Positions 1 through 54,401 of a stretch of 54,401 nucleotides of DNA are shown here, piece by piece. Origin of the DNA: Candidatus Iainarchaeum sp. (GTDB taxonomy: Archaea > B1Sed10-29 > WALL01); assembly GCA_021162685.1 (NCBI GenBank), contig JAGGYF010000002.1, positions 1 to 54,401 of the forward strand, in the 5' to 3' direction. Every line of letters begins with the position of its first letter. Within the stretch, counting starts at the first letter, position 1. The notes beneath the pieces were generated by a model. The model was given only the letters and a program-made list of their open reading frames with translations, had not been told where the DNA came from and did no database searches. The position numbers and the translations under genes were made by a program.

Positions 1-645
1 ATTATATATGTTAATCAGAATTGGTTCCTTAGTTACAATATCCTTTCTTAGTATCTCTGGAAATCCCCCCTCTTTAAGGAAGACTTCCAGGTGATGGATA
101 ACTCTCTCCTTTTGAAAAGGATCTTTGTAATTTATTTTGTGTCTGGAAATAAACTCTCTGAATGAAAATGGGGTAACTAGTACTGTAATATGTCTCCCTG
201 TTAAGGTCCTTCCTATATCTCTTGAAATCAAAGAGGCGGATGATCCAGATACAAATATCTGCTTGAACTCACCCCTGTCGTAGTAAACCCTAATCTCCTT
301 TTCCCATTCAGTTATGTTTTGTATCTCGTCAAGGAAAACATATTTTATTTCTGGCTTTATCTCAAGGGCTGTAGAGATAGTCTTCCTAATGTCGTTGAAC
401 TCAGGGTCATCAAAGTTCAGATACAATATCTCTTCTGGCTTTGTGCCTCTTTTTATCAGGTGCGAGATGACCTGGTACATCAAGAAGGTCTTTCCAGATC
501 TACGCACTCCAATAATGTCTTTTATGTGTGGCAGGCTTGTTAAATCCAATACATCTTTTAAAATATCCCTCTCTGTCCATCCAAATGCGTTCAACTTCTG
601 TGGGTCTGACCACCAGAAGTTCCATTTCTCTATTGAAACCTTCAT
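1..645 (-). CDS. AAA ATPase, DUF4143-type (C-terminus beyond window)
   Basis: The reading frame opens at ATG 645 and stays open to the left edge, so only the N-terminal 215 residues are visible. It has a Walker A loop (GVRRSGKT, about residues 38-45), a Walker B acidic stretch (YVFLDEIQN) and a sensor-like VSGSSASL segment followed by RDIGRTLTGR and PFSFREF. This order is typical of the archaeal AAA_14 plus DUF4143 ATPase family, often found in many copies in archaeal genomes and of unclear function. The cut falls where the DUF4143 part would begin. A frameshifted relative lies at 25292-26577. Family assignment is strong; biological role is unknown. Confidence 0.85.
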   Translation of the reverse strand, partial: MKVSIEKWNFWWSDPQKLNAFGWTERDILKDVLDLTSLPHIKDIIGVRRSGKTFLMYQVISHLIKRGTKPEEILYLNFDDPEFNDIRKTISTALEIKPEIKYVFLDEIQNITEWEKEIRVYYDRGEFKQIFVSGSSASLISRDIGRTLTGRHITVLVTPFSFREFISRHKINYKDPFQKERVIHHLEVFLKEGGFPEILRKDIVTKEPILINIYN

Positions 646-728
646 ACATAGTTGTTATCCAAAAGCCTTTATAAATGTTTTCATTAAAGTGAAGGATTAT
701 AGTCATTTTTCCTTCACTGTTATGATAG

Positions 729-834
729 TGCTCCCGCCGGGATTTGAACCCGGGGCCTAGGCTTTCTCCAATTGTTGGGCTTTATACCCCATTTCGAGAG
801 GCCTAGATGTTTAACCGGACTACACCACGGGAGC
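729..834 (-). tRNA. tRNA-Glu(CTC) with anticodon-loop intron
   Basis: The minus strand folds as a tRNA: acceptor GCTCCCG/CGGGAGC, discriminator A, T arm CCGGG-TTCAAAT-CCCGG, and anticodon stem TAGGC/GCCTA. The anticodon loop reads CT-CTC-G and then is interrupted by about 31 nt before the closing A, the canonical archaeal 37/38 intron site. Anticodon CTC reads GAG (Glu), and the body resembles archaeal tRNA-Glu. Without the intron the tRNA is 75 nt. I did not model the bulge-helix-bulge splice motif. Confidence 0.9.
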
Positions 835-875
835 AATAGAGGTATTAATTTTTATAAAACGACCTTAAAAACCTT

Positions 876-3800
876 TTACTTCTCCATCCTCTTTCTTGCA
901 GTTCTATGGCTTGTTACATAGAGCATCCATAGTGAAGCGAGTGCAAGTATCGCAGCAAGCCCATATAATAGGTCTCCTCTCTTGAAAAGTAAGCCAGTCA
1001 TGAGAGTCTTTCTTCCCTCTGGTGCAGGTTTTGGTTGTGGACGTATTGTCTGTTTTGTCCTCTCAATAGTTCTCTCCTCTTCTGTCTGTTTCTCTACTTT
1101 ATTTTCCTCAACGGGTTTTAATGCAATCACTACTGGGTGGTCAAGCGCAGCGATGGTGTTCTCCTCAACATATCCACTAACAGTGTATACAATTTTGAGT
1201 GTGTCATCAGTGTCAAATTGCTTGTTCCATCCAACTGTCTTGTATGATGAGTAATCGTATGGTTTACTAAACACAGTATCCTCAACATCTTTCAGAAGAG
1301 AGTCTATGACAACAGTTTCAACAGATGCCCCTTTGTTTTTTATATTCATTGTGTATTCTGTTTCTTTGGTTTCTACAAAGTATATCCATTCCCTTGATGC
1401 CTCAAACTTGTCACAGATATCAAGCGTTTTCTCTTTGTCGTATCTATCGCCAAGTTCATCAATGATCTGCTTTATAGGAGCAGAGTTAAGCCTCTCTTCA
1501 AGGTTATCACATAGTGAGCTATATGATTTTACAAGTGTGAACTTCTGTTCCTCTGTTTCGCTGGATGTAGGCTTCGTTGAACTACCGCCAGAGGATCCAC
1601 CTCCTCCTCCACCTGAACCACAGCCTTCATCTACTACACCATCGCAATCATTATCCACGCCGTCACATACCTCAGCTGCTCCATGGTGTATATTTGCGTT
1701 ATTTGGAGAACAGTCTGTTGAGTCAGGGTCTCCATCTCCGTCAGAGTCTGGTTCAGTGGGTGTTGCGGTGGCAGTTATCACATCTTTGTTTTCATTTCCT
1801 TTTCTATCTACTGGTGTTACTCCAAAGTAGTAAAGCACATTATTTTGGAGTCCAGTAACTGTAATAGTTGTCTGTGTTGTGTTCAGCGTGCTAGTCATTC
1901 CTGACACATTTGTGAAGTTTGACGTGCTCCAATATATTTTGTATAACTCAATATCTGCTGCTTGGGAAGGATTCCATTCCAGTCTTACTTCTCCACCATT
2001 CCCTGTATCTGTTGCATTTAATCCTGTGACTATAGAAGGAGGAGTAGTGTCATTAACCGTGAAATAGATAAATGGTCCATCAAAATGATTTGCACTTAGG
2101 TCCCAGCAATACGTACCCACATAGAAATAACCATTCTGCTTCGTATTGAAGATATCTGTAAAAGTCTCGCTAGTTGAGATTATTGGGAACCCTTGTGGAT
2201 AAAACATTGAAGAAATCCAGATCAAAGAACCATCAGTTGCATTGTGCAATTCATAATTACAGGAGAGCAAACCATAATTATCTGTCACAGTAACATTCCA
2301 TGGCAAGCCTATTGAATCGTTGTATGTTACATTCTGAGGATCTGATGCCATTGTATTTGGAGGGGTATTGTCTATAATTATCCTCCAGTCTGTGTTGTTT
2401 AATCCATGGCCAAGTGTGTCATTAACAAATACACGAACTGTGAGGTTAGCATCACCATTATATGTTATGTTATAGTAACCTACACAATTTTCTGAATTGC
2501 ATGTTTTCACGTTAGACTCATTAACATATATCTCTATGGTGTCTACACCACTTACATCATTTGCAGTTACATTTATTTCTATTGTTTCATTCTGTTTTGT
2601 GAATGATTGTTCTTGCATTATGGATGTGCCATTTAATGAGATACTTACTTCTGGAGAGTCTGTATCAACAGAGAAGGACACATCTGAGAAATTGTAGTTG
2701 AATACATAATCTCTACACCATATCTCTAGTAGGTAATTGCCATCAGCACTTCCGAACATCTGTGTTACGTTTAGAGTATAGCTAACATTTGTATTGTTTC
2801 CGATCCATCCAATGCTTTTGTTATATTCGTTTGCGTCTTTATATATTACATATCCACATTTCAAAGTGTCAGCAAGATTGTCTGACACAGAAAAGTTCAA
2901 TTCAATAAGATCTGTACCATAAAGCATATTCTGAGGAGAATATATATCAATTCTGTAAGGTTCGCTGTTATCAACAGTTGCTGTTATTGTAAGATCATCG
3001 CCAAAAAGTGGGCTATTCCCAACATTATCATATACATCAAGCGGAACATACGCATATGTGTCTACGTTACTTGGATCTGTTTCACCAACATTTATTGGAA
3101 TATTATACCAGTGGCATTCCCACTCATTATCAGACACCATAGAGCAAAAATCTGGTGATATGTCCTGATCATTCTGATTCCCAGTCACGTCATTTAAGTC
3201 CGCAATTGTGTCGCTTTCCTCCAGACCGGATCCGCTCTCATTTACAACAAGGGCAACATATGCTTCTCCTCCTGTTTTTAACCAGTTTTCTTTTGGTTCA
3301 GTATCATTGTCATATTGATAAATGAGGTATGAGCTTAGTAGTATACTTGCATTCTCTATTACGGGCGCAGTGTCATCAATTGAAAATTCATTTGATACTC
3401 CATTGTTATTCTCAGCAAGATCCCAGGCCATTATAATATACTCGATAGTAGTTTCACCTAGTTGTTGAGGTATTGCTGCAGTATAATTATCTCCACCAAC
3501 GTTTGTCATTAGGGTTACTTCGAAATCATCCATTGTTCCGTTTTTCCACCACAACCTCACATTATTTGTGTCAAGATGCAGGTCAGTTATAGTAGCGTTT
3601 ACCTGGAAAGGACCCGAACTATTTGTATCAGGTAACGGGTCATGTATAATTTCTGGAGGAGTGTAATCAGCGGTTATGTTTACTGTTGTGTAGTTCCCAT
3701 CATTATCTAAGTCAGCTTTTATAGTGAGATTTTCATTATCGTTAAGTTTAACATACCAAACATTATCACAAGCAAAGAATGTAGGACCAGTCCATATGTT

Positions 3801-4097
3801 AAATATGCCTCGATAGTCACCATCATCTGCTCCACCAAATGTTCCATCATCATATACTGTTATGTTTAGTGTTTCATATGGGGTAATCAATGTTACTGTT
3901 TTGTTTTCTCCAGATGTAACACCATCACTAACATTTACAAAAACCTTTGTGTCAAGTTGGGAACATCCTCCATAGTATGCTTCTGAGAACACTGTTGAGG
4001 CTTCTGCTCCCCAGTCCCAAAGGGATGTTGTAATGGCGTCCTGGGCACCCATCACCCCAGCTAGCAGAATAAACAGCAGTAAAGCGGCCTTTCTCAT
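876..4097 (-). CDS. Cell-surface protein with FN3 domain and MopE-like metal-binding motif
   Basis: A secreted, C-terminally anchored envelope protein of about 1073 aa. A signal peptide ([17 protein letters not shown]) precedes long beta-rich, Asn-glycosylation-rich (NxT/S) Ig-like repeats, several of which contain DNTPP/DDTAP linkers. A fibronectin type III domain lies near residues 680-775. Next come an acidic DSDGDGDPD stretch and an [12 protein letters not shown] motif (about 780-825) typical of MopE-like putative metal-binding repeats. A Gly/Ser linker and a roughly 200-residue domain follow, then one transmembrane helix (about 1045-1065) and a basic tail. I chose ATG 4097; an in-frame GTG lies at 4106. 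A TATA element at 4127-4137 puts transcription start at about the first codon. It shares the general style of the giant proteins at 32-54 kb but not their N-terminal anchor. Confidence 0.8.
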
Positions 4098-4126
4098 AGT
4101 TATCACTGAGGAAATAACTCAATTAC

Positions 4127-4137
4127 AATATAAAAGC
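4127..4137 (-). promoter_or_regulatory. TATA element for the 876-4097 surface protein
   Basis: On the minus strand CTTTTATATTG is centred about 25 nt upstream of 4106. This predicts an mRNA with almost no leader. No Shine-Dalgarno sequence is evident. Confidence 0.5.
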
Positions 4138-4170
4138 ATTTCGTTTTTAGAACCACTGCATAGTTACAAA

Positions 4171-4626
4171 TTATGGATAGTCGTCAACACTTTCGCCAGG
4201 AAGCAGTCTTCCATGGTGATGCAACTGTCTTAAAAGTGCCTCTGCGTATGGGCCAGCACTTTCAGGCTCTCTCTCCCTCTCCTTATCAATCCTTTTCCTC
4301 AGTTCTTCAATCATCTTTTCAGTCAGAAGGGCGTTCCATTTTCTCTCAAATTTTTCCCACACGTCTTCTTTTATTTTTGGATTTTCAACATTAAGTTTTC
4401 TAAATGGTATCCCGTAGTTTTCTTCAAGGAGGATATGTACAAGGCCTTCCCTAAGTTCTGTTTCGGTTATGCCTCTCCTCCTGCAGAATTCCGCTATGAG
4501 ATGCTCTGGATTTTTCATCATCTGTTTTCTATATTCTCTATCCCACTTTGCAGTGTAGAGGTCTTCTTTTATCCAGTAGTCTGATTCTCTTCTCTCTTCT
4601 CTGCCCATTGGTCTCCATGGTGACAT
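4171..4626 (-). CDS. Hypothetical charged protein
   Basis: A 151-aa soluble, helical, strongly charged protein that I do not recognise. It has no signal peptide, membrane segment or cysteine cluster; motifs such as EFCRRRGITETELREGL suggest a small helical DNA- or protein-binding domain, but this is weak. The start ATG at 4626 lies only 2 nt beyond the 3' end of the tRNA-Val gene on the same strand. The gene is therefore either cotranscribed with the tRNA or starts at the next Met (4608). No function is proposed. Confidence 0.6.
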   Translation of the reverse strand: MSPWRPMGREERRESDYWIKEDLYTAKWDREYRKQMMKNPEHLIAEFCRRRGITETELREGLVHILLEENYGIPFRKLNVENPKIKEDVWEKFERKWNALLTEKMIEELRKRIDKEREREPESAGPYAEALLRQLHHHGRLLPGESVDDYP

Positions 4627-4628
4627 AA

Positions 4629-4701
4629 TGGACCCGGGGAGATTCGAACTCCCGATCTTCGCCGTGTGAAGGCGACGTCCTAACCACTAGACTACGGGTC
4701 C
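4629..4701 (-). tRNA. tRNA-Val(CAC)
   Basis: A 73-nt cloverleaf: acceptor GGACCCG/CGGGTCC with discriminator A, D arm GTCTAGTGGTTAGGAC, anticodon stem TCGCC/GGCGA with loop TT-CAC-AC, and T arm GGGAG-TTCGAAT-CTCCC. Anticodon CAC reads GUG valine codons. CCA is not encoded. Confidence 0.93.
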
Positions 4702-4727
4702 GTGCTTTTATTATTTTCTACAATGCT

Positions 4728-4738
4728 TTATTAATACT
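4728..4738 (+). promoter_or_regulatory. TATA element for 4756 gene
   Basis: TTTATTAATAC lies about 24 nt upstream of ATG 4756, predicting a leaderless transcript. Confidence 0.4.
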
Positions 4739-4755
4739 TTTGCGAATAATATACT

Positions 4756-5229
4756 ATGCCAGTTCTCAGAAAAACATATAAGGATGTTAGGGTTAGCAAC
4801 AACAAACTCACACATGTCATCTACACATTTGGTAAAGGGGCAGAGATTCATGAAAGAGCGGAATATTCCATTATTAATACACATTCACTCCTTTTGCGTG
4901 ATTATAAAGATGTCAACAAGGCGAACAGACACATCATAAAAATACTCAATGATGTTGAGGAAAGGATAATGGAGGAGTTTGGGGAAAACCCATTCAAAAG
5001 CGAGATTACCACCAAAGATGTTGATAAAAAGCAAAAGCAACATAATGAAAATCTTAACATAAATGCGCGTGTTGTGATAGGAGATGTATTTGAAAAGCAT
5101 AAGGGGAACAAGGACCTTAAACTATCGCTTGTTACATATCTCCAACTGGTACCATATGTTGAACATAGGATAAGAGGGATAATCTCACAACACGCAGAGG
5201 AGAGAAGAAACGAGATCAGAAGGCGCTAA
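4756..5229 (+). CDS. Hypothetical protein
   Basis: A 157-aa soluble, basic, Lys/Asn/His-rich protein without signal peptide or membrane helices. The N-terminal half looks alpha/beta (LTHVIYTFGKGAEIHERAEYS), with charged helices after it and a basic C-terminal tail ending RRNEIRRR. I recognise no family. A TATA-like element about 24 nt upstream supports ATG 4756 as the start. Its last 14 nt overlap tail-to-tail with the convergent gene at 5216-5611. Confidence 0.6.
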   Translation: MPVLRKTYKDVRVSNNKLTHVIYTFGKGAEIHERAEYSIINTHSLLLRDYKDVNKANRHIIKILNDVEERIMEEFGENPFKSEITTKDVDKKQKQHNENLNINARVVIGDVFEKHKGNKDLKLSLVTYLQLVPYVEHRIRGIISQHAEERRNEIRRR

Positions 5230-5611
5230 ATTCAATATCAGCCAATGTTTTTGTCCTGTCCATTTGTTGTGCTGTTTCCATAACCTCTTTCACAAGTTCA
5301 CGTTGTTCAATGAGATCATTTAGATCTTTTCTATATATGCAAATCTTTCCTTCTAGTTGGAATTTATGCTCTCTTATTTCATCTCTCTTTTCATTGTCAG
5401 CATACTTAAAACTCTTCTCTACTGTCTCAAGTTCCCCTCTCTTTTCTTCGAGCATTTCCTTTTTTAACTCTATTCTTTTTTCTAGTTTTTCAGCAAGCTC
5501 TTGCATCTTCTGTATTGCATCTTTGATGTTTTGCTCAGGATACAACTCAACATTATTCAATATGGCTATTGTCCTTAGAACGCTCAATACCTTCAATGTA
5601 TTCTCATTCAT
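5216..5611 (-). CDS. Coiled-coil protein
   Basis: A 131-aa protein made almost entirely of charged heptads (LEKRIELKKEMLEEKRGELE and following), so a long two-part coiled coil is likely. It has no membrane segment or catalytic motif. ATG 5611 is preceded on the minus strand by a T/A-rich TTTTTATTTG element about 20-25 nt upstream, again suggesting a leaderless mRNA. It converges with the 4756 gene. Function unknown; a structural or tethering role would be a guess. Confidence 0.6.
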   Translation of the reverse strand: MNENTLKVLSVLRTIAILNNVELYPEQNIKDAIQKMQELAEKLEKRIELKKEMLEEKRGELETVEKSFKYADNEKRDEIREHKFQLEGKICIYRKDLNDLIEQRELVKEVMETAQQMDRTKTLADIEFSAF

Positions 5612-5706
5612 AATTAGTTTTTGGGTTTCTCAAATAAAAATGGATACCAAAATATGCAAAATCTATTAAATAGATTTTTATCTTTGAATGTTTTTCTATT
5701 ATATGT

Positions 5707-6912
5707 ATGTTGAAGATACTCAGATTTATACGTAAAGCGCATATGCCATTACTTACGGTTTCTCTCGTAGCGCTCTTTTGGACATTTGGAAGTGGGGCAT
5801 TCGAGTTTATGCTCCCAACATTTCTGGATGGGCTACTCAAAGGGAACGCATTTCTTGTTGGAGTACTTCTAGCATTGCCAGGATTTGTGGCAGTGATATC
5901 TGATATCCCAATTGGAGAGATATGTGACAAGGTCAGCAGAAAAACCATTATCGCATGGGCATTAACAGGCATTGCTGCAACCGCATTATTAATGCTAGGA
6001 CTTAACAATTTTTGGTGGCTTGTACCTGTTTTCCTACTTTGGGGATTTTTTTATCAATTAATCGCAGTTCCAATGTACTCCTATTTGGTAGAGATATCTC
6101 CAAAGAGAATGAGTGCGGAATATGCAGGAGTATACACAACATTTGTTGCACTTGGATTTTCAGTTGGGCCACTGATAGGAGGGCTACTACTTTCCACATT
6201 TACAGAAACTTCTGTATTTTATTTCTATGCCACTATCTGTATCCTTGTTTCTGTTGGGGTGATGCTTTCTCTAAAGAGAATTCGCAAATGTCAAAAACCA
6301 GTTTCTGAAGGTATTATAGAAGTTATAAAAGAGGACAAACTTTTCATTGAAGGATTAACTGCTTTTAGAAAACTCGGCTCAACAGGGCGCACTCTTCTGC
6401 TTTTTTCTTGTATTATTGCGTTGTGGGACTCCATTGTTTGGGTCTCTGAACCATTGTACTATTCTGTTATGCATTTTGATCCTTCATTTGGTGGCTTATT
6501 GCTTATGGTTTTCGTCGTTCCTTATGTTATTTTTTCGTCTATTGGGGGCATTATTGCTGATCGGTGTGGGAAGAAGAAAACAGCAACTTTAGGTCTTATT
6601 ATTGCAATTATCTCCTCTCTCTGTTTTGTTTTAGACAAAGGTGCTGGAATAAAACTCATAAGTGCATTTCTGATTTCTACAGGTCTTGCTGTTGTTTGGT
6701 CTTCTGTAAGCGGTATGCTAATAAGCAGATGTCCAAGGAGAATGAGTGGAGAGATAAGTGGTGTTTGGAGTACAGCATCTGACGTAGGATATACAATAGG
6801 GCCAATTGTAGCAGGAGCACTGTTCTCTATCCACCCTCTGTTGCCGTTCTGTTTTGGAACTTTTATGTTTGTTGTACTATTGATAGTTTTAGCATTTGTA
6901 GAGGGAGAATAA
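5707..6912 (+). CDS. Major facilitator superfamily transporter
   Basis: A 401-aa integral membrane protein with about 12 hydrophobic helices in two six-helix halves. The MFS motif A is visible after TM2 (GEICDKVSRK), and its counterpart after TM8 (GIIADRCGKK). Length and motifs fit a proton-coupled multidrug or metabolite exporter; the substrate cannot be read from sequence. The start at ATG 5707 has a TTTTTATC TATA-like element about 25 nt upstream. The next feature downstream on the same strand is tRNA-Gln. Confidence 0.88.
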   Translation: MLKILRFIRKAHMPLLTVSLVALFWTFGSGAFEFMLPTFLDGLLKGNAFLVGVLLALPGFVAVISDIPIGEICDKVSRKTIIAWALTGIAATALLMLGLNNFWWLVPVFLLWGFFYQLIAVPMYSYLVEISPKRMSAEYAGVYTTFVALGFSVGPLIGGLLLSTFTETSVFYFYATICILVSVGVMLSLKRIRKCQKPVSEGIIEVIKEDKLFIEGLTAFRKLGSTGRTLLLFSCIIALWDSIVWVSEPLYYSVMHFDPSFGGLLLMVFVVPYVIFSSIGGIIADRCGKKKTATLGLIIAIISSLCFVLDKGAGIKLISAFLISTGLAVVWSSVSGMLISRCPRRMSGEISGVWSTASDVGYTIGPIVAGALFSIHPLLPFCFGTFMFVVLLIVLAFVEGE

Positions 6913-6976
6913 TAAAACAGAAGCACTTAAATAATAGAAATACACTAAATACCATCTTCTGTACAAGATTTAACAT

Positions 6977-7049
6977 AGCCCCGTGGTGTAGTGGCCAAGC
7001 ATGCAAGGCTCTGGACCTTGCGACAGCGGTTCGAATCCGCTCGGGGCTA
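6977..7049 (+). tRNA. tRNA-Gln(CTG)
   Basis: A 73-nt cloverleaf: acceptor AGCCCCG/CGGGGCT with discriminator A, anticodon stem CAAGG/CCTTG with loop CT-CTG-GA, and T arm AGCGG-TTCGAAT-CCGCT. Anticodon CTG reads CAG (Gln). No intron, no encoded CCA. Confidence 0.93.
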
Positions 7050-7052
7050 TTA

Positions 7053-7727
7053 TTATTCTAATGGGTTTTCTCCGCAATCAATATTCTTTTCTATTTCATC
7101 TGCCTCTGTCAGCCCCTGATACACTCTCTCTCCGTTTATAACAAGTGCTGGCACCTTTTGTATGTTGTACTGTTTTTCTATAACCTTAACCAAGTCAATG
7201 TCTGTGTTATAGGGCAATGCGAAAACCCACGTATTCCTGCATTTGTTTCTCACAGTGTCCAGGATTGATGCTTGGACTCCACAATCTGGGCAAGCTGAAT
7301 GGTCAGGATCATTTTCGGCATAGAAATATATTATGTAGTTAACACTTTCGTTGCATTCATCTCTGAGCTTTTTGAACTGGAGGAAGAGCTCAAAATCTTT
7401 GTAGATAAATGTCTTTTTTATGGCATAATAATCAGGACTAAAAACGTTTGAGTTTCTATATGCGTCAATCTTTCTAGCAAGCATGTCTGCCTTTTCAACC
7501 TGCTGTATAATTCTGTGTTTCATTATTGTACATTGGGCGTTTTTGTCGCCGTGCATAGATTCCAAATAATTCAAGAACAATCTTGAATCTTCCATCTCCC
7601 AACTCATCTGTTGCATTTGCTCAGATATAACATTAATCCTCTGTTTGTCTAGTATCCAAAGTGATGCCATGCTTGCGATTATGAGCAATGCACCCAACAC
7701 CAATCCTTTAACATATACACTTACCAT
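7053..7727 (-). CDS. Membrane-anchored thioredoxin-like protein
   Basis: 224 aa. One N-terminal transmembrane helix (about residues 7-26) is followed by a helical linker of roughly 100 residues and a C-terminal thioredoxin fold. The active-site pair is CPDC (about 146-149) after a beta strand (YIIYFYAEN), with a cis-Pro-like QKVPALVING segment and a final helix. This fits an extracytoplasmic disulfide exchange protein (DsbA/DsbD/thioredoxin group) with the catalytic domain outside the cell. It overlaps the upstream glycosyltransferase gene by 7 nt, so the two are probably one operon. The genome's many Cys-rich envelope proteins would be plausible substrates, which is inference. Confidence 0.78.
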   Translation of the reverse strand: MVSVYVKGLVLGALLIIASMASLWILDKQRINVISEQMQQMSWEMEDSRLFLNYLESMHGDKNAQCTIMKHRIIQQVEKADMLARKIDAYRNSNVFSPDYYAIKKTFIYKDFELFLQFKKLRDECNESVNYIIYFYAENDPDHSACPDCGVQASILDTVRNKCRNTWVFALPYNTDIDLVKVIEKQYNIQKVPALVINGERVYQGLTEADEIEKNIDCGENPLE

Positions 7728-9013
7728 ACCTTTCTACTCCCTTTAAGTTCATGAAAGAAACTCATCGTGTACGAGAATGTGATAAAGAATGAATACAAAA
7801 TCAAATAAAAAAGTATGTATGGTATCTCTGTAATTTTTGGTTTCCTTCTGTCAAATCTCATGCTTACATATAATAAATAACCCCAGAGGAGCAATGTTAG
7901 GACAAGAAACACAAGGTAGGGGGGCCATGCCAGTGGGTCTATATTCATAAGGAACTCTACCCTGAATGCATTATGCATGATTGTTGCGATAAACTGTTTT
8001 GCGTCCAGTATGAAACGTTTGGAGTTTATTGTGATAAATCCTATAAGGACAACCATGGAGAGGAATTCAACAATGAATGTAACGGGGAATACAAACATTC
8101 CGAACTGACCGTAAAACTTGTTGAAGATTAGATGCTTATATTTCAGGCCATTGAATATCTTTCCTCTGTACCACCTTATCCGCTGTCTGAAGTAACTTCG
8201 TAATGTATGGGGGACTTCTGTGTAAACCTTTGTGTTGACGCAGCACTCTATTTTCCATCCCTTTTCTTGCAGTGCCAGCGCAATCTCCATATCTTCTGTT
8301 ATATTACCTTCGTCAAATCCACCTACTTCTTTAACTGCTTTTGTTCTGTATATTGTCATTGGCCCAGGAGTAACATACAAACTTCTTAGTGATGAAATGC
8401 TTTTGTGCCAGAAACCAAATGCAACATAGTACTCAAATTCCTGTATCTTCTGTAAAAAGTTTCTTGGCTTTGAAGGCAGTATCAAAACAGTGACTGCACC
8501 AACCTTTGGATCATTGAAGTAGCCAACCATCTTCATCAAAGCATCTTTGCTTGGATAGGTATCTGAATCAATATTCGCAACAAGTTCTGTCTTAACCTTT
8601 TTCAGCACCTTATTCAAACTTACTGCTTTCCCCATGTTCTTCTTGTTCCTTATAATTGTTATCCCCTTAAACTTCTTTATCTTCTCATATGTCCCATCTG
8701 TGCTGCCGTCATCTATCACAATAACCTTGAATTTCTTAGGGTATTCCATGGCAAGGATGTGCCTCAAACTTTTCTCAATAGTGTCAGCAGCGTTATATGC
8801 TGGCACAATTATCGTTAGTGAGGGATATCGCTTAGGTTTTGGATCCTTTGTATCTGTTTCTTCAAGAGCGACAAGAAATATAGCAGCCTGCGTTACAAAG
8901 ATTGTTGAGCTTATGGTGAATATCCAATAAGGGTTGAAATAGGTAAATAATGCAATAGAAAAGAATACAAAGAGAGAGAATACTAACACACCAGCAACTG
9001 TTCTTAATCTCAT
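7721..9013 (-). CDS. Family 2 membrane glycosyltransferase (processive type)
   Basis: About 430 aa. Two N-terminal helices, a cytoplasmic GT2 catalytic domain and about three C-terminal helices match the PgaC/NodC/hyaluronan synthase layout. Visible motifs are IIVPAYNAADT, VIDDGSTDGT, the metal-binding NIDSDTYP (DxD-like), the acceptor-site GNITEDMEIA and QRIRWYRG (the QxxRW motif of processive synthases). It probably polymerises or transfers a nucleotide-sugar product at the membrane, perhaps for surface polysaccharide. I prefer ATG 9013, which has a TATA-like AATATAAATC about 25 nt upstream; a TTG at 9073 would add 20 residues. Divergent from the 9137 gene. Confidence 0.85.
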   Translation of the reverse strand: MRLRTVAGVLVFSLFVFFSIALFTYFNPYWIFTISSTIFVTQAAIFLVALEETDTKDPKPKRYPSLTIIVPAYNAADTIEKSLRHILAMEYPKKFKVIVIDDGSTDGTYEKIKKFKGITIIRNKKNMGKAVSLNKVLKKVKTELVANIDSDTYPSKDALMKMVGYFNDPKVGAVTVLILPSKPRNFLQKIQEFEYYVAFGFWHKSISSLRSLYVTPGPMTIYRTKAVKEVGGFDEGNITEDMEIALALQEKGWKIECCVNTKVYTEVPHTLRSYFRQRIRWYRGKIFNGLKYKHLIFNKFYGQFGMFVFPVTFIVEFLSMVVLIGFITINSKRFILDAKQFIATIMHNAFRVEFLMNIDPLAWPPYLVFLVLTLLLWGYLLYVSMRFDRRKPKITEIPYILFYLILYSFFITFSYTMSFFHELKGSRKVW

Positions 9014-9081
9014 AGTAACGTGTTGTTTTGGTTTTATTGATTTATATTTCTTCTCATGTTTTATTTTTTGCAAAACGCAAC

Positions 9082-9091
9082 ATTTATTAAT
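9082..9091 (+). promoter_or_regulatory. TATA element for DUF4013 gene
   Basis: TTTATTAATG is centred about 50 nt upstream of ATG 9137. Initiation near 9112 leaves a short leader containing GGAGGT at 9124-9129, one of the few clear ribosome binding sites in the window. Confidence 0.5.
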
Positions 9092-9136
9092 GCTTCTTCC
9101 GTTTTTTTAACAAAGTATTGGCAGGAGGTTAAACAT

Positions 9137-9721
9137 ATGGTAGACTATATGGCAGCGTTGAAAAGACCGTTTTCAGACCTGAAAGCATTTATCATAGGCG
9201 CAATTGTGGGCATTATACCTATTGTAAACTTAGCGTTCACAGGGTATCTATTGGATTGTGCAGCTACAGCATCAAGGAGGGACTATAGGCTCCCAGAGTG
9301 GACGAACTGGGGCAGATTGTTTGTCAGGGGGATAATGGCGTTTATCATAGCAATTATATACTATATACCAGTGGCGATAGTTGTGGTATTCTTCGCGCTA
9401 CTTGGGATGGCGGTGAAGAGTGCCGTGGTACCATTGATTGGATTGCTGTTCGTGCTTCTGGTGGCACTTATAATTGGTCTGATGTTGCCAATGGCACTAG
9501 TTTCATACGCAATACATGATGACATAAAAGCAGCGTTCAGTAATGAAGTGGTACGAAGGGTGTTCACAGGGAAGTACATTGTTGCATGGATTATTGTAGC
9601 AATTGTGTCGTCTATATTGTTATTGCTAGCTCTGATACCATTCATCGGTATAATGGTTGCATTGGTCGTAATAGGCGTATTTGGCAATACAGTGTATGGT
9701 ACATTATACTCAGAGCTTTAG
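9137..9721 (+). CDS. DUF4013-type membrane protein
   Basis: 194 aa with about five or six hydrophobic segments, starting MVDYMAALKRPF. The conserved stretch LPEWTNWGRLFVRG between the first and second hydrophobic regions is characteristic of the DUF4013 family, found in archaea and bacteria with unknown function. The start at 9137 rather than the upstream in-frame codon is set by a strong GGAGGT ribosome binding site 8-13 nt before it. Divergent from the glycosyltransferase. Confidence 0.8.
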   Translation: MVDYMAALKRPFSDLKAFIIGAIVGIIPIVNLAFTGYLLDCAATASRRDYRLPEWTNWGRLFVRGIMAFIIAIIYYIPVAIVVVFFALLGMAVKSAVVPLIGLLFVLLVALIIGLMLPMALVSYAIHDDIKAAFSNEVVRRVFTGKYIVAWIIVAIVSSILLLLALIPFIGIMVALVVIGVFGNTVYGTLYSEL

Positions 9722-9825
9722 AATCCATGAGGACATTGTCCTCATCATCCCTATTCTTTTCCATTCTTCTCTGCAATCAATAAGCTTTTATAGTATTGCG
9801 TTATAAATTATTCCCTGGGTTAATT

Positions 9826-10728
9826 ATGTGGGATAGAAGACATGTTATATCCATAGACGATTTCTCTCGCGAGGACATTGAAGATGTTTTAAAAAACACA
9901 GCAAAAATGGACGAATACCTTGAAAAAGGAAATGTACCAGAGCTCATGAAGGGAAAGATCCTTGCAACCTTGTTCTTTGAACCAAGTACAAGGACCAGGC
10001 TATCATTTGAGGCTGCTATGCAACGTCTGGGTGGTACTGTTATTGGATTTTCTGACCCAAGTGCAACCTCCATAAAGAAAAAGGAGACAACAGCAGATAC
10101 TGTGAGGATGGCAGCAGCGTATGCGGATGTTATTGCAATGAGGCATCCTTATCCAGGAGCAGCAAAGTTAGCAGCGCAGGTTTCCTCTGTGCCCATACTA
10201 AATGGAGGGGATGGCTCTAACCAGCATCCAACGCAAACACTTCTTGATTTGTACACAATAAAAAAGGAACTTGGTACACTGGATGGGATAAAGATAGCGA
10301 TGGTAGGCGACCTGAAGTATGGAAGAACTGTACACTCATTGTGTACTGCACTAAAACTATTTGATGCCACATTCAAGTTTATTTCACCAGAGCAATTGCG
10401 AATGCCAGATACCTACAAAAGAGGGTTAACATATGAAGAAACAACCGAACTTGATGTAAGCGATGCAGATGTAGTTTACGTGACAAGAATACAAGCAGAG
10501 AGATTCCCAGACCCAGCTGAATATGAGAAATTGAAAGGGTTTTATGTCATAAACAAAAAGGTTGTCTCAACAATGAAAGAAAAGAGCATCATTATGCATC
10601 CACTTCCAAGGGTAGATGAGATACATTATGAGGTGGATTCGGACCCAAGGGCAAAATACTTTAAACAAGCATACTATGGGGTGCCAACAAGAATGGCATT
10701 GATTGCAATGGTGATGGGGGCGATATAG
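9826..10728 (+). CDS. pyrB: Aspartate carbamoyltransferase, catalytic chain
   Basis: 300 aa; condenses carbamoyl phosphate with L-aspartate to N-carbamoyl-aspartate in de novo pyrimidine synthesis. The carbamoyl-phosphate loop FFEPSTRTRLSFE lies near residues 46-58. The conserved HPTQTLLDLYTI segment, the MVGDLKYGRTVHSL segment and the aspartate-binding HPLPRVDEI segment are all present. Length is normal for the family. I chose ATG 9826 (MWDRRHVISIDDFS); an upstream in-frame TTG at 9796 is less likely because the TATA-like CTTTTATAG at 9785-9793 places initiation near 9815. pyrI follows immediately. Confidence 0.97.
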   Translation: MWDRRHVISIDDFSREDIEDVLKNTAKMDEYLEKGNVPELMKGKILATLFFEPSTRTRLSFEAAMQRLGGTVIGFSDPSATSIKKKETTADTVRMAAAYADVIAMRHPYPGAAKLAAQVSSVPILNGGDGSNQHPTQTLLDLYTIKKELGTLDGIKIAMVGDLKYGRTVHSLCTALKLFDATFKFISPEQLRMPDTYKRGLTYEETTELDVSDADVVYVTRIQAERFPDPAEYEKLKGFYVINKKVVSTMKEKSIIMHPLPRVDEIHYEVDSDPRAKYFKQAYYGVPTRMALIAMVMGAI

Positions 10729-11172
10729 ATGTTAATGGTTAGGCACATAGAAAATGGAACTGTGATAGACCATATAGATGCAGGCAAGGGATTGGAGGTA
10801 TTGAAGGTTTTGGGTGGAGCAGGCGACACTACAATCGTTCTTGCCATAAATGTCCAGAGTAAAAAGAAGGGGAAGAAGGATATACTAAAACTGGAGAACA
10901 AATTTTTGGATAAGGATAAAATGGACCTCATCGCAATAATCTCTCCGAACACTACTATTAATGTTATCAGGGAGGGAAAGGTTGTTGAGAAGATAAACGC
11001 AGAGATGCCTGAGGAGATAAATGGAGTACTAAAGTGTATAAATCCCAAATGTATAACAAATGCACCGAGAGAGCCTGTAACAACAAGTTTTACTGTTAAG
11101 AAGAATCCTGTGATGCTAAAGTGCAAGTACTGCAGTACAGAATTCCCAGCAGATATGATACAACTACTTTGA
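10729..11172 (+). CDS. pyrI: Aspartate carbamoyltransferase, regulatory chain
   Basis: 147 aa. The N-terminal nucleotide-binding domain (VRHIENGTVIDHIDAGKGL) and C-terminal zinc domain are both present. The latter has four cysteines in the pattern CINPKC ... CKYC, which hold the PyrB-PyrI interface. The regulatory chain confers allosteric control by CTP/ATP in the known holoenzyme. The start codon directly abuts the pyrB stop, so the two are translationally coupled. Its 3' end overlaps the convergent gene at 11164 by 9 nt. Confidence 0.97.
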   Translation: MLMVRHIENGTVIDHIDAGKGLEVLKVLGGAGDTTIVLAINVQSKKKGKKDILKLENKFLDKDKMDLIAIISPNTTINVIREGKVVEKINAEMPEEINGVLKCINPKCITNAPREPVTTSFTVKKNPVMLKCKYCSTEFPADMIQLL

Positions 11173-11523
11173 CTTCTTACAAAAGCACATCGTTTCGCTT
11201 CCCAGCTCTCCCATTGCCCAAGGATTTAGAATGCAGGAGGCCCCAGGAAGATGTTCAGCATTGTTTGCTTTTTCAACCTGTTCAATTGCTGCTGGTGTGG
11301 TCGCAACCCTTTGACAAAAGCCAGAATCATAGCCTCGCGAAGTACATTGATTGATGCACTGCCACTCAGCCGGAATTTGCACAAAAAACGAGATAATAAC
11401 TAATAAGGCAACAACTGTCAAAATGGTAGCTGCTAAGAGGATAACAGCGATGGCTATGACCTTGCTGTTCAAACCAAAAACCTCTTTTTTCTTTATTATG
11501 GCCTTAGGTATATTGTTATACAT
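11164..11523 (-). CDS. Hypothetical membrane-anchored Cys-containing protein
   Basis: 119 aa. A basic N-terminus (about 20 residues) precedes one strong transmembrane helix (residues 20-48) and a probably extracytoplasmic domain with six cysteines, including CINQCTSRG and a C-terminal CFCKK. No family recognised. A TTTAAATA element at about 11529-11540 is too close to ATG 11523 for a standard TATA-to-start distance, so translation may begin at an in-frame TTG near 11475, just before the helix. Convergent with pyrI. Confidence 0.55.
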   Translation of the reverse strand: MYNNIPKAIIKKKEVFGLNSKVIAIAVILLAATILTVVALLVIISFFVQIPAEWQCINQCTSRGYDSGFCQRVATTPAAIEQVEKANNAEHLPGASCILNPWAMGELGSETMCFCKKSK

Positions 11524-11595
11524 GCAGGTTATTTAAAGGTGAGGCCTACCAAAGCTACACCTTTTTAAAATTTGAGTTAACCAATATTGTCCAAG

Positions 11596-11670
11596 GGGCC
11601 CGTAGTCTAGCTAGGATAAGGCGCCTGGCTTCGGACCAGGAGATCGCGGGTTCAAATCCCGCCGGGCCCT
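11596..11670 (+). tRNA. tRNA-Arg(TCG)
   Basis: 75 nt: acceptor GGGCCCG/CGGGCCC, D arm with GTCTAGCTAGGATAAGGC, anticodon stem CCTGG/CCAGG with loop CT-TCG-GA, and T arm GCGGG-TTCAAAT-CCCGC. Anticodon TCG reads CGA and relatives. The apparent discriminator base is T, which is unusual, and no CCA is encoded. Confidence 0.9.
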
Positions 11671-11842
11671 TTCGTTTTACAATAGGAAGGGGTGTGGATT
11701 CCGAGGTACGCAAAGCGAAGCAAGGGAGTATATCCTTCTGTATGCTCTGCGCTTCGCATTGCGCAGGGGAAACCGTAGGTGTCCCCCAAGACGCTCTGAC
11801 CTGCCGGCGAACAATTGCTTTGATTTTCTGGAAGACAATATC
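11671..11842. other. Intergenic stretch between tRNA-Arg and the toxin-antitoxin pair
   Basis: About 170 nt, more G/C-rich than its surroundings, with imperfect inverted repeats (GCAAAGCGAAGC near 11710 and GCGCTTCGCATTGCGC near 11749). I find no convincing ORF. It could be a structured RNA, a terminator region for the tRNA, or debris from transfer next to a tRNA. Confidence 0.3.
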
Positions 11843-11850
11843 TTTAAATA
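11843..11850 (+). promoter_or_regulatory. TATA box of the RHH/RelE operon
   Basis: TTTAAATA lies about 40 nt upstream of the antitoxin start codon; initiation would fall near 11870, inside the palindrome that follows. Confidence 0.55.
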
Positions 11851-11854
11851 CTTT

Positions 11855-11872
11855 GTAGTACGTATGTACTAC
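11855..11872. promoter_or_regulatory. Palindromic operator of the toxin-antitoxin operon
   Basis: GTAGTAC-GTAT-GTACTAC has perfect 7-bp arms directly downstream of the TATA box and over the predicted transcription start. Ribbon-helix-helix antitoxins typically bind such sites to repress their own operon. GGAGAG at 11873-11878 serves as ribosome binding site. Confidence 0.65.
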
Positions 11873-11885
11873 GGAGAGTGTTTGT

Positions 11886-12107
11886 ATGGAAACAGTACAG
11901 GTAAGGCTAAACAAGGAACTTGCCCGTCTACTCAAAGCTGCTGTGAGTAGGGGAGTGTATCCTAACAAATCAGAAGTGATACGTGATGCATTACGAAGAC
12001 TTTTTGCTCCAGAATTAAAGGAGGAAATACTAGCTGAGGCATTAAGACGGGGCAAGAGCAAAGAATTTGTTTCTCAAAAGGAGATTGAGAAGGAGTTCGG
12101 TTTATGA
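11886..12107 (+). CDS. Ribbon-helix-helix antitoxin
   Basis: 73 aa. The N-terminus (ETVQVRLNKELARLLKAAV followed by NKSEVIRDALRRLF) is a typical CopG/ParD-type ribbon-helix-helix DNA-binding domain. The charged C-terminal tail would wrap the toxin. Its stop overlaps the toxin start by 4 nt (ATGA), as in classic toxin-antitoxin operons. The palindrome at 11855-11872 is the likely autoregulatory operator. Confidence 0.85.
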   Translation: METVQVRLNKELARLLKAAVSRGVYPNKSEVIRDALRRLFAPELKEEILAEALRRGKSKEFVSQKEIEKEFGL

Positions 12108-12370
12108 GCGCATTTAGGGTAGTCTGGCATAAGAAAACAATAAAGGAGCTTCGCACCATTCCCAAGAAGATTGCCAAGCAATTGATTATCAAAGTCAGTG
12201 AGTTAGGTGATGATCCAATCAAAAAGTCATTCCCTCTTGCAGGATGTAATTTCAGGAAAATTCGTGTAGGAGAATACAGAGCAATAATAGAAGTTGTTTT
12301 TGATAAGAAGCTTGTTAAGGTCCTTCTTGTGGGGCACAGGCGGAACATCTATAAAAAGTTGTTCAGATGA
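12104..12370 (+). CDS. RelE/ParE-superfamily toxin
   Basis: 88 aa, basic. The fold signature fits the family: VVWHKKTIKELRTIPKKIAK helix pair, a central strand segment FRKIRVGEYRAIIEV, and a C-terminal VLLVGHRRNIYKKL. The GHR..IYK ending is typical of RelE-like mRNA interferases that cut mRNA at the ribosome; a ParE-type gyrase poison cannot be excluded. It is translationally coupled to the upstream antitoxin. Confidence 0.85.
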   Translation: MSAFRVVWHKKTIKELRTIPKKIAKQLIIKVSELGDDPIKKSFPLAGCNFRKIRVGEYRAIIEVVFDKKLVKVLLVGHRRNIYKKLFR

Positions 12371-12375
12371 AAAAG

Positions 12376-13491
12376 TCACTCCTCAACCTTGCCCCAACTT
12401 GCCTCCTCTAGTGCCTCTTCCTTCTTTGACGGTTTCTCAAATGCTCTCATTACTGAGAATGCAATTCCACTTCCCAACGCAGAGGCAGGAGCGATGATAA
12501 ATGATTCTAATGCAAGTACAATAGATGCTAGTGCAAATGCTACAATGAGGTTCATCCATTTATATACTGTTTGCAGCATAGGTAATGTATCAATAAGGTT
12601 TTCAGCAGTACGCATCATTTCTTCTTTTCTTTCTGGAGCATTTAGTTGCTGATATAGCTTTGAGACAAGCGCCTCTTTATTGTACTGGAGCGAGCCGATG
12701 TTCTCCAACATTGCCTGTTTTCTTGCATTGATTGCTTCTGGGCTATTCACTTCGTTGTATATCCTATCAACCTCTTCGTCTGTTAGGTTTAATCCCATCT
12801 GTTCGTATATGGGCCCGTATGTTCTCCTTATCTGCTCTCTAACTATAGTAAAGTCCATGTTCTCTATCATCTGTCTCATAATTGCTTGATTATTTGATGC
12901 TTGTGCATCTACCATTGCTCTGATCTGATCCCTTGTTATCTCAAATGAGCCAGATTGTCTTATGATTGTTTTCAGGCTATTTTTGAAGCTGTCTTCATAT
13001 GGTTTACTGTCCATGGAAACAATTGCAAAAGTAGATATGAAAAGAATAACAGCAAAGATGAAATATGCCTTCTTTGTTGCGTTGAACCCAAAGCTCAGTA
13101 TACCTACCCCTCTCTCCTTTGGCGTCCCGCTTATTATTGCTGTTGCAATGGCAACAGAGATTGAGAACAAAATTCCTATTATTAGGTATTCAAGGAGCAT
13201 GTCTTGAAACGAAAGAATAAACAGAGACACAACAAACAGAGAGGATATGAAAGATAATATGGCTGCAACATTTCTCTTTTCTGTTTTCATTGATGCAAAT
13301 AGAACACCAAGACCAAGACCATTTGTTACAAGCGCGCCAATGATATAAAGGATGTTATCCTTGAAAATAGAAAAAAGCGCATTTATGTCCACTATCTTTG
13401 GCAGGGTTATGCCTATTGTAGAAAGCAAGAAGAATGATAGTGCAAGAAGCACTACGTAAGTAATTGTTCCAGCAATTGTTTTTCTTCTCAT
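12376..13491 (-). CDS. Hypothetical multi-pass membrane protein
   Basis: 371 aa. About five N-terminal hydrophobic helices (residues 1-175) are followed by a hydrophilic, helical region of about 140 residues (containing TDEEVDRIYNEV and Gln-rich stretches), then one or two more helices and a charged tail. I recognise no family. It starts at ATG 13491, which overlaps the map stop codon (ATGA), so it is translationally coupled to methionine aminopeptidase. No functional link to that enzyme is evident. The 3' end converges on the RelE toxin gene with a 5-nt gap. Confidence 0.7.
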   Translation of the reverse strand: MRRKTIAGTITYVVLLALSFFLLSTIGITLPKIVDINALFSIFKDNILYIIGALVTNGLGLGVLFASMKTEKRNVAAILSFISSLFVVSLFILSFQDMLLEYLIIGILFSISVAIATAIISGTPKERGVGILSFGFNATKKAYFIFAVILFISTFAIVSMDSKPYEDSFKNSLKTIIRQSGSFEITRDQIRAMVDAQASNNQAIMRQMIENMDFTIVREQIRRTYGPIYEQMGLNLTDEEVDRIYNEVNSPEAINARKQAMLENIGSLQYNKEALVSKLYQQLNAPERKEEMMRTAENLIDTLPMLQTVYKWMNLIVAFALASIVLALESFIIAPASALGSGIAFSVMRAFEKPSKKEEALEEASWGKVEE

Positions 13492-14363
13492 GTTGTCACC
13501 TCACATCCATCCTCAGTAACAATGATGGTGTATTCTTTCTGGGAGACCAATCCCCTATCAACCAATACTGGATAAGTTTCAAAGATGCCTCTCTGTACTA
13601 GTTCTCTCAGAGCAACCTTTAATTTAAATCCTGATGATACCTTTGTGAGCCATCTCTCTGCAAATGGCAATGCCTTGTATTCCTCCATAGCAAACTTCAA
13701 TATCTTTCTAGCATCTTGGTTTCTTACTGGTTTAAGTTCAACAATGGAGAAGATCTCAACCCTCCTCTGTTCCTTTACTATTCCATCGCCCATTGTAGCA
13801 AATGGTTCTATAGCAATAGCCATACCCTCTTTGATCTCAAAGCCAGATGGAGTTTTTATGTTGGGGATGGTTAATCCAACATGCAACACATACTCATCTA
13901 AAACATGTCCAGTTAGATTTCTTATTGGTTTGAATCCATACTGCCTGATAGTTTCTTCTATTTTTGCTCCGACTTCATTTGATTTTACTCCTGGTTTGAC
14001 CATAGCAATTGCTTCTTCAAGCGCCCTTTCACTAGCCTCTAATAGTTTACCATGTTCTCCGGTCAGATCAACAGTAATAGCAGCATCACCTATGAATCCA
14101 TCTACATGTGCACCGCAGTCCAATTTAACAACATCCTCCCCAAATGTTATCTCGTCATCTATGCCTGGTGTGAAATGTGCTGCCTGCTCATTTATGCTTA
14201 TATTACACGGAAACGCTGGTTTTGCTCCAGCATCATATATATACTTCTCAACTGCCTCTGCCACATCTAACAATTTCGCACCCACTTTGATCTTTTTAGC
14301 CCCGTGTTTCAGTGCTTCAGCAGTGATATTTCCAGCCTTTTTGTATTTCTCTATGTTTTTCAT
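13488..14363 (-). CDS. map: Methionine aminopeptidase, type II
   Basis: 291 aa; removes the initiator methionine from nascent proteins. The five metal ligands of the pita-bread fold are visible: D82 and D93 (KLDCGAHVDGFIGDAA), H153 (NLTGHVLDEY), E186 (AIAIEPFAT) and E284 (IIVTEDGCE). The catalytic His is near residue 63 (AAHFTPG). Numbering and length closely match archaeal type II enzymes, including the helical insertion. The promoter is the AT-rich divergent element at 14391-14401. Confidence 0.96.
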   Translation of the reverse strand: MKNIEKYKKAGNITAEALKHGAKKIKVGAKLLDVAEAVEKYIYDAGAKPAFPCNISINEQAAHFTPGIDDEITFGEDVVKLDCGAHVDGFIGDAAITVDLTGEHGKLLEASERALEEAIAMVKPGVKSNEVGAKIEETIRQYGFKPIRNLTGHVLDEYVLHVGLTIPNIKTPSGFEIKEGMAIAIEPFATMGDGIVKEQRRVEIFSIVELKPVRNQDARKILKFAMEEYKALPFAERWLTKVSSGFKLKVALRELVQRGIFETYPVLVDRGLVSQKEYTIIVTEDGCEVTT

Positions 14364-14390
14364 GATACCACACTACCTTAATGAAAACAA

Positions 14391-14401
14391 CATTTAAATA
14401 C
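14391..14401. promoter_or_regulatory. Shared divergent TATA element (map / 14424 gene)
   Basis: The nearly palindromic CATTTAAATA sits between the two divergent genes. In the plus direction it is about 25 nt before ATG 14424 (leaderless); in the minus direction it is about 30 nt before ATG 14363. Confidence 0.45.
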
Positions 14402-14423
14402 CCTTTCTTCTTTATTATGGGAT

Positions 14424-14633
14424 ATGAAAATCATTGAGATGCTTGCTGAACAGGAGATGAAACGATACGAGAGTTTACCATTACACAAGAAAAGGGTAGT
14501 GATGTTCAAGATGGACGATCTAGCAAGGGCAAAAGGATACAAGGATGCAAAGGAAGTGAAGGAAAAAAGGCCATACATCTGGCGAGAGATGCTTGTAGAG
14601 GCAATGAGACAGTGCTATCCTGAAGGGGTTTAG
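14424..14633 (+). CDS. Small conserved-looking hypothetical protein
   Basis: 69 aa, basic and helical (MKIIEMLAEQEMKRYESLP to the C-terminal MRQCYPEGV). No membrane segment or metal motif; the DDLARAKGYKDAKEVKEKRP segment looks like a small helical domain. The TATA element at the right distance and a non-overlapping position support it as a real gene. Its stop codon overlaps the polB stop by 4 nt. No function proposed. Confidence 0.6.
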   Translation: MKIIEMLAEQEMKRYESLPLHKKRVVMFKMDDLARAKGYKDAKEVKEKRPYIWREMLVEAMRQCYPEGV

Positions 14634-17600
14634 AACCACTCCCCCAGATTTTTCTGTTTTCCACCTATCTTTAAATCATCCTCTTTTATGCCTAGTTCAT
14701 GTAGTATCTTCATAACAGCAGGAAGGATTTGATTTTCTATGTAGTATTCTGCATCAGGTTCCCTGTTCCCGATTAGCTCCAAGGGATAACTCCTATCACC
14801 TATATTTCCAGCACCCCTTGTGACGATGTAGCCAATAACACTACCTTTCTTCATCTTTCGGCCAGCTTTCTCAAGACGCATCGCTGCTCTTACATGTGGG
14901 CCTATGGCTTCATAGTCCTTTATCTTTCTTTTTAGTGTGGTGTATATAACAAAATCTTCTATTGGAATCCTGCCTTTTCTTACATTTTCTATTGTTTCTG
15001 CAACAATACGTTTAGCATCATCAATCCTGTTCTCAAGTACTGCTCTTATGACCTTCTCCTGCGTTTTCTTTGCTATTGGACTCCAGTCACTTCTTACGAA
15101 TTCTAATCCAGTTATCTCAATTGCACCATCTTCCCTTATCAATGCATATCGCTTTTTTGCTGCTCCCCCCTCTCTCTTTGTTACAAAGATTCCTCTTGGG
15201 TAAAACCCCTCCAATTCCAATTCCATTGCTTCTGGAAGTTTGCTATTGTACATATCCAAGAATTTCAAAACGTCTTCCTTTGTTTTGTTCCCCATCTTTA
15301 GGAATAATGAATCTGTGTTATGGAGGAGTATGTGCCCACAGCTATCCACAAACATATGTGTTCCTTCAACCTCAAGGTCATATACATAACCATTATATCT
15401 CTCTTTTCTTAACGTTATTTTTAATCTGCTGTTATGTTTGTATGATGTAGAGACGATATAACTTTTCTTGCTTGGTCTGTATCTTATAGTGTACTCCTTT
15501 TTCAACTGGGTCAGTAGGAAGGATAGTCCGCATGCTAATTGCAGCGAGTTTGTTTCATATCTAAAATTATCTTTGGAGTACCTATCTGTATATCTTGGAC
15601 CAAACTTCTTACTACCATCGCCCTTTATCATATTATCCAAAAAGAGGAGTTTATACCTCTCCGGCACGTGAAATATGAACTCAGGAATTTTTTTACCTCT
15701 GCTCCCCTGGCCACATAACACTTTAAAGAAAACAGCAGATAGGTTGTTCATCATCTGTAGCTTATATGTCTTGTCATCATATCTAATTGTTTTGCCTTTG
15801 TATGACAATGTTCTCCTCTTTTTTGTGGATTTTATCACACATGTTTTTACACCTTTGAAAAGCATGTGATAATCTCTCTGCAACTGCTCAAGCCATTTCG
15901 TATCAGAGCTGCTTATACTTGCTCCCATACGTGACATTGTAGTTTCTGGTGTGGATGCACTCCCCTCTGCAACATACGCACCAAGTAGCCTACATAGTGC
16001 TGAAAACTCTTTTGTGCCTATACGAACAAATCGTCTGAGTTTTACGGGGTTCTTTCTATTTGTCCAGGAGAACCATACATACCGATCATCCTTGTGCACG
16101 AACGCTGTTTTCTGCCTTCCCTTGTAAGTTGTTTTGTAGGAATAACCTTTCAGCATCTTGTATAGATCAAGTGCTTTTATCTGTTTTATAGTTGGGATGG
16201 CTGTTATCCTCATAAATGGCTCTTTTAACTCAGTTGGCTTAACCTCAACTAGCTTTCCTTCTCTTTCAACAATAAGTGAATGATCACCTGTTACCCTTGT
16301 TTCACCATACTTCTGGTTTACTCTATATACCATTTTGTTTATCTTGTGTCTGATGACTCTTTTTATCGGTTTCCAAACAACCTTTCTAGTTTTAGGGTCG
16401 ACAGTAAGCGCTTTGTAGTGTTTTAGGCTTACAAACGCTTTATCTCCCCTTCTTCTTACTCTCTCCCCTTCACTGAATAACTCCTCAATATTCTTTATTT
16501 CTATCACACCATCCTTGTTCATTACTGTAACAAACCTCTCCTTTGTTACACTGTCTCCGTATAACACCTTAAATCCTGCATCCTCTGCCTCTTTTATCGC
16601 ATTCTGTATGTATTGTCTTCCCCATGCAGTAACGGATTCTCCACATTCCCTGTTGTACCATCTTGCTCTTGCATACAACATGTAGCCATATGTTGAGTTC
16701 GCTATAATCTTCAATGCATGTTGCTGGTTATTCAACCTTTCATATTCCTCGCCTTTCTCATTTCTCATACGTTTTTTTGTCTCAATACGTTTTTTCACAA
16801 CCTTCTCAAGCATCTCTGGGATCAATCCCTTCTTCTTCTTACAAAATCTTGCACCTGTTGGTGACACATGTGGATTTTTACAGTCATTGCAATTCAGTGT
16901 ATCTGGAGAGATATTGTGTGAGATAATAATGCTTGGATACAGTCCCCTAAAGTCAAGTATTGCTATATTCTCGTGCAATCCTGGTTCTGGCTCCTTAACA
17001 AATGCTCCCTTTATGGGATTCATTATCCTCTTCTTCACTTCTTGTTCTGTGGGTTTATTTGGTGCTATTTGCCCTCTTTTGAATGCCTCCTTTAGTAGCA
17101 TAATCTCAACAATTTGGCTAGAGCTCATTCTTGATACATCAAATAGCGTTTGATTTATGAGTTTGCTGAACTCCATGTACAACGGGAACATCTTTTCTCC
17201 GAGTAGGTAGCATGCCTCAGAATCCTCAAGTGAATACTGACAAAGTTCGTCTATGTTTTTGGAATCCCACATCTTCCATATGTCCTTGCCAACAACATCC
17301 TTTTTCTCCTTTCCTGTGAACTCTTTATACACATCTTCCAATGTGTACCTTGGGAGATGCAATGCACCAATTGCTGCTAAAAATCTCATACCCTTATATG
17401 CATCTATATGTACATGTGATTTTATGCTTGCCTTTTCTCCCTGTTGGCTTGGCCTGACAGATATTATCTTGTAGTCCAAGCCCAGTGTTTTCATCCTTTT
17501 TCTAAGATACGGTAGGTCAAAATTATCTCCATTGTATGTATACAGCACATCAATATCCTTTATGAACTCAAAAAAACGCTCTATCATCGCTTTTTCATCA

Positions 17601-18157
17601 TCAACAACCTCAACAAATGGCAGGTCGCACTTTCTCCATGTAAATACCTTCTTTTTCTCTCCAACAACAGAGATCATGATGATAGGATCTTTCTCTGGAT
17701 CAGACATACCAGATGGGTTATATGTTTCAATATCAAATGCAGCTCTTGTGATCTTTGGTGGTTTTTCCTGCAATGGCTTTGTTTCTATTGAACCATTCCT
17801 CTCATACCATTCCTGCATCTTCATGGGTGGGATATCTTTATCAATCAAAAATCGTTGTATGAATGGTATATCATACTCCCTAATCTGCCCATAGCGCTTT
17901 GCTTCCTCCCTGAGCGTCTTCACTTGGCTTGGAGAATGAGCAAATATCTTCAATGTATTTCCAGAGATAAGTTCTATGTGTTTTGCGTTTTTCAGCTTCT
18001 CAATCGCTTCTTTTGGCGATTTTGTAATGAGATAGAAGTATGGTTCAAATTTTCTCTCTTTGAGTATCACAACCCCTTTTTCTGTTTTTACATACAAATT
18101 TAACACTGTTTCCTTCTCATTTTCATCATAATCTACGTCCAGTAGTACGCCTTTCAT
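14630..18157 (-). CDS. polB: DNA polymerase family B with intein in motif C
   Basis: The replicative-type archaeal B polymerase is encoded as a 1175-aa precursor. Exonuclease motifs are FDIETYNP (Exo I, near 140), YNGDNFDLPYL (Exo II) and YSLEDSEACYL (Exo III). Polymerase motifs are DFRGLYPSI (A, near 402-410), KIIANSTYGY (B) and YGD//TDSLF (C), plus KKRYA. The catalytic YGDTD motif is split by a 412-residue intein (residues 536-947), so active polymerase requires protein splicing; the joined extein is about 763 aa, normal for PolB. I prefer ATG 18157 (MKGVLLDVDYD), leaderless from the TATA element at 18180-18188; an upstream in-frame start at 18178 adds seven residues. Confidence 0.95.
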   Translation of the reverse strand: MKGVLLDVDYDENEKETVLNLYVKTEKGVVILKERKFEPYFYLITKSPKEAIEKLKNAKHIELISGNTLKIFAHSPSQVKTLREEAKRYGQIREYDIPFIQRFLIDKDIPPMKMQEWYERNGSIETKPLQEKPPKITRAAFDIETYNPSGMSDPEKDPIIMISVVGEKKKVFTWRKCDLPFVEVVDDEKAMIERFFEFIKDIDVLYTYNGDNFDLPYLRKRMKTLGLDYKIISVRPSQQGEKASIKSHVHIDAYKGMRFLAAIGALHLPRYTLEDVYKEFTGKEKKDVVGKDIWKMWDSKNIDELCQYSLEDSEACYLLGEKMFPLYMEFSKLINQTLFDVSRMSSSQIVEIMLLKEAFKRGQIAPNKPTEQEVKKRIMNPIKGAFVKEPEPGLHENIAILDFRGLYPSIIISHNISPDTLNCNDCKNPHVSPTGARFCKKKKGLIPEMLEKVVKKRIETKKRMRNEKGEEYERLNNQQHALKIIANSTYGYMLYARARWYNRECGESVTAWGRQYIQNAIKEAEDAGFKVLYGDSVTKERFVTVMNKDGVIEIKNIEELFSEGERVRRRGDKAFVSLKHYKALTVDPKTRKVVWKPIKRVIRHKINKMVYRVNQKYGETRVTGDHSLIVEREGKLVEVKPTELKEPFMRITAIPTIKQIKALDLYKMLKGYSYKTTYKGRQKTAFVHKDDRYVWFSWTNRKNPVKLRRFVRIGTKEFSALCRLLGAYVAEGSASTPETTMSRMGASISSSDTKWLEQLQRDYHMLFKGVKTCVIKSTKKRRTLSYKGKTIRYDDKTYKLQMMNNLSAVFFKVLCGQGSRGKKIPEFIFHVPERYKLLFLDNMIKGDGSKKFGPRYTDRYSKDNFRYETNSLQLACGLSFLLTQLKKEYTIRYRPSKKSYIVSTSYKHNSRLKITLRKERYNGYVYDLEVEGTHMFVDSCGHILLHNTDSLFLKMGNKTKEDVLKFLDMYNSKLPEAMELELEGFYPRGIFVTKREGGAAKKRYALIREDGAIEITGLEFVRSDWSPIAKKTQEKVIRAVLENRIDDAKRIVAETIENVRKGRIPIEDFVIYTTLKRKIKDYEAIGPHVRAAMRLEKAGRKMKKGSVIGYIVTRGAGNIGDRSYPLELIGNREPDAEYYIENQILPAVMKILHELGIKEDDLKIGGKQKNLGEWF
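15317..16552 (-). other. Intein with LAGLIDADG homing endonuclease (pol-c site)
   Basis: The insertion starts at Ser (SVTKERFVTV, block A) directly after YGD and ends LLHN before the +1 Thr of TDSLF. Block B is TGDHSLIV (TxxH type). The blocks of the DOD endonuclease are LLGAYVAEGS and LDNMIKGDGS, both retaining an acidic residue. The C-terminal blocks are YVYDLEVEGTHMFVD and the terminal His-Asn. Ser1, penultimate His, terminal Asn and +1 Thr are all intact, so splicing should work. This matches the known pol-c site of archaeal PolB inteins. Confidence 0.93.
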
Positions 18158-18179
18158 AGTAATGCTTTTATAACACACT

Positions 18180-18188
18180 CTTATAAAT
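18180..18188. promoter_or_regulatory. Divergent TATA element, polB / 18205 gene
   Basis: CTTATAAAT on plus (TTTATAAG on minus) is about 25 nt from ATG 18157 on one side and from the TTG at 18205 on the other. One symmetric element could drive both genes. Confidence 0.45.
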
Positions 18189-18204
18189 TAATTGGGGTGT
18201 TTAT

Positions 18205-18708
18205 TTGCCACGCGAGAGAAGACATGTGCCGCCGTCACAACAGAAGGAATCACGACCAGCCTCTTCCTTATCAAGCACTCTGCAGGCACTTGATGCACAG
18301 ATAAGGCTTCTTGCTCAGCGGATCAAAGTAATAGAAAACAATCAGCAGGTTGTTGGACAGACACTGGTTAAGCAAAATAAGAAGATAAAAGAATTGGAAC
18401 AGATGATCGCCTCATCTTCTGGTGGAAAAATTGATCTGTCCTCTGTGAAAGAGGAATTAAAATCAGAACTAGAAAAAGAACTTTCATCCATTGCAGCAGT
18501 TGCTCCACCACGTGTTGAAGAAATAGGAGCACCATCAAGTAAAGAGGATATAGAAAATTTGAGGCAGAGGGTTAAGGAACTTGAACAGGCAGTGTCAGAG
18601 ATAAAGTATGTACTTGAGACAATAAACCCTATGGAGTATGTAACAATAGAAGATGTTGGAGATATCGTAGAGAGAAAGTTGAGGGAAAAACAATCAAAGG
18701 GCGCTTAG
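18205..18708 (+). CDS. Coiled-coil protein
   Basis: 167 aa, TTG start inferred. The basic, Ser/Gln-rich N-terminus is followed by two coiled-coil regions (ALDAQIRLLAQRIKVIEN onward, and ENLRQRVKELEQAVSEIKYV) with a Pro/Ala hinge between them. No membrane segment. The gene converges with the HerA-like gene (15-nt overlap) and diverges from polB. A similar coiled-coil partner lies on the other side of the HerA-like gene (20241), so both may be accessory to it; this is inference. Confidence 0.6.
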   Translation: MPRERRHVPPSQQKESRPASSLSSTLQALDAQIRLLAQRIKVIENNQQVVGQTLVKQNKKIKELEQMIASSSGGKIDLSSVKEELKSELEKELSSIAAVAPPRVEEIGAPSSKEDIENLRQRVKELEQAVSEIKYVLETINPMEYVTIEDVGDIVERKLREKQSKGA

Positions 18709-20157
18709 CGTTGGCCTCAATCTTGCTCTGTACGGCTTTTTACTTTGCTCCTGGATAACAACTTCATTCCCACCAATGCATTGTATCTTCATTGTGGCGT
18801 TTTCCAGAATCTCCTTGTCAACGTCAAGTTCGTTTTTTACAGATATGCATATCCCTATGCCATATTCGCTGCTGAGTTTGATCAATGTATTTATCTCCTT
18901 GTCAATACGTTCTCCTTTGCCTTTTACTACATCTGGCTCCTCTATGAATATTTCAACCTTTATCTCATGGGATGAGATCTCATGTTTGTAGCTCTCGTAG
19001 ACTGTTTTTAGCACTGTGTAGATAACACCTTTTACTATATTCTTCTCAAATCCTTTAGCATTAAATATCGCGACCCTGCCCATCTTCTTGAGCCATGGTG
19101 CAACAATCTCTTTTGGGTCCATCTTTCCATCAAATAACCTTGGATACAGCATATCCAAAAGTTTGCAGATCCTTACTGCTCTTGCTGCATAGTACTTATT
19201 CTCCTTCTCTTTTGTTTGTTCAAGCGCATCTATAAGTTCTTCCATTGTCCCTATGTTTTTTGATTGTAGTATTTTGCCTATCATCTCAATGGCTTTTCCA
19301 TTTCCAGCAGATGAAATATTACCAAATAGTTCGCCATCAAGCAACGAAAGGTCAATGAACATATCAGCTCCTGGTATGAATCTCCTCACGGGCATGCCAA
19401 TAGGGTCTACATGCAACCCATACTCTGAAAATTGTGTTGTGTCCGGGTTTGGAGCATCTATTTTATCATACTTGTCAGCTGTGTCAAAAACCACTGTTGA
19501 TATGCCGTTTAGTATGTTCCCCTCTAGTATAATGCGCATCGCATGTTTTCTTTCCTCTTCATCCCCTATGATCACAGCAAGCAATGTGCTCTGCACAAGT
19601 TCCTCAGCAGCTCCACCATCTCTCTTTAGTCCAATTCGTATGTGTTCAGCACTTGATGTAATTACAGTCTTTGGACCAACCTTTCTAACAGTTGTTACAG
19701 GTATTGCCAGTGGCTCCCCAAGTATCTCATGTATCTGCTCCACTTTTGCAAATTGCAGGTCTATGAGTTTTATGGGATAGCTCAGGGATGCATGCCTTAC
19801 CTCAGCACTTTTTTTCTCAAGCTCTGAATATAGGCTCTGTGCCTCATTTATAAGATTTCTTGGTGAGAATACAACATATTTGGGGTCTGTGCTGACAGCA
19901 ACAAATGTTCCTTTAAATGTTGGGGTGTTTTTCTCAATAACAACAACATTTGCATTTGTCTTAAACGCAAAGTTCGATGGGTTCCCATCAAGTATAAAAA
20001 ATCTGGTCATAATCATTACTACGCCTTTTATCTCATCCCCCTTTCTATCGTATATCATCATAAGTAGTTTTTTCTCTGGATTTTCGTGATATGTTACCTC
20101 CCTTCCAGCCCATACGCCAGAAAATATCTGTTTCCATGGACCATGAGGAAGTTGCAA
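18694..20157 (-). CDS. HerA/FtsK-like ATPase homologue lacking a Walker A motif
   Basis: 487 aa. After a 150-residue N-terminal region the chain follows the HerA/VirB4 pattern. However, where GxTGSGKS is expected the sequence is IIGDEEERKH, and it is followed by the expected MRIILEGNILNGISTVVFDTADKYDK. A Walker-B-like IFIEEPDVV lies near residue 395, and the HerA-like tail SEYGIGICISVKNELDVDKEIL (known family pattern: kyGvGl...TQrpsdvd...l) follows. It therefore looks like a HerA-fold protein that cannot bind ATP in the usual way. The start is TTG 20157, about 27 nt after a TATTTAAAGG element. Homology is by eye, and the family call is moderately confident. Confidence 0.6.
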   Translation of the reverse strand: MQLPHGPWKQIFSGVWAGREVTYHENPEKKLLMMIYDRKGDEIKGVVMIMTRFFILDGNPSNFAFKTNANVVVIEKNTPTFKGTFVAVSTDPKYVVFSPRNLINEAQSLYSELEKKSAEVRHASLSYPIKLIDLQFAKVEQIHEILGEPLAIPVTTVRKVGPKTVITSSAEHIRIGLKRDGGAAEELVQSTLLAVIIGDEEERKHAMRIILEGNILNGISTVVFDTADKYDKIDAPNPDTTQFSEYGLHVDPIGMPVRRFIPGADMFIDLSLLDGELFGNISSAGNGKAIEMIGKILQSKNIGTMEELIDALEQTKEKENKYYAARAVRICKLLDMLYPRLFDGKMDPKEIVAPWLKKMGRVAIFNAKGFEKNIVKGVIYTVLKTVYESYKHEISSHEIKVEIFIEEPDVVKGKGERIDKEINTLIKLSSEYGIGICISVKNELDVDKEILENATMKIQCIGGNEVVIQEQSKKPYRARLRPTLSAL

Positions 20158-20181
20158 AATCCTTGCTATCCTATCACCTTT

Positions 20182-20191
20182 AAATACTCCT
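20182..20191 (-). promoter_or_regulatory. TATA element for HerA-like gene
   Basis: TATTTAAAGG on minus is about 27 nt upstream of TTG 20157. An in-frame stop upstream excludes a longer start and supports leaderless TTG initiation. Confidence 0.45.
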
Positions 20192-20240
20192 TTCCATTAA
20201 CATTAAAATCGTTGGCATATTAAACCTTTTTGGTGTGTAT

Positions 20241-20708
20241 ATGGACGAAGCAATGAAACAGCGCCTTGTTGATGTGGTAAAGGGGATGAACGCAAGAGGC
20301 ATGTCAAAGAGTGAGATAATGGATAATCTGAGGCAGATGGGCATACCAGATAGCGACATAGACGAGATCATAAAAGAGGCTCAACCAGAGGTCAATATTG
20401 CAGAGGTCCATGAGCATGCACTTGAAACAAGGAAGATGATTGAGAAAGGAGAGCATCTCAAACCCGTTGTTGAAACCCTTGGAAAACAGGAGGAGCATTT
20501 TGAAAGGCTGCACGCAACTGTTGGAGAGCTACATGAGAAGCACGAGGAGATGAAAGCCAGCATTGAGGAGATTAAAGAGATAAAGAAGGATATTGCTCAG
20601 ATTGAGGAGGAGCTTGCAGAGATAAAGCCCATGCTCGCAGCCATAAAACGTCTACAAGAGAACCTACTTGACATAAATAAAAAGATGCTCCTCAAATTCG
20701 GGTCATAG
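20241..20708 (+). CDS. Coiled-coil protein with N-terminal helical (HTH-like) domain
   Basis: 155 aa from ATG 20241; an in-frame GTG at 20235 is possible. The first 45 residues (KGMNARGMSKSEIMDNLRQM, then GIPDSDIDEIIKEA) form a small three-helix motif common in archaeal proteins. The rest is a long coiled coil (EEIKEIKKDIAQIEEELAEI), ending in a short basic segment. Divergent from the HerA-like gene; an ATATTAAACC element lies about 22 nt upstream. Convergent with the membrane-protein operon. Role unknown. Confidence 0.65.
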   Translation: MDEAMKQRLVDVVKGMNARGMSKSEIMDNLRQMGIPDSDIDEIIKEAQPEVNIAEVHEHALETRKMIEKGEHLKPVVETLGKQEEHFERLHATVGELHEKHEEMKASIEEIKEIKKDIAQIEEELAEIKPMLAAIKRLQENLLDINKKMLLKFGS

Positions 20709-21320
20709 CTCCTTATGCTCGTTCTTCCATCTCCAGAGGATTCCAATCATAATTATGATAATGCCCACAATAATCATTATGAGCGTGTTTCTATCAATTA
20801 GTGCTACTTCCTTCTCCATCTCGTATGCTATGGCATATCTTGTTCCATTCTCCTCTGACACCATTGCCTTAACAACAAATCTCTCGTTTTCAGCACCGCA
20901 ATTGTACAGTTCGTAGTACTCGTCTCCCTCCTTCTTTACGCAATTATCAAACAGTTTTCTTGGTGCCATAATAGTTATCTCAGAACCTGCTTTCCATGTG
21001 TATGTTCTGCATCTGTACCTATCATTTATGCCACTCAGTATTACATCGTTCCTATCAAAGGGCACATAAACAGAGCATTTTTCAAAGGATACATCTGATA
21101 GTAGTATGCCATCACCAATACATATCAGATCTTCAAGCCTTCCGAATTCATTTTGAATTCTTGGGCATTGCATAAAAGTATCCATTACTACACGCAGGGT
21201 GGCATTTCCTGGCTGGGGACATATTATATGGTCTGTGTATTTTTCGCATCCTGTTTCTGGGTCAATGCTAACAGCAGACACCAGTGATGCAAACAAAAGC
21301 ATTAACACAAACCATCTCAT
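20703..21320 (-). CDS. Secreted/anchored Cys-rich protein, last gene of membrane operon
   Basis: 205 aa with a cleavable-looking signal peptide (MRWFVLMLLFASLVSA), an extracytoplasmic domain of about 145 residues with nine cysteines (likely disulfide-bonded), one C-terminal transmembrane helix (about 178-197) and a short basic tail WRWKNEHKEL. It is the ninth and last gene of the tightly packed operon that starts at 24298, 4 nt after the previous gene. It is the operon's only protein with a sizeable exposed domain, so it may be the outward-facing component. No family recognised. Confidence 0.75.
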   Translation of the reverse strand: MRWFVLMLLFASLVSAVSIDPETGCEKYTDHIICPQPGNATLRVVMDTFMQCPRIQNEFGRLEDLICIGDGILLSDVSFEKCSVYVPFDRNDVILSGINDRYRCRTYTWKAGSEITIMAPRKLFDNCVKKEGDEYYELYNCGAENERFVVKAMVSEENGTRYAIAYEMEKEVALIDRNTLIMIIVGIIIIMIGILWRWKNEHKEL

Positions 21321-21324
21321 ACCA

Positions 21325-21903
21325 TCACTCTTTTTTCCATGGCTTATCTGTTATTGTTTTTGGAAGGGATTTTTTCAAGTCCTTCCATTTCTCGTCAGGC
21401 ACAACCTGCCAATAGCTCTTGGTTCCTTTATACCTGTATGGATATAAAAAGCTTCCCAGGCCTATTGGCAACCCTATAAATATGTGCTCAAGCAGACTTG
21501 TCCTTCCGTACGCACTGAATGGAAGGATGTTCCTTATGAAATCTGTTGTGTGTCTATTGAATGGAGCCTTTTTTGACCAGAACGCATATTCAACAGCAGC
21601 AGCAAATGGGTCAAATCCTGTCCCTCCTCTGAAATGCATGGGAGAACCCTGCATTGCTGCCATATATGTTGTCATATCCTCCTGCTTCCACATATCCTCT
21701 GGTGCTTGTATTAGTTTATGCCTTTTCTTTGGTGATGCTTGGGGTACTGCAATTCTGTGTTGTGGTACAGGTAATGATTTTATGTATGCCAAGAGGAGCA
21801 CAAGCAGCGCGCCAACAACACCTAGGAATATACCAAACTCAAAGTGAAAGAGATAACCAACTAATGCAAGTGCCATCACCATGAGGAAAAGTATGCCTTC
21901 CAT
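21325..21903 (-). CDS. Hypothetical membrane protein, operon gene 8
   Basis: 192 aa. Two N-terminal transmembrane helices (residues 3-45) are followed by a soluble region with Pro/Lys-rich linker and an aromatic, basic C-terminal half (including GGTGFDPFAAAVEYAFWSKK and FIGLPIGLGSFLYPYRY). The two-helix hairpin followed by a soluble tail with an A..YAFW helix echoes the three paralogues just upstream, so it may be a longer, divergent member. It starts directly after the preceding stop codon. No known family recognised. Confidence 0.7.
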   Translation of the reverse strand: MEGILFLMVMALALVGYLFHFEFGIFLGVVGALLVLLLAYIKSLPVPQHRIAVPQASPKKRHKLIQAPEDMWKQEDMTTYMAAMQGSPMHFRGGTGFDPFAAAVEYAFWSKKAPFNRHTTDFIRNILPFSAYGRTSLLEHIFIGLPIGLGSFLYPYRYKGTKSYWQVVPDEKWKDLKKSLPKTITDKPWKKE

Positions 21904-22263
21904 CTAATCACTATGTAATGTTCTGTACCCTATCTTAGCAAAACTTGCCAGACCCATACCTGCCTTCTCAGCCCAATTCTTTGCGCTCCAGTTCGGCTTT
22001 ATCCTAATGTCCATTTTGGATGGTATCCTAAATGGTGGGCCCCTTGTGGTTTCAATAATAATCGGTTCAAGAACCTCTGCGCCTTTGACAGTTATGCCCC
22101 CTACACTCACTCCTCCCTTTACCTTCTTCTTTGTGCCTCCTGTGAGTATGTTTGCGAATACTGTAACAATGAGCAGGCCAATAGCAAGTGACCTATACCC
22201 AGCTAGGTAAACTGCTCCACATATCACCAGCATGATCAGGAACGTATCACTTTCAAACTTCAT
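21904..22263 (-). CDS. Hairpin membrane protein, paralogue A, operon gene 7
   Basis: 119 aa. Two short transmembrane helices (residues 8-43) are followed by a basic strand region and the motif IRIKPNWSAKNWAEKAGMG near residue 85. That motif recurs in the next two upstream genes as LKLKPDWRANNYFEWAATA and IRVNPMWNTKNWFENAFAA, so the three are tandem paralogues. The shared core is (I/L)(R/K)(I/V/L)xPxWxxxNxxExA. It overlaps the preceding gene by 4 nt (ATGA). Function unknown; a repeated subunit of a membrane complex is a reasonable inference. Confidence 0.75.
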   Translation of the reverse strand: MKFESDTFLIMLVICGAVYLAGYRSLAIGLLIVTVFANILTGGTKKKVKGGVSVGGITVKGAEVLEPIIIETTRGPPFRIPSKMDIRIKPNWSAKNWAEKAGMGLASFAKIGYRTLHSD

Positions 22264-22649
22264 TTAAACAACTCTCCTTTGGGTTGTGGTGGCTGCCAAG
22301 TAAATGCATGATAGAATCCTCTCAATCCTCTACCCATAGCAGTTGCTGCCCACTCAAAATAGTTATTGGCTCTCCAATCTGGTTTAAGTTTTAGCCTGAA
22401 ATCTGGTGGATATAGGTACGGAGCTTCACCCACATCCTGAACAATTACTGGCGTGAGTATCTCCTCTTTTTCTGGAGCCCCCTGCGGTACAGGCTTCCTG
22501 CTTGGCAACCTAACTGATGAGAGTACCATGAGAAAACCAACAATCGCAATGAAAATTGAGAGCCATTGCATATCCAAATACAAGGAGAGGACTAACACTA
22601 CAAGCATCAGTGCGAATGGCTTTCCTTCTATGATGGGCTTCTCAGCCAT
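22260..22649 (-). CDS. Hairpin membrane protein, paralogue B, operon gene 6
   Basis: 129 aa. It has an N-terminal helix pair (residues 10-45), a short Pro-rich linker (SRKPVPQGAPEKEE), a beta-like ILTPVIVQD segment and the paralogue motif LKLKPDWRANNYFEWAATAM near residue 87, ending in a basic tail. The same order of elements is found in the genes on either side (paralogues A and C). Its start shares one base with the stop codon of paralogue C (TAATG), so translation is coupled. No database family recognised. Confidence 0.75.
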   Translation of the reverse strand: MAEKPIIEGKPFALMLVVLVLSLYLDMQWLSIFIAIVGFLMVLSSVRLPSRKPVPQGAPEKEEILTPVIVQDVGEAPYLYPPDFRLKLKPDWRANNYFEWAATAMGRGLRGFYHAFTWQPPQPKGELFK

Positions 22650-22984
22650 TACCTATTCCTCCTCATAAGGTTTATCATACCAATAGTCCCCATTGCAACT
22701 GCTGCGAATGCATTCTCAAACCAGTTCTTTGTGTTCCACATTGGATTTACCCTGATTTTCATCAAACTTGGGTATATTGATGGAGGCCCTTCATATCTCC
22801 TCCTCACGATTATTGGTCTTATCTTTGGTTTGCCAGCACCACCTGTTGGAACTGCCTTCTCATTCCTTGCACCATACATGTATGCGAATAACAAAAACCC
22901 ACCGATCACAGCTAACCATAGCATATTCTTGTACAATCCTATGAACACGATCGCAAACAGCAACACAAGGGTGAATATCTCCAT
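22649..22984 (-). CDS. Hairpin membrane protein, paralogue C, operon gene 5
   Basis: 111 aa. A two-helix N-terminal hairpin (residues 3-37) is followed by the strand KIRPIIVRRRYEGPPSIYPS and the motif MKIRVNPMWNTKNWFENAFA near residue 72, then a hydrophobic helix and a basic terminus LMRRNR. It is the shortest of the three tandem paralogues. Its start is coupled to the upstream stop (TAATG). The conserved Trp-Asn motif after a basic strand is the best signature for finding homologues. Confidence 0.75.
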   Translation of the reverse strand: MEIFTLVLLFAIVFIGLYKNMLWLAVIGGFLLFAYMYGARNEKAVPTGGAGKPKIRPIIVRRRYEGPPSIYPSLMKIRVNPMWNTKNWFENAFAAVAMGTIGMINLMRRNR

Positions 22985-23271
22985 TAATACCCTCCCATCA
23001 ACATGCTTGGTGAGTATGATTCTGGACCTCTGCCTTCTTGTTTTATTATAAACACACCTATGATAATCACGGCAAGCAGGAACCAGAGCAATGGGGCTTT
23101 TGCGCCAAACATAGCACCAATAGCCAGCCCAACAATCACAATAACTAAAAGGCCCTTTGACCTAAGCCCCAAGACCAACAATACCATCAATGCTGCTGCA
23201 GCCCATGTTACTCCCTGATTTATTGAGATCATTATCATAATCAGGAACACTGCTAATGTGAATATATCCAT
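22984..23271 (-). CDS. Small multi-pass membrane protein, operon gene 4
   Basis: 95 aa from ATG 23271, which has a clear GGAGG ribosome binding site just upstream; a longer in-frame start at 23331 would overlap the previous gene and is rejected. It has three or four hydrophobic helices (MDIFTLAVFLIMIMIS onward) and a short polar tail ending PSMLMGGY. No soluble domain and no recognised family. Its size and compactness are like the three genes upstream of it. Confidence 0.7.
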   Translation of the reverse strand: MDIFTLAVFLIMIMISINQGVTWAAAALMVLLVLGLRSKGLLVIVIVGLAIGAMFGAKAPLLWFLLAVIIIGVFIIKQEGRGPESYSPSMLMGGY

Positions 23272-23281
23272 GTACTGCCTC

Positions 23282-23518
23282 CTATAGCTTTCCTTCTGAC
23301 CACAATTTTTCAAATTGGTCAAAGAATGCATATCCGAAGAAGAATATCACAACAAACACCAATACTATAAAGTGCTGGTATATGGTGAGGTAAACAATGA
23401 TTATAGCCAAAAGGATACCTACCTTCCTGCTACCTGTTGTTCCTATCCCCCACTGTACCAAATACACAAAAACAAACAATATAGCAGCCAGTTGCAGGTC
23501 AGTCCACAGGTCTCCCAT
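23282..23518 (-). CDS. Small multi-pass membrane protein, operon gene 3
   Basis: 78 aa from ATG 23518 (MGDLWTDLQLAAIL), preceded by a GGTGAGG ribosome binding site; the longer in-frame start at 23569 overlaps the preceding gene. It contains three hydrophobic helices with the segment YLVQWGIGTTGSRKVGILLA, which resembles the W-(V/G)-x-x-x-x-G-x-(G/R) segments of the next two genes upstream. The charged tail (FFDQFEKLWSEGKL) is probably cytoplasmic. A possible third member of the second paralogue set. Confidence 0.7.
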   Translation of the reverse strand: MGDLWTDLQLAAILFVFVYLVQWGIGTTGSRKVGILLAIIIVYLTIYQHFIVLVFVVIFFFGYAFFDQFEKLWSEGKL

Positions 23519-23558
23519 TACCTCACCATTAATATTTTTTGCATATGTATTTATAAGG

Positions 23559-23924
23559 TTATTGCCCAATTGGCTTCATTGGGAATAGCATGCTCATCCA
23601 AATCACTATGTCAAGGATACCCAATACCAGCAGGAAATACAACACATATAGTCCTACTGTAAATTGTGGCAATAGGAAAACAAAGATATATATGAGAATT
23701 GCTGATATTGCCAGACTTAATGTTCCAGGACCAATGGTATTTCTCACCCAATTAAGTATTACAATAGATGCAGCGATCTGAAACAAAAGCATAAGCTCTG
23801 GGCTCACTGTGATTGCAAGCATGGGAATGCCCATTGCCAGCAAAATAACAACAACAAGAAATATTAGCGCAGGCCCTATTGGAACGGAAGGTAGAAGGAA
23901 CCATGGAAACAATCCCTTTTTCAT
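23559..23924 (-). CDS. Small four-helix membrane protein, operon gene 2
   Basis: 121 aa from ATG 23924; GTG/TTG codons just upstream are less likely because CAGGTG near 23935 is spaced for this ATG. About four transmembrane helices. The central NWVRNTIGPGTLSLAI segment is closely matched by GWVRNRLGSGLIATIV in the upstream gene, indicating paralogy. The arrangement (hydrophobic, no soluble domain) recalls small secretion-system membrane subunits such as VirB2/TrbC-type proteins, but I see no sequence proof of that. Confidence 0.7.
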   Translation of the reverse strand: MKKGLFPWFLLPSVPIGPALIFLVVVILLAMGIPMLAITVSPELMLLFQIAASIVILNWVRNTIGPGTLSLAISAILIYIFVFLLPQFTVGLYVLYFLLVLGILDIVIWMSMLFPMKPIGQ

Positions 23925-23926
23925 GC

Positions 23927-24298
23927 TCAAACACCTGGTGGCCTAACGTTTTGCATGTCCTGCATACCATCTGCTTCAGCAAATGCACCTGGGAATAGAT
24001 GTGATTTCGCAAATATGAATGTTACGATTAGCCCCAATGCACCATACATTGCAGCTAGGTAAACAATTGCCAATGGCCCAAATATTGGCCAGAACGGAAA
24101 TAATATCAGATAACCAACAAATAAGAGCACAATAGTAGCAATCAAACCAGAGCCCAAACGATTTCTTACCCATCCAACCAAAAACAAGAGCACAACAATC
24201 TTCAGTCCAATCATTATGTATCGACACTGTGGAACAAGCCCACAGAGCCCTCCGAACACATTGGATATATTCTGCATCATCTCAAGGATAAAGCCCAT
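23927..24298 (-). CDS. Small four-helix membrane protein, first operon gene
   Basis: 123 aa from ATG 24298 (MGFILEMMQNISNVFGG). A longer in-frame ORF begins at 24448, but a TATA element at 24319-24330 puts the transcription start at the chosen ATG. It has an N-terminal amphipathic segment with two Cys (GLCGLVPQCRY), about four transmembrane helices, the paralogue segment GWVRNRLGSGLIATIV, and a polar C-terminus. It is the promoter-proximal gene of nine packed genes running to 20703. Not a recognised family. Confidence 0.7.
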   Translation of the reverse strand: MGFILEMMQNISNVFGGLCGLVPQCRYIMIGLKIVVLLFLVGWVRNRLGSGLIATIVLLFVGYLILFPFWPIFGPLAIVYLAAMYGALGLIVTFIFAKSHLFPGAFAEADGMQDMQNVRPPGV

Positions 24299-24318
24299 AT
24301 TAAAAAAGAGGGCGCGTG

Positions 24319-24330
24319 AATATAAAAAGC
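24319..24330 (-). promoter_or_regulatory. Promoter of the nine-gene membrane operon
   Basis: CTTTTTATATTC on the minus strand is about 25 nt upstream of ATG 24298. No other good promoter is seen inside the operon, whose genes overlap or lie 2-40 nt apart. Confidence 0.5.
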
Positions 24331-24364
24331 TTAGCATCACGCGAAAATGAATCCAATGGATAAG

Positions 24365-24372
24365 TATATATA
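24365..24372 (+). promoter_or_regulatory. TATA element for 24395 gene
   Basis: TATATATA is centred about 26 nt upstream of ATG 24395, predicting a leaderless mRNA divergent from the membrane operon. Confidence 0.5.
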
Positions 24373-24394
24373 CTAGTTCTTGCAGAATATTTTC

Positions 24395-25159
24395 ATGCCA
24401 AAAAAAGCGCCTACTGCCCATGAGGTCATAAAGGAATTCGGAAAGCAATTTGGGGTTAATTACTATTCAAAAGCCGGTATCCCAAAAAAGAGGTACTGGG
24501 GAGAGAAAGGGAAGATACAGTTCATAAGAGATATACGGAAGGCCGTTGATCTAAAGCACCAGGAACTTGCGACAAAGAGGGAGGAATTACTGAAGACAAA
24601 GTGGGCTATAGAAGAAGCAATCAAAAAGGAACTGACAAGACTAAAAGAGAAGGGATTGCTTGATAAAGAAGCCGTCAATAAAATTCTAAAAGGCGAGATA
24701 ACACCAGAGACCCTCGAAGGGTTCCAAACCCTCTCCGAGTTTGATACGCTACTTGAGATGAAGGAGGATTTGCAGAATCATCTCTCTGAAATGGAGGATG
24801 TGAAAAGAGAATGGGAAGACTTCAAGCCAAGGTTACATTTCGCTCGCGCGATTTACAGTATTGCTCGGAAATCAGAGTGGTTGGCCAGTGCAGAAGAACT
24901 TAGGCTAAAGGCAGCTATACTGGAGACCAAAGTGAGAGGTCAACGCGCACGAAAGAAAAGGAGACTAAGCGAACTTCTTACAGAGATTTATCATTATGGT
25001 GGAACAACCCCTGAGGTTCCAGACATCAAAGGGAAAGAGAGAAGAGAGTTAATGAAGGAGTTAGATGAAGCACTCGGCGAAGAGTCAGACCCAGAAAAAG
25101 TGATGGAGTCTTTCCTACAAGTGTGGAAAGAAAGAGAGAAAGCCAGAGAACGAGTGTAA
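24395..25159 (+). CDS. Coiled-coil protein
   Basis: 254 aa from ATG 24395 (MPKKAPTAHEVIKEFGKQF). A short basic N-terminal domain (YYSKAGIPKKRYWGEKGKI) is followed by long charged helices with heptads (KREELLKTKWAIEEAIKKEL; EMKEDLQNHLSEMEDVKREW) and a basic patch (RGQRARKKRRL). No membrane segment or catalytic motif. It diverges from the nine-gene membrane operon and could be a cytoplasmic partner of it, which is a guess from position only. The decayed gene end at 25164 follows. Confidence 0.65.
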   Translation: MPKKAPTAHEVIKEFGKQFGVNYYSKAGIPKKRYWGEKGKIQFIRDIRKAVDLKHQELATKREELLKTKWAIEEAIKKELTRLKEKGLLDKEAVNKILKGEITPETLEGFQTLSEFDTLLEMKEDLQNHLSEMEDVKREWEDFKPRLHFARAIYSIARKSEWLASAEELRLKAAILETKVRGQRARKKRRLSELLTEIYHYGGTTPEVPDIKGKERRELMKELDEALGEESDPEKVMESFLQVWKEREKARERV

Positions 25160-25163
25160 CCTA

Positions 25164-25262
25164 CTAGCATTCCATTATTAAAACCATACTATAATCATCC
25201 AGCATTTTCACAGTTTCTGTTATTGTTTTGCATCCCTTCTTTTTTGCGACCCCCTTTGGTAT
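25164..25262 (-). pseudogene. Decayed 3' end of a paralogue of the 32054 gene
   Basis: The minus strand encodes VAKKKGCKTITETVKMLDDY and then SMVLIMEC-stop. This matches the last 29 residues of the 134-aa protein at 32054-32458, differing at three residues plus three synonymous codons and a different stop codon. Upstream the match breaks off after a gap of about 16 nt, and no start or membrane anchor is present. The mix of silent and conservative changes suggests it was once part of a functional paralogue and is now a remnant. It forms the left edge of the accessory island. Confidence 0.8.
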
Positions 25263-25291
25263 GCTCTTCAATCTTTTTTGTTTCAAACAAA

Positions 25292-26577
25292 TTATACTTC
25301 TTCTAACAACCACTTCCACAACGGCACGAATCGTATCTTCTTTCCCTTGATTGTTTCTTCTTTTTCTTTGTCTGCTGTTATCACCAAGCCCTGTTTCAGC
25401 TTGGTTGCTTCAAGCGCTTCCAGAAGACCTCTAATCTCCCTGTTTTCGGTTCTCTCATTTAGTTCAGCGCAGACCTGGATTGCCCCAACTGGCTTGTTTC
25501 TTTCCATGATTACAAAGTCACACTCGTTGTTATCTTTCCAGTAATAAACCTCTTTCCCCCTCCGCTTCAATTCTACCAGCACAATGTTTTCGTAGAAGTG
25601 GCCAATGTTTTTTGAGAACTGGAACGCAACAGCAGTAGCAAACCCGTTGTCAGACAAGTAAGCTTTTTTGGGATTCACTAATTGCTCCTTGAGCGAAAAA
25701 GAAAACTTGGGCACCAAAAAAACATAAAAAACGTCCTCCAAATAGCCTAAATACTCCAAGATAGTGTTCTTGCTTATTTTTAGATCCCTGGAGCTGAGCA
25801 ACTTGTAATATGCATGCGCTGAAAACAGCCTTCCAAAGTTTGTTGTGAGGTAATGCATCAGGTCTTTGATTATTCTGGTGTTTCTGATCCTGTATCTCTC
25901 CACCAAATCCTTGTAAAACAGCACGTCAAAATACTCCTGGAGCATTCGTATTTTGATATCTTCTTTTTTGTTCACAGTCTCTGGGAAGCCACCGAACCTC
26001 AAGTACTCGTTGAAAAGCTTTTTTACTTTGAACCTCCCTTTTCCATACTCTATGTTCTTTTTCAGCTCTATTCCGTGCGCAGTCAAAAACTCTTTGAAAG
26101 AAAAAGGGAAAATCCTATAAGTCAGGATTCTCCCCCTTAACTGCGTTGCTATTTCTTTACTCATCAATTTTGAAGAAGACCTGTCAAGCACAGCTCTACG
26201 TTTTCTGACTCATGGACTCTCCTTACAAACTTTTGCCACAAAGGAACCTCTTGAATCTCATCAAAGAAAACGTAAATCTTTTTGCCTTTGTTTTCGGGAT
26301 ACAATTCATAATAAGCCTCGGATATTTTGTCTAGGTCCTCTTTTTTAATCGGCCAGAGCCTCTCATCCTCAAAATTAATGTAAAGGATTTTGTCAGCAAG
26401 GCCTCTGGAGCAGAGGTCATTTATCGTCTGGTACAAAAAATAGGTCTTGCCCGCGCGCCTAGGGCCTACAATAACATTAATCTTTCCGACAAAGTCAAGT
26501 TCTAAATCCCTCCTGACAAGCTCTACCTCTCTCTCCTGCGCTTCTACTATCAGCTTCTTGAGGACCTCCTTTTCCAT
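25292..26577 (-). pseudogene. Frameshifted AAA ATPase, DUF4143-type
   Basis: Two adjacent frames together give a complete member of the family. The 5' part (from ATG 26577) has Walker A GPRRAGKT and Walker B IYVFFDEIQE; the 3' part has SSSKLMSKEIATQLRGR, FPFSFKEFL and the whole DUF4143 domain. The frames meet near 26180, where the expected LTGSSSKL reads LTGLLQN-stop; loss of one base explains this. It may be a real inactivating mutation or a sequencing error. A related gene is at the left edge (1-645), with VSGSSASL at the equivalent position. Confidence 0.82.
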
Positions 26578-26631
26578 GTCCTTGTATACAGGGATACTTA
26601 TACATAATTCTTTCCCTCTATGGATGGTCAA

Positions 26632-27016
26632 TCAATCGCCAGGTTCCCCGGCGTTTTCCTTCGGAAACTCGCCAGGTACTCAAACATCCATAAATAGTTT
26701 GGTGTGGAATTCACTAGCCTGCTTAGGGAGTATCAATGCAGGTAGAACTCTTTGGGTGTGGGTACCCTTTCTCGCCCGTGCTTGCAGATGTTTATGAGGC
26801 TATCTTCCACCATCTTGAAGAGCTCCTTGTGAAGCATTGTTGCCTAGCCTGCTTTTTCGGCGCGGTCAGCGAACTCCTCCATTTTGTCATAACATTCCTT
26901 GAGCAATTTGTCTCTTCTGTGGCAGCGCCTGACGCTGCACTACATGGCGAACTGGATAGGGTTTGGACATATGGTGTTTTTATGGTCCTTTACATTAAAA
27001 ATGGTGAGGGATTCAA
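26632..27016. other. Intergenic region with degenerate minus-strand coding fragments
   Basis: About 385 nt without a convincing intact gene. On the minus strand, 26844-26934 ends in a coding-like DKLLKECYDKMEEFADRAEK segment with a stop at 26844. It is followed by a 34-codon ORF at 26733-26837 (MLHKELFKMVEDSLINI...). They look like leftovers of a short helical-protein operon. An imperfect hairpin GGCGTTTTCC/GGAAACTCGCC lies near 26652. The plus-strand frame through the region looks like a shadow. Confidence 0.4.
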
Positions 27017-27472
27017 ATGGGTAAGAAGACAATAATTTTCGATGTTGTGTATCTTGGTCAGTGCGGCTGTGGCTACGGCAGAAAGATTACTAGAAAGATT
27101 GAAGTTAAGGAAAGCCAAACACTTGACGACTTACATGACGCGATAATCAACAAATCATTTAAGTGGACGGATATCCACCTGTACTCGTTTTTCATGGATG
27201 GAAAAGCATGGAGTGACAATAGAGATATGGAATACACCAGACTGGTTCCAGAAGAGAACCTTGAGTACGATTCAAGAACAGCAGACGTGTGCATTAGGGA
27301 GTTGAATCTTAGGCAAAGACAAAAGTTTTTTTATATCTATGACTTTGGTGACGACCACCAGTTTAGGATAAAAGTTGCTGGGTTCGGTAAAGTGCAAAAA
27401 GGAAAAGAATACCCTTTGATTCTTGAAGAAGAAGGTGAAGCTCCAGAGCAATATCCTCCACCCGGGGAGTAG
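27017..27472 (+). CDS. pRiA4b ORF-3-like protein
   Basis: 151 aa, acidic and soluble. The layout fits the plasmid pRiA4b ORF-3 family: an N-terminal strand pair (VVYLGQCGCGYGRKITRKIEV), the segment TLDDLHDAIINKSFKW, then LYSFFMDG and the signature FFYIYDFGDDHQFRI followed by a Pro-rich acidic tail. These genes are frequent passengers on plasmids and transposons; their biochemical role is not established. Its isolated position in the island agrees with horizontal transfer. The start at ATG 27017 follows a weak GGTGAG site. Confidence 0.8.
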   Translation: MGKKTIIFDVVYLGQCGCGYGRKITRKIEVKESQTLDDLHDAIINKSFKWTDIHLYSFFMDGKAWSDNRDMEYTRLVPEENLEYDSRTADVCIRELNLRQRQKFFYIYDFGDDHQFRIKVAGFGKVQKGKEYPLILEEEGEAPEQYPPPGE

Positions 27473-27578
27473 GTAACACAATAAGTTGGGAGTGACCTGC
27501 TCGTACGGCTACAGAGCCTGCGCCCCCAGAATAGGACACACAGGTCGTTTCCTCGGAAATTTGCGGAAATGATAAGCT

Positions 27579-28001
27579 TTATTTTTTAAGCAGTTTTTCT
27601 ACTAATTCTATGAAATCTTCTGCAAACTCCACGAGGTTCCTGGCTTCTTTGATTGTTGGGAAATAATCTCCACTGTACATGACTTTATGTCTTCTTATTC
27701 TATACTGGTCCAGTAAATGAATGTAAGATGAATCTATGCTGGGGTATTTTACTTCAAGGTATCTAGCAACGCAAGCATGACTTTTTTCTATATACCCATC
27801 CCTGAAAAGCACTGCCCTAGCAGCATCAAACATTGCAGCATAGCCGCCGATTATAGCATTATTTGGCCTGTTGTCCTTGACGTCTCCCTTAGCTTCTTCA
27901 AGCAAAGCCCTTGCCTTATTCAGCTGTTCCTCTGCTTGTCTTGGAGAAGGTGCAATTCTCTTTATTAGGCCTTCCTCTTCGCATTCCTTTAATGAAATCA
28001 A
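27579..28001 (-). CDS. HEPN-domain protein (toxin-like partner)
   Basis: 140 aa, all-helical. The HEPN core shows QAEEQLNKARALLEEA, YAAMFDAARAVLFRDGY, and a basic RIRRHKVMYSGDY segment near the usual active-site Rx4-6H helix. HEPN proteins paired with minimal nucleotidyltransferases are toxin-antitoxin modules in which the HEPN protein is often an RNase and the partner AMPylates it. It starts with TTG 28001, overlapping the stop of the nucleotidyltransferase gene (TTGA), so the pair is cotranslated. Confidence 0.82.
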   Translation of the reverse strand: MISLKECEEEGLIKRIAPSPRQAEEQLNKARALLEEAKGDVKDNRPNNAIIGGYAAMFDAARAVLFRDGYIEKSHACVARYLEVKYPSIDSSYIHLLDQYRIRRHKVMYSGDYFPTIKEARNLVEFAEDFIELVEKLLKK

Positions 28002-28540
28002 AGCGATTCACCCCAAATCGTTATAGAGTTAAACAATGAGTAGTATAACGACTCTACGTTTTTTCTTAGGTGCTCCATCCTCTCTGGAGTTGCTACTAGG
28101 ACTTCAACTGAAACTTCCATCCTCTTGCTGAGTTCTTTATTTATTTTAGCAAGATCTAAATCACTCAAGTCTTTATCAATTTTAATCCACAAGTCCAAAT
28201 CAGAACCTTTTCTGTTGGTTCCATTAGCCCAACTTCCGTAAACTCCAACGCCTCGCACTCTTGGAAACTTTTTTCTAATTCGTTTGATAATTTGGGATTT
28301 CTTTATCTTACTCAAGTTTTTGACAACTCTCAGTGATCTTGTTATTGCGTTATCAACTAACTTCTTGTTCTTGAACAATCCCTCTTTTTTGAGAATCCCT
28401 AAATAGTGGTGTACCTGGCTCGGGCTTACCCCTAGTTTCCTGGCAAGAGCGTTCATGTTTATTTCTTCATTTGGATTATCCAGGAGATAGTCCAAAATCA
28501 ACTCCCTTTCTTTCGTGGAGAACAAAGGCTGCATATTCAT
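27998..28540 (-). CDS. wHTH-nucleotidyltransferase (MNT) antitoxin-like protein
   Basis: 180 aa. A winged-helix N-terminus (NALARKLGVSPSQVHHYLGI) is fused to a polymerase-beta-type nucleotidyltransferase with the motif GVYGSWANGTNRKGSDLDLW, that is GSx10SDxDL. It would bind its own promoter and modify or neutralise the downstream HEPN protein. The start ATG 28540 sits inside a palindromic TTCATATAACATGAA sequence, and a TATA element at 28563-28572 predicts a leaderless message starting at that ATG. Confidence 0.85.
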   Translation of the reverse strand: MNMQPLFSTKERELILDYLLDNPNEEINMNALARKLGVSPSQVHHYLGILKKEGLFKNKKLVDNAITRSLRVVKNLSKIKKSQIIKRIRKKFPRVRGVGVYGSWANGTNRKGSDLDLWIKIDKDLSDLDLAKINKELSKRMEVSVEVLVATPERMEHLRKNVESLYYSLFNSITIWGESL

Positions 28541-28591
28541 ATAACATGAATATGCTATTCATACTATATAAATGTTTTGTTCATATAACAT
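28537..28591. promoter_or_regulatory. Promoter and repeat operator of the HEPN/MNT operon
   Basis: Plus-strand TTCATATAACAT occurs at 28537-28548 and again at 28580-28591, flanking the minus-strand TATA element (28563-28572). The first copy extends into the palindrome TTCAT-ATAAC-ATGAA, which contains the start codon. This looks like a pair of binding sites for the winged-helix domain of the first gene. Confidence 0.55.
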
Positions 28592-29484
28592 AAATTCTGG
28601 CGCATTGCATAAAGCAAATAAACAATAATCCCGCAGGAGTAATCACCCCATCTCTTCAAAAGTTTCCTAACTGTTTTAGGGTCTTGTCTTTTGCCGTCAA
28701 AATAGTACATTGAAACAGCGTTTCTCACCCCTAAGTCATCAGCAGGCACATAGTCTGGTCTGTTCATGCCGGCAGCTAGAACGAGCTCAGCGGTCCATCT
28801 TCCTATGCCCCTGAACTTTGTAAGTGCTTCGACAACTTCCTGTGACTCCATTTTCCACAAAGCTTCAGGATCGAACTCATTGCTTGCAACCGCTCTAGAA
28901 AAATCTTTAATATATTCTGCTTTTCTTGTACTAAGTTTGCATGACTTCAATTGTTTTATGGATGTAGTTGCTAGTCTTTGAGGTGTAGGAAACGCCCAAT
29001 AGGTTTCCCATTCTAAGTCTATTCTCTCACCGAAACTTTTAACAAGCAGGGAGGTCATATGGGCAGCGACTTGCAGTGAGATCTGTTGTTGGACAATCGC
29101 ATTAACAATTACCTCAAACAAGTTAGAGCTCATTGCAGGCACTCGGAAACCATAAAACCTCTGCGCTATCTTCTTTAATTTGGGATCTCTGCCCATAAAC
29201 TCATACAAGCTGTTTAGGTCATAATCTAGGTTAAAGAAGTGTGCGAGCTCTTTCTTCAGACGAGTTTTAGGAGCAGAGTTAGACGTTGTAACGCACAACT
29301 TTGGCTTTTCAATTGTTCCTATACTCTCAACGCGGACAGGATAAATTACGCCATTAAACCTGAACGCTTGCATGAATTGCTTGTTCCTCCATACGTAGGG
29401 CATTGGCGCATAATTTTCTTTAGCAATGAATTGCATGCTTACCTCAAAACTGTATGGGGCTTTTGGTTGCATGAAGAAGTTCAT
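28564..29484 (-). CDS. AlkA-like DNA-3-methyladenine glycosylase (HhH-GPD)
   Basis: About 306 aa; base-excision repair of alkylated bases. The N-terminal half is a beta-rich AlkA-like domain. The C-terminal half has the helical NAIVQQQISLQVAAHM segment, the helix-hairpin-helix LTKFRGIGRWTAELVL, and the catalytic Asp in PADDLGVRNAV, plus the WGDYSCGIIVYLLYAM end typical of AlkA. The start is either GTG 29493 or ATG 29484, after a GGAGAG site near 29500. Its end overlaps the HEPN/MNT promoter. 8-oxoguanine activity cannot be excluded, but AlkA fits best. Confidence 0.85.
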   Translation of the reverse strand: MNFFMQPKAPYSFEVSMQFIAKENYAPMPYVWRNKQFMQAFRFNGVIYPVRVESIGTIEKPKLCVTTSNSAPKTRLKKELAHFFNLDYDLNSLYEFMGRDPKLKKIAQRFYGFRVPAMSSNLFEVIVNAIVQQQISLQVAAHMTSLLVKSFGERIDLEWETYWAFPTPQRLATTSIKQLKSCKLSTRKAEYIKDFSRAVASNEFDPEALWKMESQEVVEALTKFRGIGRWTAELVLAAGMNRPDYVPADDLGVRNAVSMYYFDGKRQDPKTVRKLLKRWGDYSCGIIVYLLYAMRQNLCYMNKTFI

Positions 29485-29515
29485 CCTGATCACTTACTCT
29501 CCATTCTTTTTCATT

Positions 29516-30028
29516 TTAGATGTAATGCTCTTCAATGTTTCTTGCTTCGAACACAAGCTTCCTCACCTCTTCAACAAACAGCTTTGCCTCGTTTTGGGCT
29601 TTGGTTGCCTGCTGGGAGCGTATTTCACCCAAGCCATACTGTGCTTTGATTCTTTCAATCCACACATCCTCAAGAGTGTCAGACAATGCCTTGCTCATTT
29701 TCTTTGCTTTCTCCAGATAGCTTACAAATTCTTTCTCAACCACTCCTTTCTTCACGTAAAAAGCATTGAAAGCAGAGATAGCGCATTCGTGAGGCCTTGC
29801 CTCTAAGCCAAGCAACCACAGTGAAGCCATTGTCGCGTGGTACATTGCGTAATAACTACAGATTATCATCCAATCAGATTTCTTGTTCTCAAGCATCAAG
29901 TCAGTTACCCCAAGATTGTATTCAGCCTTAGCTATGTGGCCCTGTGCTTTTTCAAGGTTTGGTTTTACTTTGATTAATCTTGGAGGCGTTTCTTTTGTTC
30001 CCTTGAAACATCTAGTTAGTGTATTCAT
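29516..30028 (-). CDS. HEPN-domain protein, second pair
   Basis: 170 aa, all-helical. The HEPN pattern is visible in KAQGHIAKAEYNLGVTDLML, ICSYYAMYHATMASLWLLGL (the paired helix with the hallmark SYYAMYHA) and ERIKAQYGLGEI near the usual R..aqY position. It overlaps the upstream nucleotidyltransferase gene by 4 nt (ATGA), the standard toxin-antitoxin arrangement. The basic N-terminal segment before the HEPN domain may be a docking extension. It is only distantly similar to the HEPN protein at 27579, so the two pairs were probably acquired separately. Confidence 0.82.
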   Translation of the reverse strand: MNTLTRCFKGTKETPPRLIKVKPNLEKAQGHIAKAEYNLGVTDLMLENKKSDWMIICSYYAMYHATMASLWLLGLEARPHECAISAFNAFYVKKGVVEKEFVSYLEKAKKMSKALSDTLEDVWIERIKAQYGLGEIRSQQATKAQNEAKLFVEEVRKLVFEARNIEEHYI

Positions 30029-30651
30029 AATGGCTCACCGTATTTCAATACATAATGCCAGAGCTCTTCTTCCCCATATAAGATTATTCTGTCCTGCCAT
30101 ATGGTCGCGTAAACAGGCTCTCGCTTCCATCTGCTCTCAACGTCTTTTGTTGTCACCACGTGAAATTCCAGCTTGGTATGATAAAGAGATTTGATTGACT
30201 TGCAAAGCTTTTCTACTTCTTTTTGGTTTTTATCAACAACGACCAAGATGTCTAGGTCACTGCTTTCCCTTGAGTGTTTTCTTGCTGCTGAACCAAACAA
30301 CAGAATAAGGCATATGTCTTCTCTTGCGCTTTCCAAAAGCTTTTCCCTCACCCCAACCAGAATAGGAGCAATCTTTCTGTTTTTTCGCAAGAAGTCCAGT
30401 TGCCTGTCAACTTCCATTAAGCCGAAGACTTTTACAGTGAGGGGATTGTTTTTGTTTATCCTAAACAGTTTTGTCCTCCCAACTTCTCTTGAAACCAGGA
30501 TTTTTTCCTTTTCCAATGCATTCAGGTAACTGACTGCCCGCTCGTGCGAAATCCCTAATTCTCTTTCTATCCTTCTCCCGTGCTTTTCTTCTGACGGCTC
30601 TGTGAAGAATGCTTCCAATGCCTTGGATTCTGGTCTCAACAACATGGGCAT
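30025..30651 (-). CDS. wHTH-nucleotidyltransferase, second pair
   Basis: About 208 aa. A winged-helix domain (RRIERELGISHERAVSYLNA) precedes a nucleotidyltransferase with LFGSAARKHSRESSDLDILVVV (GSx10SDxDI). The start is uncertain: 30651 and 30645 are in-frame ATGs, and 30696 is a longer option. A TATA-like TTTGTATAACC near 30700 would give a short leader before 30651. The flanking sequence includes AACCA-CA-TGGTT (about 30691-30702) and distal GGTTTG/CAAACC repeats, possible operators. Cotranslated with the HEPN gene downstream. Confidence 0.8.
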   Translation of the reverse strand: MPMLLRPESKALEAFFTEPSEEKHGRRIERELGISHERAVSYLNALEKEKILVSREVGRTKLFRINKNNPLTVKVFGLMEVDRQLDFLRKNRKIAPILVGVREKLLESAREDICLILLFGSAARKHSRESSDLDILVVVDKNQKEVEKLCKSIKSLYHTKLEFHVVTTKDVESRWKREPVYATIWQDRIILYGEEELWHYVLKYGEPL

Positions 30652-30841
30652 ATTATAACAGAGCTGGCATTTATTGGTTTGCTTTTTCAACCACATGGTT
30701 GGTTATACAAACCATAGAATTGGGGGCTCTGCATTTGAAACTAGTAAGCCACAGAAGGAACAAGTCGCACAGTTTTAGGACACTGCCTTTGTCATTTTTT
30801 CTCCTTGATTTGTTTGTAGGTTATTGGTGAATGAACAACCA

Positions 30842-31474
30842 TTACTTACGTGTCTTGTCAGGTTTGCTGAGAATCTTTAGAAATGACTTCTGCCAGTCTC
30901 TGAATGCTTTTAGGTCCATATCCAAAAACTTTATGTCCTTCGCACTAAACTCCTTTATCACTCTTTTGAGTTCAGACAAATAGTTTCTGATGCCATACTC
31001 CTCCAATAGTTTTTTGTATTTCCCTATATCAATATCTGCGTATATCAACAGTGTTAGGATGTCTATTGCATCTTTCTTTCCTTTTATGCTATACCTTCGT
31101 TTTATCTCAGCCCCCTGTTTTAGTATGAGAAGCTGTTCTGGTGATGCAGTTTTGATACCTTGCACCCTAACAGCCCTAATCTTTTCAAGCGGAATAGCAA
31201 GTTGAGAGTAAAACGGAACATATATGTCAATATCAAATTTATCAAACCTTATCTCGTATTTTTTCAATCTATCATTCTTAATCATTGTAAAATCCTGCTT
31301 CAACTGTTCCAATGTCTTAAAATCAACTACAATATCTATATCCTTAGATTTGTGCTTCCCTGTCCACAAGAATATTGCCCACCCACCTATAAGTATGAAA
31401 TCATACAGCTTAGATATCTCTTGTAACTTTTTCCAGCTCGCTTTTGTAAGTTGTTCATTCCAGTATTCTGTCAC
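30842..31474 (-). CDS. AbiEii-like nucleotidyltransferase
   Basis: 210 aa. The polymerase-beta-like signature LIGGWAIFLWTGKHKSKDID followed by IVVD matches the AbiEii/DUF1814-type pattern (GG.A..l....R.S.DiD). The rest is a helical C-terminal domain. Such proteins are toxin components of abortive-infection type IV toxin-antitoxin systems in the known AbiE family. It starts at GTG 31474 and overlaps the upstream winged-helix gene by 20 nt. Toxin activity here is inferred. Confidence 0.72.
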   Translation of the reverse strand: MTEYWNEQLTKASWKKLQEISKLYDFILIGGWAIFLWTGKHKSKDIDIVVDFKTLEQLKQDFTMIKNDRLKKYEIRFDKFDIDIYVPFYSQLAIPLEKIRAVRVQGIKTASPEQLLILKQGAEIKRRYSIKGKKDAIDILTLLIYADIDIGKYKKLLEEYGIRNYLSELKRVIKEFSAKDIKFLDMDLKAFRDWQKSFLKILSKPDKTRK

Positions 31475-32003
31475 GTAATCTCCTCACAAATTCCTTTGCA
31501 TACCACTCTCTCATGTTCCATAGGTCCGCGAATATCAGGGGGTCTGTTACCTCAAATTCTTTTCTCAACACAAATAGGTTTGATGGCCCTCTTCTCTCTG
31601 GGAACCTTCTCTTTATCTCTTCCAATGACTCCTCATCTGCGTATACATACACCTCTGAATAATCAGCAGGTACATCCCTGTACTTGAATTTATAGGCAGT
31701 ATATCCTGTGAATTCAACACCCGCTGGCATACTCTTTTCTATCTCTGCTACTGGCATGTTGACTCTGGTTTTGTATATAACATCCTTGTATAGGTTCCTC
31801 TTATTCGCAACATACATCAATATCTTTTCAGCATCTATTACTCTAACACCCCTCTTTGTTACCTCAATAGCCCCCATGCTTTCAAGTGTTTTTACCGTAT
31901 TGTTCACAGTACTCAAAGAAACCTTTAGCATTTCTGCAATCCTCTTCTGTGTTATTTCTCTCATTTTGAGCAATAGAATTCCGATGGCTACAGCCTTCTT
32001 CAT
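31455..32003 (-). CDS. AbiEi-like winged-helix protein
   Basis: 182 aa. The N-terminal winged helix (ITQKRIAEMLKVSLSTVNNT) is followed by an alpha/beta domain with VYVYADEESLEEIKRRFPER and LFVLRKEFEVTDPLIFADLW, like the C-terminal part of AbiEi/COG-type transcriptional antitoxins. Its gene precedes and overlaps the nucleotidyltransferase gene, as expected for an antitoxin that represses its own operon. A TATA element at 32025-32035 (TTTATAAATATTG region) is about 25 nt before ATG 32003, so the message is probably leaderless. Confidence 0.72.
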   Translation of the reverse strand: MKKAVAIGILLLKMREITQKRIAEMLKVSLSTVNNTVKTLESMGAIEVTKRGVRVIDAEKILMYVANKRNLYKDVIYKTRVNMPVAEIEKSMPAGVEFTGYTAYKFKYRDVPADYSEVYVYADEESLEEIKRRFPERRGPSNLFVLRKEFEVTDPLIFADLWNMREWYAKEFVRRLRDRILE

Positions 32004-32053
32004 GTTTCGTTTTTTAAATTCAATATTTATAAATCTTTCGCTTTTTTAGAAAA

Positions 32054-32458
32054 TCAGCATTCCATTGTCAAAACCATACTATAATCATCCAGTATCTTCA
32101 CACTCTCTGTTATTGTTTTGCATCCCTTCTTTTTTGCGATAACAGTTACTTCCTCCCCCTTTGGTATCTCAAACGTGGCTCTACTATTACTTGTCATCTT
32201 TGTTATGCTCTCTCCATTCCATTCTGCTGTTACTCTGATATCATCTGCACCTTTCACATTTACTATAAGTGTGAACCTCTGCACAGGCAGCATCATATAC
32301 ACTGCAAGAGCCAAGAGGATAACTAATATACCCAATGTAATGCTCTTCACAGGTACTCCCTTTTCTTCAAGCTCCTCTTTTTTATCCAATACCCAGTATA
32401 CAGGTATCCCTTTTTCATCTAGTGCATCCATCAGATCCCAGATATCCATATCACTCAC
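32054..32458 (-). CDS. Mini anchor protein with the giant-protein N-terminus
   Basis: 134 aa. A cytoplasmic segment DLMDALDEKGIPVYWVLDK (residues 8-26) is followed by one transmembrane helix (about 39-57) and a small beta-sandwich (ATFEIPKGEEVTVIAKKKGC region) ending LDDYSMVLTMEC. The same segment-plus-helix-plus-beta-domain order opens the two giant proteins upstream (32665 and 43631), where the beta domain also ends in a Cys-containing strand (KEACEKAQEL; YAGCKTLRKT). It looks like an isolated copy of the anchor module. The start is GTG 32458 overlapping the previous stop; ATG 32449 is possible. A decayed second copy of its 3' end lies at 25164. Confidence 0.75.
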   Translation of the reverse strand: MSDMDIWDLMDALDEKGIPVYWVLDKKEELEEKGVPVKSITLGILVILLALAVYMMLPVQRFTLIVNVKGADDIRVTAEWNGESITKMTSNSRATFEIPKGEEVTVIAKKKGCKTITESVKILDDYSMVLTMEC

Positions 32459-32655
32459 GCAAACAAAAGATATGCAGCAATCAATGCAACCACAGCCAAT
32501 AGGACTCTGTTTTTTGTGTAGTACCTAGCCACAACAAGCAGCAACCCTAGTATAATAAATATCTTGAGGAGGATAGCCAACTCCCCACACTGCGGACATG
32601 CTACTTCAACAACATTGTGGAGGGGGTTTGGGAGGTTCATGTTGGACAACAGCAT
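32455..32655 (-). CDS. Small CPxC membrane peptide
   Basis: 66 aa. A short polar N-terminus with VACPQCGELA (a CPxC pair) is followed by two transmembrane helices (residues 28-43 and 49-65) and no tail. It lies between the 3631-aa giant and the mini anchor gene, 9 nt after one and overlapping the other by 4 nt (GTGA), so it is cotranscribed with them. The CPxC pair could bind zinc or exchange disulfides; given the many cysteines in the giants, a folding role is an attractive but unproven idea. Confidence 0.65.
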   Translation of the reverse strand: MLLSNMNLPNPLHNVVEVACPQCGELAILLKIFIILGLLLVVARYYTKNRVLLAVVALIAAYLLFA

Positions 32656-32664
32656 GTTCTTCTA

Positions 32665-35600
32665 CTATGTTACTTGTCCTGCTCCTCCTGTTTGGATGAT
32701 CCATTTTCCACTGCTACATACATATTTCCCACATTGTTTGCCATTGTTATAACTATTACAATACGCCACTGCACCTTTTCCTTCTGTTCCGTATCCATAG
32801 TCAACACAGCACTTGGTTGGGTCTCCACTGACTAACTCCCCAACATTTGTACATGTCTCAGCAGGTAGAGGATAACAGCAATAAGGTTTGTCACCACTGC
32901 AATCACCCGCAACATCCTTTTCGCACTCGTCTTTGTATTTTACTATTATTCCATTTATTGTTGACACCTTTCCTTCCCAATCTGTTGTATCTATATCCCT
33001 ACATTCATGGTAAACAAATCCATCTGGTTGTAGTATAGCTTTCTTCTCTTCGGCGTATTCCTCACATGTTTGTTTCGTCCCACTTGTCCCTTGATACACC
33101 ACTTCATCAGAGAAATCACCACAACCTACATTGTTGCATGCCTTCACTTTATAGGTATACGTTTTTGCTGGATCACTGAATATATCAACTGACCTAGCAG
33201 TACCTGTTGATGCTACTTGGCCGAAGTTATTGTTCCCATCCTTATCTGGTTTTCTATACACTTTATAATCAAAAGCACAGTCCACAGGACCCCATGTTAA
33301 AACAACGCGTTCTTCTCCCTGCGAATCCTTCTCTACGGAGAAGCTTATGCTCCCTACCTTCTTTGGTACACTTTCACATTGCGACCCTCCTGATCCTCCT
33401 CTTTGCTGTCCTCCCTGTCCTTGCGGTTCGTACCTACACACAAACACATCCTTTTTGCTTGCTGTTTTTTTCGGTACTCTCTCTTCTAGGCTCTTCTGTT
33501 TTATCTGTCCTGGTCCATCTGTTAACCTTATATATGCCTCTTGTCCATCGTGTATATGATCTTTCCAATAGCGTACAAACCCTCTCTGTGGATTTGTTCT
33601 TGTTCCCTCCTTCGCTTGTATAATAGCACTATCATCGTATGAAGAATATCCAGCATCTACACCCCACATCCAGCAATCGCTACAGTACCCTGTACTTGGA
33701 TTATCATGCTTTGTCCTGTCAAATGCAACATACCAGTTATTTCTTGTGTACGCTCCTGTATCATAGAATCTAAATTTGTTCTCACCGGTTACTAACCAGT
33801 CCTTTGGTATATCAAATGATACCCATCTTGGCGTTCTATCGTAGCCAAATACTGTACACCAGTGGAATGTTATATTTTGATCTGGGTTATCATTCACGAC
33901 GAGATAATTCACATCCTCATAAGGTGCTCTTCCCTTATCTTCTATCTTTCCTTTATTTTTTATAACTTGATTTATGTCCTCAGTGGAATAATAGTCAATA
34001 CCGCTCACATTTAACTCACATACGCTATTGTCAGGGCAAATTCCTCCACTACTTTTACTTTTACAGCAACCTTTTGCATTAGCATAAGATTTACCCATCC
34101 ACTTCCAATGTTTCATATCCTTATAACAACGGAATCTTCCACTTATTACTGGCTCTCCCTGTACACATTTCCCATAAACCCAAAGCGCCGCACTGTCTCC
34201 TGTTATCTTATCCGTGTCTACATACAACCATTTGTTCAGTCCATCGTTTAAGTCATTTCCACCAAGCCATCTGGGGGTGGCAAGATCCTTCGGGTTATCA
34301 TTCATAAATATGTTCGCATACAGCGGAGAGCATTTAATTCCTTGTACACCACTGCCCATTAGAACAGCATGTGTGGCAGTATATGGTACTGCTCCGGTAA
34401 GTTCGAGTGTTTTCTCCTGGTTTGCATCAATCCATCCAGTTGAGACTGCATATAACATCTGGCCTTTGTTTGTTACGTTCTCGCAGCTTCCTTCTCCAGT
34501 ATAGAATGCAATTACTCCTCTTCCTCCACTGGCTCCACCATTCTTTATCTTTAAGCTTACATCCAGAAGTTCTGAATGGCCTTTTACAGAAGCCTGCTCT
34601 ATGTCAAGGTCAGCCATTGTTGTTGCATAGATCATCTTGTCATTTGGGTCACTCTTCATGCCATCATTGTCTATAACAGTAAGCTCTGCTTTAAATGTGC
34701 CTCTACTAGGAATGGTGTATTGCGTTTGTTCTGATTCGCTTTCTGTGGTTGTAACTTCTGTATCCAGGTCAATGTAGTCAATGAAGATCGTGTTGTTTGT
34801 TGTTATTCCAATGTGGTGTTCCCCGTCTGCAAGTGCAACAGGCAACTTACCAAATTCTATGGTTTGCCACTCGTTACTTTTTGTCACAGTCTTATTTGCA
34901 ACTTCTTGCCCATCAACATTCACTTTGAGTAATGTTGGTCCTGATAATTCTTTTACCTTCATTGACATAGATGGTTTGGGGTTGCCAGTAGTTATTATCT
35001 TATAAGTAACACCTATGGTTCCAATCATAGTAACTTCATCAAAGTATACACTTCCAGTTACTGGATTATGTGTGTCAGTTTGCTCACCCCAATCTGGAGA
35101 ACCTCCTTCTAAGGTATCATCAAAGATTATACTGCGGAACTTCAGTGGCCTTTCAACTATTCCATCTCCTCCCCAGTGTCCAGCATTTCCTCCACCTGGA
35201 TTTGTCCCATCAAGTGGGAACTCGACCCACTTCCAACCAGTCCAATCAATTTTTAGTGATGGCTGCCATATCTCTCCATTGGCATCTACATATCTAATCC
35301 TGAGCATGTTATCTTTATGATCTGCTTTAAACCAGAAACCAATTCTAGTTGCAGCATCAGGGATAGGTGTGCTCAATGTATCTACTATCTCAAGGAATTC
35401 ATTTGCTTTGTGGCTAAACTCATAATCTGTTTTGAACACGTATCTTCCTTGTATTGATCCTGATTGTACAGCATCAGAGCTAACAGTTGTGCTTGTACAT
35501 CCTGTGTTACCAGAATTACAATCTATCTCATATGTTCTCCAGCCATCGGTGTTACCATCCTCAAAGTCATCTATCAAAGCATTACTTGAAAGTCTTATTT

Positions 35601-38600
35601 TGAGTTTTCCGCTTGCTGCATTGTCTCCAATTATCTTCGCACTTCCTCTCACATCATACTCCTCTGCCTCAATTCTTGTTGTCTGTGATATATTCCATAT
35701 ATACTTTGTTATGGTTCCATCTGGGTCATAGCTATCTGAGGCATCCAATGTTACTGTTTGTCCTGCTTGTGTTACTAGGTCTAGGCCAGCATCTGCAACA
35801 GGCTTTACGCCAACTGTTTCAGTAGTTATGTTGAATACTTGTTCTTTGTTTTCGGAGATATCTGTACTGTTATTATATGTCCAGTATCTTACCAATTCTG
35901 AAGCCAACGCTTGTCTGTACACATTAAGCTCTTCTGGATGGACATTGTAATACCTATCAGTGTAAACCAATCCAATCTCTATATCCACGCCAATTGCACC
36001 AGGTCCTTTTTTTAGTGTGTAGTAACCGAATACTCCTTTACTCTTATCAATGGAATCCGTTATGTAGTTGTATTTATCTGCAACCAACTCCTCTATGTAG
36101 TAATCCCTGTATTTTATACCAAAGCCTCTCTCGTCATAGTTCTGTGACCCATCTGAAACAATATCTTCAGAATAGCCAAAGATATCCCTTGAATCCACAT
36201 TTATGAATCCTTTTACTTTGGCTGCATCTATTGCATTTATGAATGGTGTTATGTCATATCCTTCATCCTGTTTGAATGCATAGTAGTTCACGTAATCTCC
36301 AAGTTCTGCTCTCATGTCCTTGTCAAGGTTCATTGCACCTATGACAAATGAGTAATTGCCTTCATCGCACCATGAAAGACATCTATTTGTGGATGACACA
36401 CTTAGGACACGTTTATCTGTAGGCGATCTCCTCAGAACGTCTCTATCTGTAGATGGCTTTATTGGAAGAATTACTGGAGCACTTCCGTCTGCAAGTGATA
36501 TACTCCTGTCTGTAGATGGCTCTATTACAACATCTTCATTGTTTGGCTCAAATTTGACTGTTACAATACCACAACCAATGTCCGTTCCTCTTACCCATAG
36601 CTCTTTGTTGGCAGTGTTTTCAAACTCTCCTATTGGGTATATAGCGGAGAAGCCTGCGAATCCAAGTTCTTGTCTGATCTTTTCCATTGTTGTCGCTGTT
36701 ATCTTCTCGTTTCCTACTGCATATCTATACTCTGTGTTTGGACCTGCGTTCAGTGCATCCTTCAACACTGCCATTGTGAATTGCTCTGCGTCGCATACCC
36801 TTACAACACCGTCTTCAATAGAGCATGGTGCTTCTACTCCTCTATCTATGTCTTCAGGGGCATTTCTGTATCTGTATACCTCATATTCACCAGGCGTAGT
36901 GACTTTCTCAGCAGCACCTGGGCAATCCAGCTCAAAGAAGAATGCCCTTCTGAACTCTGGGCTTGTGAAGTCAAACCATAGTGATGGTTTATAGTATCCA
37001 GAGCATTTCTCCATATCTGGTGCTCCCTTTATTACAATTTCTGCGTATGGTGCAGAACTAACATCTGCTGGTTTTCCTGGGATCTCCCATTCTGTTGCTC
37101 CTTCCTCTATTGGAATCTCTCTCCCGAATTCATTGTATATTGCTTTAACATTGATGTCAATGCCATAGTTCCTTACAACCCAGGATGGCGAGAAGTACGG
37201 CTTTTCAAATGTTACTGGCTCTGGCCAGTAGTTGTAAACCTTTATTGTCTGATTCATTTGTGGGTGCTCTTCATTCCCGTAAGCTTCTGTGAAGTTCCAT
37301 GTAACTGGTTCTGTTATACCATCAAATAGTATGCCGCCCACACTGAAGTTCCTTGTAAATGGTCCAAACTCATATCCTATTGCCTTTACTGTTATTGTTC
37401 CTGGCTTCAATGCTCCTCCCTCTTTTGTCGGCAGCACAAACTCAAAGTATGGCTGTTCTGCAAAGTTCTTCAGCCACATCTCGCATGACTCATTGGTGCA
37501 TGTTGACACATATCCTGCTGGTATGTCATCAGAATCAAAGTTCAGTGCATCTCCTGAGATGTATACAACATTATTCCTTCCCTTCTCGTCATGCACTGCT
37601 CCGTACCCCATTACTTGACCAGTTGGATGGTCTGCATCCCTCTTTATAATGGACAATACCAGTACCTTAGTTGTTGTATCCAATGCCTCATTGCCTTCGC
37701 TGTCAAATCCTTGTAGTATCATATCATAGTCAACCCAGCCGTGCTTGAATGTTCCACCCTCCCATGTGGTTGTTGGTTCATCTTCTCCGTAGTCCCACAT
37801 GTATGCTTCCATTGTGCTTGTCTGCTTTGTAAAGTCACTATCTCCTGTAACAAATATGCCTTTTCCAACAGCTGCTACCCATTTCTTTCCATTGGCAGGT
37901 ATTGTCAGGGCATTCCAGCGCGCTCGGACCATTGTTGGTTCATCGTTTCTCGGAACAGCAGCCAGTGCTTCAGCAGCTTTCATTGGGTCATTTTCTACAA
38001 GTTCTCTAATGTTAGTGGCGTTTTTGAGTTTTCCAAAGTGCGGTCCACTTTCTGATGTATATCCAAGCATCTCAGCAGTTATTGGTGTGTATTCCTCTCC
38101 TGCGTATCCTGTTTCCTCCTCCTCTTGTGGAACAATTTCAAATGTTGCACTCTTACAGTTTGCATGGGAACCGACATCTTGAATAAATCTATTTGGTATC
38201 CTTGAAATAGAGCTTGTGTAGTTGAATAGAGCACATACCCATACTGTTTTTGTACCTGCGCCCAATTTATTTACTGAATAGTTTAATGTTCCGAAATCTG
38301 TTGTTCTTACAGCAGAGTCCTTATCAATCTTCGCCATACCCAGCCATTGTGGTGGTCCATAAGGAGCACCTTGTTCATCAAGCACTATTGAGTAAACAGA
38401 GACGTTCTGTTTTGTATACTTCTCTGTGTTGTAGTTCTTTATTACTGCCTCAATGCTTACGGTGTCGCCTATACCATATGTAAATGTATCTGTTTGCTCC
38501 CCTTTACTGTTTCTCAGTGTTATGCTGTCAACACCAATGTCTATTATATCAGAGATCCATTCGCAGTCTGGGTCCATTCTACATAGTCTCTCATCTGTTT

Positions 38601-41600
38601 GTGATTTACAGTCGCCCGCGATGTCTGGGAAACATGCCCTTGTTGTAGTAAATCCTGGAACAATTGCCCATTCACATCCTTCTACAGATTCGCATACCTG
38701 TTCGTTGGCATTTCCTCCAGAACAATCAGGTCCATTACAGTCGCCAGGACAGTTAAAGTGGTCTTCTCCTGCACTTGGTTCGCAGGTGCCATTGTAGTTA
38801 CATACACATTCCCCTAGGATCCTACTCTGGCCTGCTCCACATAGTGATTCATCAAATTCCATACATGGATTACTCAAACCAGTATGCCAGTTCTCTCCCA
38901 GGCTTGATAAACAAGAGTTATCTCCGAACCCACAATCCTTGTAACAGTTGTCTATTGTTTCTCCTGCTGAAGCATTACAGCAGTAGTCTCCACATGTACA
39001 ATCATATGTGTTCTGTATGCTTCCGTTCTCATCTCTGTACATACATCCAAACCATGACTCTCCTGCATCACATACTCCATCGCCATTACATGGAGAACAA
39101 TCCTGTGGGCATGTTGAATAGTTCTCTGGTGGGTTGCCATTTGGCTCACATAATCCATTTCCGCATGTACAATTGTCTGTAACATTTCCTGTTACCACTC
39201 CAGCAGTTTCATCTATGTATGTACATGCTGTATAGCTCTCTCCAGCCCACCACTCGCATGTACCGTTTTTATCACACGTTCCAGCACAATCCTGTGGACA
39301 CGATGTATAGTTCTCACCTATTGTCCCCTGACAGATGCCATTCCCACAACCACAATCTGATGGACAGGTTGTTGCATTTTCAGTTGCAGGGTCACATACT
39401 CCATCTCCACAATAGCAGTCTGTTGTGCCTGCTTCTGTTGCTAGGTCACATATCCCATCTCCAAGATGACAATCATTTGGACACCAGCGTTTATCTTCAC
39501 CAGGGTCGCAGACACCGTCATTATCGCATGGACAATCTGATGGACAGTTGTTCGCATCCTCATCTGCCCATCTGTCATTTGTTTCACAGATACCATTGTA
39601 GTTGCATGGTTGGACAAGTTCAGAACAATCGCTTACTGGGCAGTCCTGGCATGAACCCTCTGCTTTTTCAACTGCTTCTATGTTCAAAATAATACTCTTG
39701 CAATCCATGTCATTTGTTCCCTCTACGTTATCATCAATGATTGTCGCTCCGCTGAAATTTAGATGCCCATTGCTCCAGAGGTAATAGTTGGCACATACAG
39801 TTAACTCAACATATCCAATGTTTGTATTGTTCAAAACCAAGCCAACAACTGTGCTTTCGCCTGGATTTAATGGTGGTAGGTAATCCCATTCATCTGGGAA
39901 ACTGACCAAGGAGGTAGGTATTGCAGTTATCGTCACTATTGGTTCAAGTTCATTTTTTCCATCACTATCATAGTCAAGGATTGGCACAGTTTCTGTTCCA
40001 GCATTTCTCACGGTTGCGTTTACATATATTGTGTCACCTTCGTGAGGTGTCATAGGCGATACAGTAATCTGCGTAATTTGTATATTTGGCAATGCGACAA
40101 CATGCGCTATCTGGTAATCTGAATAGTTGAGAGACTGGTTCTTTTCCTCATCATTGAGAGACTGGTTCTTTTCCTCATCATACAATCTAACAGCAACCTC
40201 AATCCTGTATTCGCCTGTTTCTTCAGGTATCCAAGAGAATGCAAATCTGTGGTTTGCAATGGTGAAATCTCCCTTATAGTATGCATTTGCATTTATATCA
40301 TACATCTCACTTGTTTCATTATACTTCCATATCTGCATCTCATAATCATCTGGAGATGCATCATCGTCCAGCATAATGCTTCCAGATACAATGCCCTGCT
40401 TCTGAACTGTGAATGTGTTTGCAGAATCAATCTCAACAGGTAGTGTCAACTCATAGAATTTTGCCCATGGCTGCTCAACTGCATGCTCGTCAACTAGTGC
40501 AAAGTTTATCTGCTTATCAAAATCATTGTTGTTCTCAAACTCAACAACTGTCGCAAACCTTCTTCCCTTTATCTCTCCCTGCTCTGGCACTGTGATACTT
40601 GGTACAGTGTACTTTGTATGGTCAAAGTATCTTCCCTCTTCAAACATGTATGATGCAGTATAAACCCTTCCCAAAACATTTGATATTGGTGTCTGTTGCG
40701 ATTCTGGGATCTCCAGTACTGTGTACGGCAACACAAATCCAGACTGGTCATTAAACAATACCAGCCAGTCATTGTATTCTGGCCTCAATGTTGTTGTTGG
40801 TTCTCCCTCTTTGTAAACCTTCATCTTTACTGCTAGTTGTAATTCGTCATCTGCTTCAAGTTTATAGAAATTAGCAAGTTTTGGATTATCTGCTACAGGA
40901 TCTATCCTCGTAGTATCTGCTATGCTCTCTGGTTCTTCTATCTTTTGCACGCTTCCATCTGTTCTGACAATTGCACCAGAGTATGTAATTGGATACGAGT
41001 ATCCCTTTGATGATGTTATCTCAATTCCATATGAGCTGGCATCTCTCTTTGCCTTTGCCCTTATCTGTAGGTAGAATGTGCTTCCATCTGCAAATGTCCC
41101 ACCATCAACCACATGCTGTCCTGCTTTGTCTGTTGAGAGCCATGCACTATAAAGATAGAAGTCTGGATGCGTATCAATATAATGCCAGCCCTGTGTCTGT
41201 GTTGTATCAATTGTTATTGGTACGTGCACCCATGCATTATCCGGCTGTGTGGTGAATACTTTTCCATCGTTTGTTACCCATTTCGCTCTGTAATGCAATT
41301 CTGTATCTGGTGTAAGTACTGCAGTTCTCACGTGCAAGGGTATTGGTATATTGAAGATCACAGGTTTGTTATACTTTGTTATATCTATCTTGAAATACTT
41401 TGCAGCACTTATGCTTCCTGCCTCTTCATATGATAGAGGTGTTGAATAACTAAATTCTGTTGCCAAGAGGGGTCCAGAGACTGTTGGATCCTCTAAGCTA
41501 TAATCCTTTGGCCTCACACTCTTTATGATTATTGGGCTGGCTTCAATATCAGAGACTGAGCCCTGGTCACCAACCCAGAACTCTACCTCTGCGCTTCTAA

Positions 41601-43560
41601 ATGTCTCGTGTGTTTGTGGGTCAAAATAAGGAAGATGCAGGCTTATTGTAGCAACAAAATCCTGCCCCTGCACAACACTGCTTGGTGCGCTCAGCGTTGC
41701 TGTTTGCGTCATTTTTGTTAGGTCCAAATCAAATGCATCATCCCCAATCATGTCATTTCTCACTGTAAATGGTGCAGATACTAGTGGTCCGTACTGTGTT
41801 CCATCATCAGCAGTGTACTGGCCCTTGAGATAGATCTCAGAGTTCTTTGGCACTTGGAATTCTATCTGTCTGTTCTCTCCACTTGTGCCTGAGAATATTA
41901 GTTCTGGGAAGTTCTTTGCATACGTCACATCATAAACATCTACTTGTACGCCTTTCATCCTGTTCTTTGTGCCATCAACAACAACATTTGTTTTAACTTG
42001 GACTGTTTTGTATTCTGGAGCAATCTCCATCCTCACGTTTTCAGTTTCTCCTGGTTCTAATGTAATTACATCACTTGATTGGCCATCCTCTGTCTGTATA
42101 TAGTATTTGCCTACTGGGATTCTTCCGAACTGGCATTGCCCAGAGGAAGGGGTAACACAGCTGCTGTATTCCTTTCCATCAGATCCCATCAAGCTGAGTT
42201 TTATTCCTCCTAATGGCTCTCCTATCCCCTCTTTGTTATATGCAGTAACAACTATGAACCCAGAGTTTGAGTCATCAAGTGGCGTAAGCTTAAACTCAGC
42301 AGGCTCTCCTCCAACAATTGTATCAGATACCATCATATAATTCGGCTTTCTTATCTCAATATCATACGTTTTCTTCTCAAGTACTGTTGTCGCTGTTCCA
42401 TCACTTCCTGTTAGCATATACTGAACAATTGCTCCATCATCTATTATTGAGACCTCAGCATTTGGTATGCGCGTATTATCCTTCTCATTCTCAACAGTAA
42501 TTGTGGTTGGAAAACCTTCCTGCATAACAATGGTTATGGTCTTGTCAGATGTTGCAATCTGCTTCACATTACTGATATATGTTCTATACTTATTGTACTG
42601 GTTGTCCTCTGCTTTTATGTAAAATTCAACATTCTTTGGGATAACTAGCCTTGCCACACCATCCAGGTCAGTCTGCGTTGTTGTCACAACATTTGAATAC
42701 TCCAAACTTAGGAGTTCTCCTGTCCTTCTAACAGCAGAAACCTGTATGCCTGGTAGTGGCTCTCCTCCTGCTGTGACAATAACATTGAATGTGTATACAA
42801 CATCTGCCTGAGGTGTTACATACTCATCTGGCTTCGGTTGAACACTTTTCAGTGTTATGCTTCCTGTGTCATGTATCTCCTGCAATGCCTGCTCCATTGT
42901 TGCTGTATACGTATAATCATTACAATCTATTACAACAATCTGGCCTCTTTCTGGGCAGTTCTGGTCTGAGTATGACATATACAACTTGTTTCCGCTTATC
43001 TGCCATCCCATATCAACGGGGTTGTATGCACTATCATAAGTTTTTAGCACACACCCCCTTGGAAAGCCACCATCTGGCGTTGCTAAAACTGCTTGGTCCA
43101 AATCCTTTGCTAACTCAATGCATCCGGCTACGGGTGGGGCTTTTTTACATATTATATCAATCTCAATACTGGATGCACCAGTGAGCGTGACCAGCTCCTG
43201 CGCCTTCTCACATGCTTCCTTCATCACCTCTATAGTAAATTCTTTCCCAACAGGAAGTTCAAATGTTGCAACACCTTCCTCATCTGTCTCTACTTTTGCG
43301 AGTTCTTCTCCATCAAATAACGCAGCGACCTGTGCATTCTCTATGGCCTCTCCGTTGCTCACTACCTTTACAGTTAGTGTTGCCTTTCCTGCCGGAAGGA
43401 GCATGAACCCAACTAGTGCCAGAATAATAACTAAAACACCAATAACAACGGGCATGCTCGGGATACCAGCATTTTCAAGTGGGTCAATTATTGCCCTTAT
43501 AGGAATGCCCTTTGCGTCAAGGGCATCAATTAGTTTATACCATTTGTCTTCAAGCCCCAT
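32665..43560 (-). CDS. Giant envelope protein (3631 aa)
   Basis: Type II topology: the cytoplasmic LIDALDAKGIPIRAIID segment (10-26) is followed by one transmembrane helix (36-55), so nearly all of the chain is outside. Domains in order: carboxypeptidase-regulatory/Ig-like repeats (about 58-1150; repeated GFPTTI, DGxA and CxxPxxGxCxF patterns); a CARDB-like domain (1155-1290); about eleven Cys-rich CGxGxCxxxxGExxxxCPxDC repeats (1295-1675); Ig-like regions; a CDAEQ module near 2253; an STDR repeat tract and a WC...MNLD module (2394-2580); a PKD domain split by a roughly 320-residue sugar-binding-like insert (2590-2980); and an FN3 domain near the end (about 3400-3490) plus a Cys-rich tail. 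The start ATG 43560 has GAGGTG and its own promoter. It is a paralogue of the 43631 gene product over most of the first 1100 residues. Confidence 0.88.
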   Translation of the reverse strand: MGLEDKWYKLIDALDAKGIPIRAIIDPLENAGIPSMPVVIGVLVIILALVGFMLLPAGKATLTVKVVSNGEAIENAQVAALFDGEELAKVETDEEGVATFELPVGKEFTIEVMKEACEKAQELVTLTGASSIEIDIICKKAPPVAGCIELAKDLDQAVLATPDGGFPRGCVLKTYDSAYNPVDMGWQISGNKLYMSYSDQNCPERGQIVVIDCNDYTYTATMEQALQEIHDTGSITLKSVQPKPDEYVTPQADVVYTFNVIVTAGGEPLPGIQVSAVRRTGELLSLEYSNVVTTTQTDLDGVARLVIPKNVEFYIKAEDNQYNKYRTYISNVKQIATSDKTITIVMQEGFPTTITVENEKDNTRIPNAEVSIIDDGAIVQYMLTGSDGTATTVLEKKTYDIEIRKPNYMMVSDTIVGGEPAEFKLTPLDDSNSGFIVVTAYNKEGIGEPLGGIKLSLMGSDGKEYSSCVTPSSGQCQFGRIPVGKYYIQTEDGQSSDVITLEPGETENVRMEIAPEYKTVQVKTNVVVDGTKNRMKGVQVDVYDVTYAKNFPELIFSGTSGENRQIEFQVPKNSEIYLKGQYTADDGTQYGPLVSAPFTVRNDMIGDDAFDLDLTKMTQTATLSAPSSVVQGQDFVATISLHLPYFDPQTHETFRSAEVEFWVGDQGSVSDIEASPIIIKSVRPKDYSLEDPTVSGPLLATEFSYSTPLSYEEAGSISAAKYFKIDITKYNKPVIFNIPIPLHVRTAVLTPDTELHYRAKWVTNDGKVFTTQPDNAWVHVPITIDTTQTQGWHYIDTHPDFYLYSAWLSTDKAGQHVVDGGTFADGSTFYLQIRAKAKRDASSYGIEITSSKGYSYPITYSGAIVRTDGSVQKIEEPESIADTTRIDPVADNPKLANFYKLEADDELQLAVKMKVYKEGEPTTTLRPEYNDWLVLFNDQSGFVLPYTVLEIPESQQTPISNVLGRVYTASYMFEEGRYFDHTKYTVPSITVPEQGEIKGRRFATVVEFENNNDFDKQINFALVDEHAVEQPWAKFYELTLPVEIDSANTFTVQKQGIVSGSIMLDDDASPDDYEMQIWKYNETSEMYDINANAYYKGDFTIANHRFAFSWIPEETGEYRIEVAVRLYDEEKNQSLNDEEKNQSLNYSDYQIAHVVALPNIQITQITVSPMTPHEGDTIYVNATVRNAGTETVPILDYDSDGKNELEPIVTITAIPTSLVSFPDEWDYLPPLNPGESTVVGLVLNNTNIGYVELTVCANYYLWSNGHLNFSGATIIDDNVEGTNDMDCKSIILNIEAVEKAEGSCQDCPVSDCSELVQPCNYNGICETNDRWADEDANNCPSDCPCDNDGVCDPGEDKRWCPNDCHLGDGICDLATEAGTTDCYCGDGVCDPATENATTCPSDCGCGNGICQGTIGENYTSCPQDCAGTCDKNGTCEWWAGESYTACTYIDETAGVVTGNVTDNCTCGNGLCEPNGNPPENYSTCPQDCSPCNGDGVCDAGESWFGCMYRDENGSIQNTYDCTCGDYCCNASAGETIDNCYKDCGFGDNSCLSSLGENWHTGLSNPCMEFDESLCGAGQSRILGECVCNYNGTCEPSAGEDHFNCPGDCNGPDCSGGNANEQVCESVEGCEWAIVPGFTTTRACFPDIAGDCKSQTDERLCRMDPDCEWISDIIDIGVDSITLRNSKGEQTDTFTYGIGDTVSIEAVIKNYNTEKYTKQNVSVYSIVLDEQGAPYGPPQWLGMAKIDKDSAVRTTDFGTLNYSVNKLGAGTKTVWVCALFNYTSSISRIPNRFIQDVGSHANCKSATFEIVPQEEEETGYAGEEYTPITAEMLGYTSESGPHFGKLKNATNIRELVENDPMKAAEALAAVPRNDEPTMVRARWNALTIPANGKKWVAAVGKGIFVTGDSDFTKQTSTMEAYMWDYGEDEPTTTWEGGTFKHGWVDYDMILQGFDSEGNEALDTTTKVLVLSIIKRDADHPTGQVMGYGAVHDEKGRNNVVYISGDALNFDSDDIPAGYVSTCTNESCEMWLKNFAEQPYFEFVLPTKEGGALKPGTITVKAIGYEFGPFTRNFSVGGILFDGITEPVTWNFTEAYGNEEHPQMNQTIKVYNYWPEPVTFEKPYFSPSWVVRNYGIDINVKAIYNEFGREIPIEEGATEWEIPGKPADVSSAPYAEIVIKGAPDMEKCSGYYKPSLWFDFTSPEFRRAFFFELDCPGAAEKVTTPGEYEVYRYRNAPEDIDRGVEAPCSIEDGVVRVCDAEQFTMAVLKDALNAGPNTEYRYAVGNEKITATTMEKIRQELGFAGFSAIYPIGEFENTANKELWVRGTDIGCGIVTVKFEPNNEDVVIEPSTDRSISLADGSAPVILPIKPSTDRDVLRRSPTDKRVLSVSSTNRCLSWCDEGNYSFVIGAMNLDKDMRAELGDYVNYYAFKQDEGYDITPFINAIDAAKVKGFINVDSRDIFGYSEDIVSDGSQNYDERGFGIKYRDYYIEELVADKYNYITDSIDKSKGVFGYYTLKKGPGAIGVDIEIGLVYTDRYYNVHPEELNVYRQALASELVRYWTYNNSTDISENKEQVFNITTETVGVKPVADAGLDLVTQAGQTVTLDASDSYDPDGTITKYIWNISQTTRIEAEEYDVRGSAKIIGDNAASGKLKIRLSSNALIDDFEDGNTDGWRTYEIDCNSGNTGCTSTTVSSDAVQSGSIQGRYVFKTDYEFSHKANEFLEIVDTLSTPIPDAATRIGFWFKADHKDNMLRIRYVDANGEIWQPSLKIDWTGWKWVEFPLDGTNPGGGNAGHWGGDGIVERPLKFRSIIFDDTLEGGSPDWGEQTDTHNPVTGSVYFDEVTMIGTIGVTYKIITTGNPKPSMSMKVKELSGPTLLKVNVDGQEVANKTVTKSNEWQTIEFGKLPVALADGEHHIGITTNNTIFIDYIDLDTEVTTTESESEQTQYTIPSRGTFKAELTVIDNDGMKSDPNDKMIYATTMADLDIEQASVKGHSELLDVSLKIKNGGASGGRGVIAFYTGEGSCENVTNKGQMLYAVSTGWIDANQEKTLELTGAVPYTATHAVLMGSGVQGIKCSPLYANIFMNDNPKDLATPRWLGGNDLNDGLNKWLYVDTDKITGDSAALWVYGKCVQGEPVISGRFRCYKDMKHWKWMGKSYANAKGCCKSKSSGGICPDNSVCELNVSGIDYYSTEDINQVIKNKGKIEDKGRAPYEDVNYLVVNDNPDQNITFHWCTVFGYDRTPRWVSFDIPKDWLVTGENKFRFYDTGAYTRNNWYVAFDRTKHDNPSTGYCSDCWMWGVDAGYSSYDDSAIIQAKEGTRTNPQRGFVRYWKDHIHDGQEAYIRLTDGPGQIKQKSLEERVPKKTASKKDVFVCRYEPQGQGGQQRGGSGGSQCESVPKKVGSISFSVEKDSQGEERVVLTWGPVDCAFDYKVYRKPDKDGNNNFGQVASTGTARSVDIFSDPAKTYTYKVKACNNVGCGDFSDEVVYQGTSGTKQTCEEYAEEKKAILQPDGFVYHECRDIDTTDWEGKVSTINGIIVKYKDECEKDVAGDCSGDKPYCCYPLPAETCTNVGELVSGDPTKCCVDYGYGTEGKGAVAYCNSYNNGKQCGKYVCSSGKWIIQTGGAGQVT
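36375..36535 (-). repeat. Short STDR-type coding repeat in the giant protein
   Basis: Four imperfect copies of a (P/S)S-T-(D/N)-(R/K) unit occur in a row: EPSTDRSISL, KPSTDRDVLR, SPTDKRVLS and VSSTNRCLS. The paralogue at 43631 has a single EPEIDRNVPWC at the equivalent place, so the unit was amplified here. At DNA level the copies share TCTGTAGATGGC. Confidence 0.7.
38540..39665 (-). repeat. Cys-rich repeat array (about eleven units)
   Basis: Units of 18-30 residues follow the pattern CGxGxCxxxxxExxxxCPxDC, for example CGDGVCDPATENATTCPSDC. The acidic and Cys content suggests disulfide-linked, possibly calcium-binding spacer units. Three to four shorter units of the same kind are in the 43631 gene near 50110-50370. 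Confidence 0.85.
40127..40180. repeat. Perfect 27-bp in-frame tandem duplication
   Basis: Two identical 27-nt copies (40127-40153 and 40154-40180) begin TTGAGAGACTGG on the plus strand. They encode a repeated nine-residue unit DEEKNQSLN in the giant protein. Perfect identity suggests a recent slippage event. Confidence 0.95.
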
Positions 43561-43605
43561 CTACACACCTCATGCATAGAATTTGCATTGCTACAAATTT
43601 AGGGC

Positions 43606-43620
43606 GCTTTTATATATATA
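43606..43620 (-). promoter_or_regulatory. Internal promoter of the 3631-aa gene
   Basis: TATATATAAAAGC on the minus strand lies about 50 nt upstream of ATG 43560, in the gap after the 43631 gene. GAGGTG at 43566-43571 is the ribosome binding site. The giant can thus be expressed separately from the upstream two genes. Confidence 0.5.
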
Positions 43621-43630
43621 CTTAATGGGT

Positions 43631-46600
43631 TTATTCCAATGTCATTTCTACCTCCATTTTGTCTAGATAATCTGCTTTCGGCCCGACCCACTCACCTTGA
43701 GTTGTCGATGACTCCTGGCATAAGATCTTCTTTATATTCCAATTCCCTGATTTCTCTTTACATTTGGTTTCTTGTGATTTCCAATTACTTACAGAATCCC
43801 ATATAGTGTATAACTCATCTGTAGACGGTGTGATCTTTATATAGAATTTATCCTCTTCTTCTAGCAATTCCTCTCCTCCTTTCCTGAGACAGACTTTCAT
43901 ATATTTTACTGTTAATGCTTCTCCAAATTCAATTGATCTCCATTGGTTACATGTTCCTTCGTTCACTACAGTAATATTGTGTCGCGAATAGCAACCAGAT
44001 TCTGTACTGCTTCCTCCATTTTCCCCTCCCCAAGCCTTTGTGATTGTGTACCATCTACAGTCATCACCAGATGACATAAATCCTTCAATTCCACAATGTT
44101 GCTGATCATTTAATGGACAACAGTCTTTTAATATGCTCGAAACACATATATCAGTAGTTTCCTTACTAGCACTGCAATCTCTCCACTTATTCTGATTATA
44201 CTTTGGTGCTCCGCATACATACATTTTCTTCTTGTCAATTGTCAGCGTCATAGTTGCTGTGTTCCCTACCTTGTCTTCAGCTGTTATTGTGTAGGTATGT
44301 TCCTGGTCGTCGTCTGCAGTGATTTCGATGATCCTTTTCCAACCTTTGTCGTTTCCAGAGAATATAGGCTGTTCATCAAGGTCATGTATTTTTTTTCTCT
44401 CTCCGTTCACTATGACTGCAGAGCCACCGGACACCCATCTTGGACCATCAACTTTAACACCTACAATCATTGTTTCTGAACACTCTTCTTTGTCATCGAA
44501 TTGCATCGGGGGAAGGAATGTGTGACTAGTCCCTAAGTTGTCCAATATCCCGGCGTAGACATCAATGCCCCATATAGTCTGTATGCTAAAGGTATTATCA
44601 GAATCTTCAACATAGTCTTGCTCTATTTTGTTCAAGCCGCCTTTGTATGCAATGTACCTGCCAGAGTCATCTGCGTGGTCCCAAGCATAGCAGCCTGCAT
44701 CACCATATCCTTGTGAGTAATCCATACTTTTCCCTTCCTGCTGGAACGCCAGTTCAAGTACAGGCGGAGTGGTATCTACAACTATATATATGATCCTAGG
44801 TGTTGTCTGTATATTTCCGTTCTCATCAATGGCAGAACAACTTATTTGAAGGTAGTTGAGGCCCTCTGCTACAAGGAACTCATTAGCTGATACCATGGTG
44901 TGGCACTCATATTCCTGTGCGTATGGGTTTCCTTCTATTGGCATGCAGTCTAGTGGTTCTGTGCTTACCTTCCCGTTTGCATCTGTATTTTGTGTGTTAA
45001 CTGCTTGTATTGTGCACCCACTTATTTTATTTGGTGATGTAACATATATTGGAATAACCACATCTGGTGAGTTTACATAGAATGGTCCTGATGTATCTGT
45101 ACACATCATACCTCCTGTTTCCTCTACTACGTGATGCGTTTCTTCAGGATTAAATGGTGCACACACACTTCCGTCTCCTAATATATCGCCTGTTCGTATT
45201 CCTTTGAACTCTCCTAGTATGTAGTTCCACTCTATCATGGGCTGGCCTTCTTCAAGCCTTACCACAGCAATTTTATCTGATGTACCAGTGTTTCCATTTG
45301 TATCTGTACAGTTCACTTTTATCATATTTGCTCCATCTATGTCACAATCATAGTTGTTGTAAACCTGTTTATTCGGCATGAGGTTTATACCAGAGCATTT
45401 AAATTCATATCTTATTGTTCCGTCAGGCATTGTATAGTTGTTTGTTTGGGTGCAAGTGTACTCATTTAAGTCAGTTGGGCAAACCCTGTACGCAGTACAT
45501 GATTCAACACCAAACCTATCTGTTGCATTAAACGAGATTGTTACAGTTGTTTCATTTGTTGCGCCAGGATATACAATGGAGAGGACTGTTGGAGGCGTTG
45601 CATCAAGCTTTATGGATTTTTCAGCTCTTGGACTCCAGATCCCACCTATGTTCTTGCATGTTGCTTTTATTTTGTATACGCCGTCATCACTACCGCCTAG
45701 GGTCCAGTTTGCGATCCTCAATGTGTTTCCTTCCCAGTCCGATGTTTCTTTGTTATATTCATTCACACGTTCAAAACTCCAATATGAACCTTCGTCTTCT
45801 GCATTCCATACCTTACACGCGATTGCGTCATCAGATGTTGTTATCCTTAGCTGAACATTTCTGTTCCCTGTGACATTTGCATCATATATGGGTGATTCCA
45901 ATAGGTTTCCGTCACGGTCATAGATTGCATCTATTACAAATGATTCTATTGTGGGTATTTCCCAGCCCTCTGCTTCTATGCATTCGCCCAGATCAAATAC
46001 CTGCTCCCCATTGCCTTTGATCTCAATATTATTTTCTTTTCCAGTCCAGAATGCAACAAGATTCGTTATAAAGCATCTTCTCTGGAAATCCAGGTTGTCT
46101 GCATTGGAATATACAATGCCTATCTGGAGCAGCCCATAATCTGCATTATATCTATAATACCCAGCAACGTTTGGCAATTGATTTGATACTGCCTTATCCC
46201 TGACCCATCTCAGTTTTTGGTCCGTTTCTTCCTTCATATCTTCTATAGTATATTCTCTATAATCTATCACAAATGGCGCGTATTGGTTATCGCTTATATC
46301 ACTGTCCTTTGCACCGCCAACAAAGTTATCCCAAGGCATAAACCCACTGACTTCTGTTTTCAGTGATGACAACGGCTCATTTGTTAGGGAACTGGAGAAT
46401 GAGAAGTACTTCACGATATCCATTGTAGAGGGTTCCCCTTTGAGGTCGTCATCATAGTTCATCAGTCCAAGTATGTACGGGCCGTACTGTGGGTTGCACC
46501 ATGGTACGTTCCTGTCAATCTCTGGCTCCAAAACAATGACATCGTTCTGCCTCTTTTCCAGCTTTAATTTTACTAATCCACATGTTATATCTTTTGTGAG

Positions 46601-49600
46601 TACTACGTTGTTTTGCCCAGCTTCCTCTTCTGTTGAAACCACACTAATGCTCTCTTCACTTCCCTCACCAAGCACCTTTGCTGTTACAATGTCATTGCCA
46701 AATGCGTAGTATCTCACATCCTCAATTCTATGTGATTGCTGCAGGTCTGAAACAGCAAGCCCTATGGCTTCTGAGAGCTGCTCTGCGTCACATAGGTAAA
46801 CAGTATCATCGGAAACAGCACATGAGTCCATTGTTGTTTTGTAATCCCTCTTATCCTCTCTGAATACATTAAATGCAGTGCCTAGGTCTGGTTTTTCTGG
46901 CTCAGGGCCAAGCGCAAATGAACAATTAAATATCATCTCATATTCTGCGCTCCTCTCTATGTGTGATTCCCTTGTATCTGTTGTCACAACTAATCTGTTT
47001 TTACTTTCATATAGGTTGCATTCTACTCCTGGGGGTATTGCAGTTATTGAGAGTATTGCCTTTCCTCTTGGAGGTATTTTTACAGAAATCTTCCCATCTT
47101 TATCCTTCTCCTTGCTTGTTATTTCAAAACCATTTGCATCATACACAACAACCTTTCTGCTCAATCCAAATTCTTCGTAATACTCCCACGTGCCAGTCTC
47201 TAGTTCTAATGATAACTCTTCCTCCCAGTTGTTTGTCACTGTTGCATAGTCAAATGTTATATTCTGCCTTTTGTCATCAAGTACAAATTTCATAGAATAT
47301 GGCAATGGCTCAAAGTGCGTTCCGTGTATCTCATAGCTCCTTTCAAGTGTTCCAATAGATTTGCTTTGTGCTCTTACCTTCAAGTATCCCCAATCCAATA
47401 CCAAGGGTTGGGACTGCGCTTCTGTTGTGAAGTATGTGCCTTCTACTCCTTCATACAGAGGAGCATATATTGTTTGACCTGGTGCCTCAAGAACAACAAC
47501 ATTTTTTATGCCATCTGTTTCTATCCTGCTAGTTATTGGTACACCTACACTACTGCTCAGTGTTTTCTCTAAGATGTCTATTCTTACGTCCTTCACCTCA
47601 GTGTTCAGTGTTTGTTCGGATAGTGCATTTCCTTCGTCATCTATTGGTGTGATCCTGAACACAAAATCAGCAGCACCAACATTGATTGTCTTGAACGGCT
47701 GTTGCATTGGCAATCCTTTCTTCCATAAATATATAACCACAGATGATGTATGCAGGTCTTTTCCTTTACCTGTTATCTCAATTACTTTTTTCTTTCCAGC
47801 ACCTATTGTCACTTCAGATGGGTATTCCAACTCCTCAATACCAGGTGCCTGAACAAACAATGATGCCTCTTGGTCTATCTCCCCCTTATTCTTCAGTGTG
47901 ATCTCTATCTTCATATCTCTTGCGCCTTTTGTCAGGCTCATGACAGGAAGCATCTCACTTTCATTGAATACTGCCCATGAACAACCCTCTGTATAAGGTG
48001 CATAATGGCATAGGTAAACCATTGGCTTAACCCTGGCAACAACATTTGGTATGCTTGTTTGTTCCTCTATTGGTGCTTCTTCTATATGGAATTTTAGTGT
48101 GTTTTTTAGATCATTGAATATGCTTATCTCAGCAAGGGATGTTGGTTCTCTTGCTTTTAGTGTTATTACTAAATGAACAATATCATCTGTGTCAACCTTA
48201 TACAGTTCTGGTGCCTCTGTTCCAGGTCTTATACTTACTGGCAACTCATTTGTATACTCTGTTTCGTAGATATTCGTTCTGTTCCCATTAATCCTCTCAA
48301 TCCATCCTGAATAATACATAGGCACAACATATTTCTGCCCAGTTACTGGTGGGAATGAATCAATTGCAAATGCATAGTTTTGGCTTTCATGCGATGCAAT
48401 TGCTTTTATGTGCAGGAAGATTGCAGAACCCTGTGTTAACGTAACCTCATTTGTTCCAGACTCAGCATTTGGGTCCTCTGAGAAGTATGCCTTGTATGCG
48501 TTGAAATCCTGAGTTTCAATAATATTCCAATCAGCATCACCATCTACTATATCTATTGTTGTCTCTTTCCACCCACTATCTATCTGTGTTCCATCCTCTT
48601 CTTCCCATACTGCTCTGTAGTGTACTGTTGTGTTCCCTTTCGCAAGTTTCCTAGCAAACATCGGGATTGTTATGGTATAACTGCCAGCATCATAATCGCT
48701 GATTACAAACTTAACGTATTTTGATGTTGTATCTATACTTCCTCTTGTTGGATATGAATCATAACTATATGAGTCAAATGCATATGGCTTTACAATGGGC
48801 TTTGGCTGCAAGCTGAATATGTAAGGGTCTATCCCTCCAATGACAACAGGCGTTCTTAAAGGATTCTCCTTCGTTCCAGGGTCCCCAACCCATAGCTCAA
48901 CAGTTATTGTTTTGTATGGCTCTCTCTTCTTTGGGTCAGCATATGGCAATCCAATATCAAGCTTTGTTTCATACATCTTCTCCTTTACAAATTCTAGTTT
49001 TGGATTTTGTGGCACAGTAAATCCAATTTCATGCTTTACTTCTCTTAGGTTAATTTCCGTTTCAATGTTATTTGTGACATCAAACACGTTTGTGTATGTT
49101 GGTCCATACGTCTTTCCTTCCTCGTCTGTATACTTTGCTTTTAGGAATACCTTTTGTCCTCTGTACGCGTTGAAAACAACTTTCCTATTATCTCCGCTTC
49201 TCTGATTATCTATCTCCTCAATGTCACCATATGTTGTTTCGTATAGCCAAACCCTTACATCCTTTTTTGGTATGCCCTCAACCTTTGTAAGTACTTCTAT
49301 GGTTACTTCAAGTGGTACAATCTTTAGGACCTGTCTTACTGGGGTACCTGGCTCAACATCAAATGTTTCAAATTCGTCATAATCTGCTTTCCCAGGTGCT
49401 AATGCTCTGAAGTAGTATGTTCCAGCAAGAACCTTTTTGAATTGACACAAACCAGTTGCAGGCGTCACGCATTCCCTGTATACTATGTCATCTAGTGTCA
49501 TCAATTGCACTCTAACACCCTGCATGCCCTCCTCAATACCTTTTGCATTTACTGCCTTAACCTCAACAGTTGCAGAATTGCTCTCATCAATCTTCTGCAT

Positions 49601-51259
49601 CTTTATCTCAGTATCAATCCCTCCTACAATTCTCTCTTGTGTGGGTATGTAATCATCATGCACAAGTTGTAATGTGTATTCAGCATCCTTTTGTAATACA
49701 AGTGTTACTTTTCCAGCAGATGTTGTTCCAGAATCCACAACTATGCCGTCTTCTATGGCAATTACTCTCACTCTGCTAATACCTATATTCGTAGAATTAT
49801 CCTTCACAACGATTGTGGTTGGGAAGCCTTCCTGCATGACCAGGTTTATGTCCTGTTGTGATAGTTGTGTCCTAAGTGGGCCAGTGGCATCTCTAAATCT
49901 TCCCAATGGGTCTTCTGCTCTTATATAATACCTCTGCCCCTCTGGAATATCTAGATACGCCTTTCCGTCTTCATCTGTTGTTGCCGGTTCAATCCCTTCT
50001 ATAGCTTTTCCCTGGGAGTCTACAACAGTTACAAGTATGCCCTCTAATGGATTCCCTTGACCGTCCTTTATTGTGACATATGTTGTATACGTCTTTGTTT
50101 CAATGGGTGGCTGAGGAGGGCAATTTGGCACATCTTGGGGACATGTATCGCACGTTTCTCCTATCTCCTGTATGTTATTTCCACAAACTGGTTGCTGCGA
50201 ACACTTAACATCCTGTGGGCAATTATCGCATGTCTCTCCTAGTTCAGCAATGCCATTCCCACAAACACCTGTTGTATTGCAACTGCTTCCAACATCCTCT
50301 GGGCAATTATCACAGTTCTCTCCAGGTTCAACTTCACCATTCCCACAAACAGCATTTTCTGGCAATCTCATATCCCTGCCGCAGACATCTGCATCCTTGC
50401 TATCTGGTACACCGTCTCCATCTATATCATCATCTTCAATATCTGGTATACCGTCATTATCATTGTCCATATCTTCTGAGTCCGGTACGCCGTCATTATC
50501 ACAGTCCATCATCCCTATATCTGATGTTTTCCTTGCAGGCAATGTTATTTGTCCTGTTCTATCAAGTTCCTCTTTAAGCTCTGAAACAGTCTCTGTTTTC
50601 CCATATCCTACGCATTGTATATCAATATCATAATCATCCAATAAGCAGGTATTCTCATCCAAAAATAATGTGTTCCCATCTATGCCCCATGTTATATCTA
50701 CTGCTTTTCCATCCTTATCAAATGCTCTTATCACACATCCCTCAAGTGTTCCATAGTCCTCTGCAACAAGTATCGCAGTGTAATACTCCTGCGCTATTGT
50801 GCTACATGCTTTTACTCCTAGTAAGCCTTCACATTCCATCTCTACTTCTACTTCTGTTCCTGCATCAATTGTTTTTCTCAATGTTTTGCATCCAGCATAC
50901 TTCACGACAAGGTCAATGCTTCCGAACCCCTCAAATGTTACTTTGCCTTCTTCATCTGTTTTTAATTCAAGTTCACTTCCATCTGGTAGTTTGGCAATAA
51001 CATCAGCATCAACGAGTGTGGTGTTCCCAAATTTCACAAGAACTACTGTTTCTGCGGGCTGCGGCTTTGCTCCTGTAATAGACATAGCAATGACCAAAAG
51101 CAATATGATAAAAATACCAACAACGAGTGGGAAGCTTGGCAACCCCAACCCTTCTATAGCATCTACTACCTTGTAAACAGGAATGCCCTTTGCATCAAGA
51201 GCATCAAGCACTCCGTAATACTTATCTTCTATTGCTTTATATGTTCCTTTTAGGTTCAT
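43631..51259 (-). CDS. Giant envelope protein (2542 aa)
   Basis: Paralogue of the 3631-aa protein with the same opening: VLDALDAKGIPVYKVVD (about 17-33), one transmembrane helix (44-62), and a beta domain with YAGCKTL. Next come a DxDxDGxxD thrombospondin-type-3-like acidic tract (about 248-300), Cys repeats CGNGxxExGExCDxCPxDV (about 300-385), and carboxypeptidase-regulatory/Ig-like repeats to about 1150. The CDAEQ module is near 1490 and the WC...MNYD module follows (about 1590-1750). Ig-like domains with bacterial-surface-type DTTPP linkers follow, and the C-terminus is Cys-rich. ATG 51259 fits the GGTGA site better than the in-frame GTG at 51268, which overlaps the previous stop. Cotranscribed with the 51265 gene. 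Confidence 0.87.
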   Translation of the reverse strand: MNLKGTYKAIEDKYYGVLDALDAKGIPVYKVVDAIEGLGLPSFPLVVGIFIILLLVIAMSITGAKPQPAETVVLVKFGNTTLVDADVIAKLPDGSELELKTDEEGKVTFEGFGSIDLVVKYAGCKTLRKTIDAGTEVEVEMECEGLLGVKACSTIAQEYYTAILVAEDYGTLEGCVIRAFDKDGKAVDITWGIDGNTLFLDENTCLLDDYDIDIQCVGYGKTETVSELKEELDRTGQITLPARKTSDIGMMDCDNDGVPDSEDMDNDNDGIPDIEDDDIDGDGVPDSKDADVCGRDMRLPENAVCGNGEVEPGENCDNCPEDVGSSCNTTGVCGNGIAELGETCDNCPQDVKCSQQPVCGNNIQEIGETCDTCPQDVPNCPPQPPIETKTYTTYVTIKDGQGNPLEGILVTVVDSQGKAIEGIEPATTDEDGKAYLDIPEGQRYYIRAEDPLGRFRDATGPLRTQLSQQDINLVMQEGFPTTIVVKDNSTNIGISRVRVIAIEDGIVVDSGTTSAGKVTLVLQKDAEYTLQLVHDDYIPTQERIVGGIDTEIKMQKIDESNSATVEVKAVNAKGIEEGMQGVRVQLMTLDDIVYRECVTPATGLCQFKKVLAGTYYFRALAPGKADYDEFETFDVEPGTPVRQVLKIVPLEVTIEVLTKVEGIPKKDVRVWLYETTYGDIEEIDNQRSGDNRKVVFNAYRGQKVFLKAKYTDEEGKTYGPTYTNVFDVTNNIETEINLREVKHEIGFTVPQNPKLEFVKEKMYETKLDIGLPYADPKKREPYKTITVELWVGDPGTKENPLRTPVVIGGIDPYIFSLQPKPIVKPYAFDSYSYDSYPTRGSIDTTSKYVKFVISDYDAGSYTITIPMFARKLAKGNTTVHYRAVWEEEDGTQIDSGWKETTIDIVDGDADWNIIETQDFNAYKAYFSEDPNAESGTNEVTLTQGSAIFLHIKAIASHESQNYAFAIDSFPPVTGQKYVVPMYYSGWIERINGNRTNIYETEYTNELPVSIRPGTEAPELYKVDTDDIVHLVITLKAREPTSLAEISIFNDLKNTLKFHIEEAPIEEQTSIPNVVARVKPMVYLCHYAPYTEGCSWAVFNESEMLPVMSLTKGARDMKIEITLKNKGEIDQEASLFVQAPGIEELEYPSEVTIGAGKKKVIEITGKGKDLHTSSVVIYLWKKGLPMQQPFKTINVGAADFVFRITPIDDEGNALSEQTLNTEVKDVRIDILEKTLSSSVGVPITSRIETDGIKNVVVLEAPGQTIYAPLYEGVEGTYFTTEAQSQPLVLDWGYLKVRAQSKSIGTLERSYEIHGTHFEPLPYSMKFVLDDKRQNITFDYATVTNNWEEELSLELETGTWEYYEEFGLSRKVVVYDANGFEITSKEKDKDGKISVKIPPRGKAILSITAIPPGVECNLYESKNRLVVTTDTRESHIERSAEYEMIFNCSFALGPEPEKPDLGTAFNVFREDKRDYKTTMDSCAVSDDTVYLCDAEQLSEAIGLAVSDLQQSHRIEDVRYYAFGNDIVTAKVLGEGSEESISVVSTEEEAGQNNVVLTKDITCGLVKLKLEKRQNDVIVLEPEIDRNVPWCNPQYGPYILGLMNYDDDLKGEPSTMDIVKYFSFSSSLTNEPLSSLKTEVSGFMPWDNFVGGAKDSDISDNQYAPFVIDYREYTIEDMKEETDQKLRWVRDKAVSNQLPNVAGYYRYNADYGLLQIGIVYSNADNLDFQRRCFITNLVAFWTGKENNIEIKGNGEQVFDLGECIEAEGWEIPTIESFVIDAIYDRDGNLLESPIYDANVTGNRNVQLRITTSDDAIACKVWNAEDEGSYWSFERVNEYNKETSDWEGNTLRIANWTLGGSDDGVYKIKATCKNIGGIWSPRAEKSIKLDATPPTVLSIVYPGATNETTVTISFNATDRFGVESCTAYRVCPTDLNEYTCTQTNNYTMPDGTIRYEFKCSGINLMPNKQVYNNYDCDIDGANMIKVNCTDTNGNTGTSDKIAVVRLEEGQPMIEWNYILGEFKGIRTGDILGDGSVCAPFNPEETHHVVEETGGMMCTDTSGPFYVNSPDVVIPIYVTSPNKISGCTIQAVNTQNTDANGKVSTEPLDCMPIEGNPYAQEYECHTMVSANEFLVAEGLNYLQISCSAIDENGNIQTTPRIIYIVVDTTPPVLELAFQQEGKSMDYSQGYGDAGCYAWDHADDSGRYIAYKGGLNKIEQDYVEDSDNTFSIQTIWGIDVYAGILDNLGTSHTFLPPMQFDDKEECSETMIVGVKVDGPRWVSGGSAVIVNGERKKIHDLDEQPIFSGNDKGWKRIIEITADDDQEHTYTITAEDKVGNTATMTLTIDKKKMYVCGAPKYNQNKWRDCSASKETTDICVSSILKDCCPLNDQQHCGIEGFMSSGDDCRWYTITKAWGGENGGSSTESGCYSRHNITVVNEGTCNQWRSIEFGEALTVKYMKVCLRKGGEELLEEEDKFYIKITPSTDELYTIWDSVSNWKSQETKCKEKSGNWNIKKILCQESSTTQGEWVGPKADYLDKMEVEMTLE
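50110..50515 (-). repeat. Cys repeats and Ca-binding-type acidic repeats in the 2542-aa protein
   Basis: Three CGNGxxExGExCDxCPxD units and a tract of DNDGVPDSEDMDND-type repeats encode, respectively, disulfide-rich and thrombospondin-type-3-like calcium-binding segments. The Cys units match those in the 3631-aa protein. Confidence 0.8.
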
Positions 51260-51264
51260 GGATT

Positions 51265-54200
51265 TCACCTTTGTAATTCAATCTTTGTTATAACTACTTG
51301 GCAAGCAAAATCATCACATGCTGCAAAACAAGGTTCTAATACGCTACCTCCTGGTAGATAGTCAGATAGCCTAGATTCAGCAGCCTTCGCCCTGATGATG
51401 TACAACCCACCGCCTTTTAGTTCTGAGTGACATACCTCAAGTTCAAAAGGATCTGGAATAGCAAGTTCTGCAATACTCGTTACAGTCCCAGCAATAGGTA
51501 CTGCCTCTAATGCTCCAGTAGCAAGGTTTGCAAAGAATCTAGGATCTGATTGTCTGCACTGCGAGGCGTCTTGGACTCTCCATCCTACTCTCAACGCTTG
51601 AGGTGCAATCTTGACCAAACAAAATTTTAAGAAGAATTTCAAGTTTTCCAAGTTTCTTAAATTCCTGAGATTTTTAACAAAGGTTTTTCCCATCGTCTTC
51701 AAAAATTGCGACATCCTTGCCCCTTTACCAGCAGCCTGCGCACTCTTGAATGCGGTTTGCACTGTGCCGATTGTGAGCACATCCAATACGCCAGAACACA
51801 CTGCCTGACTTGCACATTCTGGGTTCCTAACAATCTTGTTCTCGTTTCTGTCCTGCCACTCCTGGTATTTTGAAATAATCCTATCCCAATTTACATCTCC
51901 AGTACCATCATAGTAGACAATTATGGTCACGCCATCTTCATCTAATTGATTATTACCTGCTTCATCCCTTACCTCCACAGAGCCGGGGATACCTTCATCA
52001 GCAAATCCTAGTTCTTCTATTTGCTCTTGGGAGTATCTATGTCTTACAATATTACATGCTCTTATGATCTCATCGGCAATGTTATCTGTGGTGAATTGGG
52101 GCATGTATCCATTAAGGGATTGATGTGCATTATCCTGCGTAAGATTTACATTGTTTACATCGTCTTTGCACTCTATCTCTATTTGCTTGTCTTTGGTCCA
52201 ATCAATTATTGCTATAGGTAGTGTTGGTTTTTCCATACCCTCAATTAACGTAGGAACACATGTTACATCTGCATATCTTGGGTTTTCACTACCAGTTGTC
52301 GTATCCAGCTTGCTTTGTACAGTACAGTCATATTCTGCGTCTGTAAAGTCTTGAAGTGCTATTCTTACCTTACAATTCTTTGTGCCTATCGGCGTGTACA
52401 GATCCTTTAGTGTAAAGAACATATTTGGGTCTTCCCTTCTTCTATTCTCATATTTAATAAATTCAAGGTATTTTTCCATGTTAAAGTTTTCTATGATGGG
52501 TCCTTCCTCATCCCATGTTGCTCTGAAACTCCTTGTGGCAGGCTGGCCTTGCTTGTCCTGGCATGTCACAGTTATGTTATTTACTGCATTCACTTGCAGA
52601 GGTAGTGGGCATGTGTATTCTATTTTTGTTGGGTCGCCTGTTGACAGCTCTCTTGGTGTGCATTCCCATTTTGGTGGTATTTTTGGGTTCGTTACATCAC
52701 TTCCATTCAGATTATTCCAGTGTTCATCATCATCCAAAAGTTCTCCAGTGTAATCCTTGTGCTTCCACCACTGAACAGATGCAGTGCAGGATTGCATGCC
52801 GTCCTCATCGCTTGCTACAAATATTAGGTTGAATAGTGATGTGTCTTCATCCAATTTCTTAACAGCACTGAATACAAAGTCCTTTCCGTTCTCGCTGAAT
52901 CTTACTGGATTTGCTTTCCCTTCCTCATCCCCTACTGTGTATAACTCACTCTGGTCTCCACACTTGGGGTCAAACCAGAACCTTGTTTGTTCTGCATCTG
53001 TTGTTGGGAATCCATTTGTGCTGAATATAAAGCTGTTCGGCAGTTCAAAATCCGGAAGTTCAGCACTCCATCTGTACACCTTTGTTGTGCCCATTGGTTT
53101 CTCAGTTCCAAACTCGTCCCTGCATTTAAGTTCAAGCTCAATATACTTGTTTGTTTCGCTGATATACGGACTGATGCAGGATATGTCTGCATTCCAGAAG
53201 TATAGGCCTCTTCCTTTGTCAGTTATGTAGCAGCACCCAGCATAGTTTTCATAGTTTTCTGTTGGTTCTGTATCTCCACATTCTGGTGCAGGTGGCAATG
53301 TTCCAGTCATTTGTTTTGGATAAAGCCAGCATTCGGAGAGCTTTGCATATCTTGACCTTGCTTTTATGAAGCCAGATTTTGGTATCCTCACATACGGCTC
53401 TCTTGTGTCTACAATATCAGGTAATGTCCTACCTATAAGTTCAATCCCGCTTGTATCCAATGTTATGGTATCCCTTGTTTTGTGTGATGGGATGCCTTCT
53501 TCAGATATACAGTACGCACCAACGAACTTCAGTCCAGAGCCCTCTGTTAGTGTGAATTCCTGGCCAAATATACCATATGCGTCTTCCTGGCTGGAATACT
53601 CCACAGGATACTTCTTCTGGCCTGTTTCCTCTCCATCTGGCTCTATGTTATATACTATACAGTATGATGCATTATTCTCAACCTTGATATTTACGTTTAC
53701 ATTCTGTGTTCCTGTTATGTCATAACTTAATACTTCCTGAGATTCATCTGTTTCACTCTGTTTGAATGAATACACGTAAAATTCAGATATCTCAGGCCCT
53801 TGTAGATTCACAACTTCGTCTGCATCAGCATCATCTATTGGTGAATAAATCATCTGATAATTCGGTGTGGATACGACCCATCCTTTGAGTGTGCCAGTTG
53901 TTACGAATTGCACAACTCTGGTGACAAATAGCGACCTGTACTGTTTCAGTTGTTCAACAGGAACATCATTCCTGTTGTAAACCAAGCCAAGGTAAACATC
54001 ATTCTTGTCGTCAATGGTGAAATATCCAATTACTGGCCTCCCAGCATTTTTGAACGAATTCATCGCAAATATGGGGCAGTATTCTCCTTCCCTCATCTCA
54101 CAGTCCCTATATTTTATGAACGCTTGGGCTTCTGTACCTGCTCTTGCGTTTACAATAGATCCTGCTGATAACCCTTTTGATTCATAACCAAACAATAAGC

Positions 54201-54401
54201 TTTCGTCCAGTACATTTCTCTGCGCGCTTAGTTGTATTGCCTCAACAAATGCCTGCGGATTGTAGCCTGATGTAAGATCAAAACTATAATACCTTCCGAA
54301 ATCAGGCCTCAATCCTTTGTCATAATTCAGCAATCCAATGAAATACGCAAACGAATCCTTGGAGCACCATGTCACCTTGTCCTGCAACACATTCTCTAAT
54401 G
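51265..54401 (-). CDS. Giant envelope protein, third member (N-terminus beyond window)
   Basis: The frame is open to the right edge; only the C-terminal part of about 1045 residues is visible. It begins inside the WC module (VTWCSKDSFAYFIGLLNYDK), aligned with the other two giants and preceded by LENVLQD, matching the EPEIDRNVPWC position. Ig-like, Cys-containing domains follow, then a helical, basic region (KGARMSQFLKTMGKTFVKNL) unlike the other two, a hydrophobic stretch (ATGALEAVPIAGTVTSIAEL) and a Cys-rich beta end (PCFAACDDFACQVVITKIEL). Its stop overlaps the 43631 reading frame by 4 nt (GTGA). Whether it has the DALDxKGIP anchor cannot be seen here. Confidence 0.85.
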   Translation of the reverse strand, partial: LENVLQDKVTWCSKDSFAYFIGLLNYDKGLRPDFGRYYSFDLTSGYNPQAFVEAIQLSAQRNVLDESLLFGYESKGLSAGSIVNARAGTEAQAFIKYRDCEMREGEYCPIFAMNSFKNAGRPVIGYFTIDDKNDVYLGLVYNRNDVPVEQLKQYRSLFVTRVVQFVTTGTLKGWVVSTPNYQMIYSPIDDADADEVVNLQGPEISEFYVYSFKQSETDESQEVLSYDITGTQNVNVNIKVENNASYCIVYNIEPDGEETGQKKYPVEYSSQEDAYGIFGQEFTLTEGSGLKFVGAYCISEEGIPSHKTRDTITLDTSGIELIGRTLPDIVDTREPYVRIPKSGFIKARSRYAKLSECWLYPKQMTGTLPPAPECGDTEPTENYENYAGCCYITDKGRGLYFWNADISCISPYISETNKYIELELKCRDEFGTEKPMGTTKVYRWSAELPDFELPNSFIFSTNGFPTTDAEQTRFWFDPKCGDQSELYTVGDEEGKANPVRFSENGKDFVFSAVKKLDEDTSLFNLIFVASDEDGMQSCTASVQWWKHKDYTGELLDDDEHWNNLNGSDVTNPKIPPKWECTPRELSTGDPTKIEYTCPLPLQVNAVNNITVTCQDKQGQPATRSFRATWDEEGPIIENFNMEKYLEFIKYENRRREDPNMFFTLKDLYTPIGTKNCKVRIALQDFTDAEYDCTVQSKLDTTTGSENPRYADVTCVPTLIEGMEKPTLPIAIIDWTKDKQIEIECKDDVNNVNLTQDNAHQSLNGYMPQFTTDNIADEIIRACNIVRHRYSQEQIEELGFADEGIPGSVEVRDEAGNNQLDEDGVTIIVYYDGTGDVNWDRIISKYQEWQDRNENKIVRNPECASQAVCSGVLDVLTIGTVQTAFKSAQAAGKGARMSQFLKTMGKTFVKNLRNLRNLENLKFFLKFCLVKIAPQALRVGWRVQDASQCRQSDPRFFANLATGALEAVPIAGTVTSIAELAIPDPFELEVCHSELKGGGLYIIRAKAAESRLSDYLPGGSVLEPCFAACDDFACQVVITKIELQR

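Follow-up and report, generated by a model that had tools for sequence, protein, structure and literature searches.

Tandem giant proteins with a common N-terminal anchor module at a pilus-type, archaeosortase-linked locus in two phyla of tiny archaea

What do giant proteins do that begin with the same short membrane anchor and are encoded side by side in a very small genome? The window analysed here (the whole 54,401-nucleotide stretch of contig JAGGYF010000002.1, Candidatus Iainarchaeum sp.) carries such an array. In this genome and its relatives we find tandem giants together with a pilus motor and a protein-sorting enzyme, probably machinery that displays cell-surface fibres or adhesins in two phyla of tiny uncultured archaea. 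The cell surface of both phyla is almost unknown, and the anchor module is kept in every near-complete genome tested; in the loci read, giants of several kb each make up arrays of up to ~33 kb in genomes of ~1 Mb. The locus offers a concrete gene set for how such small archaea touch hosts, surfaces or each other. It also provides an undescribed anchor family that can serve annotation, and it shows an archaeosortase associated with a pilus-type locus in which no C-terminal substrate is obvious. New relative to a preliminary description of the window are the known fold of the module's beta domain, the link to a pilus ATPase and platform and to an archaeosortase, and the position-specific orthology of most giants.

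Giant genes and their anchor module

The array and its parts are as follows.

32054..32458, minus strand: mini protein, a stand-alone anchor module (134 aa ORF, GTG start; similar to the giants)
32665..43560, minus strand: giant D (3,631 aa ORF; Pfam domains; orthologous to the fourth giant of relatives G002 and G007)
43369..43560, minus strand: anchor module of giant D, helices and TM (profile match E = 4e-25; AlphaFold2 model)
43631..51268, minus strand: giant B (2,545 aa ORF; orthologous to the second giant of relative G002)
45929..46948, minus strand: core domain common to the giants of the window's lineage (giant B residues 1441-1780; phmmer over the giants)
51053..51262, minus strand: anchor module of giant B (profile match E = 2.3e-28)
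51265..54399, minus strand: C-terminal portion of an A-type giant that the contig end truncates (homology and end overlap)

The preliminary description held that the genes at 32054, 32665 and 43631 share an N-terminal arrangement and lie co-oriented, overlapping or nearly touching. All these ORFs are real and their likeness takes in both TM helix and beta domain (from the mini, E = 7e-20 to giant D and 2e-8 to giant B); 54399..51265 and 51268..43631 overlap by 4 bp, and the next gaps are 70 and 206 bp. Its count of three copies is right for the window, whereas the genome holds five or more, with two further module-bearing giant N-termini on contigs C39 and C40. The product of 51265..54399 is homologous to the C-termini of the first giants in relatives G002, G005, G007 and G008. 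The right end of contig C4 is identical over 127 bp to the left end of C39, C39 and C40 have common right ends, and the left end of C40 equals the right end of the window (127-bp overlap). Because these 127-bp end overlaps are its basis, we infer the contig order; the simplest path, C4–C39–(missing repeat)–C40–(missing repeat)–window, would give four giants and the mini, as in G002. The genome bin lacks the middle of the A-type giants, and the two A-type giants of this genome have the same contig-end sequence on both sides of it, as expected of a long near-identical stretch.

The motif DALDxKGIP(V/I) occurs once per protein, at residue 11 of the mini, 12 of giant D and 22 of giant B (chance per position at this composition ~4e-11). 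It belongs to a module confidently predicted to consist of two short helices (LDxKGIPVY...IDPIExxGIPS), one membrane helix and a transthyretin-like beta domain, with the consensus Y-x3-EDKYY-x2-LD-x-L-x2-KGIPVYK-x-IDPIE-x3-IPSFPL over 91 members. An AlphaFold2 model of the first 159 residues of giant D, built on an alignment of 91 sequences (pLDDT 92.4), shows helix 2-16, a KGIP turn, helix 21-30, a GIP turn, helix 35-53 and seven strands; the TM helix of ~19 residues passes straight into the beta domain. Foldseek on the module returns 42 matches at E ≤ 0.001 (best E = 4.6e-7), mostly of TTR/CnaB/CarboxypepD type and mostly with beta-domain-sized alignments, and model and search together identify the beta domain as a seven-stranded prealbumin-like sandwich of transthyretin/CarboxypepD_reg type. 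The helical anchor part has no match above chance in Pfam, NCBIfam or PDB sequences. The proposal of a module without named domain therefore holds for the helical anchor but not for the transthyretin/CnaB-like domain behind it: the anchor family is apparently new, the beta domain an already known fold.

Across 91 sequences the N-terminal segment averages a net acidic charge of -2.9, so the positive-inside rule lends N-in no support; its cytoplasmic side is deduced from the extracellular-type C-terminal domains and not from charge. Giant D carries CarboxypepD_reg/SpaA-like, PKD and CBM_11-like domains and Cys-rich repeats (Pfam), and giant B a CarboxypepD_reg domain (46.7 bits, cut-off 32.3). 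These domain types and Cys-rich repeats support a predicted single-TM topology with the chain outside. The core domain of the giants of the window's lineage (motif CDAEQ...WC...GLMNYD; AlphaFold2 pLDDT 72) has no PDB fold match better than E = 0.18 and we claim no function for it; the giants' C-terminal halves have little conservation.

Carriers are concentrated in two phyla. A scan of genome collections finds the module in Diapherotrites (including archaeon GW2011_AR10, CP010424.1; hereafter AR10), in Micrarchaeota-labelled archaea and under a few other NCBI labels. Profile searches detect it in 81 of 87 genomes of AR10's phylum, including all 25 that are at least 90% complete, and in 14 of 19 genomes of the window's own phylum, including all five near-complete ones. 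Among 247 archaea spread over the domain, 27 have a match, 25 of them in these two phyla; the two outside are marginal (E = 2.7e-4 and 7.6e-4) and the module is essentially absent from the ~220 other archaea. The expectation that it would precede very large chains is borne out by 61 of 68 complete module ORFs (1,135-3,631 aa; some contigs counted twice), and unrelated single-TM proteins, whose retrieval was to count against the family, were not collected. The other seven are short: the window's family accounts for four with its stand-alone minis, and the remaining three have 79, 170 and 525 aa. A phage origin is rejected, as tblastn of the mini against 50,697 phage records gave no match.

A pilus-type locus with an archaeosortase

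In relatives the locus runs T2SSF and T2SSE, archaeosortase, pilin-like gene, one to four giants and small membrane genes, the mini, where present (the window's family), standing after the last giant. T2SSE, T2SSF, archaeosortase and pilin-like gene occur at giant loci in both phyla; in AR10 the pilin-like gene precedes the second giant, not the first. Contig C4 of the window's genome has all four kinds: a VirB11-type T2SSE ATPase (65.2 bits, cut-off 24.9), a TadC-type T2SSF platform (29.4, cut-off 25.2), an exosortase-family enzyme (26.9, cut-off 25.7) and pilin-like genes. The ATPase is also clear in relative G014 (E = 3.5e-17); T2SSF in G014 and G037 is weaker, below cut-off. Around 40 genomes of AR10's phylum have an archaeosortase and a module giant on the same contig, ~60 bp to 11 kb apart, with many of these distances below 1 kb (tables compared by hand). 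Among the 57 loci where 2 kb or more of upstream sequence is visible, at least one of the four neighbours stands there in 34 and none in 23; a pilin-like gene stands immediately upstream of the giant in 18. Some giants lie elsewhere in the genome, for example G037:C1:304771.

The pilin-like protein has a single TM, is 257-743 aa long and begins GFxxFT(A/P)L; N-termini were judged by eye as GFxxFTxL or RGQ-type. Its Pfam matches all fall below cut-off (N_methyl in 1 of 22, E = 0.0017; ComGF weakly in 13 of 22), and the AR10 neighbour genes have no Pfam pilin match. Could the giants themselves be pilin-like subunits, cleaved so that their TM helices enter a filament core studded with giant chains? 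The pilus-type locus, a superficial resemblance of GIPSFPL before the giants' TM helix to GFxxFTPL of the pilin-like protein, and a weak PDB match of TM plus beta domain to a Pilin_N protein (E = 0.03) would fit. Archaeal pilins have a long N-terminal helix, unlike the ~19 residues that lead straight into the giants' beta domain, and the glycine of the cleavage site is missing before the TM helix in several members (VPSFAL, VPSVLV); we disfavour type IV pilins and regard this origin of the filament as decidedly unlikely.

The locus-linked archaeosortase scores 41.1 bits against TIGR04178 (cut-off 23) and stays below the cut-off of every named subfamily. In all 20 sequences compared, its Cys, Glu, Asn, Arg and His are invariant. 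No C-terminal sorting signal or TM was found in the giants or pilin-like proteins examined, and a classical archaeosortase substrate at the giants' C-termini is rejected. The only match to a C-terminal motif, TM helix and basic tail lies at 876-4106 of the window, outside the locus. Given the tight gene linkage and the lack of C-terminal signals in the locus, the N-terminal helix-GIP-helix-TM module might instead be what the adjacent archaeosortase-like enzyme recognizes, an inverted sorting signal by which giants are released or cross-linked at the surface. The conserved motif lies on the membrane side where archaeosortases are not expected to cut, and we consider such a signal very improbable indeed.

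Ordered giants and a proposed surface structure

All-against-all BLAST and two trees (FastTree, 95 rows; IQ-TREE, 47 rows) mostly group the giants by array position. AR10's phylum has four clades, p1-p4 (IQ-TREE support 100, 98, 96 and 93), and the p2 giants are those with the pilin-like gene directly in front; the window's lineage has clades A (100), D (100) and, for the window and G002, B (99). Positional orthology is imperfect: the second and third giants of G007 pair together, not by position. The giants of both phyla form separate halves of the tree, so these sequences suggest that giant sets probably duplicated independently in each, and the single-giant loci (G011, G012, G014) may represent an earlier state. 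Grouping by position makes the giants look like distinct ordered subunits; their number, one to four, means that a fixed hetero-complex is not obligatory.

This clustering bears on whether the array is a recombining reservoir that varies the exposed chain, as in phase-variable coats, with order mattering little. Poorly conserved C-terminal halves and the contig-end sequence shared by two A-type giants around their missing middle would suit variable surface antigens. Clustering across genera and families follows array position and not genome for most giants, and recombination is suggested for that one pair only; variable antigens are unlikely. A stronger contender, possible if rather doubtful, is that the module only anchors and the giants are independent tethered adhesins, with pilus genes nearby as both serve attachment, and neither physical coupling nor hetero-assembly. 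The variable number of giants, the giants found away from pilus genes and the frequency of large adhesin-like proteins near archaeal pilus genes (PMC4858521) all agree with this; a plain anchor, on the other hand, would not need 35 strongly conserved residues ahead of its TM helix, and position-specific orthology suggests roles that are not interchangeable.

The reading that we prefer, and to which we give about an even chance, is that the locus displays giant membrane-tethered adhesin or fibre subunits with a dedicated archaeal type IV pilus-type machine, the giants being distinct subunits of one structure. Each giant would enter the membrane by its one N-terminal TM helix, the helix-GIP-helix segment staying at the cytoplasmic face while a chain of 2,000-3,000 residues, made up of TTR/Ig-like, PKD, Cys-rich and binding-type domains, reaches out from the cell, presumably for adhesion. 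The cytoplasmic segment would most likely be a docking tag that gathers co-encoded giants at the membrane, its partners being other giants, the T2SSF platform or the small membrane proteins encoded next door. ATPase and platform, the large pilin-like protein and the archaeosortase would then help to assemble or process the surface structure, a putative hetero-assembly in which position-specific giants would be its distinct subunits. The mini, an anchor that lacks a chain, could take up or close off an anchor position, as a possible cap or spacer in the anchor array. The preliminary description had proposed a sorting or assembly tag in the cytoplasmic segment and a capping or competing subunit in the mini, and both ideas are still proposals.

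The surroundings of the mini add three features.

21325..24448, minus strand: small membrane-protein genes (homologues directly after the last giant or mini in relatives)
25166..25249, minus strand: duplicated 3' end of the mini gene, left insertion edge (repeat search, 84 nt, 93%)
32056..32139, minus strand: counterpart of this repeat within the intact mini gene, right insertion edge (repeat search)

That a short stand-alone copy is conserved nearby proved true within the window's family and is restricted to it: in G001, G002 and G004, equivalents of 131-134 aa follow the last giant and precede the small membrane genes. The minis of G002 and G004 form a pair that groups with giant D (82% support); that of the window sits on a long branch whose placement is uncertain. 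Homologues of the small membrane genes start -18 to ~420 bp past the last module gene in G014, G012, G007, G037, G001, G002 and G004. In the window a 6.8-kb insertion, bracketed by the duplicated mini 3' end (a protein-level match there covers mini residues 98-134 at 88%), parts the mini from these genes; no integrase was recognised among the proteins scanned.

Comparison with known systems

For the anchor, the ordered giant sets and the archaeosortase link we found no description in the open literature, a coverage outside which lie most subscription papers and all preprints. The transthyretin, CarboxypepD_reg and CnaB-like families share the fold of the beta domain and are without a helix-GIP-helix-TM segment in front. 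The linked enzyme passes the cut-offs of the exosortase/archaeosortase family (TIGR04178, PF09721) and keeps Cys, Arg and His; what differs here is that it belongs to no named subfamily and that the giants and pilin-like proteins examined have no C-terminal sorting signal.

Large adhesin or S-layer-like proteins are already known from archaeal type IV pilus loci (Makarova 2016, PMC4858521), and the portion of Makarova 2019 (PMC6393860) considered here notes DPANN pilus islands with surface proteins and some DPANN pilus components without recognisable relatives. Those loci and ours alike bring together large secreted proteins and pilin-like proteins with a VirB11-type ATPase and a TadC/FlaJ-type platform. 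Their large proteins are described, in the parts of the two papers considered, with signal peptides, a C-terminal TM or DUF2341, and none there has an N-terminal helix-GIP-helix-TM anchor, sets of up to four or an archaeosortase neighbour; DUF2341, as in the PilY-like tip adhesin, is not among the Pfam matches of the window's giants. The SPEARE-type giants of Nanohaloarchaeota (PMC10266531) are ~8,900-9,400 aa long, and a TM located near their C-terminal part is followed by a cytosolic VirB4/TraG-like ATPase domain, whereas the giants here, of 1,100-3,600 aa, have a single TM at the N-terminus and lack an ATPase domain; those of the window, with no ATPase domain in Pfam and no C-terminal TM, do not belong to the SPEARE type. 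Both kinds are giant extracellular proteins that DPANN archaea anchor in the membrane, and they share long Ig-like regions and a proposed part in contact with a host.

Core domain of the giants and contig ends within them

Several of the very large surface proteins (giants) of the window's lineage share a core domain of 300 aa (CDAEQ...WC...GLMNYD), encoded in the window at 45929-46948 with a second copy at about 35791-36963; it gave no match in Pfam and no convincing fold match in the PDB. Contig breaks fall within giants, at common 127-bp ends, on the window (right end) and on two further contigs of the same genome, L007 (right end) and L008 (both ends). This pattern suggests that two A-type giants, of the kind that stands first in the arrays of relatives, have in common a long near-identical stretch that the assembler collapsed.

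ATPase genes and other surface and membrane proteins

Within or close to gaps of the giant locus, the window's genome has four genes that encode AAA_14-type or ATPase_2-type ATPases, two of them placed between giant or pilin-like genes; those that are complete contain DUF4143 or DUF234.

Positions of the four ATPase genes
L007 1442-2827
L008 3403-4593
Window 1-645
Window 25292-26631

Window positions 876-4106 encode a protein of 1,076 aa whose start resembles a signal peptide. MopE-type and fn3 domains are followed by a TM helix and a basic tail at its C terminus, and it is possibly a C-terminally anchored surface protein. A run of small membrane proteins, together with two other proteins, one of 205 aa that looks secreted and one of 487 aa, occupies 18694-24448; no protein scanned from it matched a family, and its membrane genes are kept beside giants in both phyla (the window's own and that of archaeon AR10).

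Insertion beside the mini gene

Beside the gene for the stand-alone anchor module (mini) lies an insertion of 6.8 kb (window 25166-32139), bordered by an 84-nt direct repeat (93%) that copies the 3' end of the mini gene. It carries an AAA_14/DUF4143 ATPase (two ORFs making up a split gene), HEPN/nucleotidyltransferase pairs, an OGG-type glycosylase and a wHTH protein. In relatives the next membrane gene directly adjoins the mini.
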